Origin: a virus
Reading direction: 5' to 3' (one strand)
IMG/VR virus record: IMGVR_UViG_3300035698_002903
Span: 1-45,187 of that record
DNA: 45,187 nucleotides
Made by a program: the position numbers and the translations under genes. The notes below the pieces were generated by a model. That model saw only the letters and a list, made by a program, of their open reading frames with translations. It had not been told where the DNA came from and did not search any database. Within the stretch, counting starts at the first letter, position 1. The number at the start of each line of letters is the position of its first letter. This document shows, piece by piece, positions 1-45,187 of this stretch.

Positions 1-503
1 CCGACGATGTGCTTGGTGGTATTGTATTTTCTGGATATGATGGCACGGAGGGTTCTGGTGGAGCGTACATAAATGGTGCTACTATATTTGCAAGACTTGA
101 TGGAACTGCTGGAACAGAGGATATGCCAACAAAATTAGAGTTTGCTACAACTCCAGATGGTACTAATTCTTCTGTTATTAGACAAACAATATATAATGAT
201 GGAATATTTGAATACAATGGTCTTAAAGAAGCGAAATCAAGCGAAACTGTAGCAGATGATGGAACAATAGTTTTACCTACGGCAGTAGCAGGAATGTTAG
301 AAGTTTGGGTTGATGCAGAATATATGAAAGTAAATGTTCTGGCTGACGGTACGATTACTTCAATCTATGGTTCAGCTAATACAGCTACAGCCGATACAGA
401 CGCAAATCTATGTATATATGATGGTGGAACTGGAGCAGTAATTAAGAATAGATTAGGTGCTAGTAAAGTAACAAGATACATATTTAACTATTCAGCTAAC
501 TAA
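1..503 (+). CDS. C-terminal part of a large fibre/spike-like virion protein (continues from window end)
   Basis: The frame is open from the first base and ends at TAA 501-503. It continues exactly the frame of the gene that starts at 42457: one leftover base at 45187 plus bases 1-2 make a GCC codon. The part here is about 166 residues, rich in Gly, Thr and Asp. The stretch beginning DDVLGGIVFSGYDGT resembles the C-terminal parts of phage fibre or surface proteins, from general knowledge of such sequences. A GTG at 9-11 could be taken as a start, but the frame is open upstream and the join explains it better. The joined protein would have 1077 residues. Exact virion role is not shown. Confidence 0.75.
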   Translation, partial: DDVLGGIVFSGYDGTEGSGGAYINGATIFARLDGTAGTEDMPTKLEFATTPDGTNSSVIRQTIYNDGIFEYNGLKEAKSSETVADDGTIVLPTAVAGMLEVWVDAEYMKVNVLADGTITSIYGSANTATADTDANLCIYDGGTGAVIKNRLGASKVTRYIFNYSAN

Positions 504-576
504 AATTATATGAATAAAACATAAACAATGGAGCGTGGTCAATATATAAAATAGGATAATAATTAACAACTCAGCT

Positions 577-861
577 ATGACAGATAATAAAACAGGAGAA
601 CCGATTACTCGTAAAAAGCTCACAGATGAAGTTAAGTTTATTTGTTATCTTGGCGTTTTATTAGTGGGTATTGTTAGTAGTTACTTTATGCAAACACAAA
701 AGATAGCCCTAATAGAGCGAGACATTTCGTATATTAAGACAAATCACTTAACGCATATTGAAGCTAACATAACTGATCTTCAAGGCGATGTGTCAGATAT
801 AGACAAAAACTTAGCTGTTATAGCAACAATCCTAGAAGGCTTAGAATTCTCTAATTTATAA
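577..861 (+). CDS. Small single-pass membrane protein with coiled coil (holin/spanin-like candidate)
   Basis: 94 residues. A polar, lysine-containing N-terminus is followed by one hydrophobic segment at about residues 22-40 (core LGVLLVGIVSSYF), then a heptad-like stretch that suggests a coiled coil. The topology is N-in/C-out or the reverse with one helix. It follows the fibre gene by 73 bases and opens a run of small genes before the neck genes. A TTAACA motif lies 8 bases before the ATG. One-helix membrane proteins of this type can be holins, spanin parts or virion proteins. No family was recognised, and a better holin candidate sits beside the endolysin. Confidence 0.6.
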   Translation: MTDNKTGEPITRKKLTDEVKFICYLGVLLVGIVSSYFMQTQKIALIERDISYIKTNHLTHIEANITDLQGDVSDIDKNLAVIATILEGLEFSNL

Positions 862-863
862 AC

Positions 864-992
864 ATGAAGATAACAAGAAGAAAAATAGGAGTACGACCTA
901 AACGAAAGGGGACAATGAAATCTAAAAAGGTAACGGTGAAACGTAAGACTCCTAAAAAAACTATTAAATATAAACGAACTTATAAAGCATGA
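864..992 (+). CDS. Very basic 42-residue peptide
   Basis: ATG at 864 follows the previous stop by two bases, and the TGA stop overlaps the next ATG (ATGA at 989-992), a coupled arrangement that supports translation. Nearly half of the residues are Lys or Arg, as expected for a small nucleic-acid-binding or packaged peptide. Similar tiny basic proteins occur at 14707 and 14968. Function unknown. Confidence 0.55.
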   Translation: MKITRRKIGVRPKRKGTMKSKKVTVKRKTPKKTIKYKRTYKA

Positions 993-1132
993 AAAAAACA
1001 CTTAAAACTATTTCAAAAAAGCAAGACAAAAAGGTAGTAACATTTACTACTTTTACAGCCTTAAAAAAGCATATCATAGATCAAAATTCACAGTACAATT
1101 TTGGTAAAGCTAAATGGAATATACTTCAGTAA
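989..1132 (+). CDS. Small basic hypothetical protein, 47 residues
   Basis: It begins in an ATGA overlap with the basic peptide before it and ends 11 bases before the neck-protein gene. It has a lysine-rich N-terminus and a C-terminal stretch with aromatic residues (QYNFGKAKWNIL). The tight spacing on both sides supports a real gene in the late operon. No family recognised. Confidence 0.5.
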   Translation: MKKTLKTISKKQDKKVVTFTTFTALKKHIIDQNSQYNFGKAKWNILQ

Positions 1133-1143
1133 CCTAATATAAT

Positions 1144-2751
1144 ATGAATGAACGTCCGAATATAGAATCGGTACTCAACGATGTTGTAACAGTCAGTCCT
1201 CCTTATCTAGGGAATCCTATCGTTACTTACCTTACAGACAAAGTAGACGCACTAGGCGTAACCCTAACAGTCAAAGGAAATGATGGATTCTCTAATAATG
1301 ACTATCTTATTCTTGAAGAAGTAGGCAATAAGAAAGCAGAGATAGTTAAAATAGGTTCAGCTCCAAGCTTAGGAACTTCCTTAACAGTAGGCGCAGCCGT
1401 ATATGCTCATGGTATAGGTACTAAAGTAACTTTGATTCGTTATAACCAAGTAAGAATCTACGGCTCAAGTACAGCAACAGATACCGCCCCTTCAGATTAT
1501 ACAGGAGATTTGGAAGACTTAGATGTGCAGAACGGTAAGAATATAATAAAAGTACCTACAGCCGATATAGAAGACTACTATTATGCACGTTATTATCACG
1601 AACAAGGTACAGCTTATTCAAGTTATTCTGATTCAGTAGCGGCTACAGGTCTAACTCCAAACTCAAGAGGAGAGATTAAAAAAGAATTTCTATCAATGTA
1701 CAACGAAGGAGACGAGGGCAAGCCTGATGAATTGATTACTGATGATTGGCTAAATAGATCAATAAACAGATGGCAAAGAGAACTTTCTAAACGTAGAAGA
1801 TACTGGAACGTATTAAAAGATACAGTAATAAACGACCTAACAGAAGATACACAAGGCTATGATCTACCTACAGATATGCAGGAATACAGCAACGATTCAA
1901 TTATCTCAGCTAAAGTAAGGGCAGAAATTGACATGACCCCTATAGATCAAACAGTATTCTCTAATAAGACTTATAGCTACATAGGCTCAACAGTTAGTAC
2001 AGCAGCAGCAGTAGCAGACACTACTCTTGTTTTAAGCGACTCTAGCGACTTTACACAACTAAAAGGTACAAGTTACTGTAAAGGAGTTAAAATCGGTTAT
2101 ACATTGAATACAGAGTCCACAGCTACATTGTCAGGAATAACAGCTTGTACAGCTATAACAGCATTTGCTGATGCTGGAAGTGGCTCAACTACTGTAACGG
2201 CTTCAGGACATGGATATAGTAATGGAGATACGGCTTATATTGGGTCTACTAGGAATTACGATGGTAAGTATACGGTATCAGGTGTGGCAGGAACGGCCTT
2301 TAATATTGTGAAAACATTTGTAGCCGATGATGCGACAGGTGCGACTTCAACCGTAGACACCTCAATTACTGAAGCTTTGAGTGTAGGTGATGAAGTTTGG
2401 CAAGAATATACAAGTGGACAGCCTGTAAATTTCATTGTTGATCCAGAGAGTAAACAAATTAAACTCAATCCTATCCCTGATAGTACATGGGATTTAAAGA
2501 ATATGATTATTGAGTATTGGAGAAAGTTTGTTGATTTAAGCGATGATGCTGATGAAACCTTATTCACTAATCCAGAGAATTGTTATCTTTACTTAAATTA
2601 TCAAGTAGCTATTCGTAGAAAACTAGATCAGCAAGAGATCTTGACTCGTAAAGCTTTATGGGACGCTGACTTAGAGGAGTTAGTTAGTGAAGATCCAGAT
2701 TTTAAAGAAATTCGTATTGAACCTAATAATTTATATCGTAGAACCCGTTAA
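1144..2751 (+). CDS. Putative neck / head-tail connector structural protein
   Basis: 535 residues. The first ~160 residues are beta-rich. A helical segment around residues 178-230 (EIKKEFLSMYNEG through NRWQRELSKRRRYW) resembles the helical core of connector or adaptor proteins. A Thr/Ser/Gly-rich insert at about 280-420 looks like one or two Ig-like or beta-sandwich domains. The last ~100 residues are mixed helical with many acidic residues. The beta-propeller protein follows two bases after its stop, an order seen in podoviruses where connector and tail-tube or stabilisation proteins are adjacent. The role is inferred from composition and position, not from a diagnostic motif. The start is the ATG at 1144, preceded by TAACC. 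Confidence 0.5.
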   Translation: MNERPNIESVLNDVVTVSPPYLGNPIVTYLTDKVDALGVTLTVKGNDGFSNNDYLILEEVGNKKAEIVKIGSAPSLGTSLTVGAAVYAHGIGTKVTLIRYNQVRIYGSSTATDTAPSDYTGDLEDLDVQNGKNIIKVPTADIEDYYYARYYHEQGTAYSSYSDSVAATGLTPNSRGEIKKEFLSMYNEGDEGKPDELITDDWLNRSINRWQRELSKRRRYWNVLKDTVINDLTEDTQGYDLPTDMQEYSNDSIISAKVRAEIDMTPIDQTVFSNKTYSYIGSTVSTAAAVADTTLVLSDSSDFTQLKGTSYCKGVKIGYTLNTESTATLSGITACTAITAFADAGSGSTTVTASGHGYSNGDTAYIGSTRNYDGKYTVSGVAGTAFNIVKTFVADDATGATSTVDTSITEALSVGDEVWQEYTSGQPVNFIVDPESKQIKLNPIPDSTWDLKNMIIEYWRKFVDLSDDADETLFTNPENCYLYLNYQVAIRRKLDQQEILTRKALWDADLEELVSEDPDFKEIRIEPNNLYRRTR

Positions 2752-2753
2752 TT

Positions 2754-4175
2754 ATGGCACAATCATTCTTACATTTCAGCGACCTAATGCAGACTAAAAC
2801 GTCATCCTTTTTACGTAGACCCTCACAGTTAATCAGGGGTATAAATGTAAACGGTGATGAGATAGGCTCTTTACAGAAACGATTAGGATATACTCAATTT
2901 GGAGCTACTTTAACCTCAGGAAAGGACATTACAGGTTTACATAGTTATCCTTATAAGGCAGGAGGAACACAACACTTGTTTGCTTATGTGAATGGAGTAT
3001 TAAAATACTATAATGGGTCTTGGGCTGATTCTCAAGGGAGTCTTACAACTGATATAAATGCTGAATTCAGAGTACACCTAGATCAATTATTTATGGTAGG
3101 AGCTAATTCTAGTAATACATTTCTAACTACTGCGGTGATTACCGATACTACTTATGCGACTGATGGGAACGTAACTAATGCCCCTAATGGTAAATTTGTA
3201 GAGATATATAATGATCAGGTATTTATTGCTAACGCAGAAGTAGGAGGGGTTAGGTATCCGTCTAACTTCTATCGTTCAAGTGTGCCAACAATAGCAGGAG
3301 TGATTACATGGGATACTACTATTGACTATGAACAGGTTTATACTAATAACGGTGAAGAGATCACGAGTCTACATAATAATCAAGGTTTAAATAAGCTTTT
3401 AATATTTAAGAGATCATCCATCCACTCATGGGATACTTATAGAATAAACGATATATGGAACGTAGGCACAACAGCTCATAGATCAGTTCAGACTATTGAG
3501 GGAGTTACTTTCTTTTATAATAGTGACCGTAAAAAGATATACGCCTATAATGGCGAAACGGTTAAAAGTATATCACGGCCAATAGATAATTGGATAAAGG
3601 GTATACAAAATCCTAGTGATGTATTCGGAGGAGGACATGAAGAGTTTTATAAACTTTATGTAGGAGATATAGTGGTTGAGGGAATTACTTATACAAATTG
3701 TGAGATAAGATACTCTGAACCTGACAATACATTTGTTATCTATTCATACTACGATAACTTCACTTCTTACGCTACACACTCTGTATCAGACGTTAGTAGG
3801 TTATATGCAGGCGCAGACGATGGAGAGGTTCATCAATTAGCCATAGATGGTGATGAGGTTTATTCGGATGACGACCATGATATAGGAGCACAGTTCTTAT
3901 TTGAAACAGATTTTGGAGTACCTACTGAACGTAAATTTAGTGATAAGATACTTATATACAGTACACAAGCACAAAACCTAACAGGTAGAATAAGGGGTAG
4001 GGGAAAAGATTGGAGTTCTCAGTTCTCAGTTGATAAAGACGAACAAGAGAAAAACATAAACCCTAAAGACTCAAGGTTTGTACAATTTCATTTTAGCGAA
4101 AGTTCAATGAATGCCCCATTTAAGTTTGAGGGGATCTCATTAACTCCGAAACTAACTACTAAGAAATATAGTTAA
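2754..4175 (+). CDS. Beta-propeller neck/tail protein (P22 gp10-like or tail-tube-B-like)
   Basis: 473 residues of repeated short beta-type units with the look of propeller blades: LHSYPYKAGGTQHLFAYVNG, then RVHLDQLFMVG, KFVEIYNDQVFIANAE, LHNNQGLNKLLIFKRSSIH, GVTFFYNSDRKKIYAYNG and VSRLYAGADDGEVHQLAIDG. Propeller proteins of this length close the portal-adaptor channel of short-tailed phages (packaged-DNA stabilisation protein gp10 of P22) or form the nozzle. The N-terminus (FLRRPSQLIRGINVN) is typical of such proteins, which open with a short list of loaded elements. The ATG lies two bases after the connector stop. The class is fairly secure from the repeat pattern; the exact homologue is inferred. 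Confidence 0.55.
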   Translation: MAQSFLHFSDLMQTKTSSFLRRPSQLIRGINVNGDEIGSLQKRLGYTQFGATLTSGKDITGLHSYPYKAGGTQHLFAYVNGVLKYYNGSWADSQGSLTTDINAEFRVHLDQLFMVGANSSNTFLTTAVITDTTYATDGNVTNAPNGKFVEIYNDQVFIANAEVGGVRYPSNFYRSSVPTIAGVITWDTTIDYEQVYTNNGEEITSLHNNQGLNKLLIFKRSSIHSWDTYRINDIWNVGTTAHRSVQTIEGVTFFYNSDRKKIYAYNGETVKSISRPIDNWIKGIQNPSDVFGGGHEEFYKLYVGDIVVEGITYTNCEIRYSEPDNTFVIYSYYDNFTSYATHSVSDVSRLYAGADDGEVHQLAIDGDEVYSDDDHDIGAQFLFETDFGVPTERKFSDKILIYSTQAQNLTGRIRGRGKDWSSQFSVDKDEQEKNINPKDSRFVQFHFSESSMNAPFKFEGISLTPKLTTKKYS

Positions 4176-4183
4176 AGCAAAAT

Positions 4184-6208
4184 ATGCAAATAGACTACCT
4201 AGAATTAGGATATGACAGCCATTTACAAAGATCAATCTTTGATACTGTTGGCGAATTTGAGTCTAACGCGCTTACTCAGAATGGTGTAAGTTCAATGTTT
4301 CCTGCTGGTAGCATACCTTATTCTAGTACAGCATTAGCAGAATTAGTCCCTAATGAAGATATACAAACACAAGACTTTGTAACAGGCGTAAGCGGTTGGC
4401 AAATACAAGGCGAGGGTACGGCTGAATTTAACGATGTTACTATAAGGGGAACAATATACGCTACTCTAGGAGAGATAGGAGGATGGAGTATTGACGCAAC
4501 AAGGATATATTCAACTAATATAGATATTGATAGCGACAATGAATGGATCAAGAGTACGAATTATGTAACAGGAGTTTCTGGGTTTTCAATAAGTGCTGAT
4601 CTAGTTGAGGCAGAAAATATAATTGCAAGAGGAATTCTTAAGGGGACTACATTCCAATATGATGTAGTTTCTGCGGTAGGCGGACAACTTTTAGTGAGCA
4701 ATGCAGATGTATTAGATAGCGATATGACAGCTCTTGATGCTTCAACATTGACTACTAAGGCTACGACTACTTGGGCTGTAAATGATATGCTTTTAATTCA
4801 AGCCATTACGGCTTCAGGAATAGAGGTTGAATATTTGAGAATAACTAACATAGCATCAGCCCCTACATATACCGTTACAAGAGACCTAAAAGGTGATTAT
4901 ACTTCAAATGTTAATCCTATCTGGCAAGCAGGAACAACAATTTCAAAGATAGGGGAAAGTGACGGAGCAGCAACTTATGCAGGAGGATGGCTACGATTAT
5001 ATGGAGAAGGAACGAACAGTCCTTATTATTCAGTCTTTTCCCGAACAGGCGTAGCTTATAACGCTTACTCAGAAAGAGTTAGGCTAGGAAACCTAAATGG
5101 TATAGGAGGACAGTCCTCTGATACATACGGGATATTCATGGGTGATTTTTCAACAGGACAATATGCTATGTATGATGATGTGAGTGGGGACTTTGTTGTT
5201 AATGGATCAAGTCTTTTGAACGAAGACATCTTTGGTGACGGATCAGATGGCGATGTAACGATAAGTGCAAACACTACACTTGCTGGAGATATGTATTATG
5301 ATAATCTAACTGTAGATAGTGGGAAAATTTTAGACATTGGCGGGTATAGGATTTTCGTAAAAGGAATACTAACTAATAATGGAACTATCCAAAGAGATGG
5401 AAATGATGGAGGAGATGCAACTGGCCCATTGAGTGCTGGACGAGGAGCTGCTGCAATCGCTTTAGCTTCTGGATCTTTAGTAGGTGCTTTGGCTGGTGCA
5501 ATAGGTGGTGCAGGTGGCACAAACGGAATAGGGGGGATTGGTTCGCCTGGAGAAAGCCCAACTGCTGCAATAAGAGCTTATAGAGATGGTAAGTATGGAG
5601 CTGCTGGTGGAAATGGTGGAGCAATTACCCCAACTATTGCTGGTGGAGCTGGTGGAGTAGGGAACACGGCAGTAAATCCAGTTCTTGAAATAAGAACATC
5701 AATATTTGCTTTAATACAGGTTGAGTTTACTCCTGACATGGATTCTGCAATGGGAGCTATTTATAGTGTTTTAAGTTGTGATGGAGGCGGAAGTGGAGGA
5801 GGAGGAGGAGCTGGATATACTAATTTTTCTGGAAATGGCGGTGGCGGCGGTGGTGGTGGTAGTGCTACGACTGGAGGAACTGTTTCTATATTTGCAAGGG
5901 AAATAATAAACACAGGAACTATTTCTTCCAATGGAGGAAAAGGTGGTGATGGTGCTGATGGTGAAGATGCGGTAAGTGCTAATCCTGCTGGTGGCGGTGG
6001 TGGTGGCGGTGGAGCTGCTGGTGGTGGTGGTGGTTTTGTAATCTTAGTTTATGCAAAAATCACAAACACAGGAACAATTTCTGCTAGTGGAGGACTTAAA
6101 GGACTTGGTGGAACAAAAGGAGTTGGAGTGAATGGATCTTCTGATGGACTAGATGGAAGTGATGGGAATGATGGAAATGATGGAGAAGTAATAACCCTAC
6201 AAGTATGA
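4184..6208 (+). CDS. Tail fibre/adhesin with polyglycine-rich C-terminal domain
   Basis: 674 residues. Residues ~1-330 have fibre-like beta repeats: two related modules near GVSGWQIQGEGTAEF and GVSGFSISADLVEAE, and GEIGGWSIDATRIYS. Residues ~350-420 are a beta-helix-like stretch. From about residue 425 to the end there are many glycine runs, up to eight in a row, separated by short strand segments such as TNTGTISSNGG. Glycine-rich motifs of this kind build the polyglycine-II sandwich of receptor-binding adhesins such as T2-type gp38. The local base composition is richer in G than in neighbouring genes. The stop TGA overlaps the next ATG. It probably binds the host surface. Confidence 0.65.
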   Translation: MQIDYLELGYDSHLQRSIFDTVGEFESNALTQNGVSSMFPAGSIPYSSTALAELVPNEDIQTQDFVTGVSGWQIQGEGTAEFNDVTIRGTIYATLGEIGGWSIDATRIYSTNIDIDSDNEWIKSTNYVTGVSGFSISADLVEAENIIARGILKGTTFQYDVVSAVGGQLLVSNADVLDSDMTALDASTLTTKATTTWAVNDMLLIQAITASGIEVEYLRITNIASAPTYTVTRDLKGDYTSNVNPIWQAGTTISKIGESDGAATYAGGWLRLYGEGTNSPYYSVFSRTGVAYNAYSERVRLGNLNGIGGQSSDTYGIFMGDFSTGQYAMYDDVSGDFVVNGSSLLNEDIFGDGSDGDVTISANTTLAGDMYYDNLTVDSGKILDIGGYRIFVKGILTNNGTIQRDGNDGGDATGPLSAGRGAAAIALASGSLVGALAGAIGGAGGTNGIGGIGSPGESPTAAIRAYRDGKYGAAGGNGGAITPTIAGGAGGVGNTAVNPVLEIRTSIFALIQVEFTPDMDSAMGAIYSVLSCDGGGSGGGGGAGYTNFSGNGGGGGGGGSATTGGTVSIFAREIINTGTISSNGGKGGDGADGEDAVSANPAGGGGGGGGAAGGGGGFVILVYAKITNTGTISASGGLKGLGGTKGVGVNGSSDGLDGSDGNDGNDGEVITLQV

Positions 6209-6510
6209 AATTTATCTACAATACAAGAACAGGATTGGCTAAGATGACGCTATCTAAAGGTAGTGATAAAATTAAGTATGACAAATCCATTATGGATGAA
6301 GTTAATTTATCAGTAACCAAACAACAGAAGGATAAAATTAAAGAGAACTGGGAGATGAGAATAAAAAACAATAAGCTTGAATTGTCAAAATCTGCTAAAA
6401 TAATTAAGGACGAGAAAAAGGAACGTATTAAAACCTTGAAAAATAAAATCTCTCAATCAAACAAGGTTGAGAAAGAAGATATACTAACTTTAATAAATTT
6501 AATCACGTAA
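6205..6510 (+). CDS. Small lysine-rich coiled-coil protein next to the adhesin
   Basis: 101 residues, starting in an ATGA overlap with the adhesin gene, so probably translated by coupling. The first ~25 residues could form a short beta segment; the rest is highly charged and helical with heptad-like spacing. A protein of this size just downstream of a fibre could be a fibre-assembly factor, but no family motif was seen. Confidence 0.5.
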   Translation: MKFIYNTRTGLAKMTLSKGSDKIKYDKSIMDEVNLSVTKQQKDKIKENWEMRIKNNKLELSKSAKIIKDEKKERIKTLKNKISQSNKVEKEDILTLINLIT

Positions 6511-6512
6511 TT

Positions 6513-8306
6513 ATGCTACAAGTAACTACATATAACGAAAAAGGAGAAGCAAGGACTTTTAACGTTAAGAGTAAATCTACAGAAGATATTGGTGCTGTAG
6601 TTGGGAATACTGCTTATAATTTCTTGAATCCAAAAACAAGATGGATTGATAGAGAAACGAATGTAGAAGATGGAAGTGTTGGAAAACGTAAACAAGCATA
6701 TCAATATGAGGAAATTGCAAATGATGAAAGTAATGCAAGTGGATTAAGCAAGTTAGGTCTTCGTCAATGGAAAGATCATGAGTTCACAGGTCAGCAAAGA
6801 TATGAAGATCCTACGACAGGAGAAGTTAAAACTTTTAATATAGGAACTGCAAAAAATGCTTATGGAACAAATACAGTAGGTAGATTTTTAGCTGATGATC
6901 CTAGGTATGTACAAAGTGCCCAAGAGAGTAGTTCAAATAGGGCTGAAAGAGAAAGGAGAGAAGCAGAGAGAAATAGAACTAATGGTGGTGATGGTGGTAT
7001 AAATCCACTTACTGCTGGTTCTTCTCCAGGTGTTCAATCAAGTTCTGCTACAGCGACAAGAAAAGAAGATGGCCTAGATGTGCAAGTAGTTGATGGATTA
7101 TATGTAATAAACGGAATGAAATCTACTGATCCTAGGACACAAGAATTGTTTAAATCTTTTGGATACCAGAATGTATATGATTACGTAAGCAAGGGTGGGC
7201 AGGTTTCAGAAGGTGGTGAGGATGGAGGAACAGGTATCGCAGCGGCAACAAGAGCTGGAATACAGTCATCTTCTGCAACAGCGACCGCAGCACCAACAAA
7301 AGAAAGTGAAATAGCTAGAGCACAAGATGTATGGCAAAATGCAGATACATTAGCTGGTACTGGACAATATGCTAATAAAACGGCTGACCAGATTCGTGCA
7401 GAAGCTCACTTCTACGCTCAAGGCTTAAGAGATGGAACAAAAGACCCTACTACTGGAGAAAGAATATTACCTAGTGATACAAGCTCTAGCGATTATAACG
7501 AGAATGGTCAATATACTGGTCCTAACAGCTATACAAATGCAGGTAGAACAATAGGCGGATATGAAGGTGGAGATACAGGCGGTGGATTTGGTGATACACA
7601 GTTTAGTACAGGAAACGAAGAACTAGACGATTTCTTAAATAATACATGGCTTCCGTTAATTGAAGCAGAGTTCTCCGACAATCCCACAGCGATACTAGAT
7701 AGTGAAGCATTTGACAACATTAGCGCAAGAATAGAAGCTACTTATGGCCCTATATATCAGAACGAATTAAACATAGCCAAGGAAGCCTTTGACAGAGGCC
7801 TAGCTCAAACAGGTGCAGAAGAAGGACGTACCCTTAGAGATCTAGACAATTCTTTATCAAGAGGCGTTGAGGATATAGAAATAGAGGCAGGACGTACTGC
7901 TGAAGATACTCGCATAGGGAAGGAACGTATATCTAGGAATTTCCAAGAAGCATTACAGGAATCACAAATGGCTATGGCTAGTAGAAATTTAACATTCGGT
8001 GGTAGTCGTAAGAAAGAAGAGGCAAAATTAGGTACAGCTAAGAGTGAACAAATAGGAGACCTTGATAGAGCTTCAGGACGTACACTAGCAGATTTACAAA
8101 CACAGAGAGGAAGACTTGAGTCAGATGTGCCTTATGAAAGATCTTTCCAAGAGGGCCAATACGGTAGACAACGAGATGAACTAACTTCAGGATATGATCT
8201 TAAGAAGAAAGAGATAGCAGGTGAACGTACTATACAAGAAGCTGAAGAAAGGCGTAGACTAAGAGAGCTAGGAAGTAGTTTATTATCCAATCAACAATAT
8301 AACTAA
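6513..8306 (+). CDS. Putative internal virion (ejection) protein, 597 residues
   Basis: The N-terminal third is Gly/Ser/Thr-rich and low in complexity. Two short near-repeats occur, around GVQSSSATATRKEDG and GIQSSSATATAAPT. From about residue 370 to the end the protein is almost entirely charged helix, with many Glu/Arg/Gln residues and the pattern of long coiled coils (RGVEDIEIEAGRTAEDTRIG; RTLADLQTQRGRLESD). A cluster of long helical proteins between the tail and lysis genes is typical of podovirus internal virion proteins that are ejected with the DNA. The next gene follows after 20 bases. No enzymatic motif was seen. Confidence 0.5.
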   Translation: MLQVTTYNEKGEARTFNVKSKSTEDIGAVVGNTAYNFLNPKTRWIDRETNVEDGSVGKRKQAYQYEEIANDESNASGLSKLGLRQWKDHEFTGQQRYEDPTTGEVKTFNIGTAKNAYGTNTVGRFLADDPRYVQSAQESSSNRAERERREAERNRTNGGDGGINPLTAGSSPGVQSSSATATRKEDGLDVQVVDGLYVINGMKSTDPRTQELFKSFGYQNVYDYVSKGGQVSEGGEDGGTGIAAATRAGIQSSSATATAAPTKESEIARAQDVWQNADTLAGTGQYANKTADQIRAEAHFYAQGLRDGTKDPTTGERILPSDTSSSDYNENGQYTGPNSYTNAGRTIGGYEGGDTGGGFGDTQFSTGNEELDDFLNNTWLPLIEAEFSDNPTAILDSEAFDNISARIEATYGPIYQNELNIAKEAFDRGLAQTGAEEGRTLRDLDNSLSRGVEDIEIEAGRTAEDTRIGKERISRNFQEALQESQMAMASRNLTFGGSRKKEEAKLGTAKSEQIGDLDRASGRTLADLQTQRGRLESDVPYERSFQEGQYGRQRDELTSGYDLKKKEIAGERTIQEAEERRRLRELGSSLLSNQQYN

Positions 8307-8326
8307 ATAATATTTAACTTAATAAT

Positions 8327-9379
8327 ATGGCAGATCCAAGAATACAAACAGATAAATATAATAGACAGTTTGTTGATATAGGTGGTAGAAAAATAGCCCC
8401 CAATGATCCAAGGGCTGTAAGCTTACTGTCAACTCCAGTACAATCTAACGTTAGAACTGATCTAAGAGGCGTAGGAGGCGAAACAGTACCTCAGCAGGTG
8501 AATATCTCTCCTGAGACAACTGGATCAAGTTTTCAATCGCAAATGCAAGATATTATAAAAAATAGATTTGCACAGAAGGGGAACTTAGAGCTAAGAGGAG
8601 CAGGACAAGAAGTAGCTGGAGGATTACTAACTCTACCAGAACAGTTAAGTGCTACCCCTGGATTCGCAGGATTAAGGTTAAGCCAAGCTAAGAGAATGGA
8701 ACAGGTAGAGGAAGCTGGATTGACTAATCTATTAGGCGGTATAAACACAGCTCTGAGTCAAAGACAAACACGTTTAAGAGAATTAGCTGAAGATGCTACA
8801 GGAGCGTTCACAGAAACTCAAAGAACACAAGCAGCAGAAGCACAATCTAAACTAGACACAATACAACAAGACTTTGATAATAATATCGCTATGGCTAAAT
8901 TAGCCTTATCAACTCCTTTAGGACAGACTATTAAGGTGGGAGATAAGACTGTAGAAGGATTAAAACTGCCTACTGGAAGCGGAGGAGGGGGTTTACCATC
9001 TGGCACAGAAGATGCTGGAGCACCTGACTGGATGCAAGGATTAGTTGATAGATATAATAGTGGTGCTGTAACAGCTGCTAATATCAACACTATAATAGGA
9101 AATAGGCCTGAATTGAATAGTAGAGAAAAAGATTATTATCAAACTCTATTTCAGGATATAATATCTAGGAAACAGTCTGTAGATTTTGAAGGAGTACCTT
9201 TACTTGGTTCACTCTTTAAATCCCCTATAGAGTCGTCATTGGAACGACAAAGAAGTCTAAGAGATAATCCACCCCCTACACAAGATGAGCGAGCTAGCCA
9301 ACTAGAAGACCTACAGCTTGAAGGTGCAAGTGACGAGGAATTAGAGAAATACGGATTTGCAAAGAGGCAAATATCATAG
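8327..9379 (+). CDS. Putative internal virion (ejection) protein, 350 residues
   Basis: Helical protein with Ala/Gln/Leu-rich segments in the middle (GGINTALSQRQTRLRELAED) and a Gly-rich hinge near residue 215-225. The C-terminus is acidic, with a run like RASQLEDLQLEGASDEELEK. It lies between the 597-residue and 1767-residue proteins in the same operon, which suggests a virion-internal role. A TTAACT motif lies 7 bases upstream of the ATG. No catalytic motif recognised. Confidence 0.45.
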   Translation: MADPRIQTDKYNRQFVDIGGRKIAPNDPRAVSLLSTPVQSNVRTDLRGVGGETVPQQVNISPETTGSSFQSQMQDIIKNRFAQKGNLELRGAGQEVAGGLLTLPEQLSATPGFAGLRLSQAKRMEQVEEAGLTNLLGGINTALSQRQTRLRELAEDATGAFTETQRTQAAEAQSKLDTIQQDFDNNIAMAKLALSTPLGQTIKVGDKTVEGLKLPTGSGGGGLPSGTEDAGAPDWMQGLVDRYNSGAVTAANINTIIGNRPELNSREKDYYQTLFQDIISRKQSVDFEGVPLLGSLFKSPIESSLERQRSLRDNPPPTQDERASQLEDLQLEGASDEELEKYGFAKRQIS

Positions 9380-9397
9380 CAAATATAACAAGTTATT

Positions 9398-12300
9398 ATG
9401 GCATTTTTAGATTTTACATTAAAGAACGCAGCTAAGGCTATTGAGAAGAAGAAACCTCAAGAGGCTATGCGGATTATGGATTTGATTAAAAAGAAAAAAA
9501 TACAAACAAGCTTCCCTACTAGAAGAGGTGTACCTGTAAATAAGCCAAGTTCTACAAAAACCCAACTTCCTCAACAGACACAAGTTGGAAGGACTTTAGA
9601 TTTTATAAACCAGATAAGACAGAAGCAGCCACAGCCAGTACAATCTAATTTTATGCCAAGTTTAAAGCCTACACAGCTTTCGTCTATTCCTAAAACTCCT
9701 GAACAAAAAGCTTACACAGAAGAATACCAAAGAAGATTTAAGTTAATGCAGAATAACGTCAGCACTAAGATTGGATCATTAGAATCCCAGGGCAATAAAT
9801 TAAAACAGCTTGAGAAGTCTGGAGATACAAAAGCGTATAATAGACTTGTTCCTTCTTATAATAATCTTCTTAAAGAGGTTAATGGTAATGTGAAAACATA
9901 CAATGCTATAGCTGAGGATGGTTTTAGTCTTGGTGGGGGAAAGTTTTATGGAGAACCAGCATGGAAAAATACTAAGTTTTCTGACTTTGATAAGGCAGAA
10001 GAATATCTGGGAGTAGGTAGGGATGAAGAAGGTAGCCGAAGGAAAGGGTACTTAGAGAGGAAGGTTGAAGAACAGGATTTGTTTAACGACTCAAGCATAA
10101 CACAGGCTACAATAGATTCCGCAAAGGAAGCTTATGGAAGAGCAGAGAGATTCTTTAATGACCCAACCCCAGGAGGAGCTATTAAGACCTTATGGGGTGG
10201 CGTAAGAACAGTGCTCACTCCTGCCGCTACACCATTTATTGCAGCAGAGGGTATGCCAGTAATAGGAGTAGGTGTGTCTGTTCTTGGTGATGTATACACA
10301 GAGGGGATTGTTCCTGTATCTAGTGTTCTAGTTGACCAAATTCCAGGAGAGTCAGAGCAGATGATCTCTGTTAAAGAAGGGCTAAAAGAAGTAGTTTCAG
10401 ATGTCGTGTTCATGGCACTCTTAGGTGGAGCATTTAAGGGAATAAACATGAAGGTTGGTGAGATACGATATAAAAACGGTAAGGTAGACTTCTCTTTTAA
10501 ACCTTCCGAAGCAATGGAAGCATGGAAGCGAAGTGAAGCAGGTGAACCCCCAACTACTCAAAGGGCTGAAGCTATGGTTGAGTTTATTAAAGATTCATCT
10601 AGGCAATTAAAAGAAAATCCAAAAATGATTCTTGATAAGTTGAAGGAACTAGAAGCTGGTGATCTCAAAGGAGGCAAAGAGCTTACAGTAGATGTTAGCA
10701 AGAAATACGTAGTAGAGCTTGCTGAGAAATGGAAAGATGTAACTAACCAAGAGATACCAGAGTTTATCAAAGACGTAGCTTCAAAAAGCCCTACAGCCTC
10801 AAAATCTATGATGGACATACTAAACAACGCAGGAAGCTTCAAAGAACAAAGACTAGCAGGGCTACAAGACCCTTTAATTCCTGGGCAAAGACCTGGACTA
10901 GAGAAACCTGCGCCATTGCCTGACGATAAAACAATGATTGGTGTTCATAATTTAAGTGAATCTAATTTGATTTTTGCAGATAAATTAGGAGGGTTAGCTA
11001 ATCCGTCATTAGCTCTGGTTGAGCCTAGCAAACAAGGGTTTGAGAATTTTGGAGAAATAACATTGGTTGCGCCAAAGGATATGGTTGATCCAAGGGCAAT
11101 GTCTAAGGGTGAAGCCTTTGGTGCAGATGTTTATAGTCCAAGATTTCCTTCTGCCGATTATCAAGTTGATTACAAAACTAGACAGAAGATAGTTGACATG
11201 TTATCCGAACACGAGAAGCTCGTTGATGAAAGTTCTAGTAATCTGGATTTAAGTGATGCAATAGATAAAGATTTAGAAAACTCATCATTAATGATGGTAG
11301 AATTTTTAAAAGAGAAGAAGGGTGTTAAGCCTAATATTGTTAAAGAGAATGGCGAAACAGATAGATATAAAACCAAGAATGCTTTGCGGGAGCAAATAGA
11401 AGAAATTGGCAACGAAGAATTCGTTGATTATATAGATGATATTATTACTTCTAATGGAATAGAAAGGAAGTTCTTTGCAGGGTTTACGCCGTCTGGTCAA
11501 AAAAGATTTAAACCATTTAATGTTGATGTAGCCTCTAAGTTAATGAAAGGGGATATCCAGGGAGGAGAAAATTTCTTTTATGGGCTTGGTAGTGTTAGGG
11601 CTAAACTTGCGCCAAGATTTAAAAGTCTGACAGAAATAAAAAAAGCTAAAGATAAAATTGTAAACAGGGAAGAGTTGGATAAAATTATAAAAGAAAATGA
11701 TAAAGAATTCTCAGAAATACTTGATGAGATTGATAAGTACGCAAAGAATAAAGACGATAATCAGTTCACCGAATATGACAGACAGGCAAGTATTTTAGCT
11801 GACTATCTTGCAAAGGTTGACATAGAATTCTTTAACCAAAAGTTTCCAGGAGTTCCAGATAGTTTGAGGGCTAGAATGGAAAAGTTTGCAGATCTATTAA
11901 GGACTATGCCTACAGAGTATTTTGAGGTTAAATATAAAAGACCTGTAGAGCTAAATGAATTTAATTTTGCAGTAGCCCCAGACACTATATCCTCAAAGGC
12001 TAGAAAGATTTTAGAAGATAAAGGTGTTCCAATTATTGAATATAAGAAAGGAGATGAAGGGTCTAGACGTGAAGCCATTATACAAGCTATGGAGGGGAAA
12101 GTTCCAGAAGGAACATTAAAAACAACAAACTTTGCTTTCTTAGGAGGTAAGAAGAAGATAACCCCACAAGAGTTAGCTGAAAGAGATCTAAGAACCATAA
12201 TACAATCTGGTGTTAAGGCTAAAGGAATATCACAGAAAGCACTTAAGGATGTTATTAAAAGTGAAACAGGTGCAAGCAGCTTAACTAAGAAGCTTGACGA

Positions 12301-14701
12301 ACCACAGTTACAAAATATATTAAACAATATCAAAGAGATGCGCCCTGATAGAGTGGGGTATAAGAAAGTTATAACTCCACAAACAGAAGAACGCATACAA
12401 TCGTTAAAGGGTAATCTAATTGAACGAGGGGAAATGAACGAGGAGAATTATAGAGAGATCTTGGATTCATTGAACATAAGAGAGCCTAAGTTTATAGGTA
12501 AATCTCAATTCATTACTGAAACACAAGGTAAGGATGTGATAAAAAGAATGCTTAACTCTGTGCCTATAGTAAAGGAAGCACAGCGTTTAGACACTGCTCT
12601 TGAGTCTAATCCTACTATTAGCAAGCAATTAGACAAGATAGAAACTAATTTTGCACAAAGATACGAGAGTAAACCAGCAGATGCAAACACACTTTTAGAT
12701 ATGCATCATTTTATGGATAGTCTGCAGAAGCAAACAGGAGCACCTTTTGGAACACTACATGAAAATATGATTAGCAAATCTCTAAGACTAGACAGGAAGA
12801 TAAATTCAAGACAATCAGAGCTTCAAGAGGCTGCAGGTGAAGATTGGGATAAGATTAAAACAAACGAAGAAGCTTTAGGAAGGATAGACGATTATATAGC
12901 TTCACGATTAGCTGATTACGTTAAAGGGAAACCAACCTTCCCTGTAGACATTACTCCTGCTGAAAGAGCTGTAGCAGAAACTATAGCCTTAAGATTAAGG
13001 GAATTTGAAGGAGATGTTAGATATAATAGATTCCATGAATGGTACGACCATAATACTCCTATCCCTAATGCTCCTGATGTAGAACTTCAACGAGCAAAAG
13101 AGATACTTGAAACACAAGGAGATGCAGCAGTAAAAGAATGGCTAAAGGGTAGAAGCTGGGGAGTGTTGAGAACAGGTTATGATATTGGTGAGGTGTTAAA
13201 TCCTTCTATAAGAACCTTTAAATCTAAACCTGCGCTATCTAAGGCTCATCTAAGACCTAGAGAAAGTATTGTATATAAAAGATGGGAAAGGAATATCCTA
13301 CAGAGATACGCTAGCTACGTTAAACAGATGACGTATAAAACAGAGATGAGACCAGAGATAGATTCGTTGAATGCTTTATTTGAAATAAACAAACATCAAT
13401 TCAAGGATTCTGGGAAGATTGCTGATAGTATAAGTGCTAACTTAAGAGAGATTCTAGGACAAAGGGATAACTCTGGTGCTATAGTTGAGTATGTAAAAAG
13501 AGCATATTCTCAAGTAGCTAGGACACTATTCATGGATGTTAGAAAAGGTGTAAGAAATCTATTCCAGAACGCTGCTTTTCTAACTTCACCAGAAGATGTG
13601 TTTAAGACTAAAAAGATGTCAGCAGAGGATAAGGATTATTTTGAAACCTATGTTAGTCAAGAGGAAGGGATCAAGAAGGATTATCTATATACTGAATTAA
13701 AGGGTATCCCTGGACTAGGTAAACTAAACGAAGCTGCTGATGCTATCAATGTTATGGGACGTACAGATAAGATCAATAGACTAATTTCATATAAACTTAC
13801 ATTAGGGAGAGTACAGAGTGCGTTAAAGAAACACCCTGACTACGCAACAGATTCCAAGGAACTAACACAGCTAAAGAAAGATTCAGGCTTTGGTGATATG
13901 GAAGAAATGGAACGTGTACATGCACTTGAAATATTAGCAAAAGATGGAGGTAATGAGATGGCTAGATATATAGCTAAATCTGTTACACAAAAGGTACATT
14001 TCATTTACGATAGAAAACAAAGAGGACCTGCGGAACAGGGGAATGAAGCTGCAAGGATATTTAGTAATCTATTAGCATTTACTAAAGGATTTACGCAAAG
14101 ACAAGTATTAGATGTAGGGAAGTTGGGTAAAGAACAGCGTAAAGCTGACGATGCAAAGTCTGGACGTAGAGCTGCTAGATCAATCGTAGGATCAACAGTA
14201 TTCGCTACTCTAGTGGGCGTATTGTATCAATTAGCAACAGGTGACGAGAACAACCCTTATTCACCGATAAAGATTACATCAGGCTTAAGTTCATTTGGTG
14301 GACTTGCTACAGGTGTTCAGGATTTCATAGGTGAATTAACTAGAAATGGAATGAATGCTGCATTAGGAGATTCACAGGCGTTAGGTGTATTCTTAAGTAG
14401 CGTAGCAAGAGGAGGGGATATGTTCGTTCCTTTCTATGACGAGATTATGAACGGGATAGAAGGAACTGCTGGATACGTAAACCTTGATAAAGCCGTACTG
14501 AGGGAAATGAGAGGAGCAGTTAATAAACAACTAGTACCTTTCTATGGACAGATTCACAGAATAGATAGAATGCTAGGAACAAATATGCTTACTGATATGT
14601 TCAAAAGATATAAGCCTAAGAAATTGAGTACATACAAAGTTCGTAGAACACCAATAAAAGCAGTTCAACATACAATATTTGGAACACAAAAAACTAAATA
14701 A
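9398..14701 (+). CDS. Giant virion protein with large-polyvalent-protein features
   Basis: 1767 residues, about 12% of the genome. Residues ~255-350 hold a hydrophobic region (TPFIAAEGMPVIGVGVSVLG; VVSDVVFMALLGGAF). At ~510-600 there is a segment (MIGVHNLSESNLIFADKLGG, then FGEITLVAPKD) of a type I associate with large polyvalent proteins of phages and plasmids, which are delivered into the recipient with DNA. Residues ~1010-1770 are mostly helical, with another hydrophobic helix near RSIVGSTVFATLVGVLYQLA. Its position among ejection-protein genes fits a protein that enters the host at infection. No catalytic centre is visible to me, and the domain assignment rests on recall of sequence style. 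Confidence 0.55.
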   Translation: MAFLDFTLKNAAKAIEKKKPQEAMRIMDLIKKKKIQTSFPTRRGVPVNKPSSTKTQLPQQTQVGRTLDFINQIRQKQPQPVQSNFMPSLKPTQLSSIPKTPEQKAYTEEYQRRFKLMQNNVSTKIGSLESQGNKLKQLEKSGDTKAYNRLVPSYNNLLKEVNGNVKTYNAIAEDGFSLGGGKFYGEPAWKNTKFSDFDKAEEYLGVGRDEEGSRRKGYLERKVEEQDLFNDSSITQATIDSAKEAYGRAERFFNDPTPGGAIKTLWGGVRTVLTPAATPFIAAEGMPVIGVGVSVLGDVYTEGIVPVSSVLVDQIPGESEQMISVKEGLKEVVSDVVFMALLGGAFKGINMKVGEIRYKNGKVDFSFKPSEAMEAWKRSEAGEPPTTQRAEAMVEFIKDSSRQLKENPKMILDKLKELEAGDLKGGKELTVDVSKKYVVELAEKWKDVTNQEIPEFIKDVASKSPTASKSMMDILNNAGSFKEQRLAGLQDPLIPGQRPGLEKPAPLPDDKTMIGVHNLSESNLIFADKLGGLANPSLALVEPSKQGFENFGEITLVAPKDMVDPRAMSKGEAFGADVYSPRFPSADYQVDYKTRQKIVDMLSEHEKLVDESSSNLDLSDAIDKDLENSSLMMVEFLKEKKGVKPNIVKENGETDRYKTKNALREQIEEIGNEEFVDYIDDIITSNGIERKFFAGFTPSGQKRFKPFNVDVASKLMKGDIQGGENFFYGLGSVRAKLAPRFKSLTEIKKAKDKIVNREELDKIIKENDKEFSEILDEIDKYAKNKDDNQFTEYDRQASILADYLAKVDIEFFNQKFPGVPDSLRARMEKFADLLRTMPTEYFEVKYKRPVELNEFNFAVAPDTISSKARKILEDKGVPIIEYKKGDEGSRREAIIQAMEGKVPEGTLKTTNFAFLGGKKKITPQELAERDLRTIIQSGVKAKGISQKALKDVIKSETGASSLTKKLDEPQLQNILNNIKEMRPDRVGYKKVITPQTEERIQSLKGNLIERGEMNEENYREILDSLNIREPKFIGKSQFITETQGKDVIKRMLNSVPIVKEAQRLDTALESNPTISKQLDKIETNFAQRYESKPADANTLLDMHHFMDSLQKQTGAPFGTLHENMISKSLRLDRKINSRQSELQEAAGEDWDKIKTNEEALGRIDDYIASRLADYVKGKPTFPVDITPAERAVAETIALRLREFEGDVRYNRFHEWYDHNTPIPNAPDVELQRAKEILETQGDAAVKEWLKGRSWGVLRTGYDIGEVLNPSIRTFKSKPALSKAHLRPRESIVYKRWERNILQRYASYVKQMTYKTEMRPEIDSLNALFEINKHQFKDSGKIADSISANLREILGQRDNSGAIVEYVKRAYSQVARTLFMDVRKGVRNLFQNAAFLTSPEDVFKTKKMSAEDKDYFETYVSQEEGIKKDYLYTELKGIPGLGKLNEAADAINVMGRTDKINRLISYKLTLGRVQSALKKHPDYATDSKELTQLKKDSGFGDMEEMERVHALEILAKDGGNEMARYIAKSVTQKVHFIYDRKQRGPAEQGNEAARIFSNLLAFTKGFTQRQVLDVGKLGKEQRKADDAKSGRRAARSIVGSTVFATLVGVLYQLATGDENNPYSPIKITSGLSSFGGLATGVQDFIGELTRNGMNAALGDSQALGVFLSSVARGGDMFVPFYDEIMNGIEGTAGYVNLDKAVLREMRGAVNKQLVPFYGQIHRIDRMLGTNMLTDMFKRYKPKKLSTYKVRRTPIKAVQHTIFGTQKTK

Positions 14702-14706
14702 ACAAT

Positions 14707-14952
14707 ATGCCAAGAAATTATGTGAAAGAATACAAAAATTATCATGGTAAACCTGCGCAGATTAAACGTAGAGCCTCAAGGAATGCTGCTCGTAGAAAGA
14801 TGATAGTAGCTGGTAGGGCTAAGAAAGGGGATGGAAAGGATGTAGCTCATCGCAATAATAATCCAAAAGACAATAGATCTAAGAACTTGGGAATACAAGG
14901 CAAGGCTAAGAACAGATCATTTGCAAGAACCAAAACCGCTAGAAGAAAATAA
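14707..14952 (+). CDS. Basic HNH-like small protein, 81 residues
   Basis: Strongly basic. The first half (RNYVKEYKNYHGKPAQIKRR) is a helical Arg/Lys stretch. The second half has the arrangement GDGKDVAHRNNNPKDNRSKN, which resembles an HNH fold in which the first His of the usual HH pair is Ala: D-V-A-H-R, then N-x-x-x-N. Small phage proteins of this type are often labelled HNH endonucleases. Here it sits five bases after the giant virion protein and may be a packaged DNA-binding protein rather than an active nuclease. Confidence 0.5.
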   Translation: MPRNYVKEYKNYHGKPAQIKRRASRNAARRKMIVAGRAKKGDGKDVAHRNNNPKDNRSKNLGIQGKAKNRSFARTKTARRK

Positions 14953-14967
14953 TTTAACCATATAATT

Positions 14968-15093
14968 ATGCCAAAAGCAGGAACACCAGCAGGCTACAGA
15001 GCTGGACTAGGAGGTAAGAAAATACGATCTAAAGGTAAAGGGAGAGGATTACAAAAAGGTAAAGGGAAAGGTCCTAAAAGACGATCAAGATAA
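14968..15093 (+). CDS. Gly/Lys-rich 41-residue basic peptide
   Basis: ATG at 14968 is preceded by TTAACC at 8 bases. The peptide is built of repeated GKG-type units with Arg, has no acidic residue and ends in PKRRSR. It lies between the HNH-like basic protein and the endolysin. Likely nucleic-acid-binding or a packaged peptide; function unknown. Confidence 0.5.
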   Translation: MPKAGTPAGYRAGLGGKKIRSKGKGRGLQKGKGKGPKRRSR

Positions 15094-15112
15094 ATTCTTT
15101 AATCATATTTAT

Positions 15113-15730
15113 ATGAATAAGACATCAATCAACGTACATCATTCAGCGATTTTATCGCTAGATGGAGCAGAACAGTTTGATATGATAGATGAAGGACATA
15201 GAGAAAGATGGGGAGGTGAGACTAAATCAAGGATGGGGCATTGTTGTGGCTACCACTATGTTTGTGAAAGATCAGGATTTATATCACAAGCTAGAAATGA
15301 TGATGAGATAGGAGCTCATAATAACAACGGTGTTAAGTGGGTAGACGGCTGGAGAAGATCAGCTAACTATTACGCTATAGGTATTTGTTTCGCTGGTAAC
15401 ATGAGTGAACAAGAACTAACAGACGAACAGAAGATAGCTGGATATGAATTGATCAAACAATTACAAGGCAAACACAATATCCCTGATTCGGAGGTTTTGC
15501 CACATAGACACTATAAGCCTACTCAATGTCCAGGTAACAGACTACCTAACGATATTATGGGATATTTAAGAGGAGAGTATGAGAGGTTAAAGGAGGACAC
15601 CCCTAAGTGGGCTAAGGAAGGAGTTAAGTTCACAAGAGATAATAAGCTCATCAATGAATTTTCAGGAAGGGAGATCAAAGATTATGAACTAGCAACTATA
15701 TTACACAGATTCTATAACCTAAATATATGA
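15113..15730 (+). CDS. N-acetylmuramoyl-L-alanine amidase endolysin
   Basis: 205 residues. Cleaves the amide bond between N-acetylmuramic acid and L-alanine in peptidoglycan to lyse the host. Amidase_2/PGRP-type features are visible: INVHHS near the N-terminus (zinc His 9), VLPHRHYKPTQCPGN at residues 128-142 with His131 and Cys139 as the remaining zinc ligands, and the structural stretch YYAIGICFAGN. About 50 C-terminal residues (from KEGVKFTRDN) may be a short wall-binding tail. No signal peptide, so it needs a holin. The stop TGA overlaps the start of the putative holin gene, a classic lysis cassette. Confidence 0.9.
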   Translation: MNKTSINVHHSAILSLDGAEQFDMIDEGHRERWGGETKSRMGHCCGYHYVCERSGFISQARNDDEIGAHNNNGVKWVDGWRRSANYYAIGICFAGNMSEQELTDEQKIAGYELIKQLQGKHNIPDSEVLPHRHYKPTQCPGNRLPNDIMGYLRGEYERLKEDTPKWAKEGVKFTRDNKLINEFSGREIKDYELATILHRFYNLNI

Positions 15731-15933
15731 AGTATCTGAAAGAAAACTTCCCAGTATTCTGGAGTCCAAAATTTTACGGACTATTGCTAACTGTACTTGC
15801 ATACTATTTTAATAAGTATGGATTTACATTCAGCCCACAGGCATTGAGTGAAGCACTAATGATGTTAGCAGGAGGAGCTACAACTATAGGGTCTGTTGAC
15901 TCTGTTGCACGAAAGCTTGCAAAAAAGAAATAA
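15727..15933 (+). CDS. Putative holin
   Basis: 68 residues. It begins in an ATGA overlap with the endolysin gene. Two hydrophobic segments are visible, about residues 17-35 (YGLLLTVLAYYFNKYGF) and 42-58 (EALMMLAGGATTIGS), with a charged C-terminal tail KLAKKK. Size, two helices, basic tail and coupling to the amidase fit a small phage holin that opens the inner membrane. It is the last gene of the rightward unit. Confidence 0.65.
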   Translation: MKYLKENFPVFWSPKFYGLLLTVLAYYFNKYGFTFSPQALSEALMMLAGGATTIGSVDSVARKLAKKK

Positions 15934-15976
15934 AGCAAGTATAGTATTTAATTGGAAGAGATAAAATCACAATCTA

Positions 15977-16001
15977 CCCTCAGCATTATATACTTGGAGG
16001 G
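15977..16001. other. Weak hairpin in the convergent intergenic region
   Basis: CCCTC at 15977-15981 pairs with GAGGG at 15997-16001. A T-run follows at 16012-16016 on the plus strand. It lies between the two converging operons (last plus gene ends 15933, last minus gene ends 16112), where terminators are expected. Five base pairs and a distant T-run make it a weak candidate. The rest of 15934-16111 shows nothing else clear. Confidence 0.25.
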
Positions 16002-16111
16002 CTAAAACTTGATTTTTGGGTTCTGAGAAAATACTGCGATTCTCCTGTACTGAAGCCTTTGTGCCTTAATACTCAAACAAGGTATAACTGCGATAGGAAA
16101 TAGTGGTATTT

Positions 16112-16222
16112 TTAGAATAAGGCAAAACTAAACAACCATAGAAAGCTCTGTGAAACTATTACACTAATAAAGTATATTCCAAGTAGGATAGTTAGTATTG
16201 ATAGGATGATTATCTTTTTCAT
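16112..16222 (-). CDS. 36-residue hydrophobic membrane peptide
   Basis: It starts with ATG at 16222 in an ATGA overlap with the stop of the zinc-finger gene upstream, which supports translation. After MKK the peptide is almost wholly hydrophobic (IIILSILTILLGIYFISVIV), ending with more aromatic residues. Last gene of the leftward operon. A one- or two-helix membrane peptide; it could be a lysis, exclusion or membrane-anchoring protein. Confidence 0.5.
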   Translation of the reverse strand: MKKIIILSILTILLGIYFISVIVSQSFLWLFSFALF

Positions 16223-16863
16223 GACGCAAAGTGGCTACGATACGCTACTTCAATGTTACTTCTCTCGTTCAAATTATCCTCTGTATCAAAAGTTCCTCTA
16301 GCCTGTATCTTTCTAGCCGAGCGGGTCACGCTCTCACACGAAACATCTTTGTAGACTTCCCATACCTTCCTTACAAGGTCGTTTCTACGTTTTACTGATC
16401 TAAGTTCGGGGAACTCTTTTAAGACGTTGTAAACGACTCTTCCAGTCCCTTTTAGTTTTAGCTTGATTAGCTCTCTTTGGGCCTGATGCGTGAATAAGTT
16501 CATAGGTGAGGGGTTAATTATAGGATTATTTTTTCTTTGATAGCCAGTAGAGCCTATAGGGTCTTTGTTTAACTTTTTCTGCCCATAGAGCTCCCTATAG
16601 CAGTCAGAGCAACTAGAATAGAGCCCATCCTTCTTAGAGCCATCCTTTCTAAACTCAGAAACTTCTTTTACTTTTTTACACTTAGTGCATCTTTTGTACC
16701 CATTAGCTAGTCGCTCTTGCAATCTTATCTTGCCAGCTTTAACTTTATAGGCTCTTTGACATCTTTTGCATGATGGGTATAGGTAATCTCTTTTTGATAT
16801 ATCTGACGTGAACTCGCTTGTGGCAAGTTCTAGTCCGCATTTTGAGCATATCTTTGTAGGCAT
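16219..16863 (-). CDS. Protein with two tandem zinc-finger modules, possible regulator
   Basis: 214 residues. Two copies of a CxxC-x(21-22)-CxxC module lie in the first ~90 residues: one with CSKCG and SCKRCQ, the second with CTKCKK and SCSDCY. The copies align over their whole length (SEF, K-D-x-LY-x-SC), so they arose by duplication. Zinc ribbons of this kind are found next to HNH or endonuclease VII domains, but no HNH core is visible here. The C-terminal ~80 residues are basic and helical. It overlaps the HNH gene upstream by 34 bases. Possible DNA-binding or late-gene regulator; function not shown. Confidence 0.55.
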   Translation of the reverse strand: MPTKICSKCGLELATSEFTSDISKRDYLYPSCKRCQRAYKVKAGKIRLQERLANGYKRCTKCKKVKEVSEFRKDGSKKDGLYSSCSDCYRELYGQKKLNKDPIGSTGYQRKNNPIINPSPMNLFTHQAQRELIKLKLKGTGRVVYNVLKEFPELRSVKRRNDLVRKVWEVYKDVSCESVTRSARKIQARGTFDTEDNLNERSNIEVAYRSHFAS

Positions 16864-17144
16864 GGTATGTTTTTAATTCCATTAGAGTGTATCATGTTAT
16901 GACAACCTTTGTAAAGGTTTTTTTCTGATGGCTGATTACAAACACACAGACCGTTCTTTAGATCAAATCTTAGATCGGGTCTACTTTTCTTGGTCTTTAA
17001 GTGGTGAGCACAAACATACTGATTCCTATCTTTATTGAAGTAGCAAGGGTAACTAAAGTCAGTGCCACATAGCTGGCATAGATACGCAGCCTTTTCACAA
17101 ACTGCCTTTTGCCATTCGGTATCTTTTTTAATGTATTTCTTCAA
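16830..17144 (-). CDS. HNH endonuclease-like protein
   Basis: 104 residues. Zinc pair CQLCG, then CAHHLKTKKSRPDLRFDLKN (H-H followed by an L/N-type element), GLCVCN and KGCHNMIH, the arrangement of a compact HNH nuclease with structural zinc. The apparent start is TTG at 17144, as no ATG lies before the conserved part and an in-frame stop lies two codons upstream. It overlaps the RusA-like gene by 17 bases. Such small HNH proteins in phages assist packaging or act as mobile nucleases; position in the recombination/accessory operon does not decide which. Confidence 0.65.
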   Translation of the reverse strand: MKKYIKKDTEWQKAVCEKAAYLCQLCGTDFSYPCYFNKDRNQYVCAHHLKTKKSRPDLRFDLKNGLCVCNQPSEKNLYKGCHNMIHSNGIKNIPCLQRYAQNAD

Positions 17145-17499
17145 TGATTATTAGTGTTATGTTTTCTGGTGCATTGTAGAATCTTCTTGCTCTTATCTCA
17201 TCTACCTGTTCATCGTCATCAAACAGTAGTCCTGATAGGCAATCTTCCATTGTCTTTATATAGTTGCTTGTATCTCTTTTACGCTTCCCTTTAAAGTGGA
17301 AACAGAACTCTAGCTTTATGCGCTTATCTCCAAACGACTTAGCATCACCCTCTATTATTAGCTCACCTATATTCTCCTGAACATATTTCTTAAACTTCTT
17401 TCCTTTAGGGGTCATGTACCTACGATTGTTCCATGTTCCATATACACTATTGATACTTGGTGGGGCTTCATGTATTTCAATCATTGTTTTCTTTGTCAT
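17128..17499 (-). CDS. RusA-like Holliday junction resolvase
   Basis: 123 residues, close to the usual RusA length of ~120. The N-terminus EAPPSINSVYG and the acidic core (KRKRDTSNYIKTMEDCLSGL then LFDDDEQVDEI) match the RusA layout: Asp76, Asp86 and an Asp cluster 94-96/100 would bind the metal ions. Acts as a dimer to cut four-way junctions formed during phage recombination or replication. It starts in an ATGA overlap with the DUF3850-like gene and belongs to the same operon as the annealing protein and exonuclease. Confidence 0.85.
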   Translation of the reverse strand: MTKKTMIEIHEAPPSINSVYGTWNNRRYMTPKGKKFKKYVQENIGELIIEGDAKSFGDKRIKLEFCFHFKGKRKRDTSNYIKTMEDCLSGLLFDDDEQVDEIRARRFYNAPENITLIIIEEIH

Positions 17500-17789
17500 A
17501 TCTTCTTACGGTTATATTCTACTTCTTCTATAGAGAGTGCCACATATCCATCTTTTAATCCTTCAGGGAAGTGCAATACATGAGTAATCCTATAAGGTGT
17601 TTCGTGGATAAGATAATCATCCTCAAATCTCGCTTCCGCTGGCTTGTCTAAGCTTGTCCACAATGTCTTAAAAACAATTTCATCGCCTACTTGATAATCT
17701 CTATCATTCTTCCTTATTTCGCAAAGTTTACTCCCATCTATAGTCCTTTCATGATACTTGTTTTCAATTTTCAACTTATGTCTTTTCAT
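17496..17789 (-). CDS. DUF3850/ASCH-like (PUA-fold) protein
   Basis: 97 residues. The pattern HKLKIENKYHERTIDGSKLC, EIRKNDRDYQVGDEIVF, YRITHVL and GYVALSIEEVE is that of the DUF3850 group of the ASCH/PUA-like fold, thought to bind RNA or modified nucleotides. Common in phages, with unknown molecular role. Coupled by ATGA to the RusA-like gene. Confidence 0.7.
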   Translation of the reverse strand: MKRHKLKIENKYHERTIDGSKLCEIRKNDRDYQVGDEIVFKTLWTSLDKPAEARFEDDYLIHETPYRITHVLHFPEGLKDGYVALSIEEVEYNRKKI

Positions 17790-17799
17790 ATTATATGTT

Positions 17800-18201
17800 T
17801 TAATTAAATTGTTCCATTGCCTTCCTTACCTTACCTACGTATACAGGGTTAGAGTCCCAGTTAGGCATATTATGATGTCCTATAGCACTTTCTATTGTTT
17901 CGTTCTTAAATCTTGCCCCTAGTTCTTCTATGACTAGATCTACTTGTGCTTCAAATGTTGACGGTGCTTTTCTTCCTGCATATAGATTCCATTGTGCTAT
18001 TCCTACAGAGTGTTCTTTAGCCGTGTGGTTCTTAATGTTCTCATCCCAACTACCTGCTGATTCATGGTCTACCATACCAGTTAGCCATTTAACTTGCGAT
18101 TGTGTCATGCCTGATTCGTAGGCTTTCTCTTGGAAATATTGGATTCTATCTTTAGTTTGTCCTTCTCCTAGATTATCCTTCGTGTAGTAGTAATCTTCCA
18201 A
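17800..18201 (-). CDS. Lysozyme/transglycosylase-like protein
   Basis: 133 residues. MVDHESAGSWDENIKNHT with Glu47, followed by EHSVGIAQWNLYAG, matches the E-S-x-G ... S-x-G-x-x-Q pattern of goose-type/SLT lytic transglycosylases, and GHHNMPNWDSNPVYVGKVRK near the end resembles their C-terminal helix. It would cleave the glycan strands of peptidoglycan. The start is a TTG at 18201; no ATG lies between it and an in-frame TGA upstream. No signal peptide is seen. A second cell-wall enzyme on the strand opposite the amidase is notable; it might be used early or be secreted with its membrane-anchored neighbour. Confidence 0.6.
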   Translation of the reverse strand: MEDYYYTKDNLGEGQTKDRIQYFQEKAYESGMTQSQVKWLTGMVDHESAGSWDENIKNHTAKEHSVGIAQWNLYAGRKAPSTFEAQVDLVIEELGARFKNETIESAIGHHNMPNWDSNPVYVGKVRKAMEQFN

Positions 18202-18248
18202 TAGTATAGCAGAGCTTGGTAGCTCATAGTTTTGAGTGTCTTCCGCAC

Positions 18249-18569
18249 TTACTGAAAAACTACTGTATATTCAAGTTTCATAGAGTTACAGTCAAGATCT
18301 TTCTTATACTCCCATCTAGCTATATCTGCTTGTACAGGGAATTTACCTACTTTATAATTTCTAACCAAGAAGTCCTCTGACATTTCAGCTTCCATTCTAC
18401 ATTGTTCTATCTTATAACTTAATAGATCTGACTTAGTGTTTTCTATATCTTCCGTAACAGAACCCCAATCTCTCATCATGCTTAATGCTAGTGCTGTAGC
18501 TCCTGCTGAGAACGATAATATGATCACAGTTACTAGAACTGTTGTCGTTAATTGTTTTAATCTTTTCAT
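18249..18569 (-). CDS. Membrane-anchored small protein, 106 residues
   Basis: A basic start (MKRLKQ) is followed by a hydrophobic segment of about 20 residues (TVLVTVIILSFSAGATALAL), then a charged extracytoplasmic-type domain with two Cys residues. The segment could be a signal anchor or a cleaved signal peptide. It is directly upstream of the lysozyme-like gene. Function unknown; spanin-like or exclusion roles are possible. Confidence 0.55.
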   Translation of the reverse strand: MKRLKQLTTTVLVTVIILSFSAGATALALSMMRDWGSVTEDIENTKSDLLSYKIEQCRMEAEMSEDFLVRNYKVGKFPVQADIARWEYKKDLDCNSMKLEYTVVFQ

Positions 18570-18576
18570 GTTTGTT

Positions 18577-18669
18577 TTAGTTAAAATAAGTATATGGAAT
18601 AAGTAGCATCTGATAGAATACCCAAATGCCTATTGAGGACATAGCTAGTAAGAATAGTTTGCGTTTCAT
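18577..18669 (-). CDS. 30-residue membrane peptide
   Basis: ATG at 18669 preceded by ATAACC at 10 bases; stop TAA at 18577-18579. After MKRK the peptide is hydrophobic (LFLLAMSSIGIWVFYQMLL). Its start motif is the same as that of clear genes in this operon, which supports translation. Confidence 0.45.
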   Translation of the reverse strand: MKRKLFLLAMSSIGIWVFYQMLLIPYTYFN

Positions 18670-18702
18670 AGTATGAGTTGGTTATAATTTATAATTAGTT
18701 TA

Positions 18703-18903
18703 CTACATTTCTTTAGAAATGTCAATATCCTTGATCATCTGTTCAAATTTCCTTCTTAGATTCTTGATAGTTCTAGCAGCACTAGCTTTATCTATTTTAT
18801 TATTCTTGACTAAGCGGATATGGTTGAGTGCCGAAACATGAATATTTCTTGCTTGGGGGATATCCTCAGTATCATCTGCTAATTGTTGGAATTCCTTTAT
18901 CAT
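18703..18903 (-). CDS. Small helical hypothetical protein, 66 residues
   Basis: Charged, probably all-helical protein with no Cys, no membrane segment and no recognised family. The neighbouring 65-residue gene upstream is separated from it by one base. The two have similar size and character (both with LRRKF or LRGRI-type basic helices near the end) and may be distant duplicates. Confidence 0.5.
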   Translation of the reverse strand: MIKEFQQLADDTEDIPQARNIHVSALNHIRLVKNNKIDKASAARTIKNLRRKFEQMIKDIDISKEM

Positions 18904-18904
18904 A

Positions 18905-19102
18905 TTAACAATTTTTAATTAATTTATTAATTCTTCCCCTTAAATTATTGAGTGTTTCATGCGATACACCCTCAATCTCATATTTAATTATTCCCTGAAT
19001 TGCATTATGAACCTCTAGGAATATCTGATCTGCTTCTGGTGTTGAGTCTAAATTCAATAGTGTTTGTTCCATTTCGTTTAATGTAGATATTGTTTCATCC
19101 AT
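18905..19102 (-). CDS. Small helical hypothetical protein, 65 residues
   Basis: Acidic first half (MDETISTLNEMEQTLLNLD) and basic last part, predicted helical. ATG at 19102 has TTAACC 10 bases upstream. Paired with the next gene after a one-base gap. No family recognised. Confidence 0.5.
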   Translation of the reverse strand: MDETISTLNEMEQTLLNLDSTPEADQIFLEVHNAIQGIIKYEIEGVSHETLNNLRGRINKLIKNC

Positions 19103-19133
19103 AAGGTTTTAGGGTTAATGGATATGATTATTT

Positions 19134-19223
19134 TTAGTCAAGAAGTTTACGTAAAGCCTCCTCATAAGGCAAGCCGTGGATTGCTTCTATTATTTTTCTT
19201 TTGAATTGTTCGCGTGTGTTCAT
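19134..19223 (-). CDS. 29-residue peptide
   Basis: ATG at 19223, stop at 19134-19136. Sequence MNTREQFKRKIIEAIHGLPY and onward looks like one amphipathic helix plus a short tail. It fills a gap between two genes of the operon with the same strand; real but unproven. Confidence 0.4.
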   Translation of the reverse strand: MNTREQFKRKIIEAIHGLPYEEALRKLLD

Positions 19224-19261
19224 ATTTATGAATTATTGATTTAAGGTTTTACCTACCCTGC

Positions 19262-19399
19262 TTATTTATTGTTAAGATTTTCTATGAAATTATCATCTGC
19301 CCAAGTTGAGGCAGTTAGTCCCCAAATTATAGTTCCTGTTGTTGAGGCCACTATAGCCAATATTATTAGTGCTAGTCTGTATTTTTTAAGTAGTTTCAT
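19262..19399 (-). CDS. 45-residue single-helix membrane protein
   Basis: Start chosen at the ATG at 19399 (MKLLKKYRL), which gives a basic N-terminus and a hydrophobic segment ALIILAIVASTTGTIIWG. A longer reading from 19456 would overlap the lipoprotein gene by 47 bases. The tail is short and polar. Part of the cluster of small envelope proteins. Confidence 0.5.
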   Translation of the reverse strand: MKLLKKYRLALIILAIVASTTGTIIWGLTASTWADDNFIENLNNK

Positions 19400-19409
19400 T
19401 TTGAAGGGA

Positions 19410-19658
19410 TTAAGGTTTGCCAAAATGGTCTGTGGTATTACTTGTTCCATCATCATAATAAACTGTTTGTTTTAATCCATATCCTTCTTTGACGTTTGGT
19501 GATGTGGTATATCCCCAATGCAAATTTTCTTCCGATAGTTTTACGTACTCATTCTTAACCCTTGTAATTTTTTTCTGTGGTGCTGAACATCCAGACATGA
19601 GTAAAATTGTTAATAAAATTATTGCTATCTTCTCCTCCGTCTTGTTTTGTTTAGTCAT
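19410..19658 (-). CDS. Small lipoprotein (82 residues)
   Basis: The N-terminus has a short polar stretch, a hydrophobic core (IAIILLTILLMSGC) and a lipobox LMSGC with Cys24, so signal peptidase II processing and lipid attachment are expected. The mature part of ~58 residues is polar. It overlaps the upstream 64-residue gene by four bases. Phage lipoproteins of this size serve as o-spanins or as superinfection-exclusion proteins; no proline-rich Rz1 pattern is seen. Confidence 0.65.
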   Translation of the reverse strand: MTKQNKTEEKIAIILLTILLMSGCSAPQKKITRVKNEYVKLSEENLHWGYTTSPNVKEGYGLKQTVYYDDGTSNTTDHFGKP

Positions 19659-19849
19659 TTGGTTTTGATTAGCAATTCATCTTGTCTAAAAAATCTACAA
19701 TCATCAAACATGGTATTCCAATCTGCATTCTTCCCATCCTTTCTAAAAGCATATCCGTACTTGTGACTTCCAAAATAATCATCAATACACAGAACTGCTT
19801 GCATCTTTCCTGTGATTGGGTGTTTTAGTTTTTTAATATAGCTGCTCAT
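19655..19849 (-). CDS. Hypothetical protein, 64 residues
   Basis: Mixed alpha/beta composition with many aromatic residues (DDYFGSHKYGYAFRKDGK; WNTMFDDCRFFRQDE). Coupled to the downstream lipoprotein by a four-base overlap; TAACC lies 10 bases upstream of its ATG. No family recognised. Confidence 0.5.
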   Translation of the reverse strand: MSSYIKKLKHPITGKMQAVLCIDDYFGSHKYGYAFRKDGKNADWNTMFDDCRFFRQDELLIKTK

Positions 19850-19887
19850 ATAATATTTTGGTTAGGTTTGCACAATGTGCGAATTAG

Positions 19888-20184
19888 TTAATTAAATATT
19901 ATCTCTGTGTACCCTTTTATTTCTGGCACAGCTTCATGATATATCTCCGTTGTATTTCTCAACAGTGCATGAAGAAGATCATCTATGTTGGTGCAATTAA
20001 CTTCTCCGTCATTCTCAACACAAAGAAAACTGTCTTCCCCAAACTTTTCTTTAAGGGCAGCATCTGTCCTATCTTCTAGGTATTCTAACGAATTTTTTAC
20101 TTGATTTAGCTCTACCCTAGCGTGACTATCAACACAGCCTGTAAGCAATAATGAAAAAGCTAATAGTAGTAATAAAAATTTCAT
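19888..20184 (-). CDS. Small lipoprotein (98 residues)
   Basis: Signal sequence MKFLLLLLAFSLLLTGCVDS with lipobox LLTGC (Cys17). The mature part is helical (ELNQVKNSLEYLEDRTDAAL) with two further Cys residues that could form a disulfide. ATAACC lies 10 bases upstream of the ATG. It is the first gene after the inverted-repeat element at 20204-20393 in the direction of transcription. Envelope function unknown. Confidence 0.65.
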   Translation of the reverse strand: MKFLLLLLAFSLLLTGCVDSHARVELNQVKNSLEYLEDRTDAALKEKFGEDSFLCVENDGEVNCTNIDDLLHALLRNTTEIYHEAVPEIKGYTEIIFN

Positions 20185-20203
20185 AATGTTTTTTGGTTAT
20201 TTA

Positions 20204-20393
20204 TATAGACTTTTATGATGAGCTGAATGGTAGAGATTTGCCGAGTGGGAATGTATCGGGTTTGCCGCCGCTACCCCTTATTTTCTAAATTAACATTCTC
20301 CTCAAGCCTTCTTGGTTCTCGTATAGTCACTCTACATAACAGCAGTTAAACGGATACTATTCCGCCACACTCAGCCCATCATAGGAATCTATA
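20204..20393. other. 190-base inverted-repeat element, candidate structured RNA
   Basis: Arms of 23 bases at 20204-20226 and 20371-20393 match at 19 of 23 positions; on either RNA strand two of the four differences become G-U pairs. Within it GGTAG (20229-20233) pairs with CTACC (20271-20275), CCGA (20241-20244) with TCGG (20256-20259), and CGGA (20351-20354) with TCCG (20361-20364). It lies between two minus-strand genes with almost no coding overlap (5 bases at the 3' end of the 38-residue gene). No tRNA fold was found. It may be a processed or regulatory RNA of the leftward transcript, or a DNA cruciform site. Confidence 0.5.
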
Positions 20394-20505
20394 TTTTAAA
20401 GTTCAAGTCGTCTATAAGTCCAGCAACAACATCGCTTCTCTCTTCATTCTCTGTGCAATTCTCATAGTCCTTAATTGCCTGTATCAGCCTTTTTACTATG
20501 TCCAT
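20389..20505 (-). CDS. 38-residue acidic peptide
   Basis: ATG at 20505, TAG at 20389-20391. The sequence (MDIVKRLIQAIKDYENCTEN and onward) is helical and acidic. Its last codons run into the right arm of the inverted-repeat element. It sits 11 bases after the next gene upstream in transcription. No family recognised. Confidence 0.4.
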   Translation of the reverse strand: MDIVKRLIQAIKDYENCTENEERSDVVAGLIDDLNFKI

Positions 20506-20516
20506 ATAACTATATA

Positions 20517-20717
20517 TTAATAAATCCCTGTAACTACTTTAACCCCATGGTCGTCTCTAACTTCTATGTCATGACCTATGTGCTCATTCCATTGGATTCC
20601 AGCAATAGTTCCTGCTTCTACCGTGTCATTTACCATGACACCACCAACTCTTGTGTTTGGCTTAATATACACTTTTCCGTTTCTAACTTCAAAACATGTT
20701 TCAAATCTTATTTTCAT
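20517..20717 (-). CDS. Small beta-rich hypothetical protein, 66 residues
   Basis: Beta-strand-like alternation (FETCFEVRNGKVYIKPNT; VTGIY) suggests a small barrel or SH3-like fold. It overlaps the stop of the upstream 100-residue gene by four bases (ATGA-type). Function unknown. Confidence 0.5.
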   Translation of the reverse strand: MKIRFETCFEVRNGKVYIKPNTRVGGVMVNDTVEAGTIAGIQWNEHIGHDIEVRDDHGVKVVTGIY

Positions 20718-21016
20718 ATTTTATTTATTATATCAGTAATTTCTTCTAGGCAATCGTTGTGCCCATTATTATTTATCCTGAATGAGTCCTTGTCTACTGG
20801 GTATCCATTTATCTCATTAGGAATATCTTCTTCTTTCATCTTCTTCGGCAACTTACTCTTTATCTCATCAAGTAAGTCTTGGCGAGCTTGCTGTACCATT
20901 TGTCCAGCTTCAGTCGCACCCTTCTCCAGTATCTTCCGTAAACTTTTACGAGATTGCTTATCGGTTATCCCTCTTTCATCTAATTTTTTGTCTATCCAGT
21001 CTGTGTTATCTTTCAT
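20714..21016 (-). CDS. Hypothetical protein, 100 residues
   Basis: Highly charged helical protein (DKKLDERGITDKQSRKSLRK; KGATEAGQMVQQARQDLLDE). Coupled by overlap to the genes on both sides. No motif or family recognised; an opposite-strand open frame over the same bases lacks any protein-like pattern. Confidence 0.5.
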   Translation of the reverse strand: MKDNTDWIDKKLDERGITDKQSRKSLRKILEKGATEAGQMVQQARQDLLDEIKSKLPKKMKEEDIPNEINGYPVDKDSFRINNNGHNDCLEEITDIINKI

Positions 21017-21149
21017 CTTTAGGTGTTACATTATATTTCTTTTCCTCAGCCTTTGTCATCCTTCTTACTGTACAAGGAATGTCGCTTGGCCTGTTTAATG
21101 CTTTCTGCCCTCCTGGTGTGACATACCTTAGTGCGTCTTTTGAATACAT
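21006..21149 (-). CDS. 47-residue basic protein
   Basis: ATG at 21149 with ATAACC 7 bases upstream; TAA at 21006-21008 overlaps the next gene by 11 bases. Sequence MYSKDALRYVTPGGQKALNR and onward, with one Cys. The start motif and overlap support it as a real gene. Confidence 0.45.
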   Translation of the reverse strand: MYSKDALRYVTPGGQKALNRPSDIPCTVRRMTKAEEKKYNVTPKDER

Positions 21150-21173
21150 AGTGAGGGGTTATATTTATTTTTG

Positions 21174-21251
21174 TTAGAATAGTCCGTTAAGTGTATACCC
21201 TGATATAAAGGCTATCATTCCAAGTGCTAGTATTGCGTTAAGTGTTTTCAT
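21174..21251 (-). CDS. 25-residue membrane peptide
   Basis: Starts in an ATGA overlap with the stop of the NinB-like gene and encodes MKTLNAILALGMIAFISGYT followed by five residues: one hydrophobic helix. The coupling is the main support. Confidence 0.4.
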   Translation of the reverse strand: MKTLNAILALGMIAFISGYTLNGLF

Positions 21252-21649
21252 GACTTAGAGGTTAGTTTAGATAATGCTTCATCTGTTCCTTTGAACATAG
21301 GTATTTCTTCAACCTTTTCTTTAGTTAGATCTCTTAACATAATTTCTTCTATTGAGGGGAATGCAACACTAACTCCTTGTCCTGCGGTGAACCTGTTTAT
21401 AACTTCGTAAATCTTAGTTATCTCATCTGTGTTAAGCTCTGTTGTGCTTTCCTTGTTAAACATTATCTTTTGAGTAGCACGCCATAGATACTCCTTAACA
21501 GAACTTGATGTCCATGTTATGTCTATTTCTGGCTTTAAAACCTTTTTCATATCCAGTCCTTTTTCATTAAGCTCGTCTGCTAGGTCTGTGAAATATTTAT
21601 GGAAGGCTCTGTTCTGAGCCTTTGTTCGTTGTTTTTTTTCTTTATCCAT
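21248..21649 (-). CDS. NinB-like phage recombination-associated protein
   Basis: 133 residues. RTKAQNRAFHKYFTDLADEL, the KVLKPEIDITWTSSSVKEYL block and YEVINRF with a following VAFPSIEE block match a widespread phage family, often annotated NinB-like, that accompanies annealing proteins and exonucleases. NinB binds single-stranded DNA and works in the RecBCD/RecFOR-independent phage pathway. Here it directly follows the exonuclease gene with a one-base overlap, which supports a shared job in recombination. The family call is from recalled pattern. Confidence 0.6.
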   Translation of the reverse strand: MDKEKKQRTKAQNRAFHKYFTDLADELNEKGLDMKKVLKPEIDITWTSSSVKEYLWRATQKIMFNKESTTELNTDEITKIYEVINRFTAGQGVSVAFPSIEEIMLRDLTKEKVEEIPMFKGTDEALSKLTSKS

Positions 21650-22263
21650 TAGAAAGCGAGGTTAGATAATTGTTCGTCTATTTCCTTAAGAGCTGTTTCC
21701 TGATATTCTTTTAAGAATGTTATGTCTAGTTCATAGTCTTCTCTAAGAAGTTCTATCACAACCATTGGAAGTATTTGGATTCGTGGGTCATACAAAACAA
21801 AGTATAACTTCTCAAGATCTTCATTAACTATAAAGTATTGCATTGCCTGTTCCTCATACTCTTTAGGAATTGATTCTTCAAAGTGTGCTTGCAGATGTTT
21901 TGCAGATGCTAAACACTTAATTTCAACTGCTTCCTTGTATTTGTCATCAATCTTTATGAGTCCATCAGGAGAAAGTGCTATATCTTTGTTAAAATCGCTT
22001 ACACACAATCCTACACGCTCTACCTCTTTGCCCTTACTGTCTTCAAATAGCTCTATAGCTTCATCTTCCAGCCTATGTCCTCTTTCCATTGGATCTTCTT
22101 TTGGCTCTACTACTGCTATTCGTTCAGCCATTAGATTATAATATCCAATCTTTTTACCGCTTCCCCTCTTAACTACAATTCCATTTAGCTTAGATCCTGT
22201 GATTTTTCCTTTACGGCTCTCTAGCCATGCTTCTGAGTTTTGATCTTGTTCTAGTATTTTCAT
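21649..22263 (-). CDS. YqaJ/lambda-exonuclease-type 5'-3' exonuclease
   Basis: 204 residues. PD-(D/E)XK nuclease of the viral recombinase group: SEAWLESRKGKITGSKL near the N-terminus, MERGHRLEDEAIELF, SPDG with Asp100, and AVEIKC with Glu114 and Lys116 as the catalytic core. It would resect double-stranded DNA ends to leave single strands for the annealing protein. One-base overlaps with the annealing-protein gene before it and the NinB-like gene after it make a compact recombination operon. Length is usual for the family. Confidence 0.85.
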   Translation of the reverse strand: MKILEQDQNSEAWLESRKGKITGSKLNGIVVKRGSGKKIGYYNLMAERIAVVEPKEDPMERGHRLEDEAIELFEDSKGKEVERVGLCVSDFNKDIALSPDGLIKIDDKYKEAVEIKCLASAKHLQAHFEESIPKEYEEQAMQYFIVNEDLEKLYFVLYDPRIQILPMVVIELLREDYELDITFLKEYQETALKEIDEQLSNLAF

Positions 22264-22754
22264 TATTTAGTTAGGTTAGATTTTACTTCGTCTTTAACAG
22301 AAACAACGTTTTTATCTCCCATTAAAGACCCAAGGGATAAGTAGCATTCTTTTAGTTCATCAATAGTCTTACAGTCACGGAGAGAAGATATAGCCTCAAG
22401 TTTCTTATTCTCAAGATACTCGTTAAATTCTTCCATTTCCTCACTAGATGCTATTTCTCCACTTGCCATATATCCAAGCATTGCTAATGCTCTACCAACG
22501 GCTATTGATTCTAGCTTTTCAAATGCCTTTTGTCCTTTATTCTCTCCTACTGCGTGTCCTGTTGCTTCTGCTGATTCTGGTTTAGATTTGTCTTTTAGAA
22601 TCCTAGCTTTAAACATTATGTTTACACCTTCTACCTTTGGTTCAGTTTCAATCAGTCCGTTCGGACAATCTTCTCTGAATAGCTTAATCCTTTCAGATAC
22701 TTTTGCGTAGTCTGCACCACCGCCTATTTTTATTGTTTCTGCTTTTTTATTCAT
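22263..22754 (-). CDS. Erf/Sak-type single-strand annealing protein
   Basis: 163 residues. DYAKVSERIKLFREDCPNG, then ARILKD, ATGHAVGENKGQ and FEKLESIAVGRALAMLGY match short phage annealing or mediator proteins of the Erf/Rad52-like superfamily. It would bind single-stranded ends made by the exonuclease coded just downstream and promote strand annealing. The C-terminal ~50 residues form a charged helix, possibly for partner binding. The gene order annealing protein-exonuclease-NinB-like is a recurrent phage arrangement. Confidence 0.75.
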   Translation of the reverse strand: MNKKAETIKIGGGADYAKVSERIKLFREDCPNGLIETEPKVEGVNIMFKARILKDKSKPESAEATGHAVGENKGQKAFEKLESIAVGRALAMLGYMASGEIASSEEMEEFNEYLENKKLEAISSLRDCKTIDELKECYLSLGSLMGDKNVVSVKDEVKSNLTK

Positions 22755-22755
22755 A

Positions 22756-22926
22756 TTACCAGAATTTGTTAGTTAATTTGCTGTCTATTGGTCTTCTTGT
22801 TGGAGCTTGCCATTGCTTCTTTAGAACCTCTGCCATTCTATCAATGTCTACCATTGCACACTTAAGAGAACAGTAGTAATCAGAATTGATATTAGAGAGG
22901 CTTTTATTACAAACTGTGCATTTCAT
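22756..22926 (-). CDS. 56-residue zinc-finger protein
   Basis: ATG at 22926, TAA at 22756-22758. CTVCNK at the N-terminus and YYCSLKCA 12 residues on give a CxxC/CxxxC zinc site, followed by a helical tail rich in Arg and Lys. ATAACC lies 10 bases upstream. Likely a small metal-bound DNA- or protein-binding module; placed just ahead of the annealing protein. Confidence 0.55.
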   Translation of the reverse strand: MKCTVCNKSLSNINSDYYCSLKCAMVDIDRMAEVLKKQWQAPTRRPIDSKLTNKFW

Positions 22927-23045
22927 GCTAGGTTTTGGTTATCTTCATAATCCATTCGTTTCTCAATCATACATTCTCTGCTGAACTGTTCGTCAGCCGA
23001 GAGTTGATGTTCTAAGACATCTTCTTGATACATTGGTTTTTCCAT
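22923..23045 (-). CDS. 40-residue acidic protein
   Basis: ATG at 23045 with TTAACC 9 bases upstream; the TGA overlaps the ATG of the zinc-finger gene (ATGA). Acidic helical peptide (MEKPMYQEDVLEHQLSADEQ). It is the first gene after the strong promoter at 23137-23165. Confidence 0.5.
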   Translation of the reverse strand: MEKPMYQEDVLEHQLSADEQFSRECMIEKRMDYEDNQNLA

Positions 23046-23136
23046 TAGGTTGAGGGTTAATGATAGTTGATCTTGAATTTGTTTTATGCTTCGTTAGTGT
23101 CTAGTGACTGAAGCTTTCCTTTTCTTGATCATCTAC

Positions 23137-23165
23137 ATTGTATAGTAACTCTTAATTAAAGTCAA
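23137..23165 (-). promoter_or_regulatory. Sigma-70-like promoter for the recombination/accessory operon
   Basis: On the minus strand TTGACT (23165-23160), a 17-base spacer and TACAAT (23142-23137): five of six matches in each hexamer. It faces the acidic 40-residue gene that starts at 23045 and the operon down to 16112. The -35 box overlaps the last codons of the ribbon-helix-helix gene, so that regulator could control its own downstream promoter. Confidence 0.65.
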
Positions 23166-23326
23166 GCATTTCTTTTCCTTTTATCTACAAACTCTATACC
23201 GCTATCACTAGCGATTAAGTCCTTGACGTATAGAGAAGCACCTTTACCTTTGATCTCTTTACTGTATAGATCAAGTTTTCTTTTCTCGTCTTCTTGCATG
23301 TTAATGTTTAGTTGTGTTCTTTTCAT
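23162..23326 (-). CDS. Ribbon-helix-helix (CopG/Arc-like) regulator, 54 residues
   Basis: ATG at 23326, TGA at 23162-23164. KRTQLNINMQEDEKRKLDLY starts with a short beta strand (RTQLNINM) followed by two helices (DEKRKLDLYSKE and SLYVKDLIASDS), the layout of a ribbon-helix-helix DNA-binding domain. The stop lies inside the promoter at 23137-23165. A likely repressor or modulator of early genes. Confidence 0.6.
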   Translation of the reverse strand: MKRTQLNINMQEDEKRKLDLYSKEIKGKGASLYVKDLIASDSGIEFVDKRKRNA

Positions 23327-23330
23327 ATTA

Positions 23331-23630
23331 TTAGTTATTTAATTGTATGTATAAATTAGCTAACGCCTCGGATGGCGTGTGACCTCTTTCACAAAGAGGC
23401 ATATTGGGAGTGTCTTGATTATATACAACATACCAGTCATCAGTATGTAGCCCATTACACCAATGAGATAAATAGTGTATGTCATTGCTACACACCTCTA
23501 CTAACTCTTCTAGGGTTGGGCGGTATAGGTTTTTGTTTGGATTCCCTTTTTTAAACACTTGACCACCGTGCATTTTATCTTGCGGAAACCCTGCATCCTT
23601 CAACTGCTTTGCTAATTTGTAATCAATCAT
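23331..23630 (-). CDS. Conserved phage hypothetical protein, 99 residues
   Basis: DYKLAKQLKDAGFPQDK, RPTLEELVEVCSND, HTDDWYVVYNQ and TPSEALANLYIQLN form a pattern shared by many phage proteins of ~100 residues, usually unnamed. Function unknown. It lies between the methyltransferase and the ribbon-helix-helix gene, with four bases to the latter. Confidence 0.6.
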   Translation of the reverse strand: MIDYKLAKQLKDAGFPQDKMHGGQVFKKGNPNKNLYRPTLEELVEVCSNDIHYLSHWCNGLHTDDWYVVYNQDTPNMPLCERGHTPSEALANLYIQLNN

Positions 23631-23639
23631 AAGGTGTTG

Positions 23640-24245
23640 TTAAAATAAAGTAGTTTTAGTTTGTGACTCATTAAAGACGTGAAGACCTAGTTCAGGATCA
23701 ACCATGTTTCTTAATAATTTCCTTTTATCGGGATAGTCGTGTTTAGATAAGTTGAATCCATAAACTTCGTGTGACCCTACTATGTCATTATGTACCCTCC
23801 CTTTCTCTGCTACGAATGTAATCATTTGAAAGTTAGTCCAAAACAAATGACGGTGCATCAGCTTCCCCTCTATAAGAGGCTCATAGTATGGCTTAACGTT
23901 TTCTACTACCCACTTGCACCCTTTAGGTGCAAAGTTCTGTAGTAAAATTATCTCTTGGTATAGGGCCATATCAGGATACAGAGCTTCGTATTGTCCTGCG
24001 TGAACACCACAACGCCTTATATCAGAGTGACTAGGACAAGGAGGGCTTGACCAAATAAAATCAAACTCTTTATGGTGGTCTAATAAATACTGATGTGCGT
24101 CATCTACTATAACTGTATCATTAGAAAAGAAGTCTTGATATATATGTGCAATCTTTGAATCATACTCAACTGCCGTTATTTCGTGCTTATCCCCCCAAAG
24201 TTTACGATTGCCCCCGATTCCTGCATATAGATTTAGTATTTTCAT
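23640..24245 (-). CDS. Small C5 cytosine DNA methyltransferase
   Basis: Start set at ATG 24245 (MKILNLYAGIGG), because the alternative ATG at 24269 would overlap the gene before it. 201 residues. Motif I NLYAGIGGN binds S-adenosylmethionine; motif IV SSPPCPSHSD has the catalytic Cys; motif VI WVVENVKPYY has the Glu. The protein is much shorter than typical Dcm enzymes (~330-450 residues), with little room for a target-recognition domain, as in other compact phage enzymes of this type. It may protect phage DNA from host restriction. No partner endonuclease gene is evident. Confidence 0.85.
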   Translation of the reverse strand: MKILNLYAGIGGNRKLWGDKHEITAVEYDSKIAHIYQDFFSNDTVIVDDAHQYLLDHHKEFDFIWSSPPCPSHSDIRRCGVHAGQYEALYPDMALYQEIILLQNFAPKGCKWVVENVKPYYEPLIEGKLMHRHLFWTNFQMITFVAEKGRVHNDIVGSHEVYGFNLSKHDYPDKRKLLRNMVDPELGLHVFNESQTKTTLF

Positions 24246-24259
24246 GAAAATTAAGTAGT

Positions 24260-24505
24260 TTACATACAATCTTTACATACTCCATTGAATCTCACGTCTT
24301 CTGCTCCACAAGCACAATATCCATCCATAACCTCATTAGCATACTCTATAAAGCATCCCCACATTTCATTCTTCTTGTCGTCTTTACCGTCTATCATTTC
24401 GTGGAAATATGGTGCGTCTTGCGGCTCTCCTGTTGATTCACAATAATCACCTACTAATTCATGTAGGAATTCTATTCTTTCTGCGTCTGGGTTTGGTGTA
24501 CTCAT
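24260..24505 (-). CDS. Small acidic protein with C-terminal zinc-binding Cys
   Basis: 81 residues, strongly acidic. GYCACGAEDVRFNGVCKDCM at the end has a CxC/CxxC set for one zinc ion. TTAACC lies 9 bases upstream of the ATG. Sits just before the methyltransferase. No family recognised. Confidence 0.55.
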   Translation of the reverse strand: MSTPNPDAERIEFLHELVGDYCESTGEPQDAPYFHEMIDGKDDKKNEMWGCFIEYANEVMDGYCACGAEDVRFNGVCKDCM

Positions 24506-24516
24506 AGTTAGCTGGG

Positions 24517-24729
24517 TTAATTGTTTTTTATTAGCTCACTAAGTGTTTTCCTTAAGTCGTTCTTAAAATCCAACAGAAAATCTTTAGGGGCTTTTAGGTG
24601 TGTTGCGAAAGCATCTGCAAACAAAAGAGCTGCGTCAATGCAAGAACCTGCAATGTCTGCTTCCTCGCCTACCATCACTTTGTTTGAATAAATCGTTATG
24701 TTTTCATCTTCGTATACCTTGTTTTTCAT
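24517..24729 (-). CDS. Small hypothetical protein, 70 residues
   Basis: An N-terminal beta stretch (VYEDENITIYSNKVMVG) is followed by helices (DAALLFADAFATHLKAPK). ATAACC lies 10 bases upstream of the ATG at 24729. It overlaps the end of the previous gene by 26 bases. Function unknown. Confidence 0.5.
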   Translation of the reverse strand: MKNKVYEDENITIYSNKVMVGEEADIAGSCIDAALLFADAFATHLKAPKDFLLDFKNDLRKTLSELIKNN

Positions 24730-24895
24730 ATTTTAATTCGGTTATAAATTGTTCAGCTGTTTCGGCTGGTTTAGATGCATTCTTATATAGGGCAACAATA
24801 GATTCAGCCTGAAGAGCCCTACGCCTCCATTGTAAGAGTTGCTTGTGTAACCATTCTTGGTTTTCTTTTTGTATTCCGTGGTTGCAATCTTTCAT
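24704..24895 (-). CDS. First gene of the leftward operon, 63-residue helical protein
   Basis: Start chosen at ATG 24895 (MKDCNHGIQKENQEWLHKQL). A second ATG at 24910 lies within the -10 box of the best promoter. The protein is helical with a basic middle (QWRRRALQAESIVALYK). If transcription starts about seven bases after the -10 box, the message would be nearly leaderless. No family recognised. Confidence 0.5.
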   Translation of the reverse strand: MKDCNHGIQKENQEWLHKQLLQWRRRALQAESIVALYKNASKPAETAEQFITELKYEKQGIRR

Positions 24896-24901
24896 GATCC
24901 T

Positions 24902-24929
24902 AGTATACATGGTTGTATAGAATATGCAA
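24902..24929 (-). promoter_or_regulatory. Candidate promoter for the leftward operon
   Basis: On the minus strand TTGCAT (24929-24924), 16-base spacer, TATACT (24907-24902). Reasonable sigma-70-like fit directly ahead of ATG 24895. It lies 12 bases from the palindrome at 24941-24977, which is well placed to act as its operator. Confidence 0.45.
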
Positions 24930-24940
24930 GACCTAATACA

Positions 24941-24977
24941 TGTTAAGTGTTAACGTGTATTTAACGTGTACTTAACA
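24941..24977. repeat. Operator-like palindrome with internal repeats
   Basis: TGTTAAGT (24941-24948) and ACTTAACA (24970-24977) are perfect inverted repeats. Between them TTAACGTGTA-type units occur twice (24950-24959 and 24961-24970). The core TTAAC appears in both orientations. Typical of an operator bound by a dimeric repressor, or of a small iteron-type origin. Confidence 0.55.
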
Positions 24978-25062
24978 TAGCTAATCTATCCAATATAGAG
25001 ACTGGAGTATTCGTGGAGATATGTTTGAGTATATATAGTACATACTGTTTTAAAACTTACTA

Positions 25063-25091
25063 TTGCTTTTTCTGTTACAACGTGATATTGT
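25063..25091 (+). promoter_or_regulatory. Candidate rightward promoter before the replication gene
   Basis: TTGCTT (25063-25068), 17-base spacer, TATTGT (25086-25091). The -35 box matches four of six, the -10 box four of six. It would give a leader of roughly 120 bases that contains the interlocked stems before ATG 25222. Moderate fit only. Confidence 0.35.
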
Positions 25092-25110
25092 TATCTGTGC
25101 AATACAAATA

Positions 25111-25212
25111 ACTACACGACATGAAAATCAATTTAGAACACAGATTATAGACTCACACCTGCTTGGCTTGTCGTGTAGTACTTCTAGCTGAGTGGGTGCG
25201 AGTTTATAATCT
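25111..25212 (+). promoter_or_regulatory. Interlocked inverted repeats (pseudoknot-type leader) before the replication gene
   Basis: Arm A ACTACACGACA (25111-25121) pairs perfectly with TGTCGTGTAGT (25169-25179). Arm B AGATTATAGACTCACACC (25142-25159) pairs with GGTGCGAGTTTATAATCT (25195-25212), 18 positions with one G-U and one A-C. The order A-B-A'-B' is that of a pseudoknot. The last arm ends just before AAAAGG, the only Shine-Dalgarno-like site of note, and the ATG at 25222. A regulatory role on initiator translation is inferred. Confidence 0.55.
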
Positions 25213-25221
25213 AAAAGGATA

Positions 25222-25917
25222 ATGACAATAGACTATGGGTGTATATTACTTGCCCGAAAGATACAGAGTAGTGAGATTTGGAAAAAGCCAGCAGATTGGC
25301 TGAAGATCTGGGTATATCTTCTACAAGAGGTGAACCACCAAGACAATAAGCTGTTTAAGAGAGGAGAGAACCTTTTTAACTATAAGGATGTTGCTAGGGA
25401 GTGTGGTGTAAAATATAATTCTGTTGCTAAATTTATAAAATGGGCAAAATTGGCGACACTCGTGGCGACACACAAAACCACACGAGGAGTAGTCGTTAAG
25501 GTGCTTAACTATAACAAATACCAAACATTACAAAACTACAAAAGCGACACCAAAGGCGATACGGTTGGCGAAATAGAAGCGAAACAGAAGCGAAATAGAA
25601 GCGATACTATAACTAAAGAATGTAAGAATGAAAATACTACTACAGCAAAAACAGTTTTAAAAATTCTAAACCTATCTGGTAAAGAGAATCTTATTCCAGC
25701 AGTAGAGGACTTACTAGAAAGATATACTGATAAGGTCGTTAGGGATGTTGCTTCAAAGGTAGCTACAAAGTCTGTTGCTAATCCAGATGCTAGATGGACT
25801 ACATTTGTTAACTGGTGTGGATCTGAAAAAGCCAAGAGCACAACTAACGCTGATATTGCTACAATGACAAAAGAGGAGAAACTTGCTTATAAAAAAGAAA
25901 AATATAACAAACTATAA
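25222..25917 (+). CDS. Replication initiator / helicase-loader-like protein
   Basis: 231 residues. The first ~105 residues resemble the winged-helix N-terminal domain of phage replisome organisers: WKKPADWLKIWVYLLQEVNH, FKRGENLFNYKDVARECGVK as the helix-turn-helix part, then VVVKVLNYNKYQTLQNYK. A Lys/Thr-rich linker follows, and the last ~80 residues (LIPAVEDLLERYTDKVVRDV) resemble a short DnaD- or loader-type helical domain. It is followed one base later by the DnaB-like helicase. An AAAAGG site five bases before the ATG is unusual in this genome. It probably opens the origin and brings in the helicase. Confidence 0.65.
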   Translation: MTIDYGCILLARKIQSSEIWKKPADWLKIWVYLLQEVNHQDNKLFKRGENLFNYKDVARECGVKYNSVAKFIKWAKLATLVATHKTTRGVVVKVLNYNKYQTLQNYKSDTKGDTVGEIEAKQKRNRSDTITKECKNENTTTAKTVLKILNLSGKENLIPAVEDLLERYTDKVVRDVASKVATKSVANPDARWTTFVNWCGSEKAKSTTNADIATMTKEEKLAYKKEKYNKL

Positions 25918-25918
25918 C

Positions 25919-27118
25919 ATGCTACATTCAAAACCAGAGGTTGAGTATTCAATGATTGCCACTCTCATAATGAACCCTGATCTCTTAAAAGTTCTTCCAG
26001 TAAAAGAAGAACACTTCTACTTAGTCAACAACAGAACAGCTCTTAGTGTCCTGAAAAAGATGCAGAGCAATGGAGAGGAGATAAACCTTGTTAGCTTCGG
26101 ATCTAGGTTTTATGATGAAGGTGGTAAAATATCAGAGATAAACACCCTATTCAATACAGACGATCATTGGTCATCTTTGTTTGGCGAAACATATTTAAGA
26201 CAGCTATCTGATGAGTTGGTAAAAAGAAAGATAGTCCAGAAGTATGAAACATTCGTAGACGCTCCAAAGGAATTTATAGAGGAGGTTAAAAAGCTTGAAG
26301 ATGATTTTATAGAAAGCAAACCAAAGAACATAGGAGAGCTATACGATTCTTATGTTGAGGATTATAACGAAAGAAAAGAAAAGCTAAAGAACGGAGCAGT
26401 TGGAGTTATAACAGGATTCAAGATCATAGACGAGAAATGTTCTTTTGAAGAAGGGCATCTTGTTATCTTAGCGGCAAAGACAAGTGTAGGTAAAACTTCA
26501 TTAGCCTTGAATATCTGTGTAAATGCTTCAATGTTTGGATCTAATTGTTTATTCTTTAGTGCAGAGATGACAACAAAGGAGTTAATGAACAGAACATTTG
26601 CACAACTAACAGGAGCTTCATCTACAAAGTTTAAATATTCAAATGCAGATGCGGAGCTGGTTGCAGTAAAGAAAGAGATTGAAGCCTGTAGTGACAAGTT
26701 AAGCTTTATTGAAGCCGCTGGAATGACAAGTGAAGATATATGTAGAATGGCTAGAAAGAAACAGGATGTGGATTTGATAGTAGTTGACTACATCCAATAT
26801 TTAAAAGATTCAGTAAAGAACGGAACAAACAATGATAGGATTGGGAACATAACCAGAAACCTTAAAGCAGTAGCTAATGAGTTAAATTGCACAGTCTTGG
26901 CATTGTCACAGGTAAACAGAAACACAACAGGAGCACCAGAGCTTCATAACTTAAGAGATTCAGGAAACATTGAACAGGATGCAGACACAGTTTTAATCAT
27001 ACACAGAGAAGACAGGGAGTCCACAATGGCAGATCTGATTATTGCAAAGAACAGAAACGGACAAGTTTACTTTGATGGAGAGATACGGTTCAACCCAAAA
27101 TTAACTAAATTTTACTAA
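25919..27118 (+). CDS. dnaB: DnaB-type replicative helicase
   Basis: 399 residues from ATG 25919, one base after the previous stop; an upstream TTG in the same frame lies inside the previous gene and was not used. The N-terminal DnaB domain starts MLHSKPEVEYSMIATLI. RecA-like core: Walker A AAKTSVGKTSLALN (~residues 185-198), Walker B VDLIVVDYIQYL (~283-294), and the motif around LRDSGNIEQDADTVLIIHRE with the arginine-finger region. A hexamer that unwinds the phage replication fork. Slightly shorter than bacterial DnaB (~450-470), usual for phages. Confidence 0.9.
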   Translation: MLHSKPEVEYSMIATLIMNPDLLKVLPVKEEHFYLVNNRTALSVLKKMQSNGEEINLVSFGSRFYDEGGKISEINTLFNTDDHWSSLFGETYLRQLSDELVKRKIVQKYETFVDAPKEFIEEVKKLEDDFIESKPKNIGELYDSYVEDYNERKEKLKNGAVGVITGFKIIDEKCSFEEGHLVILAAKTSVGKTSLALNICVNASMFGSNCLFFSAEMTTKELMNRTFAQLTGASSTKFKYSNADAELVAVKKEIEACSDKLSFIEAAGMTSEDICRMARKKQDVDLIVVDYIQYLKDSVKNGTNNDRIGNITRNLKAVANELNCTVLALSQVNRNTTGAPELHNLRDSGNIEQDADTVLIIHREDRESTMADLIIAKNRNGQVYFDGEIRFNPKLTKFY

Positions 27119-27140
27119 AACTAATCCTTAACCGTTAAAT

Positions 27141-27467
27141 ATGAACTTTAAAAAAATACTAACCAGAATAGACTTCTGGAAAAAACAAGAGAATAAACTA
27201 CAAAAAGCTATGGATCAATTCACCAAGACTATTGCCCCAGGCTCATACGCCCCAATTATAGAGGTTCATGGAGTTGTTGAGGCTTTTATAGAGGGCGTAA
27301 TAAATGGAGATCTATTGCTAAAAGATTGGCTTGAATATTACGCATGGGAAGTGAACGACGAAGAAACGTGGGTATGTTCTCAGAAAGTAGGTGATAAGGA
27401 AATCAAATGTAAAAACGCAGCAGATAAAGTTCTGTTCGCTAAGTTTCTAAATGAAATCTTTAAATAG
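27141..27467 (+). CDS. Hypothetical protein, 108 residues
   Basis: Mixed helical protein, aromatic-rich in the middle (LLLKDWLEYYAWEVNDEE) and with two Cys (WVCSQKV, IKCKNA). TTAACC lies 7 bases upstream of the ATG. It follows the helicase by 22 bases and may be co-transcribed. No family recognised. Confidence 0.5.
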   Translation: MNFKKILTRIDFWKKQENKLQKAMDQFTKTIAPGSYAPIIEVHGVVEAFIEGVINGDLLLKDWLEYYAWEVNDEETWVCSQKVGDKEIKCKNAADKVLFAKFLNEIFK

Positions 27468-27469
27468 TA

Positions 27470-27498
27470 TTGCTTTTATTTCGTATATAGGCTATATT
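27470..27498 (+). promoter_or_regulatory. Sigma-70-like promoter in the rightward operon
   Basis: TTGCTT (27470-27475), exact 17-base spacer, TATATT (27493-27498), located in the 53-base gap before the zinc-ribbon gene at 27521. It could start transcription of the small-gene and packaging region. Confidence 0.5.
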
Positions 27499-27520
27499 AT
27501 ATGTACATTAACCAATAGCC

Positions 27521-27703
27521 ATGCGCTGCCCAGACTGTAACAATAAGACAAGAGTAAGATCAACAGTAGGAAACAGAAGGTATCGTTTGTGCAAGACCTG
27601 TAACCTAAAGTTTGTATCATTAGAAGTATCTAGAGACGAATACAGATATTTAAAGATAAAAGAAAAGGAAACTAATAGATTAAGGAAGGAAAAATATAAC
27701 TAA
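27521..27703 (+). CDS. Zinc-ribbon protein, 60 residues
   Basis: MRCPDCNNKTRVRST and RLCKTCNLKFVS form a CxxC...CxxC zinc ribbon like the N-terminus of NrdR or Ogr/Delta-type regulators; the rest is a basic helix (KIKEKETNRLRKEK). TTAACC lies 7 bases upstream. It could be a transcription regulator for the late genes. Confidence 0.6.
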   Translation: MRCPDCNNKTRVRSTVGNRRYRLCKTCNLKFVSLEVSRDEYRYLKIKEKETNRLRKEKYN

Positions 27704-27714
27704 CCAATAAAATC

Positions 27715-28356
27715 ATGGCTAATACAACCTGCAACTCCTGCAACTTCTGCGACTCCTGCTACTCCTGCAACTCCTGCAACTACTGCGACTTCTGCGACTC
27801 CTGCGACTCCTGCAACTCCTGCTACTCCTGCAACTCCTGCAACTCCTGCGACTCCTGCTACTCCTGCAACTCCTGCAACTCCTGCTACTCCTGCAACTCC
27901 TGCAGCTCCTGCTACTCCTGCAAAGGACTAAGAATGTCTGAGTATATGATATTCTGTCTTGGAGATGGGCGACTAGAATCAAAAGGAGAGGGGTATCAAA
28001 AAAACAACAGAGTATTTAATGAGGACGTTTCTGATAAAGAATATAAAGAAATAAAAGAAAAGATTAAGGATATTAAAATCAAACTCACAGAATGGATTAA
28101 ACAAGATGATGGCGGATATTTAAAAACACATTCTTACGAGGAAGCATGGAAGAAATGGTTAGAAGAATCAACAGAAGAACAAAGACAATCCATATTAGAT
28201 GTTAAACAGTTTAACGAAAAGATATTTAAAGAGATTACAGGACTAACAAAAAAAGACCTAGAAGGAGATTCAAGCAGAAAGAACGAGCTTATTAAAAAAG
28301 CCAAAGAGTTGAAAGAAAAGGCTGATGAAATGCTAAAGGAAGCTAAAAAGATATAA
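27715..28356 (+). CDS. Protein with 21 Cys-x-x tripeptide repeats and a helical C-terminal domain
   Basis: 213 residues. Residues 6-69 carry a Cys at every third position, 22 in all, in units CNS, CDS, CYS and variants with F/Y at position three. Then GLRMSEYMIFCLGDG leads to a charged, helical C-terminal domain (~residues 100-213). I recall similar Cys-rich stretches in other phage proteins but know of no assigned function. Cys at i, i+3, i+6 would line one face of a 3-10-type or beta-solenoid structure or bind many metal ions. TAACC is present 9 bases upstream of the ATG. It lies in the non-structural part of the operon. Confidence 0.65.
   Translation: MANTTCNSCNFCDSCYSCNSCNYCDFCDSCDSCNSCYSCNSCNSCDSCYSCNSCNSCYSCNSCSSCYSCKGLRMSEYMIFCLGDGRLESKGEGYQKNNRVFNEDVSDKEYKEIKEKIKDIKIKLTEWIKQDDGGYLKTHSYEEAWKKWLEESTEEQRQSILDVKQFNEKIFKEITGLTKKDLEGDSSRKNELIKKAKELKEKADEMLKEAKKI
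27730..27921 (+). repeat. Nine-base tandem coding repeat (Cys-rich array)
   Basis: About 21 copies of a nine-base unit of the form TGC-NAC-TCC. Variation is almost confined to the first base of the middle codon (AAC, GAC, TAC, AGC) and to a few TTC/TAC in the third. The Cys codon is TGC throughout. The region is far richer in C than its surroundings. Copy number changes by slippage are likely. Confidence 0.8.
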
Positions 28357-28358
28357 AT

Positions 28359-28502
28359 ATGAATAAAATAGGAAAATTCAACTTAATAGAAGAAAACGAA
28401 TGTGATTTAAACTGTGACTGTGGCTGGAACATAACTATAGGAGGAGAGGACAAGAAGGACTTAGTAAAACTAAAGAAGCTATTAAAAGATAACTTTAAGT
28501 AA
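28359..28502 (+). CDS. 47-residue Cys-containing protein
   Basis: ATG at 28359, TAA at 28500-28502. ECDLNCDCGWNITIGGED has a cluster of three Cys (CxxxCxC) and precedes a lysine-rich helix. Tight spacing to genes on both sides (two and one bases). Probably a small metal-binding protein; unknown function. Confidence 0.5.
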   Translation: MNKIGKFNLIEENECDLNCDCGWNITIGGEDKKDLVKLKKLLKDNFK

Positions 28503-28503
28503 T

Positions 28504-28686
28504 ATGAACGAGATAACATTTGAAGATTATATGCAGAATAGTGGAACACGAGGAAGCGAGCCGTTAAGCGTTTACAAAAGAAACACTACATCATATAAGA
28601 AGTTTAAGCTTAAAAGAAGACCAGATGGACTGTGGCAGGAGATTATAGAGCCTATTAAGCCAAGAAAAGTAATTTGCATTTATTAA
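28504..28686 (+). CDS. Hypothetical basic protein, 60 residues
   Basis: The ATG lies one base after the previous stop. Basic, with Tyr-rich middle (SVYKRNTTSYKKFKLKRR) and PDGLWQEIIEPIK. No family recognised. Confidence 0.45.
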   Translation: MNEITFEDYMQNSGTRGSEPLSVYKRNTTSYKKFKLKRRPDGLWQEIIEPIKPRKVICIY

Positions 28687-28869
28687 CTAAACACACATGA
28701 ATAAAGAAGGTAGAAGACCTTGCAAAAAACAAATAGACATGATAGTATTTATATACTAATACGAAGCGATTTTCATTAGGAATGAGGGCGTTAAGGGGAG
28801 AAGAACTAAAATTTACAATGAGTATATTTGATCATCTTCTCCCTATAGCGTTTAAAACTAAAACTATGT

Positions 28870-29046
28870 ATGAAGATAACATTAAACACAAGAGATGGAG
28901 TGGGTGGGAGACTCGGGGTAGATATTCCACAGGGAGGAATTACCACACAAGACTTTCAAGTAGCAAATCTATTATTCAAACAGGCTATGTCATTAGCCCT
29001 AAAGAACGTGAATAAACCTTTAAAGGAAATTCCTAGCAACTCTTAA
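28870..29046 (+). CDS. Small hypothetical protein, 58 residues
   Basis: ATG at 28870, TAA at 29044-29046. MKITLNTRDGVGGRLGVDIP, then GGITTQDFQVANLLFKQAMS: balanced composition with a beta start and an amphipathic helix, more protein-like than the overlapping frame at 28782-29015. The 183 bases before it (28687-28869) hold only a 20-codon frame from 28697 of doubtful value. Confidence 0.5.
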   Translation: MKITLNTRDGVGGRLGVDIPQGGITTQDFQVANLLFKQAMSLALKNVNKPLKEIPSNS

Positions 29047-29067
29047 ATAATTTATAACCATATAAAT

Positions 29068-29628
29068 ATGGCAAAAACAGTCAAAACTACAAAAGACAAA
29101 GCGCGAAGTCTTTTAACAGTAGTAAACCAATTTCCTACATCAAAGGTAGGGGCAGACGTGCATAAGTATATCAACTGTCGTAAGGCGGTAAAGAAAGTCC
29201 TAGAGGACTACATAGAGGCAGAGTCAGCCCTAGTTGAAAAGCTACAAAATGCAGCAAAGGTTGCACAAGAAAAGCATATCAACAAATACAATGACAAACT
29301 CTCTGTACTAGAAAAGAAAGATAGCCTAACAGAAGAAGAGCTAAAGCAATCAACTGATATTAAAAGACAAAGAGGTGCGTTCATGTCAGAAGCACAAAGA
29401 GAACAAAAAGAACTTGATAATAAGTTTATAACTGACGTAGTAGAACCATTAGAAAAGGAAAAATGCGAAATAGTATTTGATAACGAGGAATTCTTATTCC
29501 TAAATACTTTCATAACAGATAACGCAACAGAACTATTCAAAGGAAGAGATAATAAAGGTGAACCTACAGACATGTTTAATATAGACCTAATGGAAGACAT
29601 ACTAGACTTATTAAGTAACGCTGAATAG
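29068..29628 (+). CDS. Coiled-coil hypothetical protein, 186 residues
   Basis: ATAACC lies 8 bases before the ATG. Residues ~30-125 are a long charged helix with heptad-like leucines (YIEAESALVEKLQNAAKVAQ; KLSVLEKKDSLTEEELKQST); the C-terminal ~50 residues are acidic. Followed one base later by the next gene. No family recognised; location is between replication and packaging genes. Confidence 0.5.
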   Translation: MAKTVKTTKDKARSLLTVVNQFPTSKVGADVHKYINCRKAVKKVLEDYIEAESALVEKLQNAAKVAQEKHINKYNDKLSVLEKKDSLTEEELKQSTDIKRQRGAFMSEAQREQKELDNKFITDVVEPLEKEKCEIVFDNEEFLFLNTFITDNATELFKGRDNKGEPTDMFNIDLMEDILDLLSNAE

Positions 29629-29629
29629 T

Positions 29630-29860
29630 ATGGCTAAAGAAAACACACTAAAGATAGGATCTTCATGTGTACCATCAGATATAACATTCTCTATGGAGAG
29701 TGGTAGCGAGTGTGGTAAGTTAATATTTGACGCAACAACAAAGAAGTTCAGATTTGAAGGAGATGCAGAGGAGTCAGCTAAAGTGTTTCTTAATTACATG
29801 CAAGAACAGTTTGATATTCTTAATAAGAAAGCAGTTAAGAAAGTTATTAAAAAGAAGTAA
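29630..29860 (+). CDS. Hypothetical protein, 76 residues
   Basis: Beta-type first half with two Cys (IGSSCVPSD, GSECGKLIFD), a helix (AKVFLNYMQEQFDILNK) and a Lys-rich tail. One base after the coiled-coil gene, so likely coupled. Unknown function. Confidence 0.5.
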   Translation: MAKENTLKIGSSCVPSDITFSMESGSECGKLIFDATTKKFRFEGDAEESAKVFLNYMQEQFDILNKKAVKKVIKKK

Positions 29861-29876
29861 CTAAACTAAAATAACC

Positions 29877-29996
29877 ATGATAAAATTAAAACATTTTGGA
29901 TGGGGAGCAAGACCGTCTGACGAAGACTCTTGCAATTTAACTGAAGTACCTATAACACCAATATTCTTAAAAGAAGAAAAACCTAAAAAGAAGTAG
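29877..29996 (+). CDS. 39-residue peptide
   Basis: ATG at 29877 directly after TAACC, TAG at 29994-29996. MIKLKHFGWGARPSDEDSCN followed by a Pro/Lys-rich tail. The next gene begins one base after its stop, which supports it. Confidence 0.4.
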   Translation: MIKLKHFGWGARPSDEDSCNLTEVPITPIFLKEEKPKKK

Positions 29997-29997
29997 T

Positions 29998-30213
29998 ATG
30001 CCAACAGAAGCACTAGCAAAGGTTTTGAAAAAAGTAGTACAAGAAGCTAAAGACCTTGCAGTTAAAGAATACAAAGAGGAGTTGCTAAAGAAGTTACCAA
30101 TCTACTCAATTTGCTCAAGACACCAAGAATACGACCATCACTGTGACATATGTAATACAATGGCAGAGAAGCAAGAAGCACTAGAAGAAATAACTAAACT
30201 AATACATGATTAA
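29998..30213 (+). CDS. Small His/Cys-rich protein, 71 residues
   Basis: A helical first half (KVVQEAKDLAVKEYKEELLK) is followed by SICSRHQEYDHHCDICNTMA, a likely zinc site made of Cys and His, and a final helix. It overlaps the small-terminase gene by eight bases. Function unknown; could assist packaging. Confidence 0.5.
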   Translation: MPTEALAKVLKKVVQEAKDLAVKEYKEELLKKLPIYSICSRHQEYDHHCDICNTMAEKQEALEEITKLIHD

Positions 30214-30556
30214 AGATAAAGGAGGACGACCAACCGTAATGACAACCGAGGTGCTAGATAAACTAGAACAGATGTTTGCTATTGGTGCAACAGACGAGGA
30301 AGCCTGTTTCTTTGCTAATATACACAAGGATACTCTGTATAAATACTGCAAAGAGCATCCAAAGTTTACCGACCGAAAAGAAGGACTCAAGGATAGACCT
30401 GTATTAAAGGCTAGAACTACAATAGTAGACGATTTAACAAAACCAGAATCAGCTAAATGGTACTTAGAAAGAAAGCGTAAGAAAGAGTTTAGTGTTAAGA
30501 CTGAAACAGATATAACAAGCGATGGTAAACCAATAGGAATTAACTTAGATGTATAA
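30206..30556 (+). CDS. terS: Terminase small subunit
   Basis: 116 residues. GRPTVMTTEVLDKLEQMFAI, then GATDEEACFFANIHKDTLYK forms the helix-turn-helix DNA-binding part typical of phage small terminases; KARTTIVDDLTKPESAKWYL and ERKRKKEFS are the conserved C-terminal region. It recognises the phage packaging site and feeds DNA to the large subunit coded about 260 bases downstream. Family pattern and position agree. Confidence 0.75.
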   Translation: MIKDKGGRPTVMTTEVLDKLEQMFAIGATDEEACFFANIHKDTLYKYCKEHPKFTDRKEGLKDRPVLKARTTIVDDLTKPESAKWYLERKRKKEFSVKTETDITSDGKPIGINLDV

Positions 30557-30572
30557 TATAACCAACAGCCAC

Positions 30573-30731
30573 ATGAAAAACATCTTACCAATCCTACTAA
30601 TAGCAATGACAATAGGTGCTCTAGTAGCAATAGGGATTCATCAGGAGAAAGAGTCTAATATGGTTCAGTATACCTTAGACAACCTACAAACAATGGGGAT
30701 AATTGATGAAGATAATAACATTATTCGTTAG
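30573..30731 (+). CDS. Small membrane protein, 52 residues
   Basis: Start chosen at ATG 30573, with ATAACC 9 bases upstream; a longer reading from 30549 would overlap the small-terminase gene. One helix (ILPILLIAMTIGALVAIG) and a soluble acidic tail. Unknown role. Confidence 0.5.
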   Translation: MKNILPILLIAMTIGALVAIGIHQEKESNMVQYTLDNLQTMGIIDEDNNIIR

Positions 30732-30819
30732 ACCTCAATATGTCAAGTCCTCTAGTCTATGTCAATAAATGGACTACTTACACCGTACAGATCAAAATGT
30801 AATGTTGCATAATACATAA

Positions 30820-33057
30820 ATGAAAAACAAAGAATTCCTAGATTTTAGTGAGTTAGCAGGGTTTCAGCCTAAACAACTAGAGGCGTGTAGAGCAGTCAGA
30901 TCACATGAATATATACTTTATGGAGGAGCTGCTGGAGGAGGCAAGAGCTACTGGTTAAGATGGGAAGCTGTAGCATTATTGATATATTATTATCAGAAGT
31001 ACGGATTTAAGGGAGTAAGATTAGGATTATTCTGTGAAGATTACGTAGCATTAGCTGATAGGCATTTAAGTAAAGTAGTATACGAGTTCCCACCATGGTT
31101 AGGTAAACTGAATAAGAGTAGTCATGAATTTACATTAGCACCAGATTTCGGTAGTGGAGTTATAGCGTTCAGGAATCTAGATGATCCTTCAAAATATTTA
31201 TCAAGTGAGTTTGTAGCTATACTTGTAGATGAGCTAACAATGAACGAACGACACGTATTTGATTTCCTTAACATGAGAAGAAGATGGGTAGGGATTGAAG
31301 ATACTAAATTCATTGGAGCTACTAATCCAGGAGGTAAAGGGCATGGATTCGTTAAGAAGCTGTGGATAGATAGAGATTTCAGCGATGAGACATTCAACCC
31401 TGATAAGTTTAAGTTCATACAGGCTAAGGCTAGTGATAATGCTTTCCTACCAGAAACTTACGAAGAACAGCTAGGTACATTACCAGCAGAGATGGTTAAA
31501 GCTTACAGAGACGGAGACTGGAATGTGTTTCAAGGACAATTCTTTACAGAGTGGAGCAGCGAGAGACATGTTATTGATCCGTTTGATATACCAGATAGCT
31601 GGACAAAGATAAGATGTATAGATTACGGATACGTTAATCCAGTAGCAGTATATTGGTTGGCAATAGACTATGATAGTAATGTGTATGTTTACAGAGAACT
31701 CTACGAATCAAGTCTAACATATAGTGAACTAGCACAAAGAATAGGAGAAATGACACCTAATACCGAAACAGTAGATTATACAGTAGCAGATTCGGATATG
31801 TTCTCAAAAACTCGTGATACAGGAGAATACGGACCAGATATAATGTCAGAACAAGGAATAGATATAATGAACGCTAACAAGGAACGTCTACCAGGTTGGA
31901 ATCTATTTAAGAGATATTTAAAAGAGGATAGGATAAAGTTCTTTAAAACCTGTGTAAATGCTGTTAGAACAATTCCTAACATGACATACCCACCACTTAA
32001 CAAGAGAGTATCTAATCCAGAAGATCTATATAAGACAGGAGGATTTGATGGCGATCATGCCTGCTTTGTAGGAACGACCAAGGTTCGGATGGCTAATTGT
32101 AAAGAGAAGCAAATAAAAGATATACAAATAGGAGAATATGTCGCTACCCCTAATGGTGCAAAAAAGGTAATTGCATCAGATTGTACGGGGATTAAACCTG
32201 TAATAAAAGTAAAGATGAGTAACAAAAGAAGTCTAATAGGAACAAAGAGTCACAACATTTATACTCCTAAAGGCAAAGTTCCTCTTGATTCTTTGCGTAT
32301 GTATGATATAGTTAATTCATGGAAGAAAGCATTATATTCAACAAGCAACGATACTACTTTGATGGGAAATACTACGTTCCCTGTGGAGGATGTGCAAATG
32401 GAAGGAAACGATTACATGTTGCAGTATGGGAGAATATTCATGGAGTTATCCCGAAAGGGTATTGCATACATCACCTTGATAATGACCCAAAAAACAACAA
32501 TATTGACAACCTCAAATGTATTGACAAGACCGAACATCTTAGCTTTCATGCAAAAGAAAAGTTTAAGGACAAAAAATGGGCTGAACAAAACAAAATACAC
32601 ATGGCTAAGATCAGACCTCTTGCAAAGAAATGGCATGCTTCTGAGGAGGGTAGAGAATGGCATAAGCAAAATAGTAAAAAGGCTTGGAAAAATAAGAAAT
32701 GGCATACTAAGTTTTGTCAAATCTGCAATAAGGAATATAAAACTCCTTTTCCAACAAGGTCTAAATATTGTGGAGATGTTTGTAAATCAAAAGCCCAATG
32801 TATTCGTAATAAGCAAGCAACAACTAGAAGGCGTGCAAAAAGTGTATAACATTACAGTAGAGGATGTTCATTGTTATTACGCAGAAGGTGTTTTAGTAGC
32901 AAACTGTGACTCAATCAGAATGGGACTAATGAGCTTACCAGATACACCTGTACTAGGTAGAGAGAAACCACCACGTAATCCATACGAGAATGATCCTACA
33001 AGCCCTTGGGCTAACAAGAATAAGAAATCAAGTTACACTAATATATATTCAAGCTAA
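30820..33057 (+). CDS. terL: Terminase large subunit with in-frame intein
   Basis: 745 codons; 464 residues after removal of the 281-residue intein, a normal length. ATPase: Walker A YGGAAGGGKS (residues ~34-43), Walker B AILVDE (133-138). RNase-H-type nuclease: IDYGY with Asp268, VADSD at 323-327, and the third acidic motif GDHA|CDSIRMG, which the intein splits between residues 414 and 696. Pumps DNA into the prohead and cuts it. The frame stays open through the intein, including 531 bases that also encode an HNH protein in the -1 frame. Activity requires protein splicing to rebuild the third nuclease motif. Confidence 0.9.
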   Translation: MKNKEFLDFSELAGFQPKQLEACRAVRSHEYILYGGAAGGGKSYWLRWEAVALLIYYYQKYGFKGVRLGLFCEDYVALADRHLSKVVYEFPPWLGKLNKSSHEFTLAPDFGSGVIAFRNLDDPSKYLSSEFVAILVDELTMNERHVFDFLNMRRRWVGIEDTKFIGATNPGGKGHGFVKKLWIDRDFSDETFNPDKFKFIQAKASDNAFLPETYEEQLGTLPAEMVKAYRDGDWNVFQGQFFTEWSSERHVIDPFDIPDSWTKIRCIDYGYVNPVAVYWLAIDYDSNVYVYRELYESSLTYSELAQRIGEMTPNTETVDYTVADSDMFSKTRDTGEYGPDIMSEQGIDIMNANKERLPGWNLFKRYLKEDRIKFFKTCVNAVRTIPNMTYPPLNKRVSNPEDLYKTGGFDGDHACFVGTTKVRMANCKEKQIKDIQIGEYVATPNGAKKVIASDCTGIKPVIKVKMSNKRSLIGTKSHNIYTPKGKVPLDSLRMYDIVNSWKKALYSTSNDTTLMGNTTFPVEDVQMEGNDYMLQYGRIFMELSRKGIAYITLIMTQKTTILTTSNVLTRPNILAFMQKKSLRTKNGLNKTKYTWLRSDLLQRNGMLLRRVENGISKIVKRLGKIRNGILSFVKSAIRNIKLLFQQGLNIVEMFVNQKPNVFVISKQQLEGVQKVYNITVEDVHCYYAEGVLVANCDSIRMGLMSLPDTPVLGREKPPRNPYENDPTSPWANKNKKSSYTNIYSS
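32062..32904 (+). mobile_element. Intein in the terminase large subunit
   Basis: 281 residues (415-695 of the reading frame). Block A starts with Cys: CFVGTTKVRM and QIKDIQIGEYVATPNG. Block B is GTKSHNIYTPKG with the expected Thr and His. Blocks F/G are VYNITVEDVHCYYAEGVLVA then Asn695, with Cys696 as the +1 residue. The penultimate residue is Ala rather than the usual His. The joint falls inside the conserved nuclease motif, a typical intein site. The linker between B and F, about residues 500-675, reads as non-homing-endonuclease sequence in this frame because the endonuclease is coded in the -1 frame. Confidence 0.85.
32319..32849 (+). CDS. HNH homing endonuclease nested out of frame inside the intein
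   Basis: 176 residues in the -1 frame relative to terL, ATG 32319 to TAA 32847-32849. RLHVAVWENIHGVIPKGYCI then HHLDNDPKNNNIDNLKCI is an HNH core of the homing type (His-His, Asn, Asn). Basic repeats follow (KKWAEQNKIHMAKIRPLAKK; KKAWKNKKWHTKF), and the C-terminus has a zinc finger FCQICNKEYKTP with YCGDVCKS. It fills the usual endonuclease slot between intein blocks B and F, and its stop lies at the first residue of block F. An in-frame stop lies just before the ATG (32313-32315), so it must start independently. No Shine-Dalgarno is seen. Confidence 0.85.
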   Translation: MEESIIFNKQRYYFDGKYYVPCGGCANGRKRLHVAVWENIHGVIPKGYCIHHLDNDPKNNNIDNLKCIDKTEHLSFHAKEKFKDKKWAEQNKIHMAKIRPLAKKWHASEEGREWHKQNSKKAWKNKKWHTKFCQICNKEYKTPFPTRSKYCGDVCKSKAQCIRNKQATTRRRAKSV

Positions 33058-33227
33058 TGTTAAAAGTACAACACATAGAAACTAAAAGAATATTACAGGT
33101 TGACAATAGTTGGATTTCCTTGCTACAATATATACAAGAGAATCCATTTTGTGAAATGACGATTAAGTTTAAGGACGGTAAACCCTACGAGGCAGAGAAG
33201 ATTAAAGAATCAGTACGTTTTAGATAG
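33057..33227 (+). CDS. 56-residue hypothetical protein
   Basis: ATG 33057 overlaps the terL stop by one base (TAATG), suggesting coupling; TAG at 33225-33227. MLKVQHIETKRILQVDNSWI, then FCEMTIKFKDGKP: beta-rich. A strong promoter lies inside it. No family recognised. Confidence 0.5.
   Translation: MLKVQHIETKRILQVDNSWISLLQYIQENPFCEMTIKFKDGKPYEAEKIKESVRFR
33100..33129 (+). promoter_or_regulatory. Strong promoter-like sequence ahead of the portal gene
   Basis: Perfect -35 TTGACA (33100-33105), 18-base spacer, TACAAT (33124-33129) preceded by TGC, an extended -10. It lies within the 56-residue gene and about 140 bases before the portal ATG at 33271, so it could raise expression of head genes separately from terL. 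Confidence 0.5.
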
Positions 33228-33270
33228 ACCAGTCACGATACGGCTATCTGTATAATATAATTTTATATAG

Positions 33271-35271
33271 ATGCCAGTAAACTCAAAAGAGATAGATAAG
33301 ATACCTGCTTACAAACCTTCCAAGGAAGATGAGCAGCTTGTTTTAGATCTAATGGAGAGAATAAGTGATCTACAAGAACACCGTGCAGGTCTAATGGCTA
33401 ATCCTTATGATGATAGTGATAAGGCACGTACAATAGAGGATACATGGGACTACTGCGATCAAGTATCTTTACCACATAAATACTCACATAAAGAAATGAG
33501 AGATTGGATGGCAGACAATAGTCATCCTTTAGCTTTTGCTAAGATGGATACAGCAGTTTCAATCCTAATGGCCAAGAACCCTGAAGTAGAGATAGCACCT
33601 AGAGAAGAGAACTTTGACTCTAAAGCAAGAATACTTGAAGCTTTATACTCTATAAGCTGGGATAAAGGGAACGGTAGACAACAAATGATTAAGTTTATGA
33701 ATGGTACAGCTAAGTACGGATTCATGCCTGCTAGGGAGTACCATAGATACAAAACTAAGATCATAGACGAGATTGTAAGTTATGATCCTAAGACTGGTAA
33801 ACACAAAACAGAAGAAGTAGAAATAACAGAACATGATGAAGCATACTTTGAGGTTCTACCTATAAGAGATGTATGGATAGATAACAGAGCTAAACCTTAT
33901 GATGAAAGCTCTATTAGAGATTGGGCATGGCAGAAGGTATATGACTACTCAACATTCCAAATAGAATTTCCTAAAGAAAGATTCCCTAATGCTAAGTTTG
34001 TACAACCTAATTATGGTGGGCATAATAAAGACGAAGGAGAGAAGAATAACGATGAAGTAGGAGAGAAAGCCGTTAGACTCTTTTTCTATGAAGATATAGA
34101 GAATAATGAGTTCCTTATTACAGATGGATTGGTAAAAGTATATCAAGGCCCACTAATCAACAACCAACTTAGTTTAGTCTATGCGATGTGGAAACAACGT
34201 AACGAACAGACTATTTACGGCATAGGATTACCAGAGATACTAGAAGGTAATCAGGAAATGCTAGACAGGATAGGGAATATGTCACTCAATCAGATAGTCC
34301 TTACAATAGGAGGAGCAGGATTTTATGACGGTAAAGGGAACGTGACTCAAAATGATATGACGCTTGAGCCTAAACTTAAGAAAGTACAAAACCCACAAAG
34401 TATAGTATTCCCTAAAATACCAGATGTAAGTCAATCAGTATTTAAAATGATAGAAGATATACGTAATGAAGCTGACGAGACAAGTGGAGTTACTAAAGCA
34501 TTAGGAGGAGAACAAGTAGGAAAGACTCTAGGAGAAGCTGTATTGAACCGTGAAGCAGGACTAAGGAGACTATCAACACCATTACAGAATATTGAATTTG
34601 CATTAGAACGACACGCTAGACTGCGTGTTGATTTGATTCAACTTATATATTCCAACGCTCCTAAGACTGATATGGTAATAGATGAATTCGGATCAGTAAT
34701 AAGCGAGAAGCTTTACCAAGAATACCTAGAAGAAGTAGCTAATAAGGGAGCTAACACATTAGCAACAGCTCAGAAGTTCCCTGTATTAGAGGATGGATCA
34801 CTTGTAAGAAACCAATTTAGACAAGAACCTTTACCATTAGAGAAGACAGAAGAAGGAGAAGTACAACCAACAGATGATGATACAATCCTAGAAATCACAC
34901 CTGAAGAGATCAGAGGTAACTACGATGTAAGAATAAGAGCATTCAGTACAATCCCTATGAGTCAGACACTTGAAGAGAGTAAAGCCCTAGAAACATACAA
35001 CATATTACTAAGCAATCCATACGTAGACGCATACAAAGCCACTGCACGCTTCCTAAGAGCTAGGAAGGAAGATCCAGACGATTGGCTACTTTCACAAGAA
35101 CAAATCACAGAGACACAAGGGCAAGCAGCAGAATTACCACCAGATATAGAAGGAGCAACAGGAGGATTTGTTGGAGGTGGAGCAGGAGGAGGCAAGATGA
35201 GTAAACAACCACAGCAATCAGCAGCAGGAGGTGGAGTTAGCGCACAAGTAAGTAAATCTATAACCGTTTAA
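33271..35271 (+). CDS. Portal protein
   Basis: 666 residues, in the size range of podovirus portals. Features: an N-terminal region (DTAVSILMAKNPEVEIAPRE), the crown/stem part YFEVLPIRDVWIDNRAKPYD, the wing part YAMWKQRNEQTIYGIGLPEI with LEGNQEMLDRIGNMSLNQIV, and the stretch NEADETSGVTKALGGEQVGK typical of this portal family. The C-terminus has a Gly-rich segment. Twelve copies form the DNA channel at one capsid vertex and bind the terminase. It follows terL by one small gene, the usual order. Confidence 0.85.
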   Translation: MPVNSKEIDKIPAYKPSKEDEQLVLDLMERISDLQEHRAGLMANPYDDSDKARTIEDTWDYCDQVSLPHKYSHKEMRDWMADNSHPLAFAKMDTAVSILMAKNPEVEIAPREENFDSKARILEALYSISWDKGNGRQQMIKFMNGTAKYGFMPAREYHRYKTKIIDEIVSYDPKTGKHKTEEVEITEHDEAYFEVLPIRDVWIDNRAKPYDESSIRDWAWQKVYDYSTFQIEFPKERFPNAKFVQPNYGGHNKDEGEKNNDEVGEKAVRLFFYEDIENNEFLITDGLVKVYQGPLINNQLSLVYAMWKQRNEQTIYGIGLPEILEGNQEMLDRIGNMSLNQIVLTIGGAGFYDGKGNVTQNDMTLEPKLKKVQNPQSIVFPKIPDVSQSVFKMIEDIRNEADETSGVTKALGGEQVGKTLGEAVLNREAGLRRLSTPLQNIEFALERHARLRVDLIQLIYSNAPKTDMVIDEFGSVISEKLYQEYLEEVANKGANTLATAQKFPVLEDGSLVRNQFRQEPLPLEKTEEGEVQPTDDDTILEITPEEIRGNYDVRIRAFSTIPMSQTLEESKALETYNILLSNPYVDAYKATARFLRARKEDPDDWLLSQEQITETQGQAAELPPDIEGATGGFVGGGAGGGKMSKQPQQSAAGGGVSAQVSKSITV

Positions 35272-35281
35272 CCAAAACAAT

Positions 35282-35479
35282 ATGATCACAAAAATCAAGA
35301 AAGGATACTATGCTCGTAAAGAAGGAGTATACCGAGAAGACGTTAAGAAGTCACTACTATTCAAAACTAAGGCAGAAGCAGAAATATGGTTAAATCCAGA
35401 GGAAGCTCCTAAAGCCAAGAAAGTAGTTAAGGAAGTTAAAAAGGTAGTTAAGAAGCCAGCAAAGAAAGCTAAAAAATAA
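35282..35479 (+). CDS. Lys/Ala-rich small protein, 65 residues
   Basis: KGYYARKEGVYREDVKKS and KTKAEAEIWLNPEEAPKAKK lead into a histone-H1-like tail of alternating Lys, Val, Ala and Pro. TTAACC lies 8 bases before the ATG. Likely binds nucleic acid or the capsid interior. No family recognised. Confidence 0.5.
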   Translation: MITKIKKGYYARKEGVYREDVKKSLLFKTKAEAEIWLNPEEAPKAKKVVKEVKKVVKKPAKKAKK

Positions 35480-35480
35480 C

Positions 35481-35687
35481 ATGGACAAGAAAGAAATCAA
35501 AAAACTAGCCCAATCAGGAGTATTTAAGCCATTCCTAGAAATAGTACAAGGAATAGCTGATGAATATAAGGATGTAGAGTTTGACTCAGATCCACATAAG
35601 GTAGCTTACAACCTAGGTAAGCGGGATATGATAATGGGTTTACCACAAGAACTAGACGAAACAATTAAACAAATAGCCAATGATTAA
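35481..35687 (+). CDS. Small hypothetical protein, 68 residues
   Basis: Acidic, mostly helical (KKLAQSGVFKPFLEIVQGIA; DPHKVAYNLGKRDMI). It overlaps the co-chaperonin gene by eight bases. It occupies the place between portal and head genes where small packaging or head proteins are common. Unknown function. Confidence 0.5.
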   Translation: MDKKEIKKLAQSGVFKPFLEIVQGIADEYKDVEFDSDPHKVAYNLGKRDMIMGLPQELDETIKQIAND

Positions 35688-35928
35688 ACCATTAAACGGA
35701 AAAGTATTGATTAGAATGCTTGAGAAAGAACAGGTGAAATCTGTACTCATCCTTAAAGAAGAAGAAGAGAAGGAACGTGGAGAGATACTAGAGATAGCTG
35801 ATGATGTAATGATAGTAAAGAAAGGAGATAAGGTATTGTTCAGTCCTTACGGAATAAAAAAGGTGGAAGTGGACGAAGAAGAACTATTGATATGTGAGGC
35901 AGATGAATTACTAGCCAAATTATCATGA
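35680..35928 (+). CDS. GroES-like co-chaperonin
   Basis: 82 residues. KPLNGKVLIRMLEKEQVKSV, GEILEIADDV, VKKGDKVLFSPYG and EELLICEADELLAKL follow the Cpn10/GroES pattern strand by strand. The mobile loop region (about residues 17-32, VLILKEEEEKERGE) is short and charged. It would cap the host GroEL during folding of the phage capsid protein, as gp31 does in T4. Its place in the head operon supports that. ATGA overlap with the next gene. Confidence 0.7.
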   Translation: MIKPLNGKVLIRMLEKEQVKSVLILKEEEEKERGEILEIADDVMIVKKGDKVLFSPYGIKKVEVDEEELLICEADELLAKLS

Positions 35929-36254
35929 AATGGAAAATAGGAAAATTAGGAGTTGATAGAGCAGGACCAGAGACACTTTGTCTGAAGATAGGTAAAGAGA
36001 AAGCCATAGTATCAACAGGAGATCTAGCAGCAATGGTAGAAGACGAACTCCCAGAAGATGAAGGAAACGAATTTGGACTTAGAACAGAGACTAAATCATT
36101 ATCTAAAGGGAAGATGCGAGTGATTATAGAAGCTCAGAAGGATATGAAGAAAGGTGAGCCAGTATGTTTCCTACTAGATGTAGCGAAATACCTAGATAGT
36201 AAGGGTATGCCAACAGGAATTAGAACATCAGATTCAGGAATTTTATTACCATAA
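35925..36254 (+). CDS. Hypothetical head-operon protein, 109 residues
   Basis: Starts in an ATGA overlap with the co-chaperonin gene. Beta-rich composition (KWKIGKLGVDRAGPETLCLK; GKMRVIIEAQKDMKKGEPVC). No family recognised; coupling to the chaperone and nearness to capsid genes suggest a role in head assembly. Confidence 0.5.
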   Translation: MKWKIGKLGVDRAGPETLCLKIGKEKAIVSTGDLAAMVEDELPEDEGNEFGLRTETKSLSKGKMRVIIEAQKDMKKGEPVCFLLDVAKYLDSKGMPTGIRTSDSGILLP

Positions 36255-36264
36255 CCATTATAAA

Positions 36265-36903
36265 ATGGAAAAAAACAGCACAATCAGAATGAAAGAACTA
36301 ATGCAGAAGAAATATGTAGAGTTAAAAGCTCCAGAAAAGGCAGAGTTAAAAGCTCTTAAAGATGAGTTCTTTAATGAGGAAGAGCCAGCAGTAGAGCCAA
36401 CCACAGCTCCTGACGAACTACCACGAACAGGAATGGCTAGTGTGCCACAGCTGGATATGAATTTTAAATCATACAAACAGCTAGATCCACCTATTGTTAA
36501 GTATCTAGAAGAGAACTGGAGTAACTGGTTAAACTATTTTGAAATCGGACAAGAGTACAAGAAAGGATATAGCGGTAGAGGTATATATATCAAAGTACCA
36601 AAAGACTTCTCTACTGAATGGAAAGAAGAAGAAAGAATAGTTTACGATAACAGAACACGAAGACCAAAGGTAGATGAGAAAGGACATACAATGAAAAAGA
36701 TAGTAATAACAGAAGATATAAGGTGGTGTTCACTAATGATCCCACAGAGCGATGTAATACAATGGATAGGGAAGGTATACACACATATTATAACTAACGC
36801 ACGAAAGAAAGGATTAAGTCTACCAGGTACAGGAGTACCATTTGTTAAATCTCCTCAAGCAATGACTAATGAGGAATATGAACAATCGTTAAACGTAGCA
36901 TAG
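36265..36903 (+). CDS. Hypothetical structural or assembly protein, 212 residues
   Basis: The N-terminal ~45 residues are charged and helical, followed by a Pro/Glu-rich linker (EEEPAVEPTTAPDELPRTG). The ~150-residue rest has mixed strands and many aromatic residues (YLEENWSNWLNYFEIGQEYK; IRWCSLMIPQSDVIQWIGK). ATAACC lies 8 bases before the ATG. It lies between portal and scaffold candidates. No family recognised. Confidence 0.5.
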   Translation: MEKNSTIRMKELMQKKYVELKAPEKAELKALKDEFFNEEEPAVEPTTAPDELPRTGMASVPQLDMNFKSYKQLDPPIVKYLEENWSNWLNYFEIGQEYKKGYSGRGIYIKVPKDFSTEWKEEERIVYDNRTRRPKVDEKGHTMKKIVITEDIRWCSLMIPQSDVIQWIGKVYTHIITNARKKGLSLPGTGVPFVKSPQAMTNEEYEQSLNVA

Positions 36904-36949
36904 CCCCGAAAGGATAACCTATGCAAACTAATATATAACACCAAAAAAC

Positions 36950-37657
36950 ATGCCAACAGTTACCCCCCCAGAGGACAACGTAACGCCTGAGGTTCAAGAG
37001 GATATTGAACCAACTCCCCCCCAAGAGGACAACGGAGACCCTGAGACACCCGAAGTTGATGCAGAAAAGGAAGCTATGAAACTAAAGATAGCAGATCAAG
37101 CACAAAAACTAAGGGCTTCAAAGGAAGAGGGACTACGACTAAAGGATAAGATAGAAACTCCGACCGTAGAACCAGAAGCCGATTCTGCAATAAGTGAAGC
37201 AGATCTAGCAATGTTACGAGCAGCTAACAAAAAACTAGGATACGTAACCCAAGATGAGTTAAAAAGGAGAGACGAACAGGCGTATAAGAAAGAGGAGACA
37301 GCAGCGATGTCAAGATTCTATAAGAAACATCCTGAATATTCTCCAGAAAATGATACAGACGATACGAAGTTCACATCTTTAAAGGAAACTTTAAAAGACT
37401 ACAATCTCTCATCAGACCCATCACAATGGGATAGGGTACTAGACAAAGCGCATAAAGATCTTAATCCAGAAGACACAAGTGTCATATTGGAAAAAGGTAA
37501 AGCGCAAGGTAATGCTGAAGTAAATCTAGCTAGACAAGCACAAATAGGCGGAGGAGGCTCAGGAGCCGTTTCTACTCCAAAAAAGAAACAAACACCTGAG
37601 CAAAAAGCTAATGATGAGGAGTTTAAACAACAGTATCCAGAATACTTTGAAGAATAG
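36950..37657 (+). CDS. Putative scaffolding protein
   Basis: 235 residues. The first 45 residues are Pro/Glu/Asp-rich and disordered; the middle is helical (KLKIADQAQKLRASKEEGLR; SEADLAMLRAANKKLGYVTQ), and the C-terminus is charged helix (TPEQKANDEEFKQQYPEY). An acidic, helical protein of this size just ahead of the decoration and major capsid genes is the usual pattern of a head scaffold, removed before DNA packaging. No protease gene is seen nearby. Confidence 0.6.
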   Translation: MPTVTPPEDNVTPEVQEDIEPTPPQEDNGDPETPEVDAEKEAMKLKIADQAQKLRASKEEGLRLKDKIETPTVEPEADSAISEADLAMLRAANKKLGYVTQDELKRRDEQAYKKEETAAMSRFYKKHPEYSPENDTDDTKFTSLKETLKDYNLSSDPSQWDRVLDKAHKDLNPEDTSVILEKGKAQGNAEVNLARQAQIGGGGSGAVSTPKKKQTPEQKANDEEFKQQYPEYFEE

Positions 37658-37714
37658 AACTCTCTAAAAAGCTATAGCAAGGGTGAAAATATTATATTTT
37701 TAACCAATGCAAAT

Positions 37715-38152
37715 ATGGCTTTCAAATGTGTAGAAGGAGACAGTACAGCATTTCCAATGTATTGCGGACTAGCAACAGCTTTAACAGATGGTGCAGTCGC
37801 AGTCTTTGATGTTTCAACAAGTACAGCAGTATCTCCGATCATTGATAGTACAGCTTCGCTTTTAGCGGAGAACGTAGCTGGAGTCGTTATGGGTACACCA
37901 GACGCAGCTAGTTTAACTTGTCAAGTAATTCCAATTAGAGGACAATTATGGGAATACGATTGTACAAGCAATACTGCTACAGCACAGCTAGGTAAGGTAA
38001 ATGATCTTACAGATTCAGCAACCGTTGCAAACTCAACAACAATTTCAACTGCTAACACAGGTTTCGTCCGAAACTTATACGCAGTAGGAGCAGCAGCGAA
38101 CAAGAAAATGCGTGGACTTATTCTAGGTGCGCAAGATGCAGTAGCTAACTAA
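37715..38152 (+). CDS. Capsid decoration-like protein, 145 residues
   Basis: Small Ala/Thr/Val-rich beta protein (ALTDGAVAVFDVSTSTAVSP; NVAGVVMGTPDAA; RGLILGAQDAVA). Such proteins immediately before the major capsid gene commonly decorate or stabilise the capsid shell. TTAACC 9 bases upstream. Family by composition and place only. Confidence 0.55.
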   Translation: MAFKCVEGDSTAFPMYCGLATALTDGAVAVFDVSTSTAVSPIIDSTASLLAENVAGVVMGTPDAASLTCQVIPIRGQLWEYDCTSNTATAQLGKVNDLTDSATVANSTTISTANTGFVRNLYAVGAAANKKMRGLILGAQDAVAN

Positions 38153-38177
38153 TATTATTTAATTAACCAATTATAAG

Positions 38178-39164
38178 ATGGCAACAGTTCCAGCAAATAT
38201 GGCAGGTTTTGGGGATCTGTACAGTGAAGATATCCAAAGAATATTTATAAAAGAAATGGCGAAACATAAATATACAATGGAGAATTACTTCAACGTAAAA
38301 GATACCAACTCTTACTATTTAAAGGACAGCTCAATAGCTGGCACAGATATAGCAAACCGAATATCAGAAAACGCTTCGGTTAGTTATGACGCTCCTATAC
38401 AGGGGTTTGACAAAACCTATACTCAGGTTAAAGTCGGTAAAGGAATGAAGATAACAGAAAAGATTTACAAATTCGGTTTTGAATTCAGAAACCTAGTACA
38501 AATTACTAAACGATTAACAGACTCATTACACGCTAAAGTTGAAACAGATGCAGCAGACATGCTAAATAACGCATGGGGTACTACTTATGTAGACGATGAT
38601 GGTGCAACAATCTCAACAGCAGGTGGAGATGCAGCGGCTTACTTCTCAGCTTCTCATACAAGAGAAGACGGAGGTACAGCATGGAACAATATCGTTTATG
38701 ATGGTACTGATTACAATATGGATTATGAGTACGATGCTATGAAAGCTGCTCGTAAGACAAGTTCAGCTATCCTTAATCCTCGTGGATTAAAGATGGGAGT
38801 AGAGCTTGATACAATCATATGTAAACACGGTTCTTCAGTACATGATAGATATGAAGAAGTACAAGCAGCTATCTCTAGAAACTATATCCCTGGAGGAGAT
38901 GAGAATGACGGTGCTGCGCAAGTAGGACTACCAAAACTTATCACTCTTAAATATCTAGACAATGACGCTTATTGGATGGCTTTTGATTCTTCAATGAAGA
39001 ATGACGATTATGGTCTTCAATGGGTATGGTCAGAACGACCAAGACTTCTTGAACCTGAAATTGATTACGATACTCAGGAATACAGAAGACAAGCTGACAT
39101 GTGGTACGACAGAGGTGCTAATGATATGAGAACATGGGTAGGCAGCGAAGGAGATAATACATAG
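38178..39164 (+). CDS. Major capsid protein (HK97-fold type)
   Basis: 328 residues, ordinary size for this class. DIANRISENASVSYDAPIQG, TYTQVKVGKGMKITEKIYKF and RNLVQITKRLTDSLHAKVET are typical of the E-loop, P-domain and spine helix of HK97-like capsid proteins of podo- and siphoviruses. RGLKMGVELDTIICKH and WVWSERPRLLEPEIDYDTQE fit the A-domain and the end. No delta-domain cleavage is evident, in line with a separate scaffold gene. TTAACC lies 9 bases before the ATG, and the gene is followed by a strong hairpin. Confidence 0.8.
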   Translation: MATVPANMAGFGDLYSEDIQRIFIKEMAKHKYTMENYFNVKDTNSYYLKDSSIAGTDIANRISENASVSYDAPIQGFDKTYTQVKVGKGMKITEKIYKFGFEFRNLVQITKRLTDSLHAKVETDAADMLNNAWGTTYVDDDGATISTAGGDAAAYFSASHTREDGGTAWNNIVYDGTDYNMDYEYDAMKAARKTSSAILNPRGLKMGVELDTIICKHGSSVHDRYEEVQAAISRNYIPGGDENDGAAQVGLPKLITLKYLDNDAYWMAFDSSMKNDDYGLQWVWSERPRLLEPEIDYDTQEYRRQADMWYDRGANDMRTWVGSEGDNT

Positions 39165-39172
39165 ACATTTAT

Positions 39173-39231
39173 AGGGCTAGTCTAGCACTAGCGAAAGGAG
39201 TGTTTCAGGCTGTTTCACTCTGACTAGCCCT
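39173..39231 (+). other. Hairpin after the major capsid gene
   Basis: AGGGCTAGTC (39173-39182) pairs perfectly with GACTAGCCCT (39222-39231), and GAGTG (39198-39202) with CACTC (39216-39220) inside. No T-run follows, so it is not a standard rho-independent terminator. It may protect the capsid mRNA 3' end or dampen downstream expression. Confidence 0.5.
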
Positions 39232-39313
39232 CCTAAACAGCCACGCTGAGTCCTTCTCTGCACAAGTCTTGGTAGAGAGTTGCACAGCACAATTATTATT
39301 TAAAAGACTTATT

Positions 39314-42040
39314 ATGATTAAATCAGGAATACCTACCAACCCGATGAGCAATGCTTTTCTGCACGGTGGGAAAAAAACGAATGGAGGAGGTATCTTGTTC
39401 CAATGGAACAATACTTTACTTCCAGACCTAAGTTCTGGTGATAGAGCTATTGGATGGCAAGGTGCAGTTCTCAAGAGCTGGTCAGGATCAGCTTGGGGAA
39501 ATGTTGGAGGAAGTGGTACTACAGGTTCATTAAATGACGCTTATGATAACGGTTCAGTTATCGCTATAGATGCAGGAGCGGTTGAAATGAATGGTACACA
39601 CGCTACTAATAATGTACTTGAGCTTACATTAATAGGTGCAGGTACAGGTAATATGATAGACATCCAGAATGATTCAAGTGGAACTGCTGGATATGATATT
39701 ATCGGTACAGATGATAGCTGGTATGTAACAGTTGCAGGAGCAGCATTGCTAACAGGTATTACAGGTTGCGACACTATCGTTGCAGACGGAAATTTATCTC
39801 TTGATGCTAGCGGTACAGGAACAATCACTCTAGGAGGTACTTCAACAGGAGCAATCACGCTTACTAGAGCAGTAACAGCTACAGCTTCAGTTACAATTAC
39901 TGGTTCAGCAGATACAGACGTATTGTCGGTTACAGACGGTGATGTTTTGATTGACGATGGTCAACTTACAATTACTGAAAGCGACACAGCTACTTACGCA
40001 CAGACAATCACATCAGCAGGTACAGGTGGTGGTGGTATCTCAATTACAGCAGACGATCTGACAACAGGTTCAGCTATTTATGTTGATTCAGATACAGGAG
40101 CTACATTCTCTGGAGATGGTGGTTATGTAAACTTAATGAACGGTGTAAGCTCAGTATTCAAAGTACAGAGGTATGGTGCTACTACAATCGCTGGTAATGC
40201 TGGTTCAGCAGTATTTGCGATCACAGCAGGTGACGCAACAATGTCAGATGGTTCACTTGCGATTACTGATGCTGATAATGCAGCTACGCTTACAGTTACT
40301 AATAACACTGCTACTACAGCAGATGTTGTTGTATTCACAGGATCAGGTGCTTTCACAGGAGATAGTTTTATGAGTATCGTACCTAGTGGATTGACTACAG
40401 GATCAGCTTTAGCTATTACGGCTGCAGCACTTACAACAGGTGAAGCACTCTTAATTACTACTAGCGCTATTACTTCTGGTAATGCGGTTTATATTACAAG
40501 TGCTGGTGAAGCAATGACTTCAGGAGAATTATTGACAGTTCTTAATAACGAATCAGGAAATATCGCTACAATTACAGGTAATATAGCTAGCTTTACTTCT
40601 GCAATAGAAGAGACTGCTGGTACATTGACAGCTAATTACGATAACACCTTATTCAGTAGAACAGACAAGCAGTCATTTGCAGCACAGTATGATGCTCAAG
40701 GTTCAAATGTTAAGATTCTAAAAACTCAAAACAAAGCAGCAGGTACAATCGTAGACGCTGTAATTAATCTTGAGATTGAGTCAGTAGCTACAACTTCAGC
40801 TTTGATACTAGGTGATTCGGTTAAGGTTACATCAGTAGGTGTAAACGAAAGATCACTTAATGTTATAAATGCTTGTACTGGTAAAGATTCAGTATTAATT
40901 ACGGCTTCAGGTGCGTTGACTAATGGCCTTGCAGCTTTACACGTTACTGCTACAGGAAACTTAGCGGCAGGTGGTGCAGCTTTAATACTTGACACAAATA
41001 CAGGTACACCAACTGTTACTTCAAGGTTACTAGAACTTGCTAGTGCTGAAGATATGGTAGGTATGTATTCTAATGTTGATGGTGCTACAGAAGACGTTTA
41101 TTACTTTGAAGGCGGTGGCGATATAGCGACTACTAAGGCAATGGTAAACTTAAATCTAAGCGGAGACCCTGCTGACGATACGGTTGCAGTCTTAAAAGTA
41201 CAGAACACAGGTACTACAACACACGAATCTAAAGGTATCTACGTTGTAGGTGGAGATATTACTGGATTGATGATAGACGTAGATTCAGTATACTCCGCAG
41301 CTAACGATTCAGGTGCTATTACACTTTACTCAAATGCTGCTGGTGATCTACCAGTATTCATGAACTTCTACCATGAAGACGCAGGTGCAGTAGACGGAGA
41401 ATATTGTGGAAAAATCTTCTTCTACGGAAGTGATGACGCTCCTGCAAAGGAACTTTACGCTTCTATTGAGGTTGAAATGGATGACACAGGCGCAGCTAAT
41501 CCAGACGGTATACTATGGATCAAAGGTGATTTGGCAGGAACTAACACTAATTCAGCAGGATTCACAGGTAATACGGTAATGCTAGGAGCAGCAGCAGCTA
41601 CATTAACAACTGCAGGTGCTTGGGATTTGACTATCTCAACCGCACTTACAGCTACAGGAGAGCCTAGACTCGTCCTTACAGACGGTAATGCAGGTAATAT
41701 CACAATTACTGCAGGTGCTACTTCAGGAGAGATAGTTATGGCTAGTCCAGTCGCACACTCATCTACTCAATCATTGAGTGGAGCAGGGGATGTAGGAGTT
41801 ACTACTTCTATTACAGAAGTAACAACAACTGGAACAGATGCACTTACTCTTGGAAATGGTGTTGAAGGACAAATCAAATTTATTACTATGATCGGTGATG
41901 GTGGTGAAGGAACGCTTACACCTACCGCTCTAACAGGATATTCTACAATCAAATTTCAAGATATAGGAGATTCTGTAACCTTACTATTCACTAACACTTC
42001 TTGGAGTGTAGTGGGACAAGTAGGATGTACAATAGCTTAG
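39314..42040 (+). CDS. Large Thr/Ala-rich repeat virion protein (head-fibre-like)
   Basis: Start set at ATG 39314; a TTG reading from 39269 would begin in the hairpin-rich leader. 908 residues with many degenerate beta repeats (TDVLSVTDGDVLIDDGQLTI; TTGSALAITAAALTTGEALL) and no Cys-rich or catalytic motif. The last ~70 residues (VEGQIKFITMIGDGGEGTLT, DIGDSVTLLFTNTSWSVVGQ) form a C-terminal domain I recall from fibre-like proteins coded after phage capsid genes. Likely a fibre or surface decoration; receptor or capsid attachment is not shown. Confidence 0.55.
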   Translation: MIKSGIPTNPMSNAFLHGGKKTNGGGILFQWNNTLLPDLSSGDRAIGWQGAVLKSWSGSAWGNVGGSGTTGSLNDAYDNGSVIAIDAGAVEMNGTHATNNVLELTLIGAGTGNMIDIQNDSSGTAGYDIIGTDDSWYVTVAGAALLTGITGCDTIVADGNLSLDASGTGTITLGGTSTGAITLTRAVTATASVTITGSADTDVLSVTDGDVLIDDGQLTITESDTATYAQTITSAGTGGGGISITADDLTTGSAIYVDSDTGATFSGDGGYVNLMNGVSSVFKVQRYGATTIAGNAGSAVFAITAGDATMSDGSLAITDADNAATLTVTNNTATTADVVVFTGSGAFTGDSFMSIVPSGLTTGSALAITAAALTTGEALLITTSAITSGNAVYITSAGEAMTSGELLTVLNNESGNIATITGNIASFTSAIEETAGTLTANYDNTLFSRTDKQSFAAQYDAQGSNVKILKTQNKAAGTIVDAVINLEIESVATTSALILGDSVKVTSVGVNERSLNVINACTGKDSVLITASGALTNGLAALHVTATGNLAAGGAALILDTNTGTPTVTSRLLELASAEDMVGMYSNVDGATEDVYYFEGGGDIATTKAMVNLNLSGDPADDTVAVLKVQNTGTTTHESKGIYVVGGDITGLMIDVDSVYSAANDSGAITLYSNAAGDLPVFMNFYHEDAGAVDGEYCGKIFFYGSDDAPAKELYASIEVEMDDTGAANPDGILWIKGDLAGTNTNSAGFTGNTVMLGAAAATLTTAGAWDLTISTALTATGEPRLVLTDGNAGNITITAGATSGEIVMASPVAHSSTQSLSGAGDVGVTTSITEVTTTGTDALTLGNGVEGQIKFITMIGDGGEGTLTPTALTGYSTIKFQDIGDSVTLLFTNTSWSVVGQVGCTIA

Positions 42041-42054
42041 AGGAAGCTTATTCC

Positions 42055-42107
42055 TCCCTTCTAACTCTGCCCCGACCTTTCACGCTTAAAGGGGCAGACT
42101 AGAGGGA
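42055..42107 (+). other. Hairpin between virion genes
   Basis: CTGCCCC (42067-42073) pairs with GGGGCAG (42091-42097); outside them TCCCT (42055-42059) pairs with AGGGA (42103-42107). Loop of 17 bases. No T-run. Resembles in position and style the hairpin after the capsid gene. Confidence 0.5.
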
Positions 42108-42129
42108 AATAACAATTAACAATTATAAT

Positions 42130-42438
42130 ATGGCACGATTTATAAACTCACAACAGATTTACGTAGAAACAGTAACTATCGCTGTGGCTGGTACAGCTCA
42201 ACAGGCTACATCAGTTCCAGTACCAGACGGTATATCAGTAGTTTACTTAGCTCATCCAGATAATACTGGATATATCAAGATAGCTGATACAGAGGCGAAA
42301 GCACAAGCAGCTATTGGCGTAGGGAATGTTCCATTGCCTAATGATAAAGCAGCAGCTTATCAAATCCAAGACCCATCTATTCCTTATATTGACGCAACAG
42401 TATCAGGGGAAAGAGTTATCGTGACAATGGAGAAATAA
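42130..42438 (+). CDS. Small beta-rich structural protein, 102 residues
   Basis: MARFINSQQIYVETVTIAVA, then VPVPDGISVVYLAHPDNTGY and GERVIVTMEK: a compact beta-sandwich type. It lies between two large fibre-like genes. Similar small proteins act as fibre bases or capsid decorations. TTAACA lies 8 bases upstream. No firm family. Confidence 0.5.
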   Translation: MARFINSQQIYVETVTIAVAGTAQQATSVPVPDGISVVYLAHPDNTGYIKIADTEAKAQAAIGVGNVPLPNDKAAAYQIQDPSIPYIDATVSGERVIVTMEK

Positions 42439-42456
42439 TAATTAACCAAATTTAAC

Positions 42457-45187
42457 ATGGACATAATTGATTCATGGCGAGCAGGAGGAACAGGCAGAGG
42501 CCCATATACTTTTCAAAGTAGGGCTATCACCCAAACACCCTTTACCGCTAAAGGATATTTAGGACAAACAGCTAACTTACAAGAATGGCAAGATTCTACA
42601 GGTATTGTACTTGCTTCAATATCTTCAACAGGGAAATTATCATCTATTGGACAAGACATAACTGGAAATTTAGATATTAGTGGAGATGTTGAGATAGGTG
42701 GTAATCTTACAGTTTTAGGCAGTACAACTATTTATGTTGACTATGTTGTCACAGGTACAGTAACCGCTAATGGACAGTTCTTAGGTAAAGATGGTTCAGG
42801 AATAAGCCCTTCTTATTCATTTATTGACGAGGACAAGACAGGAATGTATCTTGATGGACTTAATAAAATAGGGTTCTCTACAGCAGGTAGTCGTAGATTC
42901 CAGATTTCTAATACAGGCGCAACTATATATTCTGATACTAATGATGGCTCAACATATCCATTAAGTGTATTAGATAGCGATAGTGTAGAAGTTGCCTATG
43001 TAGATAGTGACGGTGGAGCAAATTTTAACTCTATATCTGGGGTAAGCGCAATATACACTTCTACATTGTTTGTGGCAGATGGGACGGCTGCTAGCCCTTC
43101 TGTTGCATGGACAGCCCACCCTACAACAGGAATATATAATAACGGTGGAGACCAAATAGCTTTTGCTGCTGCTGGAAATTTAGTAGCTTATTTTACAGCT
43201 AACGATGTTAGATTCAAAAAGATAGTTACATTCAATGGTGGTATTCCTCTTTATGTTGAGGGGCAAGAAACTGATACTGCTGATGCTGTAGTATTGAGAG
43301 TAAGTAATCAAACAGAATTAACAACTGCAGGATCAAGAATACAAGAATGGTATAGTTTAAATACTTATACAGATGCTTATTTAAAAGCCTATATTGACAA
43401 AGATGGAGGATTTGTAGCTGATAACTTTGATACTCGTAATGACGATAGTACAGGAGCAGAGAGTTTAAACGAAACAGACTTCGCAACAACAACTGATTGG
43501 ACTGCTGCTGAAGATTTCACAGTAGGAAGTGGTTATGCAGAATATAACTGGAATACTGGTAATGATTCAACTATTACGCAGGCACAAGCTGATCTAGCAA
43601 CTACTCTAGTAGGGGATAGATGGTATGTATTTGAATATGACGTAACTTATACGAGTGCTCAGGTTAATAATATAACTTGTACAATTCCTGCTACTGTAGC
43701 TGAAACTGCCACTGTATTGACAATAAATTCAACAGGGAATAATAGAAAAGTATATTTTAAGACAGTAGCAGCTCCAACAGACTTTGTAGTCAAAGTTGTT
43801 GACTTAGGTGTTACTACCGATTCAGTATTCCGAATGGATAACTTGAGCGTAAAGGAAGCTCTAGGCGGAGATATGAACGCTGCGAATGTTATTGCTCGTG
43901 ATACCTTAACGGCTGATACAATAACAGATGGTACGGCTTCAATAAATAGCGGAGCATTCACAGGAATGGCCTCAATAACGGATGGAACAGCGACTTGGAC
44001 AGGTGGAGCTACAAATACCCTAACTGGGTTTGCTTCAATAAGTGGTGCATCTTTAAATGTCAATGCGAGTTCAGATACAGCCTTAACTTTGGGGGGATTA
44101 AAAGCTCAAATAACTCCAACGACTTTGACTTCTGGTGGAGCTGACGATTTTGGAATTGGTATTAGTCAATCATTAAATGATACTGGTGTTGCTGGTGGTT
44201 CTGATACTTATAGAATGATTAAGGGAATATTAACAGAAACAGACGTAACAGGTTGGAACGATGTTTATTTGATGGATTTGTTAGTAGGTGCTAGTAGTAA
44301 ATTTAAAGTGGATGATTCGGGAAATGCTACAGTAGCAGGGACTTTGACTGCTGTAACTCTAACAGATGGTACAGCTTCATTAAACGTAGGGGCATTGACT
44401 GGAATAACAAGAATGTCAATTGCAGATACTTTATCTGATGGAGAGATATTACTAAATACTACCACAACTTCAAATGGACTTGGAGCAGATGAAATGCTTT
44501 TTGGAAGACAAACAAATATAATTACTGCTGCTGGCGATGATGCTAGTTCTTTATTGTTTGGAGAATATTTTAATCTTGATAAGACCGCAGGAGGTGCTGG
44601 ATTTAATATAGGTATTACCTTTACAGGCGATGTTTGGGACCAAAGTATAGTATCACTTGACCAAGACTTAAATATTGGAAGTGTGACAATGTCTGCTGGT
44701 AATGCAAACGATATTACTTTAGAAGCGTCTGATGCTTCCGATACTGGTGATGGTGGTTCTATAAGTCTTAAACTAGGGGCTGCCGACACTCAAGGAAATG
44801 GAGGAAGTTTATATATAGAACCTGCTGCTGGAGCTGGTACTGGAACTGCTGGTAATGTAATTTCTAACTGGAATTTGAGCGAAAGTGCTGCTTATGGGTA
44901 TTTCGCAATAGGTACAAATAGCGTAACAGATGCAAGATTAGTTGTTGGAGGCTCAACGAATAACGGAACTACAAATATAATAAAGGGAGTTGATAGCGAT
45001 AACGCGAGTGTGTTTACTTTAGATACTGATGGTAAAGCATACTTTGCTAGTAAAGTTAGGATTGGTGATACCTCAACTTTCGGTAATGAATTATTCCACA
45101 TAGCTTCTGAAACTGATGCAGATATGGTATTAGAACACGCAAAAGATGATGGCGACCCATTATTTATATTTGATAGAGCAATGGGAG
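42457..45187 (+). CDS. N-terminal part of a large fibre/spike-like virion protein (continues at window start)
   Basis: ATG 42457 with TTAACC 9 bases upstream; no stop in 910 codons. MDIIDSWRAGGTGRGPYTFQ, then repeated short beta units (GDVEIGGNLTVLGSTTIY; GTVTANGQFLGKDGSG) and, at about residues 330-475, a carbohydrate-binding-like region (TTDWTAAEDFTVGSGYAEYN through VFRMDNLSVKEA). Later parts are collagen- or beta-helix-like. With the piece at 1-503 it would have 1077 residues. Likely tail fibre or spike; the carbohydrate-binding reading is only by composition. Confidence 0.65.
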   Translation, partial: MDIIDSWRAGGTGRGPYTFQSRAITQTPFTAKGYLGQTANLQEWQDSTGIVLASISSTGKLSSIGQDITGNLDISGDVEIGGNLTVLGSTTIYVDYVVTGTVTANGQFLGKDGSGISPSYSFIDEDKTGMYLDGLNKIGFSTAGSRRFQISNTGATIYSDTNDGSTYPLSVLDSDSVEVAYVDSDGGANFNSISGVSAIYTSTLFVADGTAASPSVAWTAHPTTGIYNNGGDQIAFAAAGNLVAYFTANDVRFKKIVTFNGGIPLYVEGQETDTADAVVLRVSNQTELTTAGSRIQEWYSLNTYTDAYLKAYIDKDGGFVADNFDTRNDDSTGAESLNETDFATTTDWTAAEDFTVGSGYAEYNWNTGNDSTITQAQADLATTLVGDRWYVFEYDVTYTSAQVNNITCTIPATVAETATVLTINSTGNNRKVYFKTVAAPTDFVVKVVDLGVTTDSVFRMDNLSVKEALGGDMNAANVIARDTLTADTITDGTASINSGAFTGMASITDGTATWTGGATNTLTGFASISGASLNVNASSDTALTLGGLKAQITPTTLTSGGADDFGIGISQSLNDTGVAGGSDTYRMIKGILTETDVTGWNDVYLMDLLVGASSKFKVDDSGNATVAGTLTAVTLTDGTASLNVGALTGITRMSIADTLSDGEILLNTTTTSNGLGADEMLFGRQTNIITAAGDDASSLLFGEYFNLDKTAGGAGFNIGITFTGDVWDQSIVSLDQDLNIGSVTMSAGNANDITLEASDASDTGDGGSISLKLGAADTQGNGGSLYIEPAAGAGTGTAGNVISNWNLSESAAYGYFAIGTNSVTDARLVVGGSTNNGTTNIIKGVDSDNASVFTLDTDGKAYFASKVRIGDTSTFGNELFHIASETDADMVLEHAKDDGDPLFIFDRAMG

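What the first reader, a model, noticed from the sequence alone, without database searches (positions are those of the whole stretch)
1144..42457. A (T/A)TAACC motif replaces the Shine-Dalgarno site before many genes
Seen: TAACC lies 7-10 bases before the ATG of at least 21 genes on both strands, for example 1144, 14968, 27141, 27521, 27715, 29068, 30573, 35282, 36265, 37715, 38178 and 42457 on plus, and 18669, 19102, 19849, 20184, 21149, 22926, 23045, 24505 and 24729 on minus. TTAACA or TTAACT variants precede 577, 8327 and 42130. GGAGG-type sites are nearly absent. In some cases the TAA of the previous stop is part of the motif, but in many it is not. The position is that of a ribosome-binding site. 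Inference: an alternative initiation signal suited to the host ribosome, an mRNA-processing mark, or a phage RNA-binding protein target.
Basis: partly seen in the sequence, partly recalled or inferred. Interest (0 to 1): 0.7.

Follow-up and report, generated by a model that had tools for sequence, protein, structure and literature searches.

The report
TAACC start signal in Shine-Dalgarno-less phages
This virus marks the starts of many of its genes with the short sequence TAACC, about eight letters before the start codon, instead of the usual bacterial ribosome-landing sequence; close relatives do the same while distant relatives use the usual signal, so it is most likely an adaptation to an unidentified host whose ribosomes, as in Bacteroidota, ignore that usual signal.

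Summary
TAACC ends 7-10 nt before the start of 24 of 68 called genes, against 7 of 844 other ATGs inside genes (p = 2e-23). Shine-Dalgarno (SD) sites stand before 0 of 68. All 21 listed sites check out. De novo motif search recovers (A/T)NTAACC with no prior.

The signal follows a phage clade. Viruses with 56-67% identity in portal or capsid protein carry TAAC before 35-78% of genes and almost no SD. Capsid relatives at 39% have neither. Most at 22-29% use ordinary SD sites. This points to host adaptation of translation initiation rather than a phage protein's target.

Sites aligned on the motif share no other element in the 45 nt upstream, and 7 of 24 lie inside the preceding gene, so promoters or processing sites fit poorly. 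The start regions match SD-independent initiation described for Bacteroidota: AA at -14 to -10, A at -3, little structure. Bacteroidota references carry TAAA/TTAA/TAAT there and almost never TAACC.

Best reading: a C-ended variant of the Bacteroidota-type upstream element. The host, and what on the ribosome reads the motif, are unknown. A new variant of a known kind.

The parts
1130..1134 (+). TAACC before ATG 1144
   Evidence: gap 9
6192..6196 (+). TAACC before ATG 6205, inside the preceding gene
   Evidence: gap 8
14955..14959 (+). TAACC before ATG 14968
   Evidence: gap 8
15715..15719 (+). TAACC before ATG 15727, inside the preceding gene
   Evidence: gap 7
27129..27133 (+). TAACC before ATG 27141
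   Evidence: gap 7
27509..27513 (+). TAACC before ATG 27521
   Evidence: gap 7
27701..27705 (+). TAACC before ATG 27715; its TAA is the stop codon of the preceding gene
   Evidence: gap 9
29055..29059 (+). TAACC before ATG 29068
   Evidence: gap 8
30559..30563 (+). TAACC before ATG 30573
   Evidence: gap 9
35269..35273 (+). TAACC before ATG 35282; its TAA is the stop codon of the portal gene
   Evidence: gap 8
36252..36256 (+). TAACC before ATG 36265
   Evidence: gap 8; TAACC kept before the L081 orthologue
37701..37705 (+). TAACC before ATG 37715
   Evidence: gap 9; TAAC kept before the L081 orthologue
38164..38168 (+). TAACC before ATG 38178 (major capsid protein, by homology)
   Evidence: gap 9; TTAACC kept before the L081 orthologue
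42443..42447 (+). TAACC before ATG 42457
   Evidence: gap 9
16512..16516 (-). TAACC before ATG 16503
   Evidence: gap 8
17510..17514 (-). TAACC before ATG 17499 (RusA-like), inside the preceding gene
   Evidence: gap 10
18680..18684 (-). TAACC before ATG 18669 (short ORF, not called as a gene here)
   Evidence: gap 10
19113..19117 (-). TAACC before ATG 19102
   Evidence: gap 10
19860..19864 (-). TAACC before ATG 19849
   Evidence: gap 10
20195..20199 (-). TAACC before ATG 20184
   Evidence: gap 10
21157..21161 (-). TAACC before ATG 21149
   Evidence: gap 7
21660..21664 (-). TAACC before ATG 21649 (NinB-like), inside the preceding gene
   Evidence: gap 10
22274..22278 (-). TAACC before ATG 22263 (RecE-like exonuclease), inside the preceding gene
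   Evidence: gap 10
22937..22941 (-). TAACC before ATG 22926, inside the preceding gene
   Evidence: gap 10
23055..23059 (-). TAACC before ATG 23045
   Evidence: gap 9
24515..24519 (-). TAACC before ATG 24505
   Evidence: gap 9
24740..24744 (-). TAACC before ATG 24729, inside the preceding gene
   Evidence: gap 10
564..568 (+). variant TAACA before ATG 577
   Evidence: gap 8
8315..8319 (+). variant TAACT before ATG 8327
   Evidence: gap 7
42117..42121 (+). variant TAACA before ATG 42130
   Evidence: gap 8

Best explanation
(U)UAAC(C), centred about 12 nt before the AUG, is a translation-initiation element of the mRNA that stands where the Shine-Dalgarno sequence normally stands. It is the local variant, with C after the AA, of the upstream adenine element used by hosts whose ribosomes do not use SD sequences, as in Bacteroidota. 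Shown: the motif, its fixed position, absence of SD, unstructured start regions, A at -3, conservation within a phage clade, and SD use by most distant capsid relatives. Inferred: that it raises initiation in an SD-blind host, probably a Bacteroidota lineage, by helping the 30S subunit hold the mRNA. Direct contact with ribosomal protein bS1 or the mRNA exit site is the most likely route and is untested.
For: Start-specific enrichment, p 2e-23, gaps 7-10. De novo recovery, LLR 91 bits vs 52 at most in 20 shuffles; L081 52 vs 31. SD 0/68. Start regions -2.0 vs -6.0 kcal/mol at internal ATGs, p 4e-20. A at -3: 69% vs 34%, p 2e-8. The AA of TAAC falls at -14 to -10, where adenines at -12 and -13 promote translation in Flavobacterium johnsoniae (PMC6847099); the same hallmarks for Bacteroidia are listed in PMC9976891. 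Orthologues at 39-77% protein identity keep TAAC: five of five sites compared with L081. Clade gradient: window, L002, L081, L296, L298, L300, L301 have TAAC at 35-78% of starts and SD in at most 1; L303/L304 neither; L305-L308, L310, L311 SD. Bacteroidota references lack SD and carry TAAA/TTAA/TAAT in the same place. The endolysin's phage hits are, for the largest part, Bacteroides/Parabacteroides phages (25 of 52 records).
Against: No host was identified. None of the Bacteroidota references clearly shows TAACC. Other homologies point elsewhere: DnaB to Peribacteria, RecE-like exonuclease to a TM7 phage. The Bacteroidota promoter TTTG/TANNTTTG is not enriched. Local AUG depletion is weak upstream (7 vs 11 +/- 2.9) and absent downstream. 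About two thirds of genes lack exact TAACC. In the more distant G001 (capsid 22-23%) the de novo search did not beat its shuffles, although TAAC at starts is strongly enriched there (17/39, p 4e-13).
Confidence: 0.7

Rival explanations
1. TAACC is part of a promoter (a -10-like box) that makes leaderless or very short-leader mRNAs for each gene.
For: A -10 box of a leaderless gene would lie at nearly this distance; PMC5397173 raises leaderless transcripts for Bacteroidota and cyanobacteria from C/A signals near -15.
Against: 63 motif-aligned sites from the family show no conserved base in the 45 nt upstream, no TTGACA-like box (3 vs 1 in the reversed control) and no TTTG excess. 7 of 24 motifs lie inside the preceding gene. 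The motif is commonest (78% TAAC) 9-29 nt after the preceding gene, where operon genes sit.
Confidence: 0.1
2. TAACC is read by base pairing with a ribosomal RNA segment other than the usual 3' tail, i.e. an SD-like duplex with a different partner.
For: Short fixed consensus with C as well as A, at SD-like spacing that varies by only 4 nt. From general knowledge, GGGUUAAGU occurs in a conserved 16S head segment of many bacteria and contains GGUUAA.
Against: From general knowledge, a six-base complement is expected somewhere in 16S by chance about a third of the time. PMC6107228 found no organism with a changed anti-SD matched by a changed SD. The host 16S is unknown.
Confidence: 0.12
3. TAACC is the target of a phage-encoded RNA-binding protein, or an RNase processing site, rather than of the ribosome.
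For: The phage encodes a DUF3850/ASCH-like protein called RNA-binding in PHROGs.
Against: That family occurs in many phages, most hits being mycobacterial and gordonial. No bS21, S1 or initiation factor was found among the small proteins. The motif precedes genes of every module on both strands, and it is tied to the AUG, not to gene ends.
Confidence: 0.05
4. The motif is a by-product of TAA stop codons and AT-rich junctions.
For: 5 of 24 motifs reuse the preceding stop.
Against: 12 are intergenic and 7 are inside coding sequence; the CC has no reason to follow a stop; shuffles and internal ATGs do not reproduce it.
Confidence: 0.02

Closest known systems
SD-independent initiation regions of Bacteroidota (Flavobacterium johnsoniae, Prevotella bryantii; PMC6847099, PMC3155529, PMC9976891)
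   Same: No SD, adenines at about -14 to -11, A at -3, weak secondary structure
   Different: Here the element is TTAAC(C), with C after the AA; the Bacteroidota references show TAAA/TTAA/TAAT instead
Shine-Dalgarno sequence
   Same: Short conserved mRNA motif, 7-10 nt before the AUG
   Different: Not complementary to the CCUCC tail; SD itself is absent from these starts
TAACTGA repeats before start codons in Beggiatoaceae and some Bacteroidota (PMC4679880)
   Same: TAAC-containing motif just upstream of start codons, proposed to act in translation
   Different: Direct heptamer repeats at limited gene sets; no TAACTGA repeats in the window

Membership tests
Bacteroidota-type SD-independent initiation region | SD sequences absent before genes | tested here: met
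   0/68 starts vs 67/844 internal ATGs
Bacteroidota-type SD-independent initiation region | Adenines at about -14 to -11 | tested here: met
   The AA of TAAC falls at -14 to -10
Bacteroidota-type SD-independent initiation region | A at -3 | tested here: met
   69% vs 34%
Bacteroidota-type SD-independent initiation region | Weak RNA structure around the start | tested here: met
   -2.0 vs -6.0 kcal/mol, p 4e-20
Bacteroidota-type SD-independent initiation region | Few other AUGs near the start | tested here: inconclusive
   7 vs 11 +/- 2.9 upstream, 17 vs 16 downstream
Bacteroidota-type SD-independent initiation region | TAAA-type A run as main upstream 4-mer (seen in the references here, not a published definition) | tested here: not met
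   AACC and TAAC are the top 4-mers instead
Bacteroidota-type SD-independent initiation region | Ribosome with sequestered anti-SD (host property) | not testable with these tools
   Host unknown
Shine-Dalgarno sequence | Complementary to the 16S 3' tail CCUCC | tested here: not met
   TAACC has no GGAGG-type match; such matches absent at starts
Leaderless promoter box | Conserved upstream promoter element at fixed distance from the box | tested here: not met
   No conserved position in 45 nt upstream of 63 sites
TAACTGA repeat family | Direct heptamer repeats | tested here: not met
   None in the window

The most novel reading that the evidence does not exclude
A bacterial lineage whose ribosome reads a specific UUAACC sequence through a contact other than the 16S 3' tail (a changed bS1 or exit-site protein, or another rRNA segment), with its phages matching it: a sequence-specific second code for start-site choice, not just a preference for A-rich unstructured RNA.
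Probability: 0.25. Interest if true: 0.8.

Novelty: new variant of a known kind. Interest (0 to 1): 0.45.

Why it matters
How SD-blind bacteria choose start codons is an open question; known cues are diffuse (A-richness, lack of structure). Here is a compact five-letter cue with nearly fixed spacing, kept before orthologous genes, in a clade whose distant capsid relatives mostly use SD. It gives a defined sequence to test in initiation assays, a possible clue to the hosts of unassigned phages, and a correction for gene callers that expect SD or A-runs.

Tried and rejected
Patescibacteria as host (suggested by the DnaB and exonuclease hits): TTAACC-N7-10-ATG counts in 145 genomes stay low (at most 72 per genome, mostly at or below the reversed control). 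Bacteroidota promoter TTTG/TANNTTTG: not enriched. Viral contigs fetched by one TTAACCAA-N-ATGAAAAA match: nearly all lack the motif at other genes; the exception L178 (12 of 31 starts TAAC, SD 0) is only distantly related. Phage-encoded bS21, S1 or initiation factor: none found. Bacteroidota chromosomes could not be reached: no handle for the genome search, and the one genome-contig scan, spent on DnaB, listed no Bacteroidota. A first EM run timed out and was replaced. No paper in the held library that I searched describes TTAACC as a start signal.

Full report
WHAT IS THERE. The window is a 45,187-base virus record that encodes small and large terminase subunits, a portal protein, a major capsid protein (by homology to a relative and to annotated capsids), an SU10-type adaptor, a DnaB-like helicase, a DnaD-like loader, a RecE-like exonuclease, NinB-, RusA- and methyltransferase-like proteins, an amidase and a GroES-like protein.

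STATISTICS. At called gene starts TAACC lies 7-10 nt before the ATG in 24 of 68 cases, against 1 of 236 in-frame and 6 of 608 out-of-frame ATGs inside the same genes (p 2e-23). It is the most enriched 5-mer before ATGs (29 vs 6.7), and dinucleotide shuffles of the window give 5.6 +/- 2.4 against 29. An unsupervised motif search on the upstream regions returns (A/T)NTAACC, mostly at gaps 7-10, with 91 bits against at most 52 in shuffles. SD-like sites are absent at starts (0/68) although they occur before 8% of internal ATGs. Of the 24 motifs, 12 are intergenic, 7 inside the preceding gene and 5 reuse its stop codon.

FAMILY. I looked for relatives by helicase, portal and capsid. Viruses whose capsid or portal is 56-67% identical (L081, L296, L298, L300, L301), and L002 with 76% helicase identity, have TAAC before 35-78% of genes and SD before at most one. 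The more distant G001 (helicase 45%, capsid 22-23%) has TAAC at 17/39 starts and no SD. Capsid relatives at 39% (L303, L304) have neither. Capsid relatives at 22-29% (L305-L308, L310, L311) carry ordinary SD sites. So genes of one structural family change their start signal between lineages. Where orthologous genes can be compared between the window and L081, all five with TAAC in the window at this position keep TAAC at the same place although the flanks have diverged. Among roughly 250 other loci collected for unrelated reasons, none comes near this frequency except L178, which shares only 26-29% identity in a few replication proteins.

WHAT KIND OF SIGNAL. Start regions are far less structured than internal ATG regions (-2.0 vs -6.0 kcal/mol), A at -3 is enriched (69% vs 34%), and the AA of TAAC falls at -14 to -10. 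These are determinants reported for F. johnsoniae and listed for Bacteroidia generally (PMC6847099; PMC9976891). Bacteroidota are the main group with SD in only about 1-2% of genes despite an intact anti-SD (PMC10783764). Bacteroidota plasmids and phages analysed in the same way (Bacteroides, Parabacteroides, Cellulophaga, Polaribacter, Flavobacterium, Emticicia, Haliscomenobacter, Sphingobacterium, Persicobacter, Adhaeribacter, Runella) have few or no SD sites (0-8%) and show mainly TAAA, TTAA or TAAT in the same window, with TAACC at 0-4% of starts. The phage element therefore looks like a C-ended counterpart of the Bacteroidota element. The step to a Bacteroidota host is inference: the endolysin resembles those of Bacteroides phages, but other proteins have nearest relatives elsewhere.

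ALTERNATIVES. Sixty-three sites from the family aligned on TAACC show no conserved position in the 45 nt upstream and no -35-like box; downstream only a second A (TAACCNA) and the ATG stand out. This argues against a promoter for leaderless mRNA. A phage RNA-binding protein or processing site is not excluded, but nothing supports it. Pairing with another rRNA segment cannot be tested without the host 16S.

LIMITS. Gene starts come from a simple codon-usage caller using the first ATG, so some starts are wrong, which dilutes the signal. Several loci overlap the same contig (L297 with L081, L299 with L301, L302 with L296) and were not counted as independent. The host was not found, and Bacteroidota chromosomes could not be searched. 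No step of the mechanism was tested by experiment.

Noticed in passing
window 42457-45187 joined to 1-503: The open frame at the right end continues in frame at the left end into one ORF of 1077 aa, suggesting a complete, circularly permuted genome.
   Followed up: partly
window 25142-25212: Very strong hairpin ending about 10 nt before the start of the DnaD-like gene 25222 (156-nt region -45.9 kcal/mol, z -4.2), no Rfam match; a leader or operator element.
   Followed up: partly
window 24950-24971: Tandem TTAACGTGTA(T/C) repeats in the divergent intergenic region; possible operator.
   Followed up: no
window 9398-14701: 1767-aa protein with a PBECR5 (phage Barnase-EndoU-Colicin-RelE-like nuclease) domain at residues 509-682.
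   Followed up: no
window 35680-35928: GroES-like co-chaperonin gene among the head genes.
   Followed up: no
L178 (IMGVR_UViG_3300033148_003971): A distantly related virus with TAAC before 12 of 31 genes and no SD; may share the host group.
   Followed up: partly
L084 (Peribacteria MAG contig): No SD-like site before any of 17 called genes and no TAAC either; start signal unclear.
   Followed up: no

Follow-up and report, generated by a model that had tools for sequence, protein, structure and literature searches.

Interlocked inverted repeats recur in the leaders of phage replication operons and may act as a co-transcriptional attenuator

The leader of the replication operon

The window, i.e., the whole stretch of DNA analyzed here, is an IMG/VR virus record of 45,187 bases, in which a DnaD-like helicase loader gene is followed by the gene for a DnaB-like replicative helicase. 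A set of interlocked inverted repeats lies directly upstream of the loader gene and, since the genes to the left of it run in the opposite direction, this element is the leader of a rightward replication operon. The features of the region are as follows:

25063-25091, plus strand: putative leader promoter, with TTGCTT (25063-25068), a 17-nt spacer and TG-A-TATTGT, an extended -10 at 25086-25091
25111-25121, plus strand: A (ACTACACGACA), 5′ strand of the putative pseudoknot helix, complementary to 25169-25179 at 11 of 11 positions and, of 27 upstream regions tested, the one that pairs best with its own loop
25121-25150, plus strand: short leader frame, ATG...TAG (MKINLEHRL), whose start overlaps the end of A and whose stop lies inside the 5′ arm of B
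25142-25168, plus strand: B, 5′ arm of a 27-bp hairpin, from pairing and fold
25169-25179, plus strand: A′, the apical-loop stretch that pairs with A, from complementarity
25186-25212, plus strand: B′, 3′ arm of the hairpin, from pairing and fold, U-rich towards its outer end (UUUAUAAUCU)
25213-25219, plus strand: AAAAGGA, the predicted ribosome binding site of the initiator gene, outside the hairpin
25222-25917, plus strand: DnaD-like helicase loader (PHROG 2514, E = 3.9e-13)
25919-27118, plus strand: DnaB-like replicative helicase (PF03796)
28720-28853, plus strand: a second such element, a weaker candidate, equalled by 0 of 100 shuffles of this region

The first-pass annotation had reported two interlocked pairs at this site, A with A′ (11 of 11) and B with B′ (18 positions, with one G-U and one A-C), ending directly before AAAAGG and the ATG at 25222, and our analysis reproduced both pairs and the position of their end. 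The paired segments follow the order A-B-A′-B′, with A lying 20 nt upstream of B. The pairing of B with B′ stood, but its length did not: beyond the core of 25142-25159 against 25195-25212, it extends inwards without gaps to 27 positions (25142-25168 and 25186-25212), made up of 21 Watson-Crick pairs, 5 G-U and 1 A-C, and A′ therefore lies within the 17-nt apical loop of one long hairpin. The fold of this hairpin gave a z-score of -3.55, with 1 of 200 shuffles equally good. When the window was searched with our own scanner, which uses Turner-type stacks, the element reached a summed stacking score of -61.1 kcal/mol and was the top A-B-A′-B′ match with both strands considered, the minus strand at the same site scoring -49.2. 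When the whole 45-kb window was dinucleotide-shuffled 400 times, this value was never reached (best, -51.0; median, -38.1), in agreement with the earlier claim that both pairs are unlikely to have arisen by chance.

The window copy is nevertheless atypical in its weak promoter, its 9-codon frame and its weak U-tract. The predicted transcription start is at approximately 25098, and while the promoter score is at background, with 32% of random windows scoring as high, its position agrees with that of the strong promoters of relatives. The frame stops 74 nt before the gene, whereas the frames of relatives commonly have 25-44 codons; the U-tract contains at most 5 U in 8, and no classical terminator was called in the window leader. 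Because promoter, frame and U-tract are all weak, this copy may control translation or stability rather than termination. The second candidate has a promoter-like site (TTGCAA-17-TAGTAT, 28720-28748), an A segment at 28751-28757 and a 19-position hairpin ending at 28853, together with a frame from 28782 that is open through the hairpin and in frame with the next ATG (28866).

Two other features of the window were noted. At 24940-24978, between the divergent operons, a direct repeat (TTAACGTGTAT/TTAACGTGTAC) lies inside an inverted pair (ATGTTAAGT/ACTTAACAT) and is an operator or origin candidate. The gene for the terminase large subunit (30820-33057) seems to carry an intein, with Hom_end_hint and Intein_splicing matches at residues 415-695 that are below the curated cut-offs.

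Recurrence of the element and the strand under selection

Searches with the loader yielded 51 non-redundant loci, the window included, after 14 repeats had been dropped and L011-L015 and four cultured phages had been excluded. A curated A-B-A′-B′ element is present at 24 of these 51 loci, with sequences that are unrelated to one another, and as L006 has two, the set comprises 25 elements. Each directly precedes either the loader gene or the gene that opens its operon, often an HNH gene. Curation combined the scanner with inspection by eye, by which the L046 element and the true A of L026 were found; the scanner alone, at -44 or better, identified 17 of 41 sense leaders, compared to none of 410 shuffles and 5 of the 41 antisense leaders. 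The other 27 loci are without a curated element; several of these have the loader gene behind another gene, and two (L072 and L039) have a promoter-like leader but no element detectable by eye. When whole records were ranked, the element was the best match on either strand in the window and in G006, G012, G013 and G018, second in G007, G019 and G016, and third in G022, the match in G016 and G022 being on the antisense strand. At L008 and L020 (the latter from record G022), the antisense strand scores better than the sense strand.

The elements have no conserved sequence core. The leaders of the window and of L020 are unrelated even though the N-termini of their DnaD-like proteins are 77% identical over 132 aa, and the L020 leader stands before a different gene (HNH). 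No alignable homologues of the window element were found in the data searched, the single-protein search gave one relative, and the identical copies L020/L021 and L049-L054 offer no variation. A 17-mer of the window hairpin matched two contigs, but these were unrelated chance matches. The distant relatives L011-L015, scanned whole, contained nothing comparable; weak relatives of the loader occur in 11 records of cultured phages, and in the four that were inspected the gene lies within an operon.

Several individual leaders have features of their own. The ribosome binding site GGAG pairs with an upstream hairpin loop in L038 (2725-2806) and L044 (2323-2394), and in L020 (2435-2562) the ATG behind the element is directly preceded by a third A-like copy (AACCCATCAAGC). 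Before other genes, very compact perfect A-B-A′-B′ repeats are found just upstream of G012:2628 (L204) and G006:9991 (L200), with 11+10 bp and 7+9 bp, respectively, and gaps of 1-5 nt. L031 and L032 have mutually similar leaders (CTAATTTTAAGGTGA ... GTTATTAATAAT) approximately 150 nt before the loader, with no A-B-A′-B′ order, which are possibly another structured RNA.

The A:A′ helix was also tested by itself. In 18 of 27 elements, the loop paired better with the actual upstream sequence than with shuffled versions of it (p ≤ 0.05; window, p = 0.003), while in L037, L048, L049, L055, L058, L061, L071, L026 and L046, A:A′ alone was no better than the shuffles (p > 0.1). The combined p of 3e-17 is inflated, as the set was selected partly on A:A′. 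By a simple distance estimate, the linker between A and B is too short to allow A:A′ together with the full B stem in 11 of 25 elements, which indicates that there the two are alternative or partial states and that the outer, U-rich part of B:B′, at the least, is in competition with A:A′.

The strand on which selection acts can be read from the mismatches, because a G-U pair in one RNA strand becomes an A-C mismatch in its complement. Under a strand-neutral scoring that made no distinction between G-U and A-C, 64 G-U and 21 A-C were counted in the best stems of the 25 regions that contain elements (p = 3e-6), with 18 elements having more G-U and 1 having more A-C, compared to 201 G-U and 207 A-C in random windows of the same loci. 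This excess indicates that selection acts on the gene-sense RNA, and argues against both a DNA structure and an antisense RNA of the same fold. Together with the recurrence of the topology at DnaD-like loci, it upholds the initial description of the site as a pseudoknot-type leader RNA of a replication initiator operon.

The same arrangement is found before initiators that are not homologous to the DnaD-like loader, namely in L151 (HTH_36 / PHROG 270 initiator) and L090 (Phage_rep_O, PF04492). In L151, the A helix has 12 bp and the hairpin 31 positions, a TTGACA promoter is present, and the stop of a 38-codon frame overlaps the initiator gene's start; L223, a relative of L151 (46%), is without the element. 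Both L151 and L090 belong to the phages found through DnaB only; of 55 such phages, 9 reach -44, a level that shuffles attain at a rate of 9%. Most of the eleven DnaB-only candidates listed were rejected as GC-rich coding sequence, and among these eleven only L090 has, as does L151, the promoter, the frame and the hairpin.

Some of the records contain hints of their hosts. At a position where glycine is invariant in relatives, L008 has UGA, and the loader contains 4 in-frame UGA in both the L008 record and the L071 record, as would fit Gracilibacteria/Absconditabacteria (code 25). A 222-kb contig of a Parcubacteria MAG carries one relative in which the element is absent; the loader gene occurs in 2 of 379 genomes of that phylum, and in one of the two (L199) the scanner found nothing at -40 or better. 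Separately, the 74-kb viral contig of L031 has a tmRNA gene (5611-5910) with a 32-residue tag (AKSNALTQSDEEFISKYAMSTTNKIYQHNFIN), beside tRNA-Ala and tRNA-Lys.

Promoters, U-tracts and leader frames, and a proposed mechanism

Sigma70-like promoters are enriched 22-90 nt before A, with a median score of 13.0 compared to 10.4 in random windows (p = 4e-13), and the predicted starts lie between 41 nt upstream of A and 6 nt within it. B′ is U-rich: at least 6 U in 8 are found at or behind it in 20 of 25 elements (background, 14%), and a run of 5 or more U in 16 of 25 (background, 6%). In many relatives, B/B′ thus resembles an intrinsic terminator whose loop is unusually large.

Leader frames were examined in 27 elements, i.e., the 25 described above plus L151 and L090; the frames were noticed and then tested on the same set, the selection of which made no use of frames. 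An ATG lies between the predicted start and B in 24 of the 27. The frame is open into or through B′ in 15 of these 24, where 4.8 would be expected from shuffles and none of 200,000 simulations gave as many, and all 15 open frames stop between -29 and +16 nt from the start of the next gene. The median length is 31.5 codons, compared to 7.5 and 7.0 for the other frames. In the remaining 9 of 24, the frame does not run through the hairpin.

Our leading reading, to which we give a little less than even confidence, is that the element is a sense-strand leader RNA that would act as a co-transcriptional attenuator of the replication operon, set by translation of the leader frame and combined with a pseudoknot. 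RNA polymerase would start 0-40 nt before A, and while A-B-A′-B′ is being transcribed, a ribosome may load at the short frame that starts in or beside A. A loaded ribosome would keep A from A′ and, being on or moving through B, would prevent the hairpin, so that transcription continues; in many relatives, where the initiator gene starts within or next to the end of the frame, re-initiation at that start would also allow expression to continue. Should A′ emerge before a ribosome has loaded, A:A′ would cover the frame's start, and B:B′ would fold into the hairpin, which resembles a terminator in most relatives, and would stop or reduce expression. Translation of the frame, termination at the hairpin, the block of loading by A:A′ and the direction of the switch are all inferred, and the window copy, with its short frame and weak U-tract, is presumed to work in the same way.

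The nearest parallel for the arrangement of frame and terminator is the pyrBI operon of E. coli, in which the leader frame (pyrL) spans an intrinsic terminator and a closely following ribosome prevents the hairpin (PMC5021804, PMC4824070). In attenuators of the pyrBI type, a promoter is followed by a leader frame that traverses the terminator, the terminator is a GC-rich stem with a U-run behind it that precedes the first structural gene, and pausing in the leader is sensitive to UTP. A frame of this kind is seen in 15 of the 24 elements with an ATG, whereas that of the window has 9 codons and stops in B; 20 of 25 elements reach 6 U in 8 or more at B′, whereas the window has at most 5 in 8. 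In contrast to pyrBI, the frames of the elements start almost at the 5′ end of the RNA, and the genes are phage replication genes. We know of no pseudoknot in pyrBI that closes over the start of the leader frame. Among the literature examined, the closest phage case is IsrK-orf45-anrP of prophage Gifsy-1, a leader RNA with its own terminator, translational coupling and alternative RNA structures, and with a small upstream frame that varies in its amino acids and has a stop overlapping the start that follows (PMC4825925). It differs in that IsrK acts in trans, that the terminator precedes the frame and that the gene is a different one; the available text describes no A-B-A′-B′ leader and does not contain the word pseudoknot (PMC4825925). 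We found no title or abstract in the open-access literature describing such leaders in these phages.

Alternative readings and the wider class

The alternative that survives best, although we consider it rather unlikely for the elements as a whole, is that the structure in front of the ribosome binding site is static and serves translation or stability, with neither termination nor a leader frame involved; it would protect the 5′ end of the mRNA or would activate or limit initiation at the initiator gene, like the RepZ pseudoknot of ColIb-P9. The window and L010 would fit this, having a weak U-tract and a free ribosome binding site directly behind the hairpin, as would L038 and L044, where the Shine-Dalgarno-like GGAG is itself paired with an upstream loop. 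RepZ/Inc-RNA of ColIb-P9 and the I-complex plasmids is described as a pseudoknot in the leader of a replication initiator, with a leader peptide and coupling (PMC10724649), and the window likewise has an A-B-A′-B′ pseudoknot in the leader of a DnaD-like replication gene. There, however, an antisense RNA and activation proximal to the Shine-Dalgarno sequence are central, whereas antisense promoters near the elements are close to background, and the loop of the elements pairs with an upstream rather than a downstream stretch. A 5′ leader pseudoknot also decides the translation of the timP mRNA, but this is a toxin mRNA with an antitoxin RNA and, in the available text, no terminator (PMC11228461). 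The U-rich 3′ arms and the frames that are open through the hairpin point instead to termination and translation in most relatives. For the window copy, control of translation or stability is a serious rival to attenuation.

A second alternative is that the leader acts in trans. In phage P4 (seqA/seqB/seqC and CI RNA) and in P1/P7 (C4 RNA), intramolecular complementarity in the leader controls a replication or antirepressor operon by termination, and in P4 it is the replication operon that is controlled by a leader RNA with interlocked complementarity. By analogy, a terminated RNA of 100 nt would pair via A or A′ with the nascent leaders of phages of the same type and so set copy number or superinfection immunity, which we regard as distinctly improbable. 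The precedent of P4 speaks for it, as do the third A-like copy before the next ATG in L020 and the fact that A/A′ are wholly different in the window and L020 despite the 77% identity of the loaders, as would be expected of specificity determinants; replacement explains that difference equally well, though, because the L020 leader precedes a different gene. Furthermore, A-like copies in the window are at chance (10 matches with up to 2 mismatches, compared to 9.2 expected). The two target copies of the P4/C4 type (seqA and seqC) have no counterpart, only one A copy being above chance in the window and a further A-like copy being found in L020 alone. No CI-like processed RNA or extra complementary copies are evident for the elements, and their sequences are unrelated to those of P4 and P1/P7.

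Much less probable is a riboswitch-like RNA that binds a ligand or protein to control the initiator. The element does lie in a leader, and pseudoknots are common in riboswitches. However, there is no conserved core, and Rfam 15 at the gathering score gave 0 matches in the window and only tRNA and tmRNA in 20 relatives, while lax thresholds gave matches at chance level only; the small ligand first suggested for this site consequently finds no backing.

We attach still lower probability to a DNA structure at the replication origin, such as a cruciform or initiator binding sites, which had also been proposed. Its position is suggestive, as the element is intergenic between divergent operons and near a GC skew switch, and the repeats at 24940-24978 are close by. 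A DNA-level constraint would not, however, be expected to produce 64 G-U against 21 A-C, and the 27-bp stem is weaker on the other strand. An antisense-RNA regulated leader of the ColE1, R1 or I-complex plasmid type, the remaining idea of the first-pass annotation, appears just as improbable. A weak promoter-like site is present on the minus strand (25228-25201), but the scan gave 2 such sites where 2.5 were expected, and antisense promoters behind the 25 elements are hardly enriched (median 10.9 compared to 10.4 in the background, p = 0.02; sense promoters, 13.0); moreover, the G-U pairs of the sense strand would become A-C mismatches in an antisense RNA. TIGR arrays were dismissed, no array being present. 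Finally, that the element is just a common terminator or hairpin whose partner arose by chance has negligible probability, for although terminators alone raise the scanner score, and 27 of 157 other gene starts in nine whole records, a set that includes plain terminators, pass 3 of 100 shuffles, none of the 400 whole-window shuffles matched the element, which recurs before orthologous genes.

Returning to attenuation by leader-frame translation, a broader version, which we put forward as possible but doubtful, is that these leaders form a widespread, sequence-free class of phage RNAs in which the replication operon depends on a race for a ribosome, in hosts that have no known regulation of this type. 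The nearly leaderless mini frame would have to capture a ribosome within 50-80 nt, before the polymerase reaches A′; if the race is lost, the pseudoknot would shut the frame and the terminator would stop the replication operon. Replication would then start only in cells with free translation capacity, and some of the hosts concerned would read UGA as glycine, as in Gracilibacteria/Absconditabacteria. It is pairing rather than sequence that defines the topology, and RNA searches that rely on sequence, Rfam among them, are therefore blind to such a class; if the mechanism is as proposed, the combination of a promoter, a near-leaderless frame and interlocked repeats would provide a recipe for finding more.

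Attenuation by a leader frame is known mainly from biosynthetic operons of cultured bacteria. The topology described above, which is defined by pairing, recurs before non-homologous replication initiators of uncultured phages. If the proposed mechanism is true, it would be a simple device that ties the decision of a phage to replicate to the translation capacity of its host.

What the first reader, a model, noticed from the sequence alone, without database searches (positions are those of the whole stretch)
32319..32849. Complete HNH homing endonuclease overprinted in the -1 frame inside the terminase intein
Seen: the terL-intein frame has no stop from 30820 to 33057, and a full 176-residue HNH protein with a clear His-His/Asn core and a C-terminal zinc finger lies in the -1 frame at exactly the slot between intein blocks B and F. 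Its ATG follows an in-frame stop by one codon and its TAA falls at the first residue of block F. Known: inteins normally carry their endonuclease in frame, as a fused domain. Inference: here the endonuclease is made as a separate protein from an internal start, while the same bases give the intein a linker of ~175 residues with no evident fold. Both frames must be kept open, so the two readings constrain each other.
Basis: partly seen in the sequence, partly recalled or inferred. Interest (0 to 1): 0.95.

Follow-up and report, generated by a model that had tools for sequence, protein, structure and literature searches.

The report
Endonuclease gene hidden inside an intein
The DNA-packaging gene of this phage carries a self-splicing insert whose middle section is read in two frames at once, as a meaningless spacer and as a complete DNA-cutting enzyme that probably spreads the insert; the same trick recurs in dozens of distant phage lineages.

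Summary
terL (30820-33057) holds a 281-residue intein (32062-32904). Between splicing blocks B and F, a complete 176-aa HNH_3 endonuclease with a zinc finger (32319-32849) is read in the -1 frame. It is not an artefact of one contig: of 105 loci with a relative of this HNH, 83 have it fully covered by an open host frame, 82 of them in the same relative frame, almost all inside inteins and mostly in TerL. Across 53 clusters the host frame has 0 stops where 110.8 are expected; relatives outside intact inteins show 54 against 53.3. Substitutions follow the HNH codons (N/S about 0.19); the linker frame is a passenger kept only stop-free, with no confident fold. The HNH starts at its own ATG and stops inside block F. 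An overprinted intein is an exact 981-nt insertion in an Acinetobacter phage terL, with a co-conversion-like tract, against 99.5%-identical empty alleles. So this is an intein whose homing endonuclease is made separately from an overprinted gene. Closest precedent: the 'ShiLan domain' (2025), an out-of-frame HNH without an intein. A 2025 preprint on non-canonical actinophage inteins could not be read. Splicing, cleavage and expression are inferred, not shown.

The parts
30820..33057 (+). terL ORF: large terminase with intein (745 codons; 464 aa after splicing)
   Evidence: spliced sequence aligns in one piece across the junction to intein-free TerLs
32062..32904 (+). intein, 281 aa (C1 to N281; +1 residue Cys at 32905-32907), inserted in the C-terminal catalytic motif DHA^CDSIR
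   Evidence: blocks A, B, F, G by alignment with 43-47 sequences; intein_Cterm; Hint fold
32062..32316 (+). N-terminal splicing half (blocks A and B; CFVGTTKV, TKSH), pLDDT about 97 up to the last few residues
32319..32849 (+). overprinted HNH endonuclease, 176 aa, -1 frame relative to terL; H51 H52 N60 N64 H73 core and C133/C136/C151/C155 zinc finger invariant in the family
32313..32321 (+). in-frame TAA, one codon, then the HNH ATG; the ATG lies in the intein's TCA-TGG-AAG (Ser-Trp-Lys)
   Evidence: sequence; similar position in relatives
32317..32796 (+). linker of the intein in the terL frame: same bases as the HNH, no confident fold
   Evidence: pLDDT mostly 36-83; only stop codons are avoided
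32797..32904 (+). C-terminal splicing half (blocks F and G; VYNITVEDVHCYYAEGVLVAN)
32847..32849 (+). HNH stop codon TAA, formed by the block F codons TAT AAC (Tyr-Asn)
30206..30556 (+). terS (small terminase), context
   Evidence: PHROG 4102
33271..35271 (+). portal protein, context
   Evidence: PHROG 156

Best explanation
It is a mobile intein in terL whose homing endonuclease is not a fused domain but a separate gene written over the intein's linker in the -1 frame. One mRNA gives two products. (a) Ribosomes on terL make TerL-N / IntN / a meaningless linker of about 160-175 residues / IntC / TerL-C, which splices in cis to a 464-aa TerL. (b) Ribosomes that start at the internal ATG 32319 make a free 176-aa HNH endonuclease. 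This cuts intein-less terL alleles near the conserved catalytic motif, and repair copies the whole intein with the hidden gene. Shown: the dual frame, its recurrence, selection on both frames (sequence for the HNH, openness for the linker), the predicted folds of HNH and splicing halves, and a precise sporadic insertion with a co-conversion-like tract in a relative. Inferred: splicing, internal initiation, and cleavage of the empty site.
For: Recurrence: 83 of 105 HNH loci are covered by an open host frame, 82 with the HNH at -1, including cultured phages LS06, Highwayman and TJE1. No stops in 53 clusters against 110.8 expected, log10 P -77; controls outside intact inteins 54 against 53.3. HNH codon positions 1/2/3 differ 345/270/722; N/S about 0.19 in the HNH frame, 1.87 in the linker frame. 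HNH model pLDDT 95, best solved match I-HmuI; splicing halves about 97 with Hint fold, linker low. The start is ATG (51 of 55) or GTG (3), 0-12 codons after an in-frame stop in the 54 located; SD strength follows that of neighbouring genes (rho 0.52, P 2e-4); mRNA is less structured there. Mobility: exact 981-nt (327-codon) insertion; all 15 flank differences lie within about 160 nt upstream and 13 nt downstream; the empty allele has Leu at +1 where the filled one has Cys. HNH and splicing-domain distances correlate (r 0.82) better than HNH and extein (0.68).
Against: No protein, RNA or cleavage data. The window itself has no close relative, so mobility and selection are inferred from relatives at about 50% HNH identity or less. 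The window's start has no Shine-Dalgarno sequence (nor do its other genes on average). The penultimate intein residue is Ala, not the usual His, so splicing might be slow. HNH proteins also act in phage packaging, so a non-homing role is not excluded.
Confidence: 0.88

Rival explanations
1. The HNH is made by programmed -1 frameshifting from the terL frame, giving a TerL-IntN-HNH fusion.
For: The HNH is in the -1 frame relative to the host in 82 of 83 covered loci, the direction of -1 frameshifting.
Against: In the window only one codon separates the upstream in-frame stop from the ATG, so a slip further upstream ends at that stop. In 54 representatives the gap is 0-12 codons. A conserved start codon is present. 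The frame bias has a simpler cause: in free-standing relatives the +1 frame holds 4.2 stops and the other frame 10.9.
Confidence: 0.03
2. The HNH is a packaging accessory (like HK97 gp74) nested in terL, not a homing endonuclease.
For: Relatives often sit next to terL even without an intein, and HNH proteins work with terminases in some phages (own knowledge; Kala et al. appears in the reference list of PMC10448857).
Against: Sporadic precise insertion with a co-conversion-like tract among near-identical phages. The family also lies in methyltransferase and aminotransferase-like genes. The closest solved relative is the homing enzyme I-HmuI. A truncated copy exists.
Confidence: 0.08
3. The linker frame encodes a functional domain too, so both readings are under full protein-level selection.
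For: AlphaFold draws long helices with pLDDT up to about 83 in parts of the linker.
Against: The fastest-changing site is linker codon position 2, and the linker N/S ratio is 1.87. Among HNH-changing substitutions the linker-silent share (34 of 88) is close to expectation (0.32). Remaining similarity between linkers is expected from the HNH frame.
Confidence: 0.06
4. Assembly or sequencing artefact, or a chance ORF without function.
For: None found.
Against: Over 50 clusters from independent contigs and cultured phages share the frame relation; the HNH frame shows purifying selection.
Confidence: 0.01

Closest known systems
[quoted passage not shown]
   Same: A complete HNH with zinc fingers, encoded in the third frame of an open, mobile insertion of a phage gene; the host-frame reading has no confident fold; internal start.
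   Different: The authors found no splicing domain there; the insertion stays in the methylase. Here the overprinted HNH lies inside a recognisable intein, in an essential packaging gene, in many lineages, and selection on the two frames is measured.
[quoted passage not shown]
   Same: PMC11855218 cites it for overlapping frames in actinophages; it may describe inteins with overlapping endonuclease ORFs.
   Different: Not held here, so the overlap with this finding is unknown. Most loci here are uncultured viruses not known to be actinophages.
HEN-containing inteins (for example PI-SceI); conserved HEN insertion site (PMC6801210)
   Same: Same slot in the Hint fold; same proposed role as spreading element.
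   Different: There the endonuclease is an in-frame fused domain of the intein; here it is a separate protein in another frame.
Fractured genes with split inteins and an interposed endonuclease (Dassa et al. 2009, NAR 37:2560; reference confirmed, text not held)
   Same: Separate endonuclease gene between IntN and IntC; the same HNH family does this in other terL genes (L048, L066, L091, L094, L126).
   Different: Here the host frame stays open, so splicing can be in cis.
HNH_3 / I-HmuI-type homing endonucleases
   Same: HNH core and fold.
   Different: I-HmuI is encoded in a group I intron (own knowledge); the C-terminal zinc finger part does not align to it.

Membership tests
Intein (cis-splicing) | Nucleophile at position 1, blocks A and B (TxxH), blocks F and G with terminal Asn, Cys/Ser/Thr at +1 | tested here: met
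   C1, T61/H64, V261-N281, +1 Cys; conserved in 43-47 sequences; intein_Cterm above cut-off
Intein (cis-splicing) | Hint fold | tested here: met
   Predicted splicing halves match gp41-1, RecA and DnaB inteins, E down to 2.6e-6
Intein (cis-splicing) | Precise in-frame insertion that leaves an intact host protein | tested here: met
   Spliced TerL aligns across the junction; exact empty site in a relative
Intein (cis-splicing) | Splicing activity | not testable with these tools
   needs expression
HEN-bearing intein of the usual kind | Endonuclease domain fused in frame between blocks B and F | tested here: not met
   HNH is in the -1 frame; terL frame gives a linker without confident fold
HNH_3 homing endonuclease | HNH motif and fold | tested here: met
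   PF13392 E 5e-13; H51, H52, N60, H73 invariant; I-HmuI Z 7.6 over 76 residues, profile E 0.001
HNH_3 homing endonuclease | Drives its own spread into empty alleles | tested here: inconclusive
   Sporadic exact insertion and co-conversion-like tract in Highwayman against Acba_21; no cleavage test, and not in the window's own lineage
Fractured gene / split intein | IntN and IntC on separate ORFs | tested here: not met
   terL frame open 30820-33057
ShiLan-type element | Out-of-frame HNH in an open insertion | tested here: met
   definition from PMC11855218
ShiLan-type element | No splicing domain | tested here: not met
   complete Hint domain present
Overprinted gene pair | Second frame under its own selection | tested here: met
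   HNH frame N/S 0.19; host frame kept stop-free, P about 1e-77; measured on relatives

The most novel reading that the evidence does not exclude
Dual-coding inteins are a widespread architecture beside fused-HEN inteins and mini-inteins: the splicing domain supplies the start context (TGG tryptophan codon) and the stop codon (Tyr-Asp/Asn of block F) for a hidden endonuclease gene, and the state has been gained or lost repeatedly as HNH genes move between free-standing, split, fused and overprinted forms at the same terL motif.
Probability: 0.55. Interest if true: 0.85.

Novelty: new variant of a known kind. Interest (0 to 1): 0.78.

Why it matters
Inteins are described as carrying their homing endonuclease as a fused in-frame domain. 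If this holds at the bench, many phage inteins that look like splicing domains with a meaningless linker hide a complete homing endonuclease that gene callers skip (TJE1, LS06 and Highwayman are annotated as terL only). It separates endonuclease from splicing at the protein level while keeping them inseparable at the DNA level, and it is a rare natural overlap where one frame is nearly a pure passenger, so the cost of overprinting can be measured. Side by side with fused, split and free-standing copies at one terL motif, it makes the origin of HEN-bearing inteins testable.

Tried and rejected
Single-sequence scans of IMG/VR with the whole window TerL or with the HNH found no confirmed relatives; the alignment query and the N-extein query did. 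blastn of terL against phages: no match. Shine-Dalgarno at the HNH start: absent in the window and, over all loci, weaker than at random positions, so it was tested against each locus's own genes instead. Frameshift origin of the HNH: rejected because of the upstream stop. A folded linker: not supported. Foldseek on the HNH gave no match below E 0.001; I-HmuI was supported by profile search and VIA-align. A first HNH domain census failed because of a truncated pipe and was redone. The bioRxiv preprint and Dassa 2009 could not be read.

Full report
OBSERVATION. The terL ORF runs without a stop from 30820 to 33057, and a 176-codon ORF (32319-32849) lies inside it in the -1 frame. Its ATG follows an in-frame TAA by one codon, and its TAA is made of the last base of Tyr676 and the first two of Asn677 of terL. 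The product matches HNH_3 (E 5e-13) and phage HNH families. In the terL frame, residues 415-695 form an intein: Cys1, TxxH, a terminal Asn and a +1 Cys. intein_Cterm passes its curated cut-off; the other intein and Hint models match below theirs. Spliced TerL (464 aa) aligns in one piece across the junction with intein-free TerLs. The -1 frame of terL has one stop-free run of 177 codons; the next longest is 33. Host-synonymous shuffling never gave a stop-free stretch there in 2000 trials.

RECURRENCE. tblastn of the HNH against phage records hit terminase genes in Rhodobacteraceae phage LS06-2018-MD07, Acinetobacter phage Highwayman and Tetrasphaera phage TJE1, and an unannotated faecal contig. 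In all four the HNH sits in the -1 frame of an intein-bearing TerL. A five-sequence alignment query found 483 relatives in IMG/VR (80 kept) and 20 in GTDB genomes. Of 105 loci, 83 have the HNH fully covered by an open host frame, 82 with the HNH at -1 and one (L084) in the other frame. 54 of 57 representative host proteins match a TerL family; the others are methyltransferases (L098, L100) and an aminotransferase-like protein (L067, assigned by eye). The set was gathered by similarity to overprinted copies, so the share of overprinting in the whole HNH family is not estimated. A second scan with a methyltransferase-borne HNH gave a more distant subfamily: 20 of 21 loci (three of them already in the first set) are overprinted, again with the HNH at -1. 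13 of these have an intein N-terminal block and 7 do not; the latter resemble the ShiLan domain.

SELECTION. Synonymous shuffles of the HNH predict 110.8 stops in the host frame over 53 clusters; none is seen (log10 P about -77). In 11 HNH relatives that are free-standing or lie between split intein halves, 54 stops are seen and 53.3 expected. Between related loci, differences at HNH codon positions 1, 2 and 3 are 345, 270 and 722. In nine close pairs the ratio of nonsynonymous to synonymous change, each relative to expectation, is 0.19 in the HNH frame and 1.87 in the linker frame; no linker stop arose where about 10.6 were expected. The region therefore evolves as an HNH gene, and the linker only has to stay open. 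The constant -1 relation has a mundane cause: in free-standing relatives the +1 frame contains 4.2 stops and the other frame 10.9.

ANATOMY. The HNH start is ATG in 51 of 55 representatives and GTG in 3 (one has neither). In the 54 located it follows an in-frame stop by 0-12 codons, and 42 begin ATGG, often because the ATG overlaps the TGG of a Hint 'GW' motif. The HNH stop very often falls in the VY[DN] motif of block F, because TAT followed by AAY or GAY gives TAA or TGA in the -1 frame (inference from the sequences). Shine-Dalgarno strength at the HNH start correlates with that of other genes of the same locus (rho 0.52, P 2e-4), and the start is less structured than its flanks. This favours independent initiation; the upstream stop argues against frameshifting. 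AlphaFold models the HNH at pLDDT 95, with I-HmuI as closest solved relative. The splicing halves of the intein are at about 97 with a Hint fold, and the linker is mostly 36-83.

MOBILITY. Highwayman terL is the only one of 42 matching Acinetobacter phage records to hold the insert. Against Acba_21 (99.5% identical flanks) it is an exact 981-nt insertion, 327 codons, equal to the intein. All 15 flanking differences lie between about 160 nt upstream and 13 nt downstream of the junction, and the empty allele has Leu where the filled one has the +1 Cys. This looks like homing with co-conversion. HNH distances track splicing-domain distances (Mantel r 0.82) better than N-extein distances (0.68), so intein and hidden gene travel together.

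OTHER ARRANGEMENTS OF THE SAME HNH FAMILY. The nearest TerL relatives of the window (L107/L108, 49% identity) have an intein one residue away with the HNH in frame. L048, L066, L091, L094 and Vibrio phage 1.238 have IntN, HNH and IntC on separate ORFs. L016, L031, L035, L047, L069, L077 and phages PAE1 and SN1 have a free-standing HNH behind an intein-less terL. On the HNH tree the overprinted state needs at least five changes by well-supported branches, twelve by parsimony; the direction is not known and several long branches are uncertain.

COMPARISON. The closest published case held here is the ShiLan domain, also an out-of-frame HNH in the third frame, but without a splicing domain. That paper cites a preprint on actinophage inteins with non-canonical architecture that is not held and may report overlapping endonuclease ORFs. 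I therefore claim a new variant of a known kind, not a new category. Splicing, expression of the HNH and cleavage of the empty site are not shown.

Noticed in passing
L108:2986-5325 (and L107): Closest TerL relatives of the window carry an intein one residue away from the window's site with the same HNH type fused in frame.
   Followed up: partly
L066:1369-3852; L048:474-3834; L091, L094: terL appears split: IntN on one ORF, HNH next, IntC-TerL-C on a third ORF. In L066 the IntC ATG (3619) overlaps the HNH stop, suggesting coupled translation and trans-splicing.
   Followed up: partly
L126 (Vibrio phage 1.238.A, NC_055735): 'hedgehog/hint domain protein' gp12 looks like IntC plus the TerL C-terminus; the HNH between the halves is not annotated.
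   Followed up: partly
L141, L144-L146, L148-L150 near 3001 (L149 near 1673): DNA methyltransferase genes with an overprinted -1 frame HNH and no intein motifs, resembling the published ShiLan domain.
   Followed up: partly
L133:2989-3300: HNH frame truncated while the methyltransferase/intein frame stays open: likely a decaying homing endonuclease.
   Followed up: no
L084:2277-2834: Single case with the HNH covered by the opposite relative frame, also inside an intein-like host ORF; probably an independent origin.
   Followed up: no
L067:2614-5781: Overprinted HNH intein in a sugar aminotransferase-like (DegT family, by eye) gene rather than terL.
   Followed up: no
L124 (Exiguobacterium phage vB_EauM-23): HNH interrupts terL at the same motif without visible Hint blocks; could be an intron. 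Not tested.
   Followed up: no
L125 (Brochothrix phage BL3) 1936-2607: terL intein with only the zinc-finger remnant of the HNH in the -1 frame and stops in the host frame: a decayed copy.
   Followed up: partly
window 39269-42040: 923-aa ORF without any PHROG match; in addition no tRNA genes in the window and little sign of Shine-Dalgarno use in its genes.
   Followed up: no
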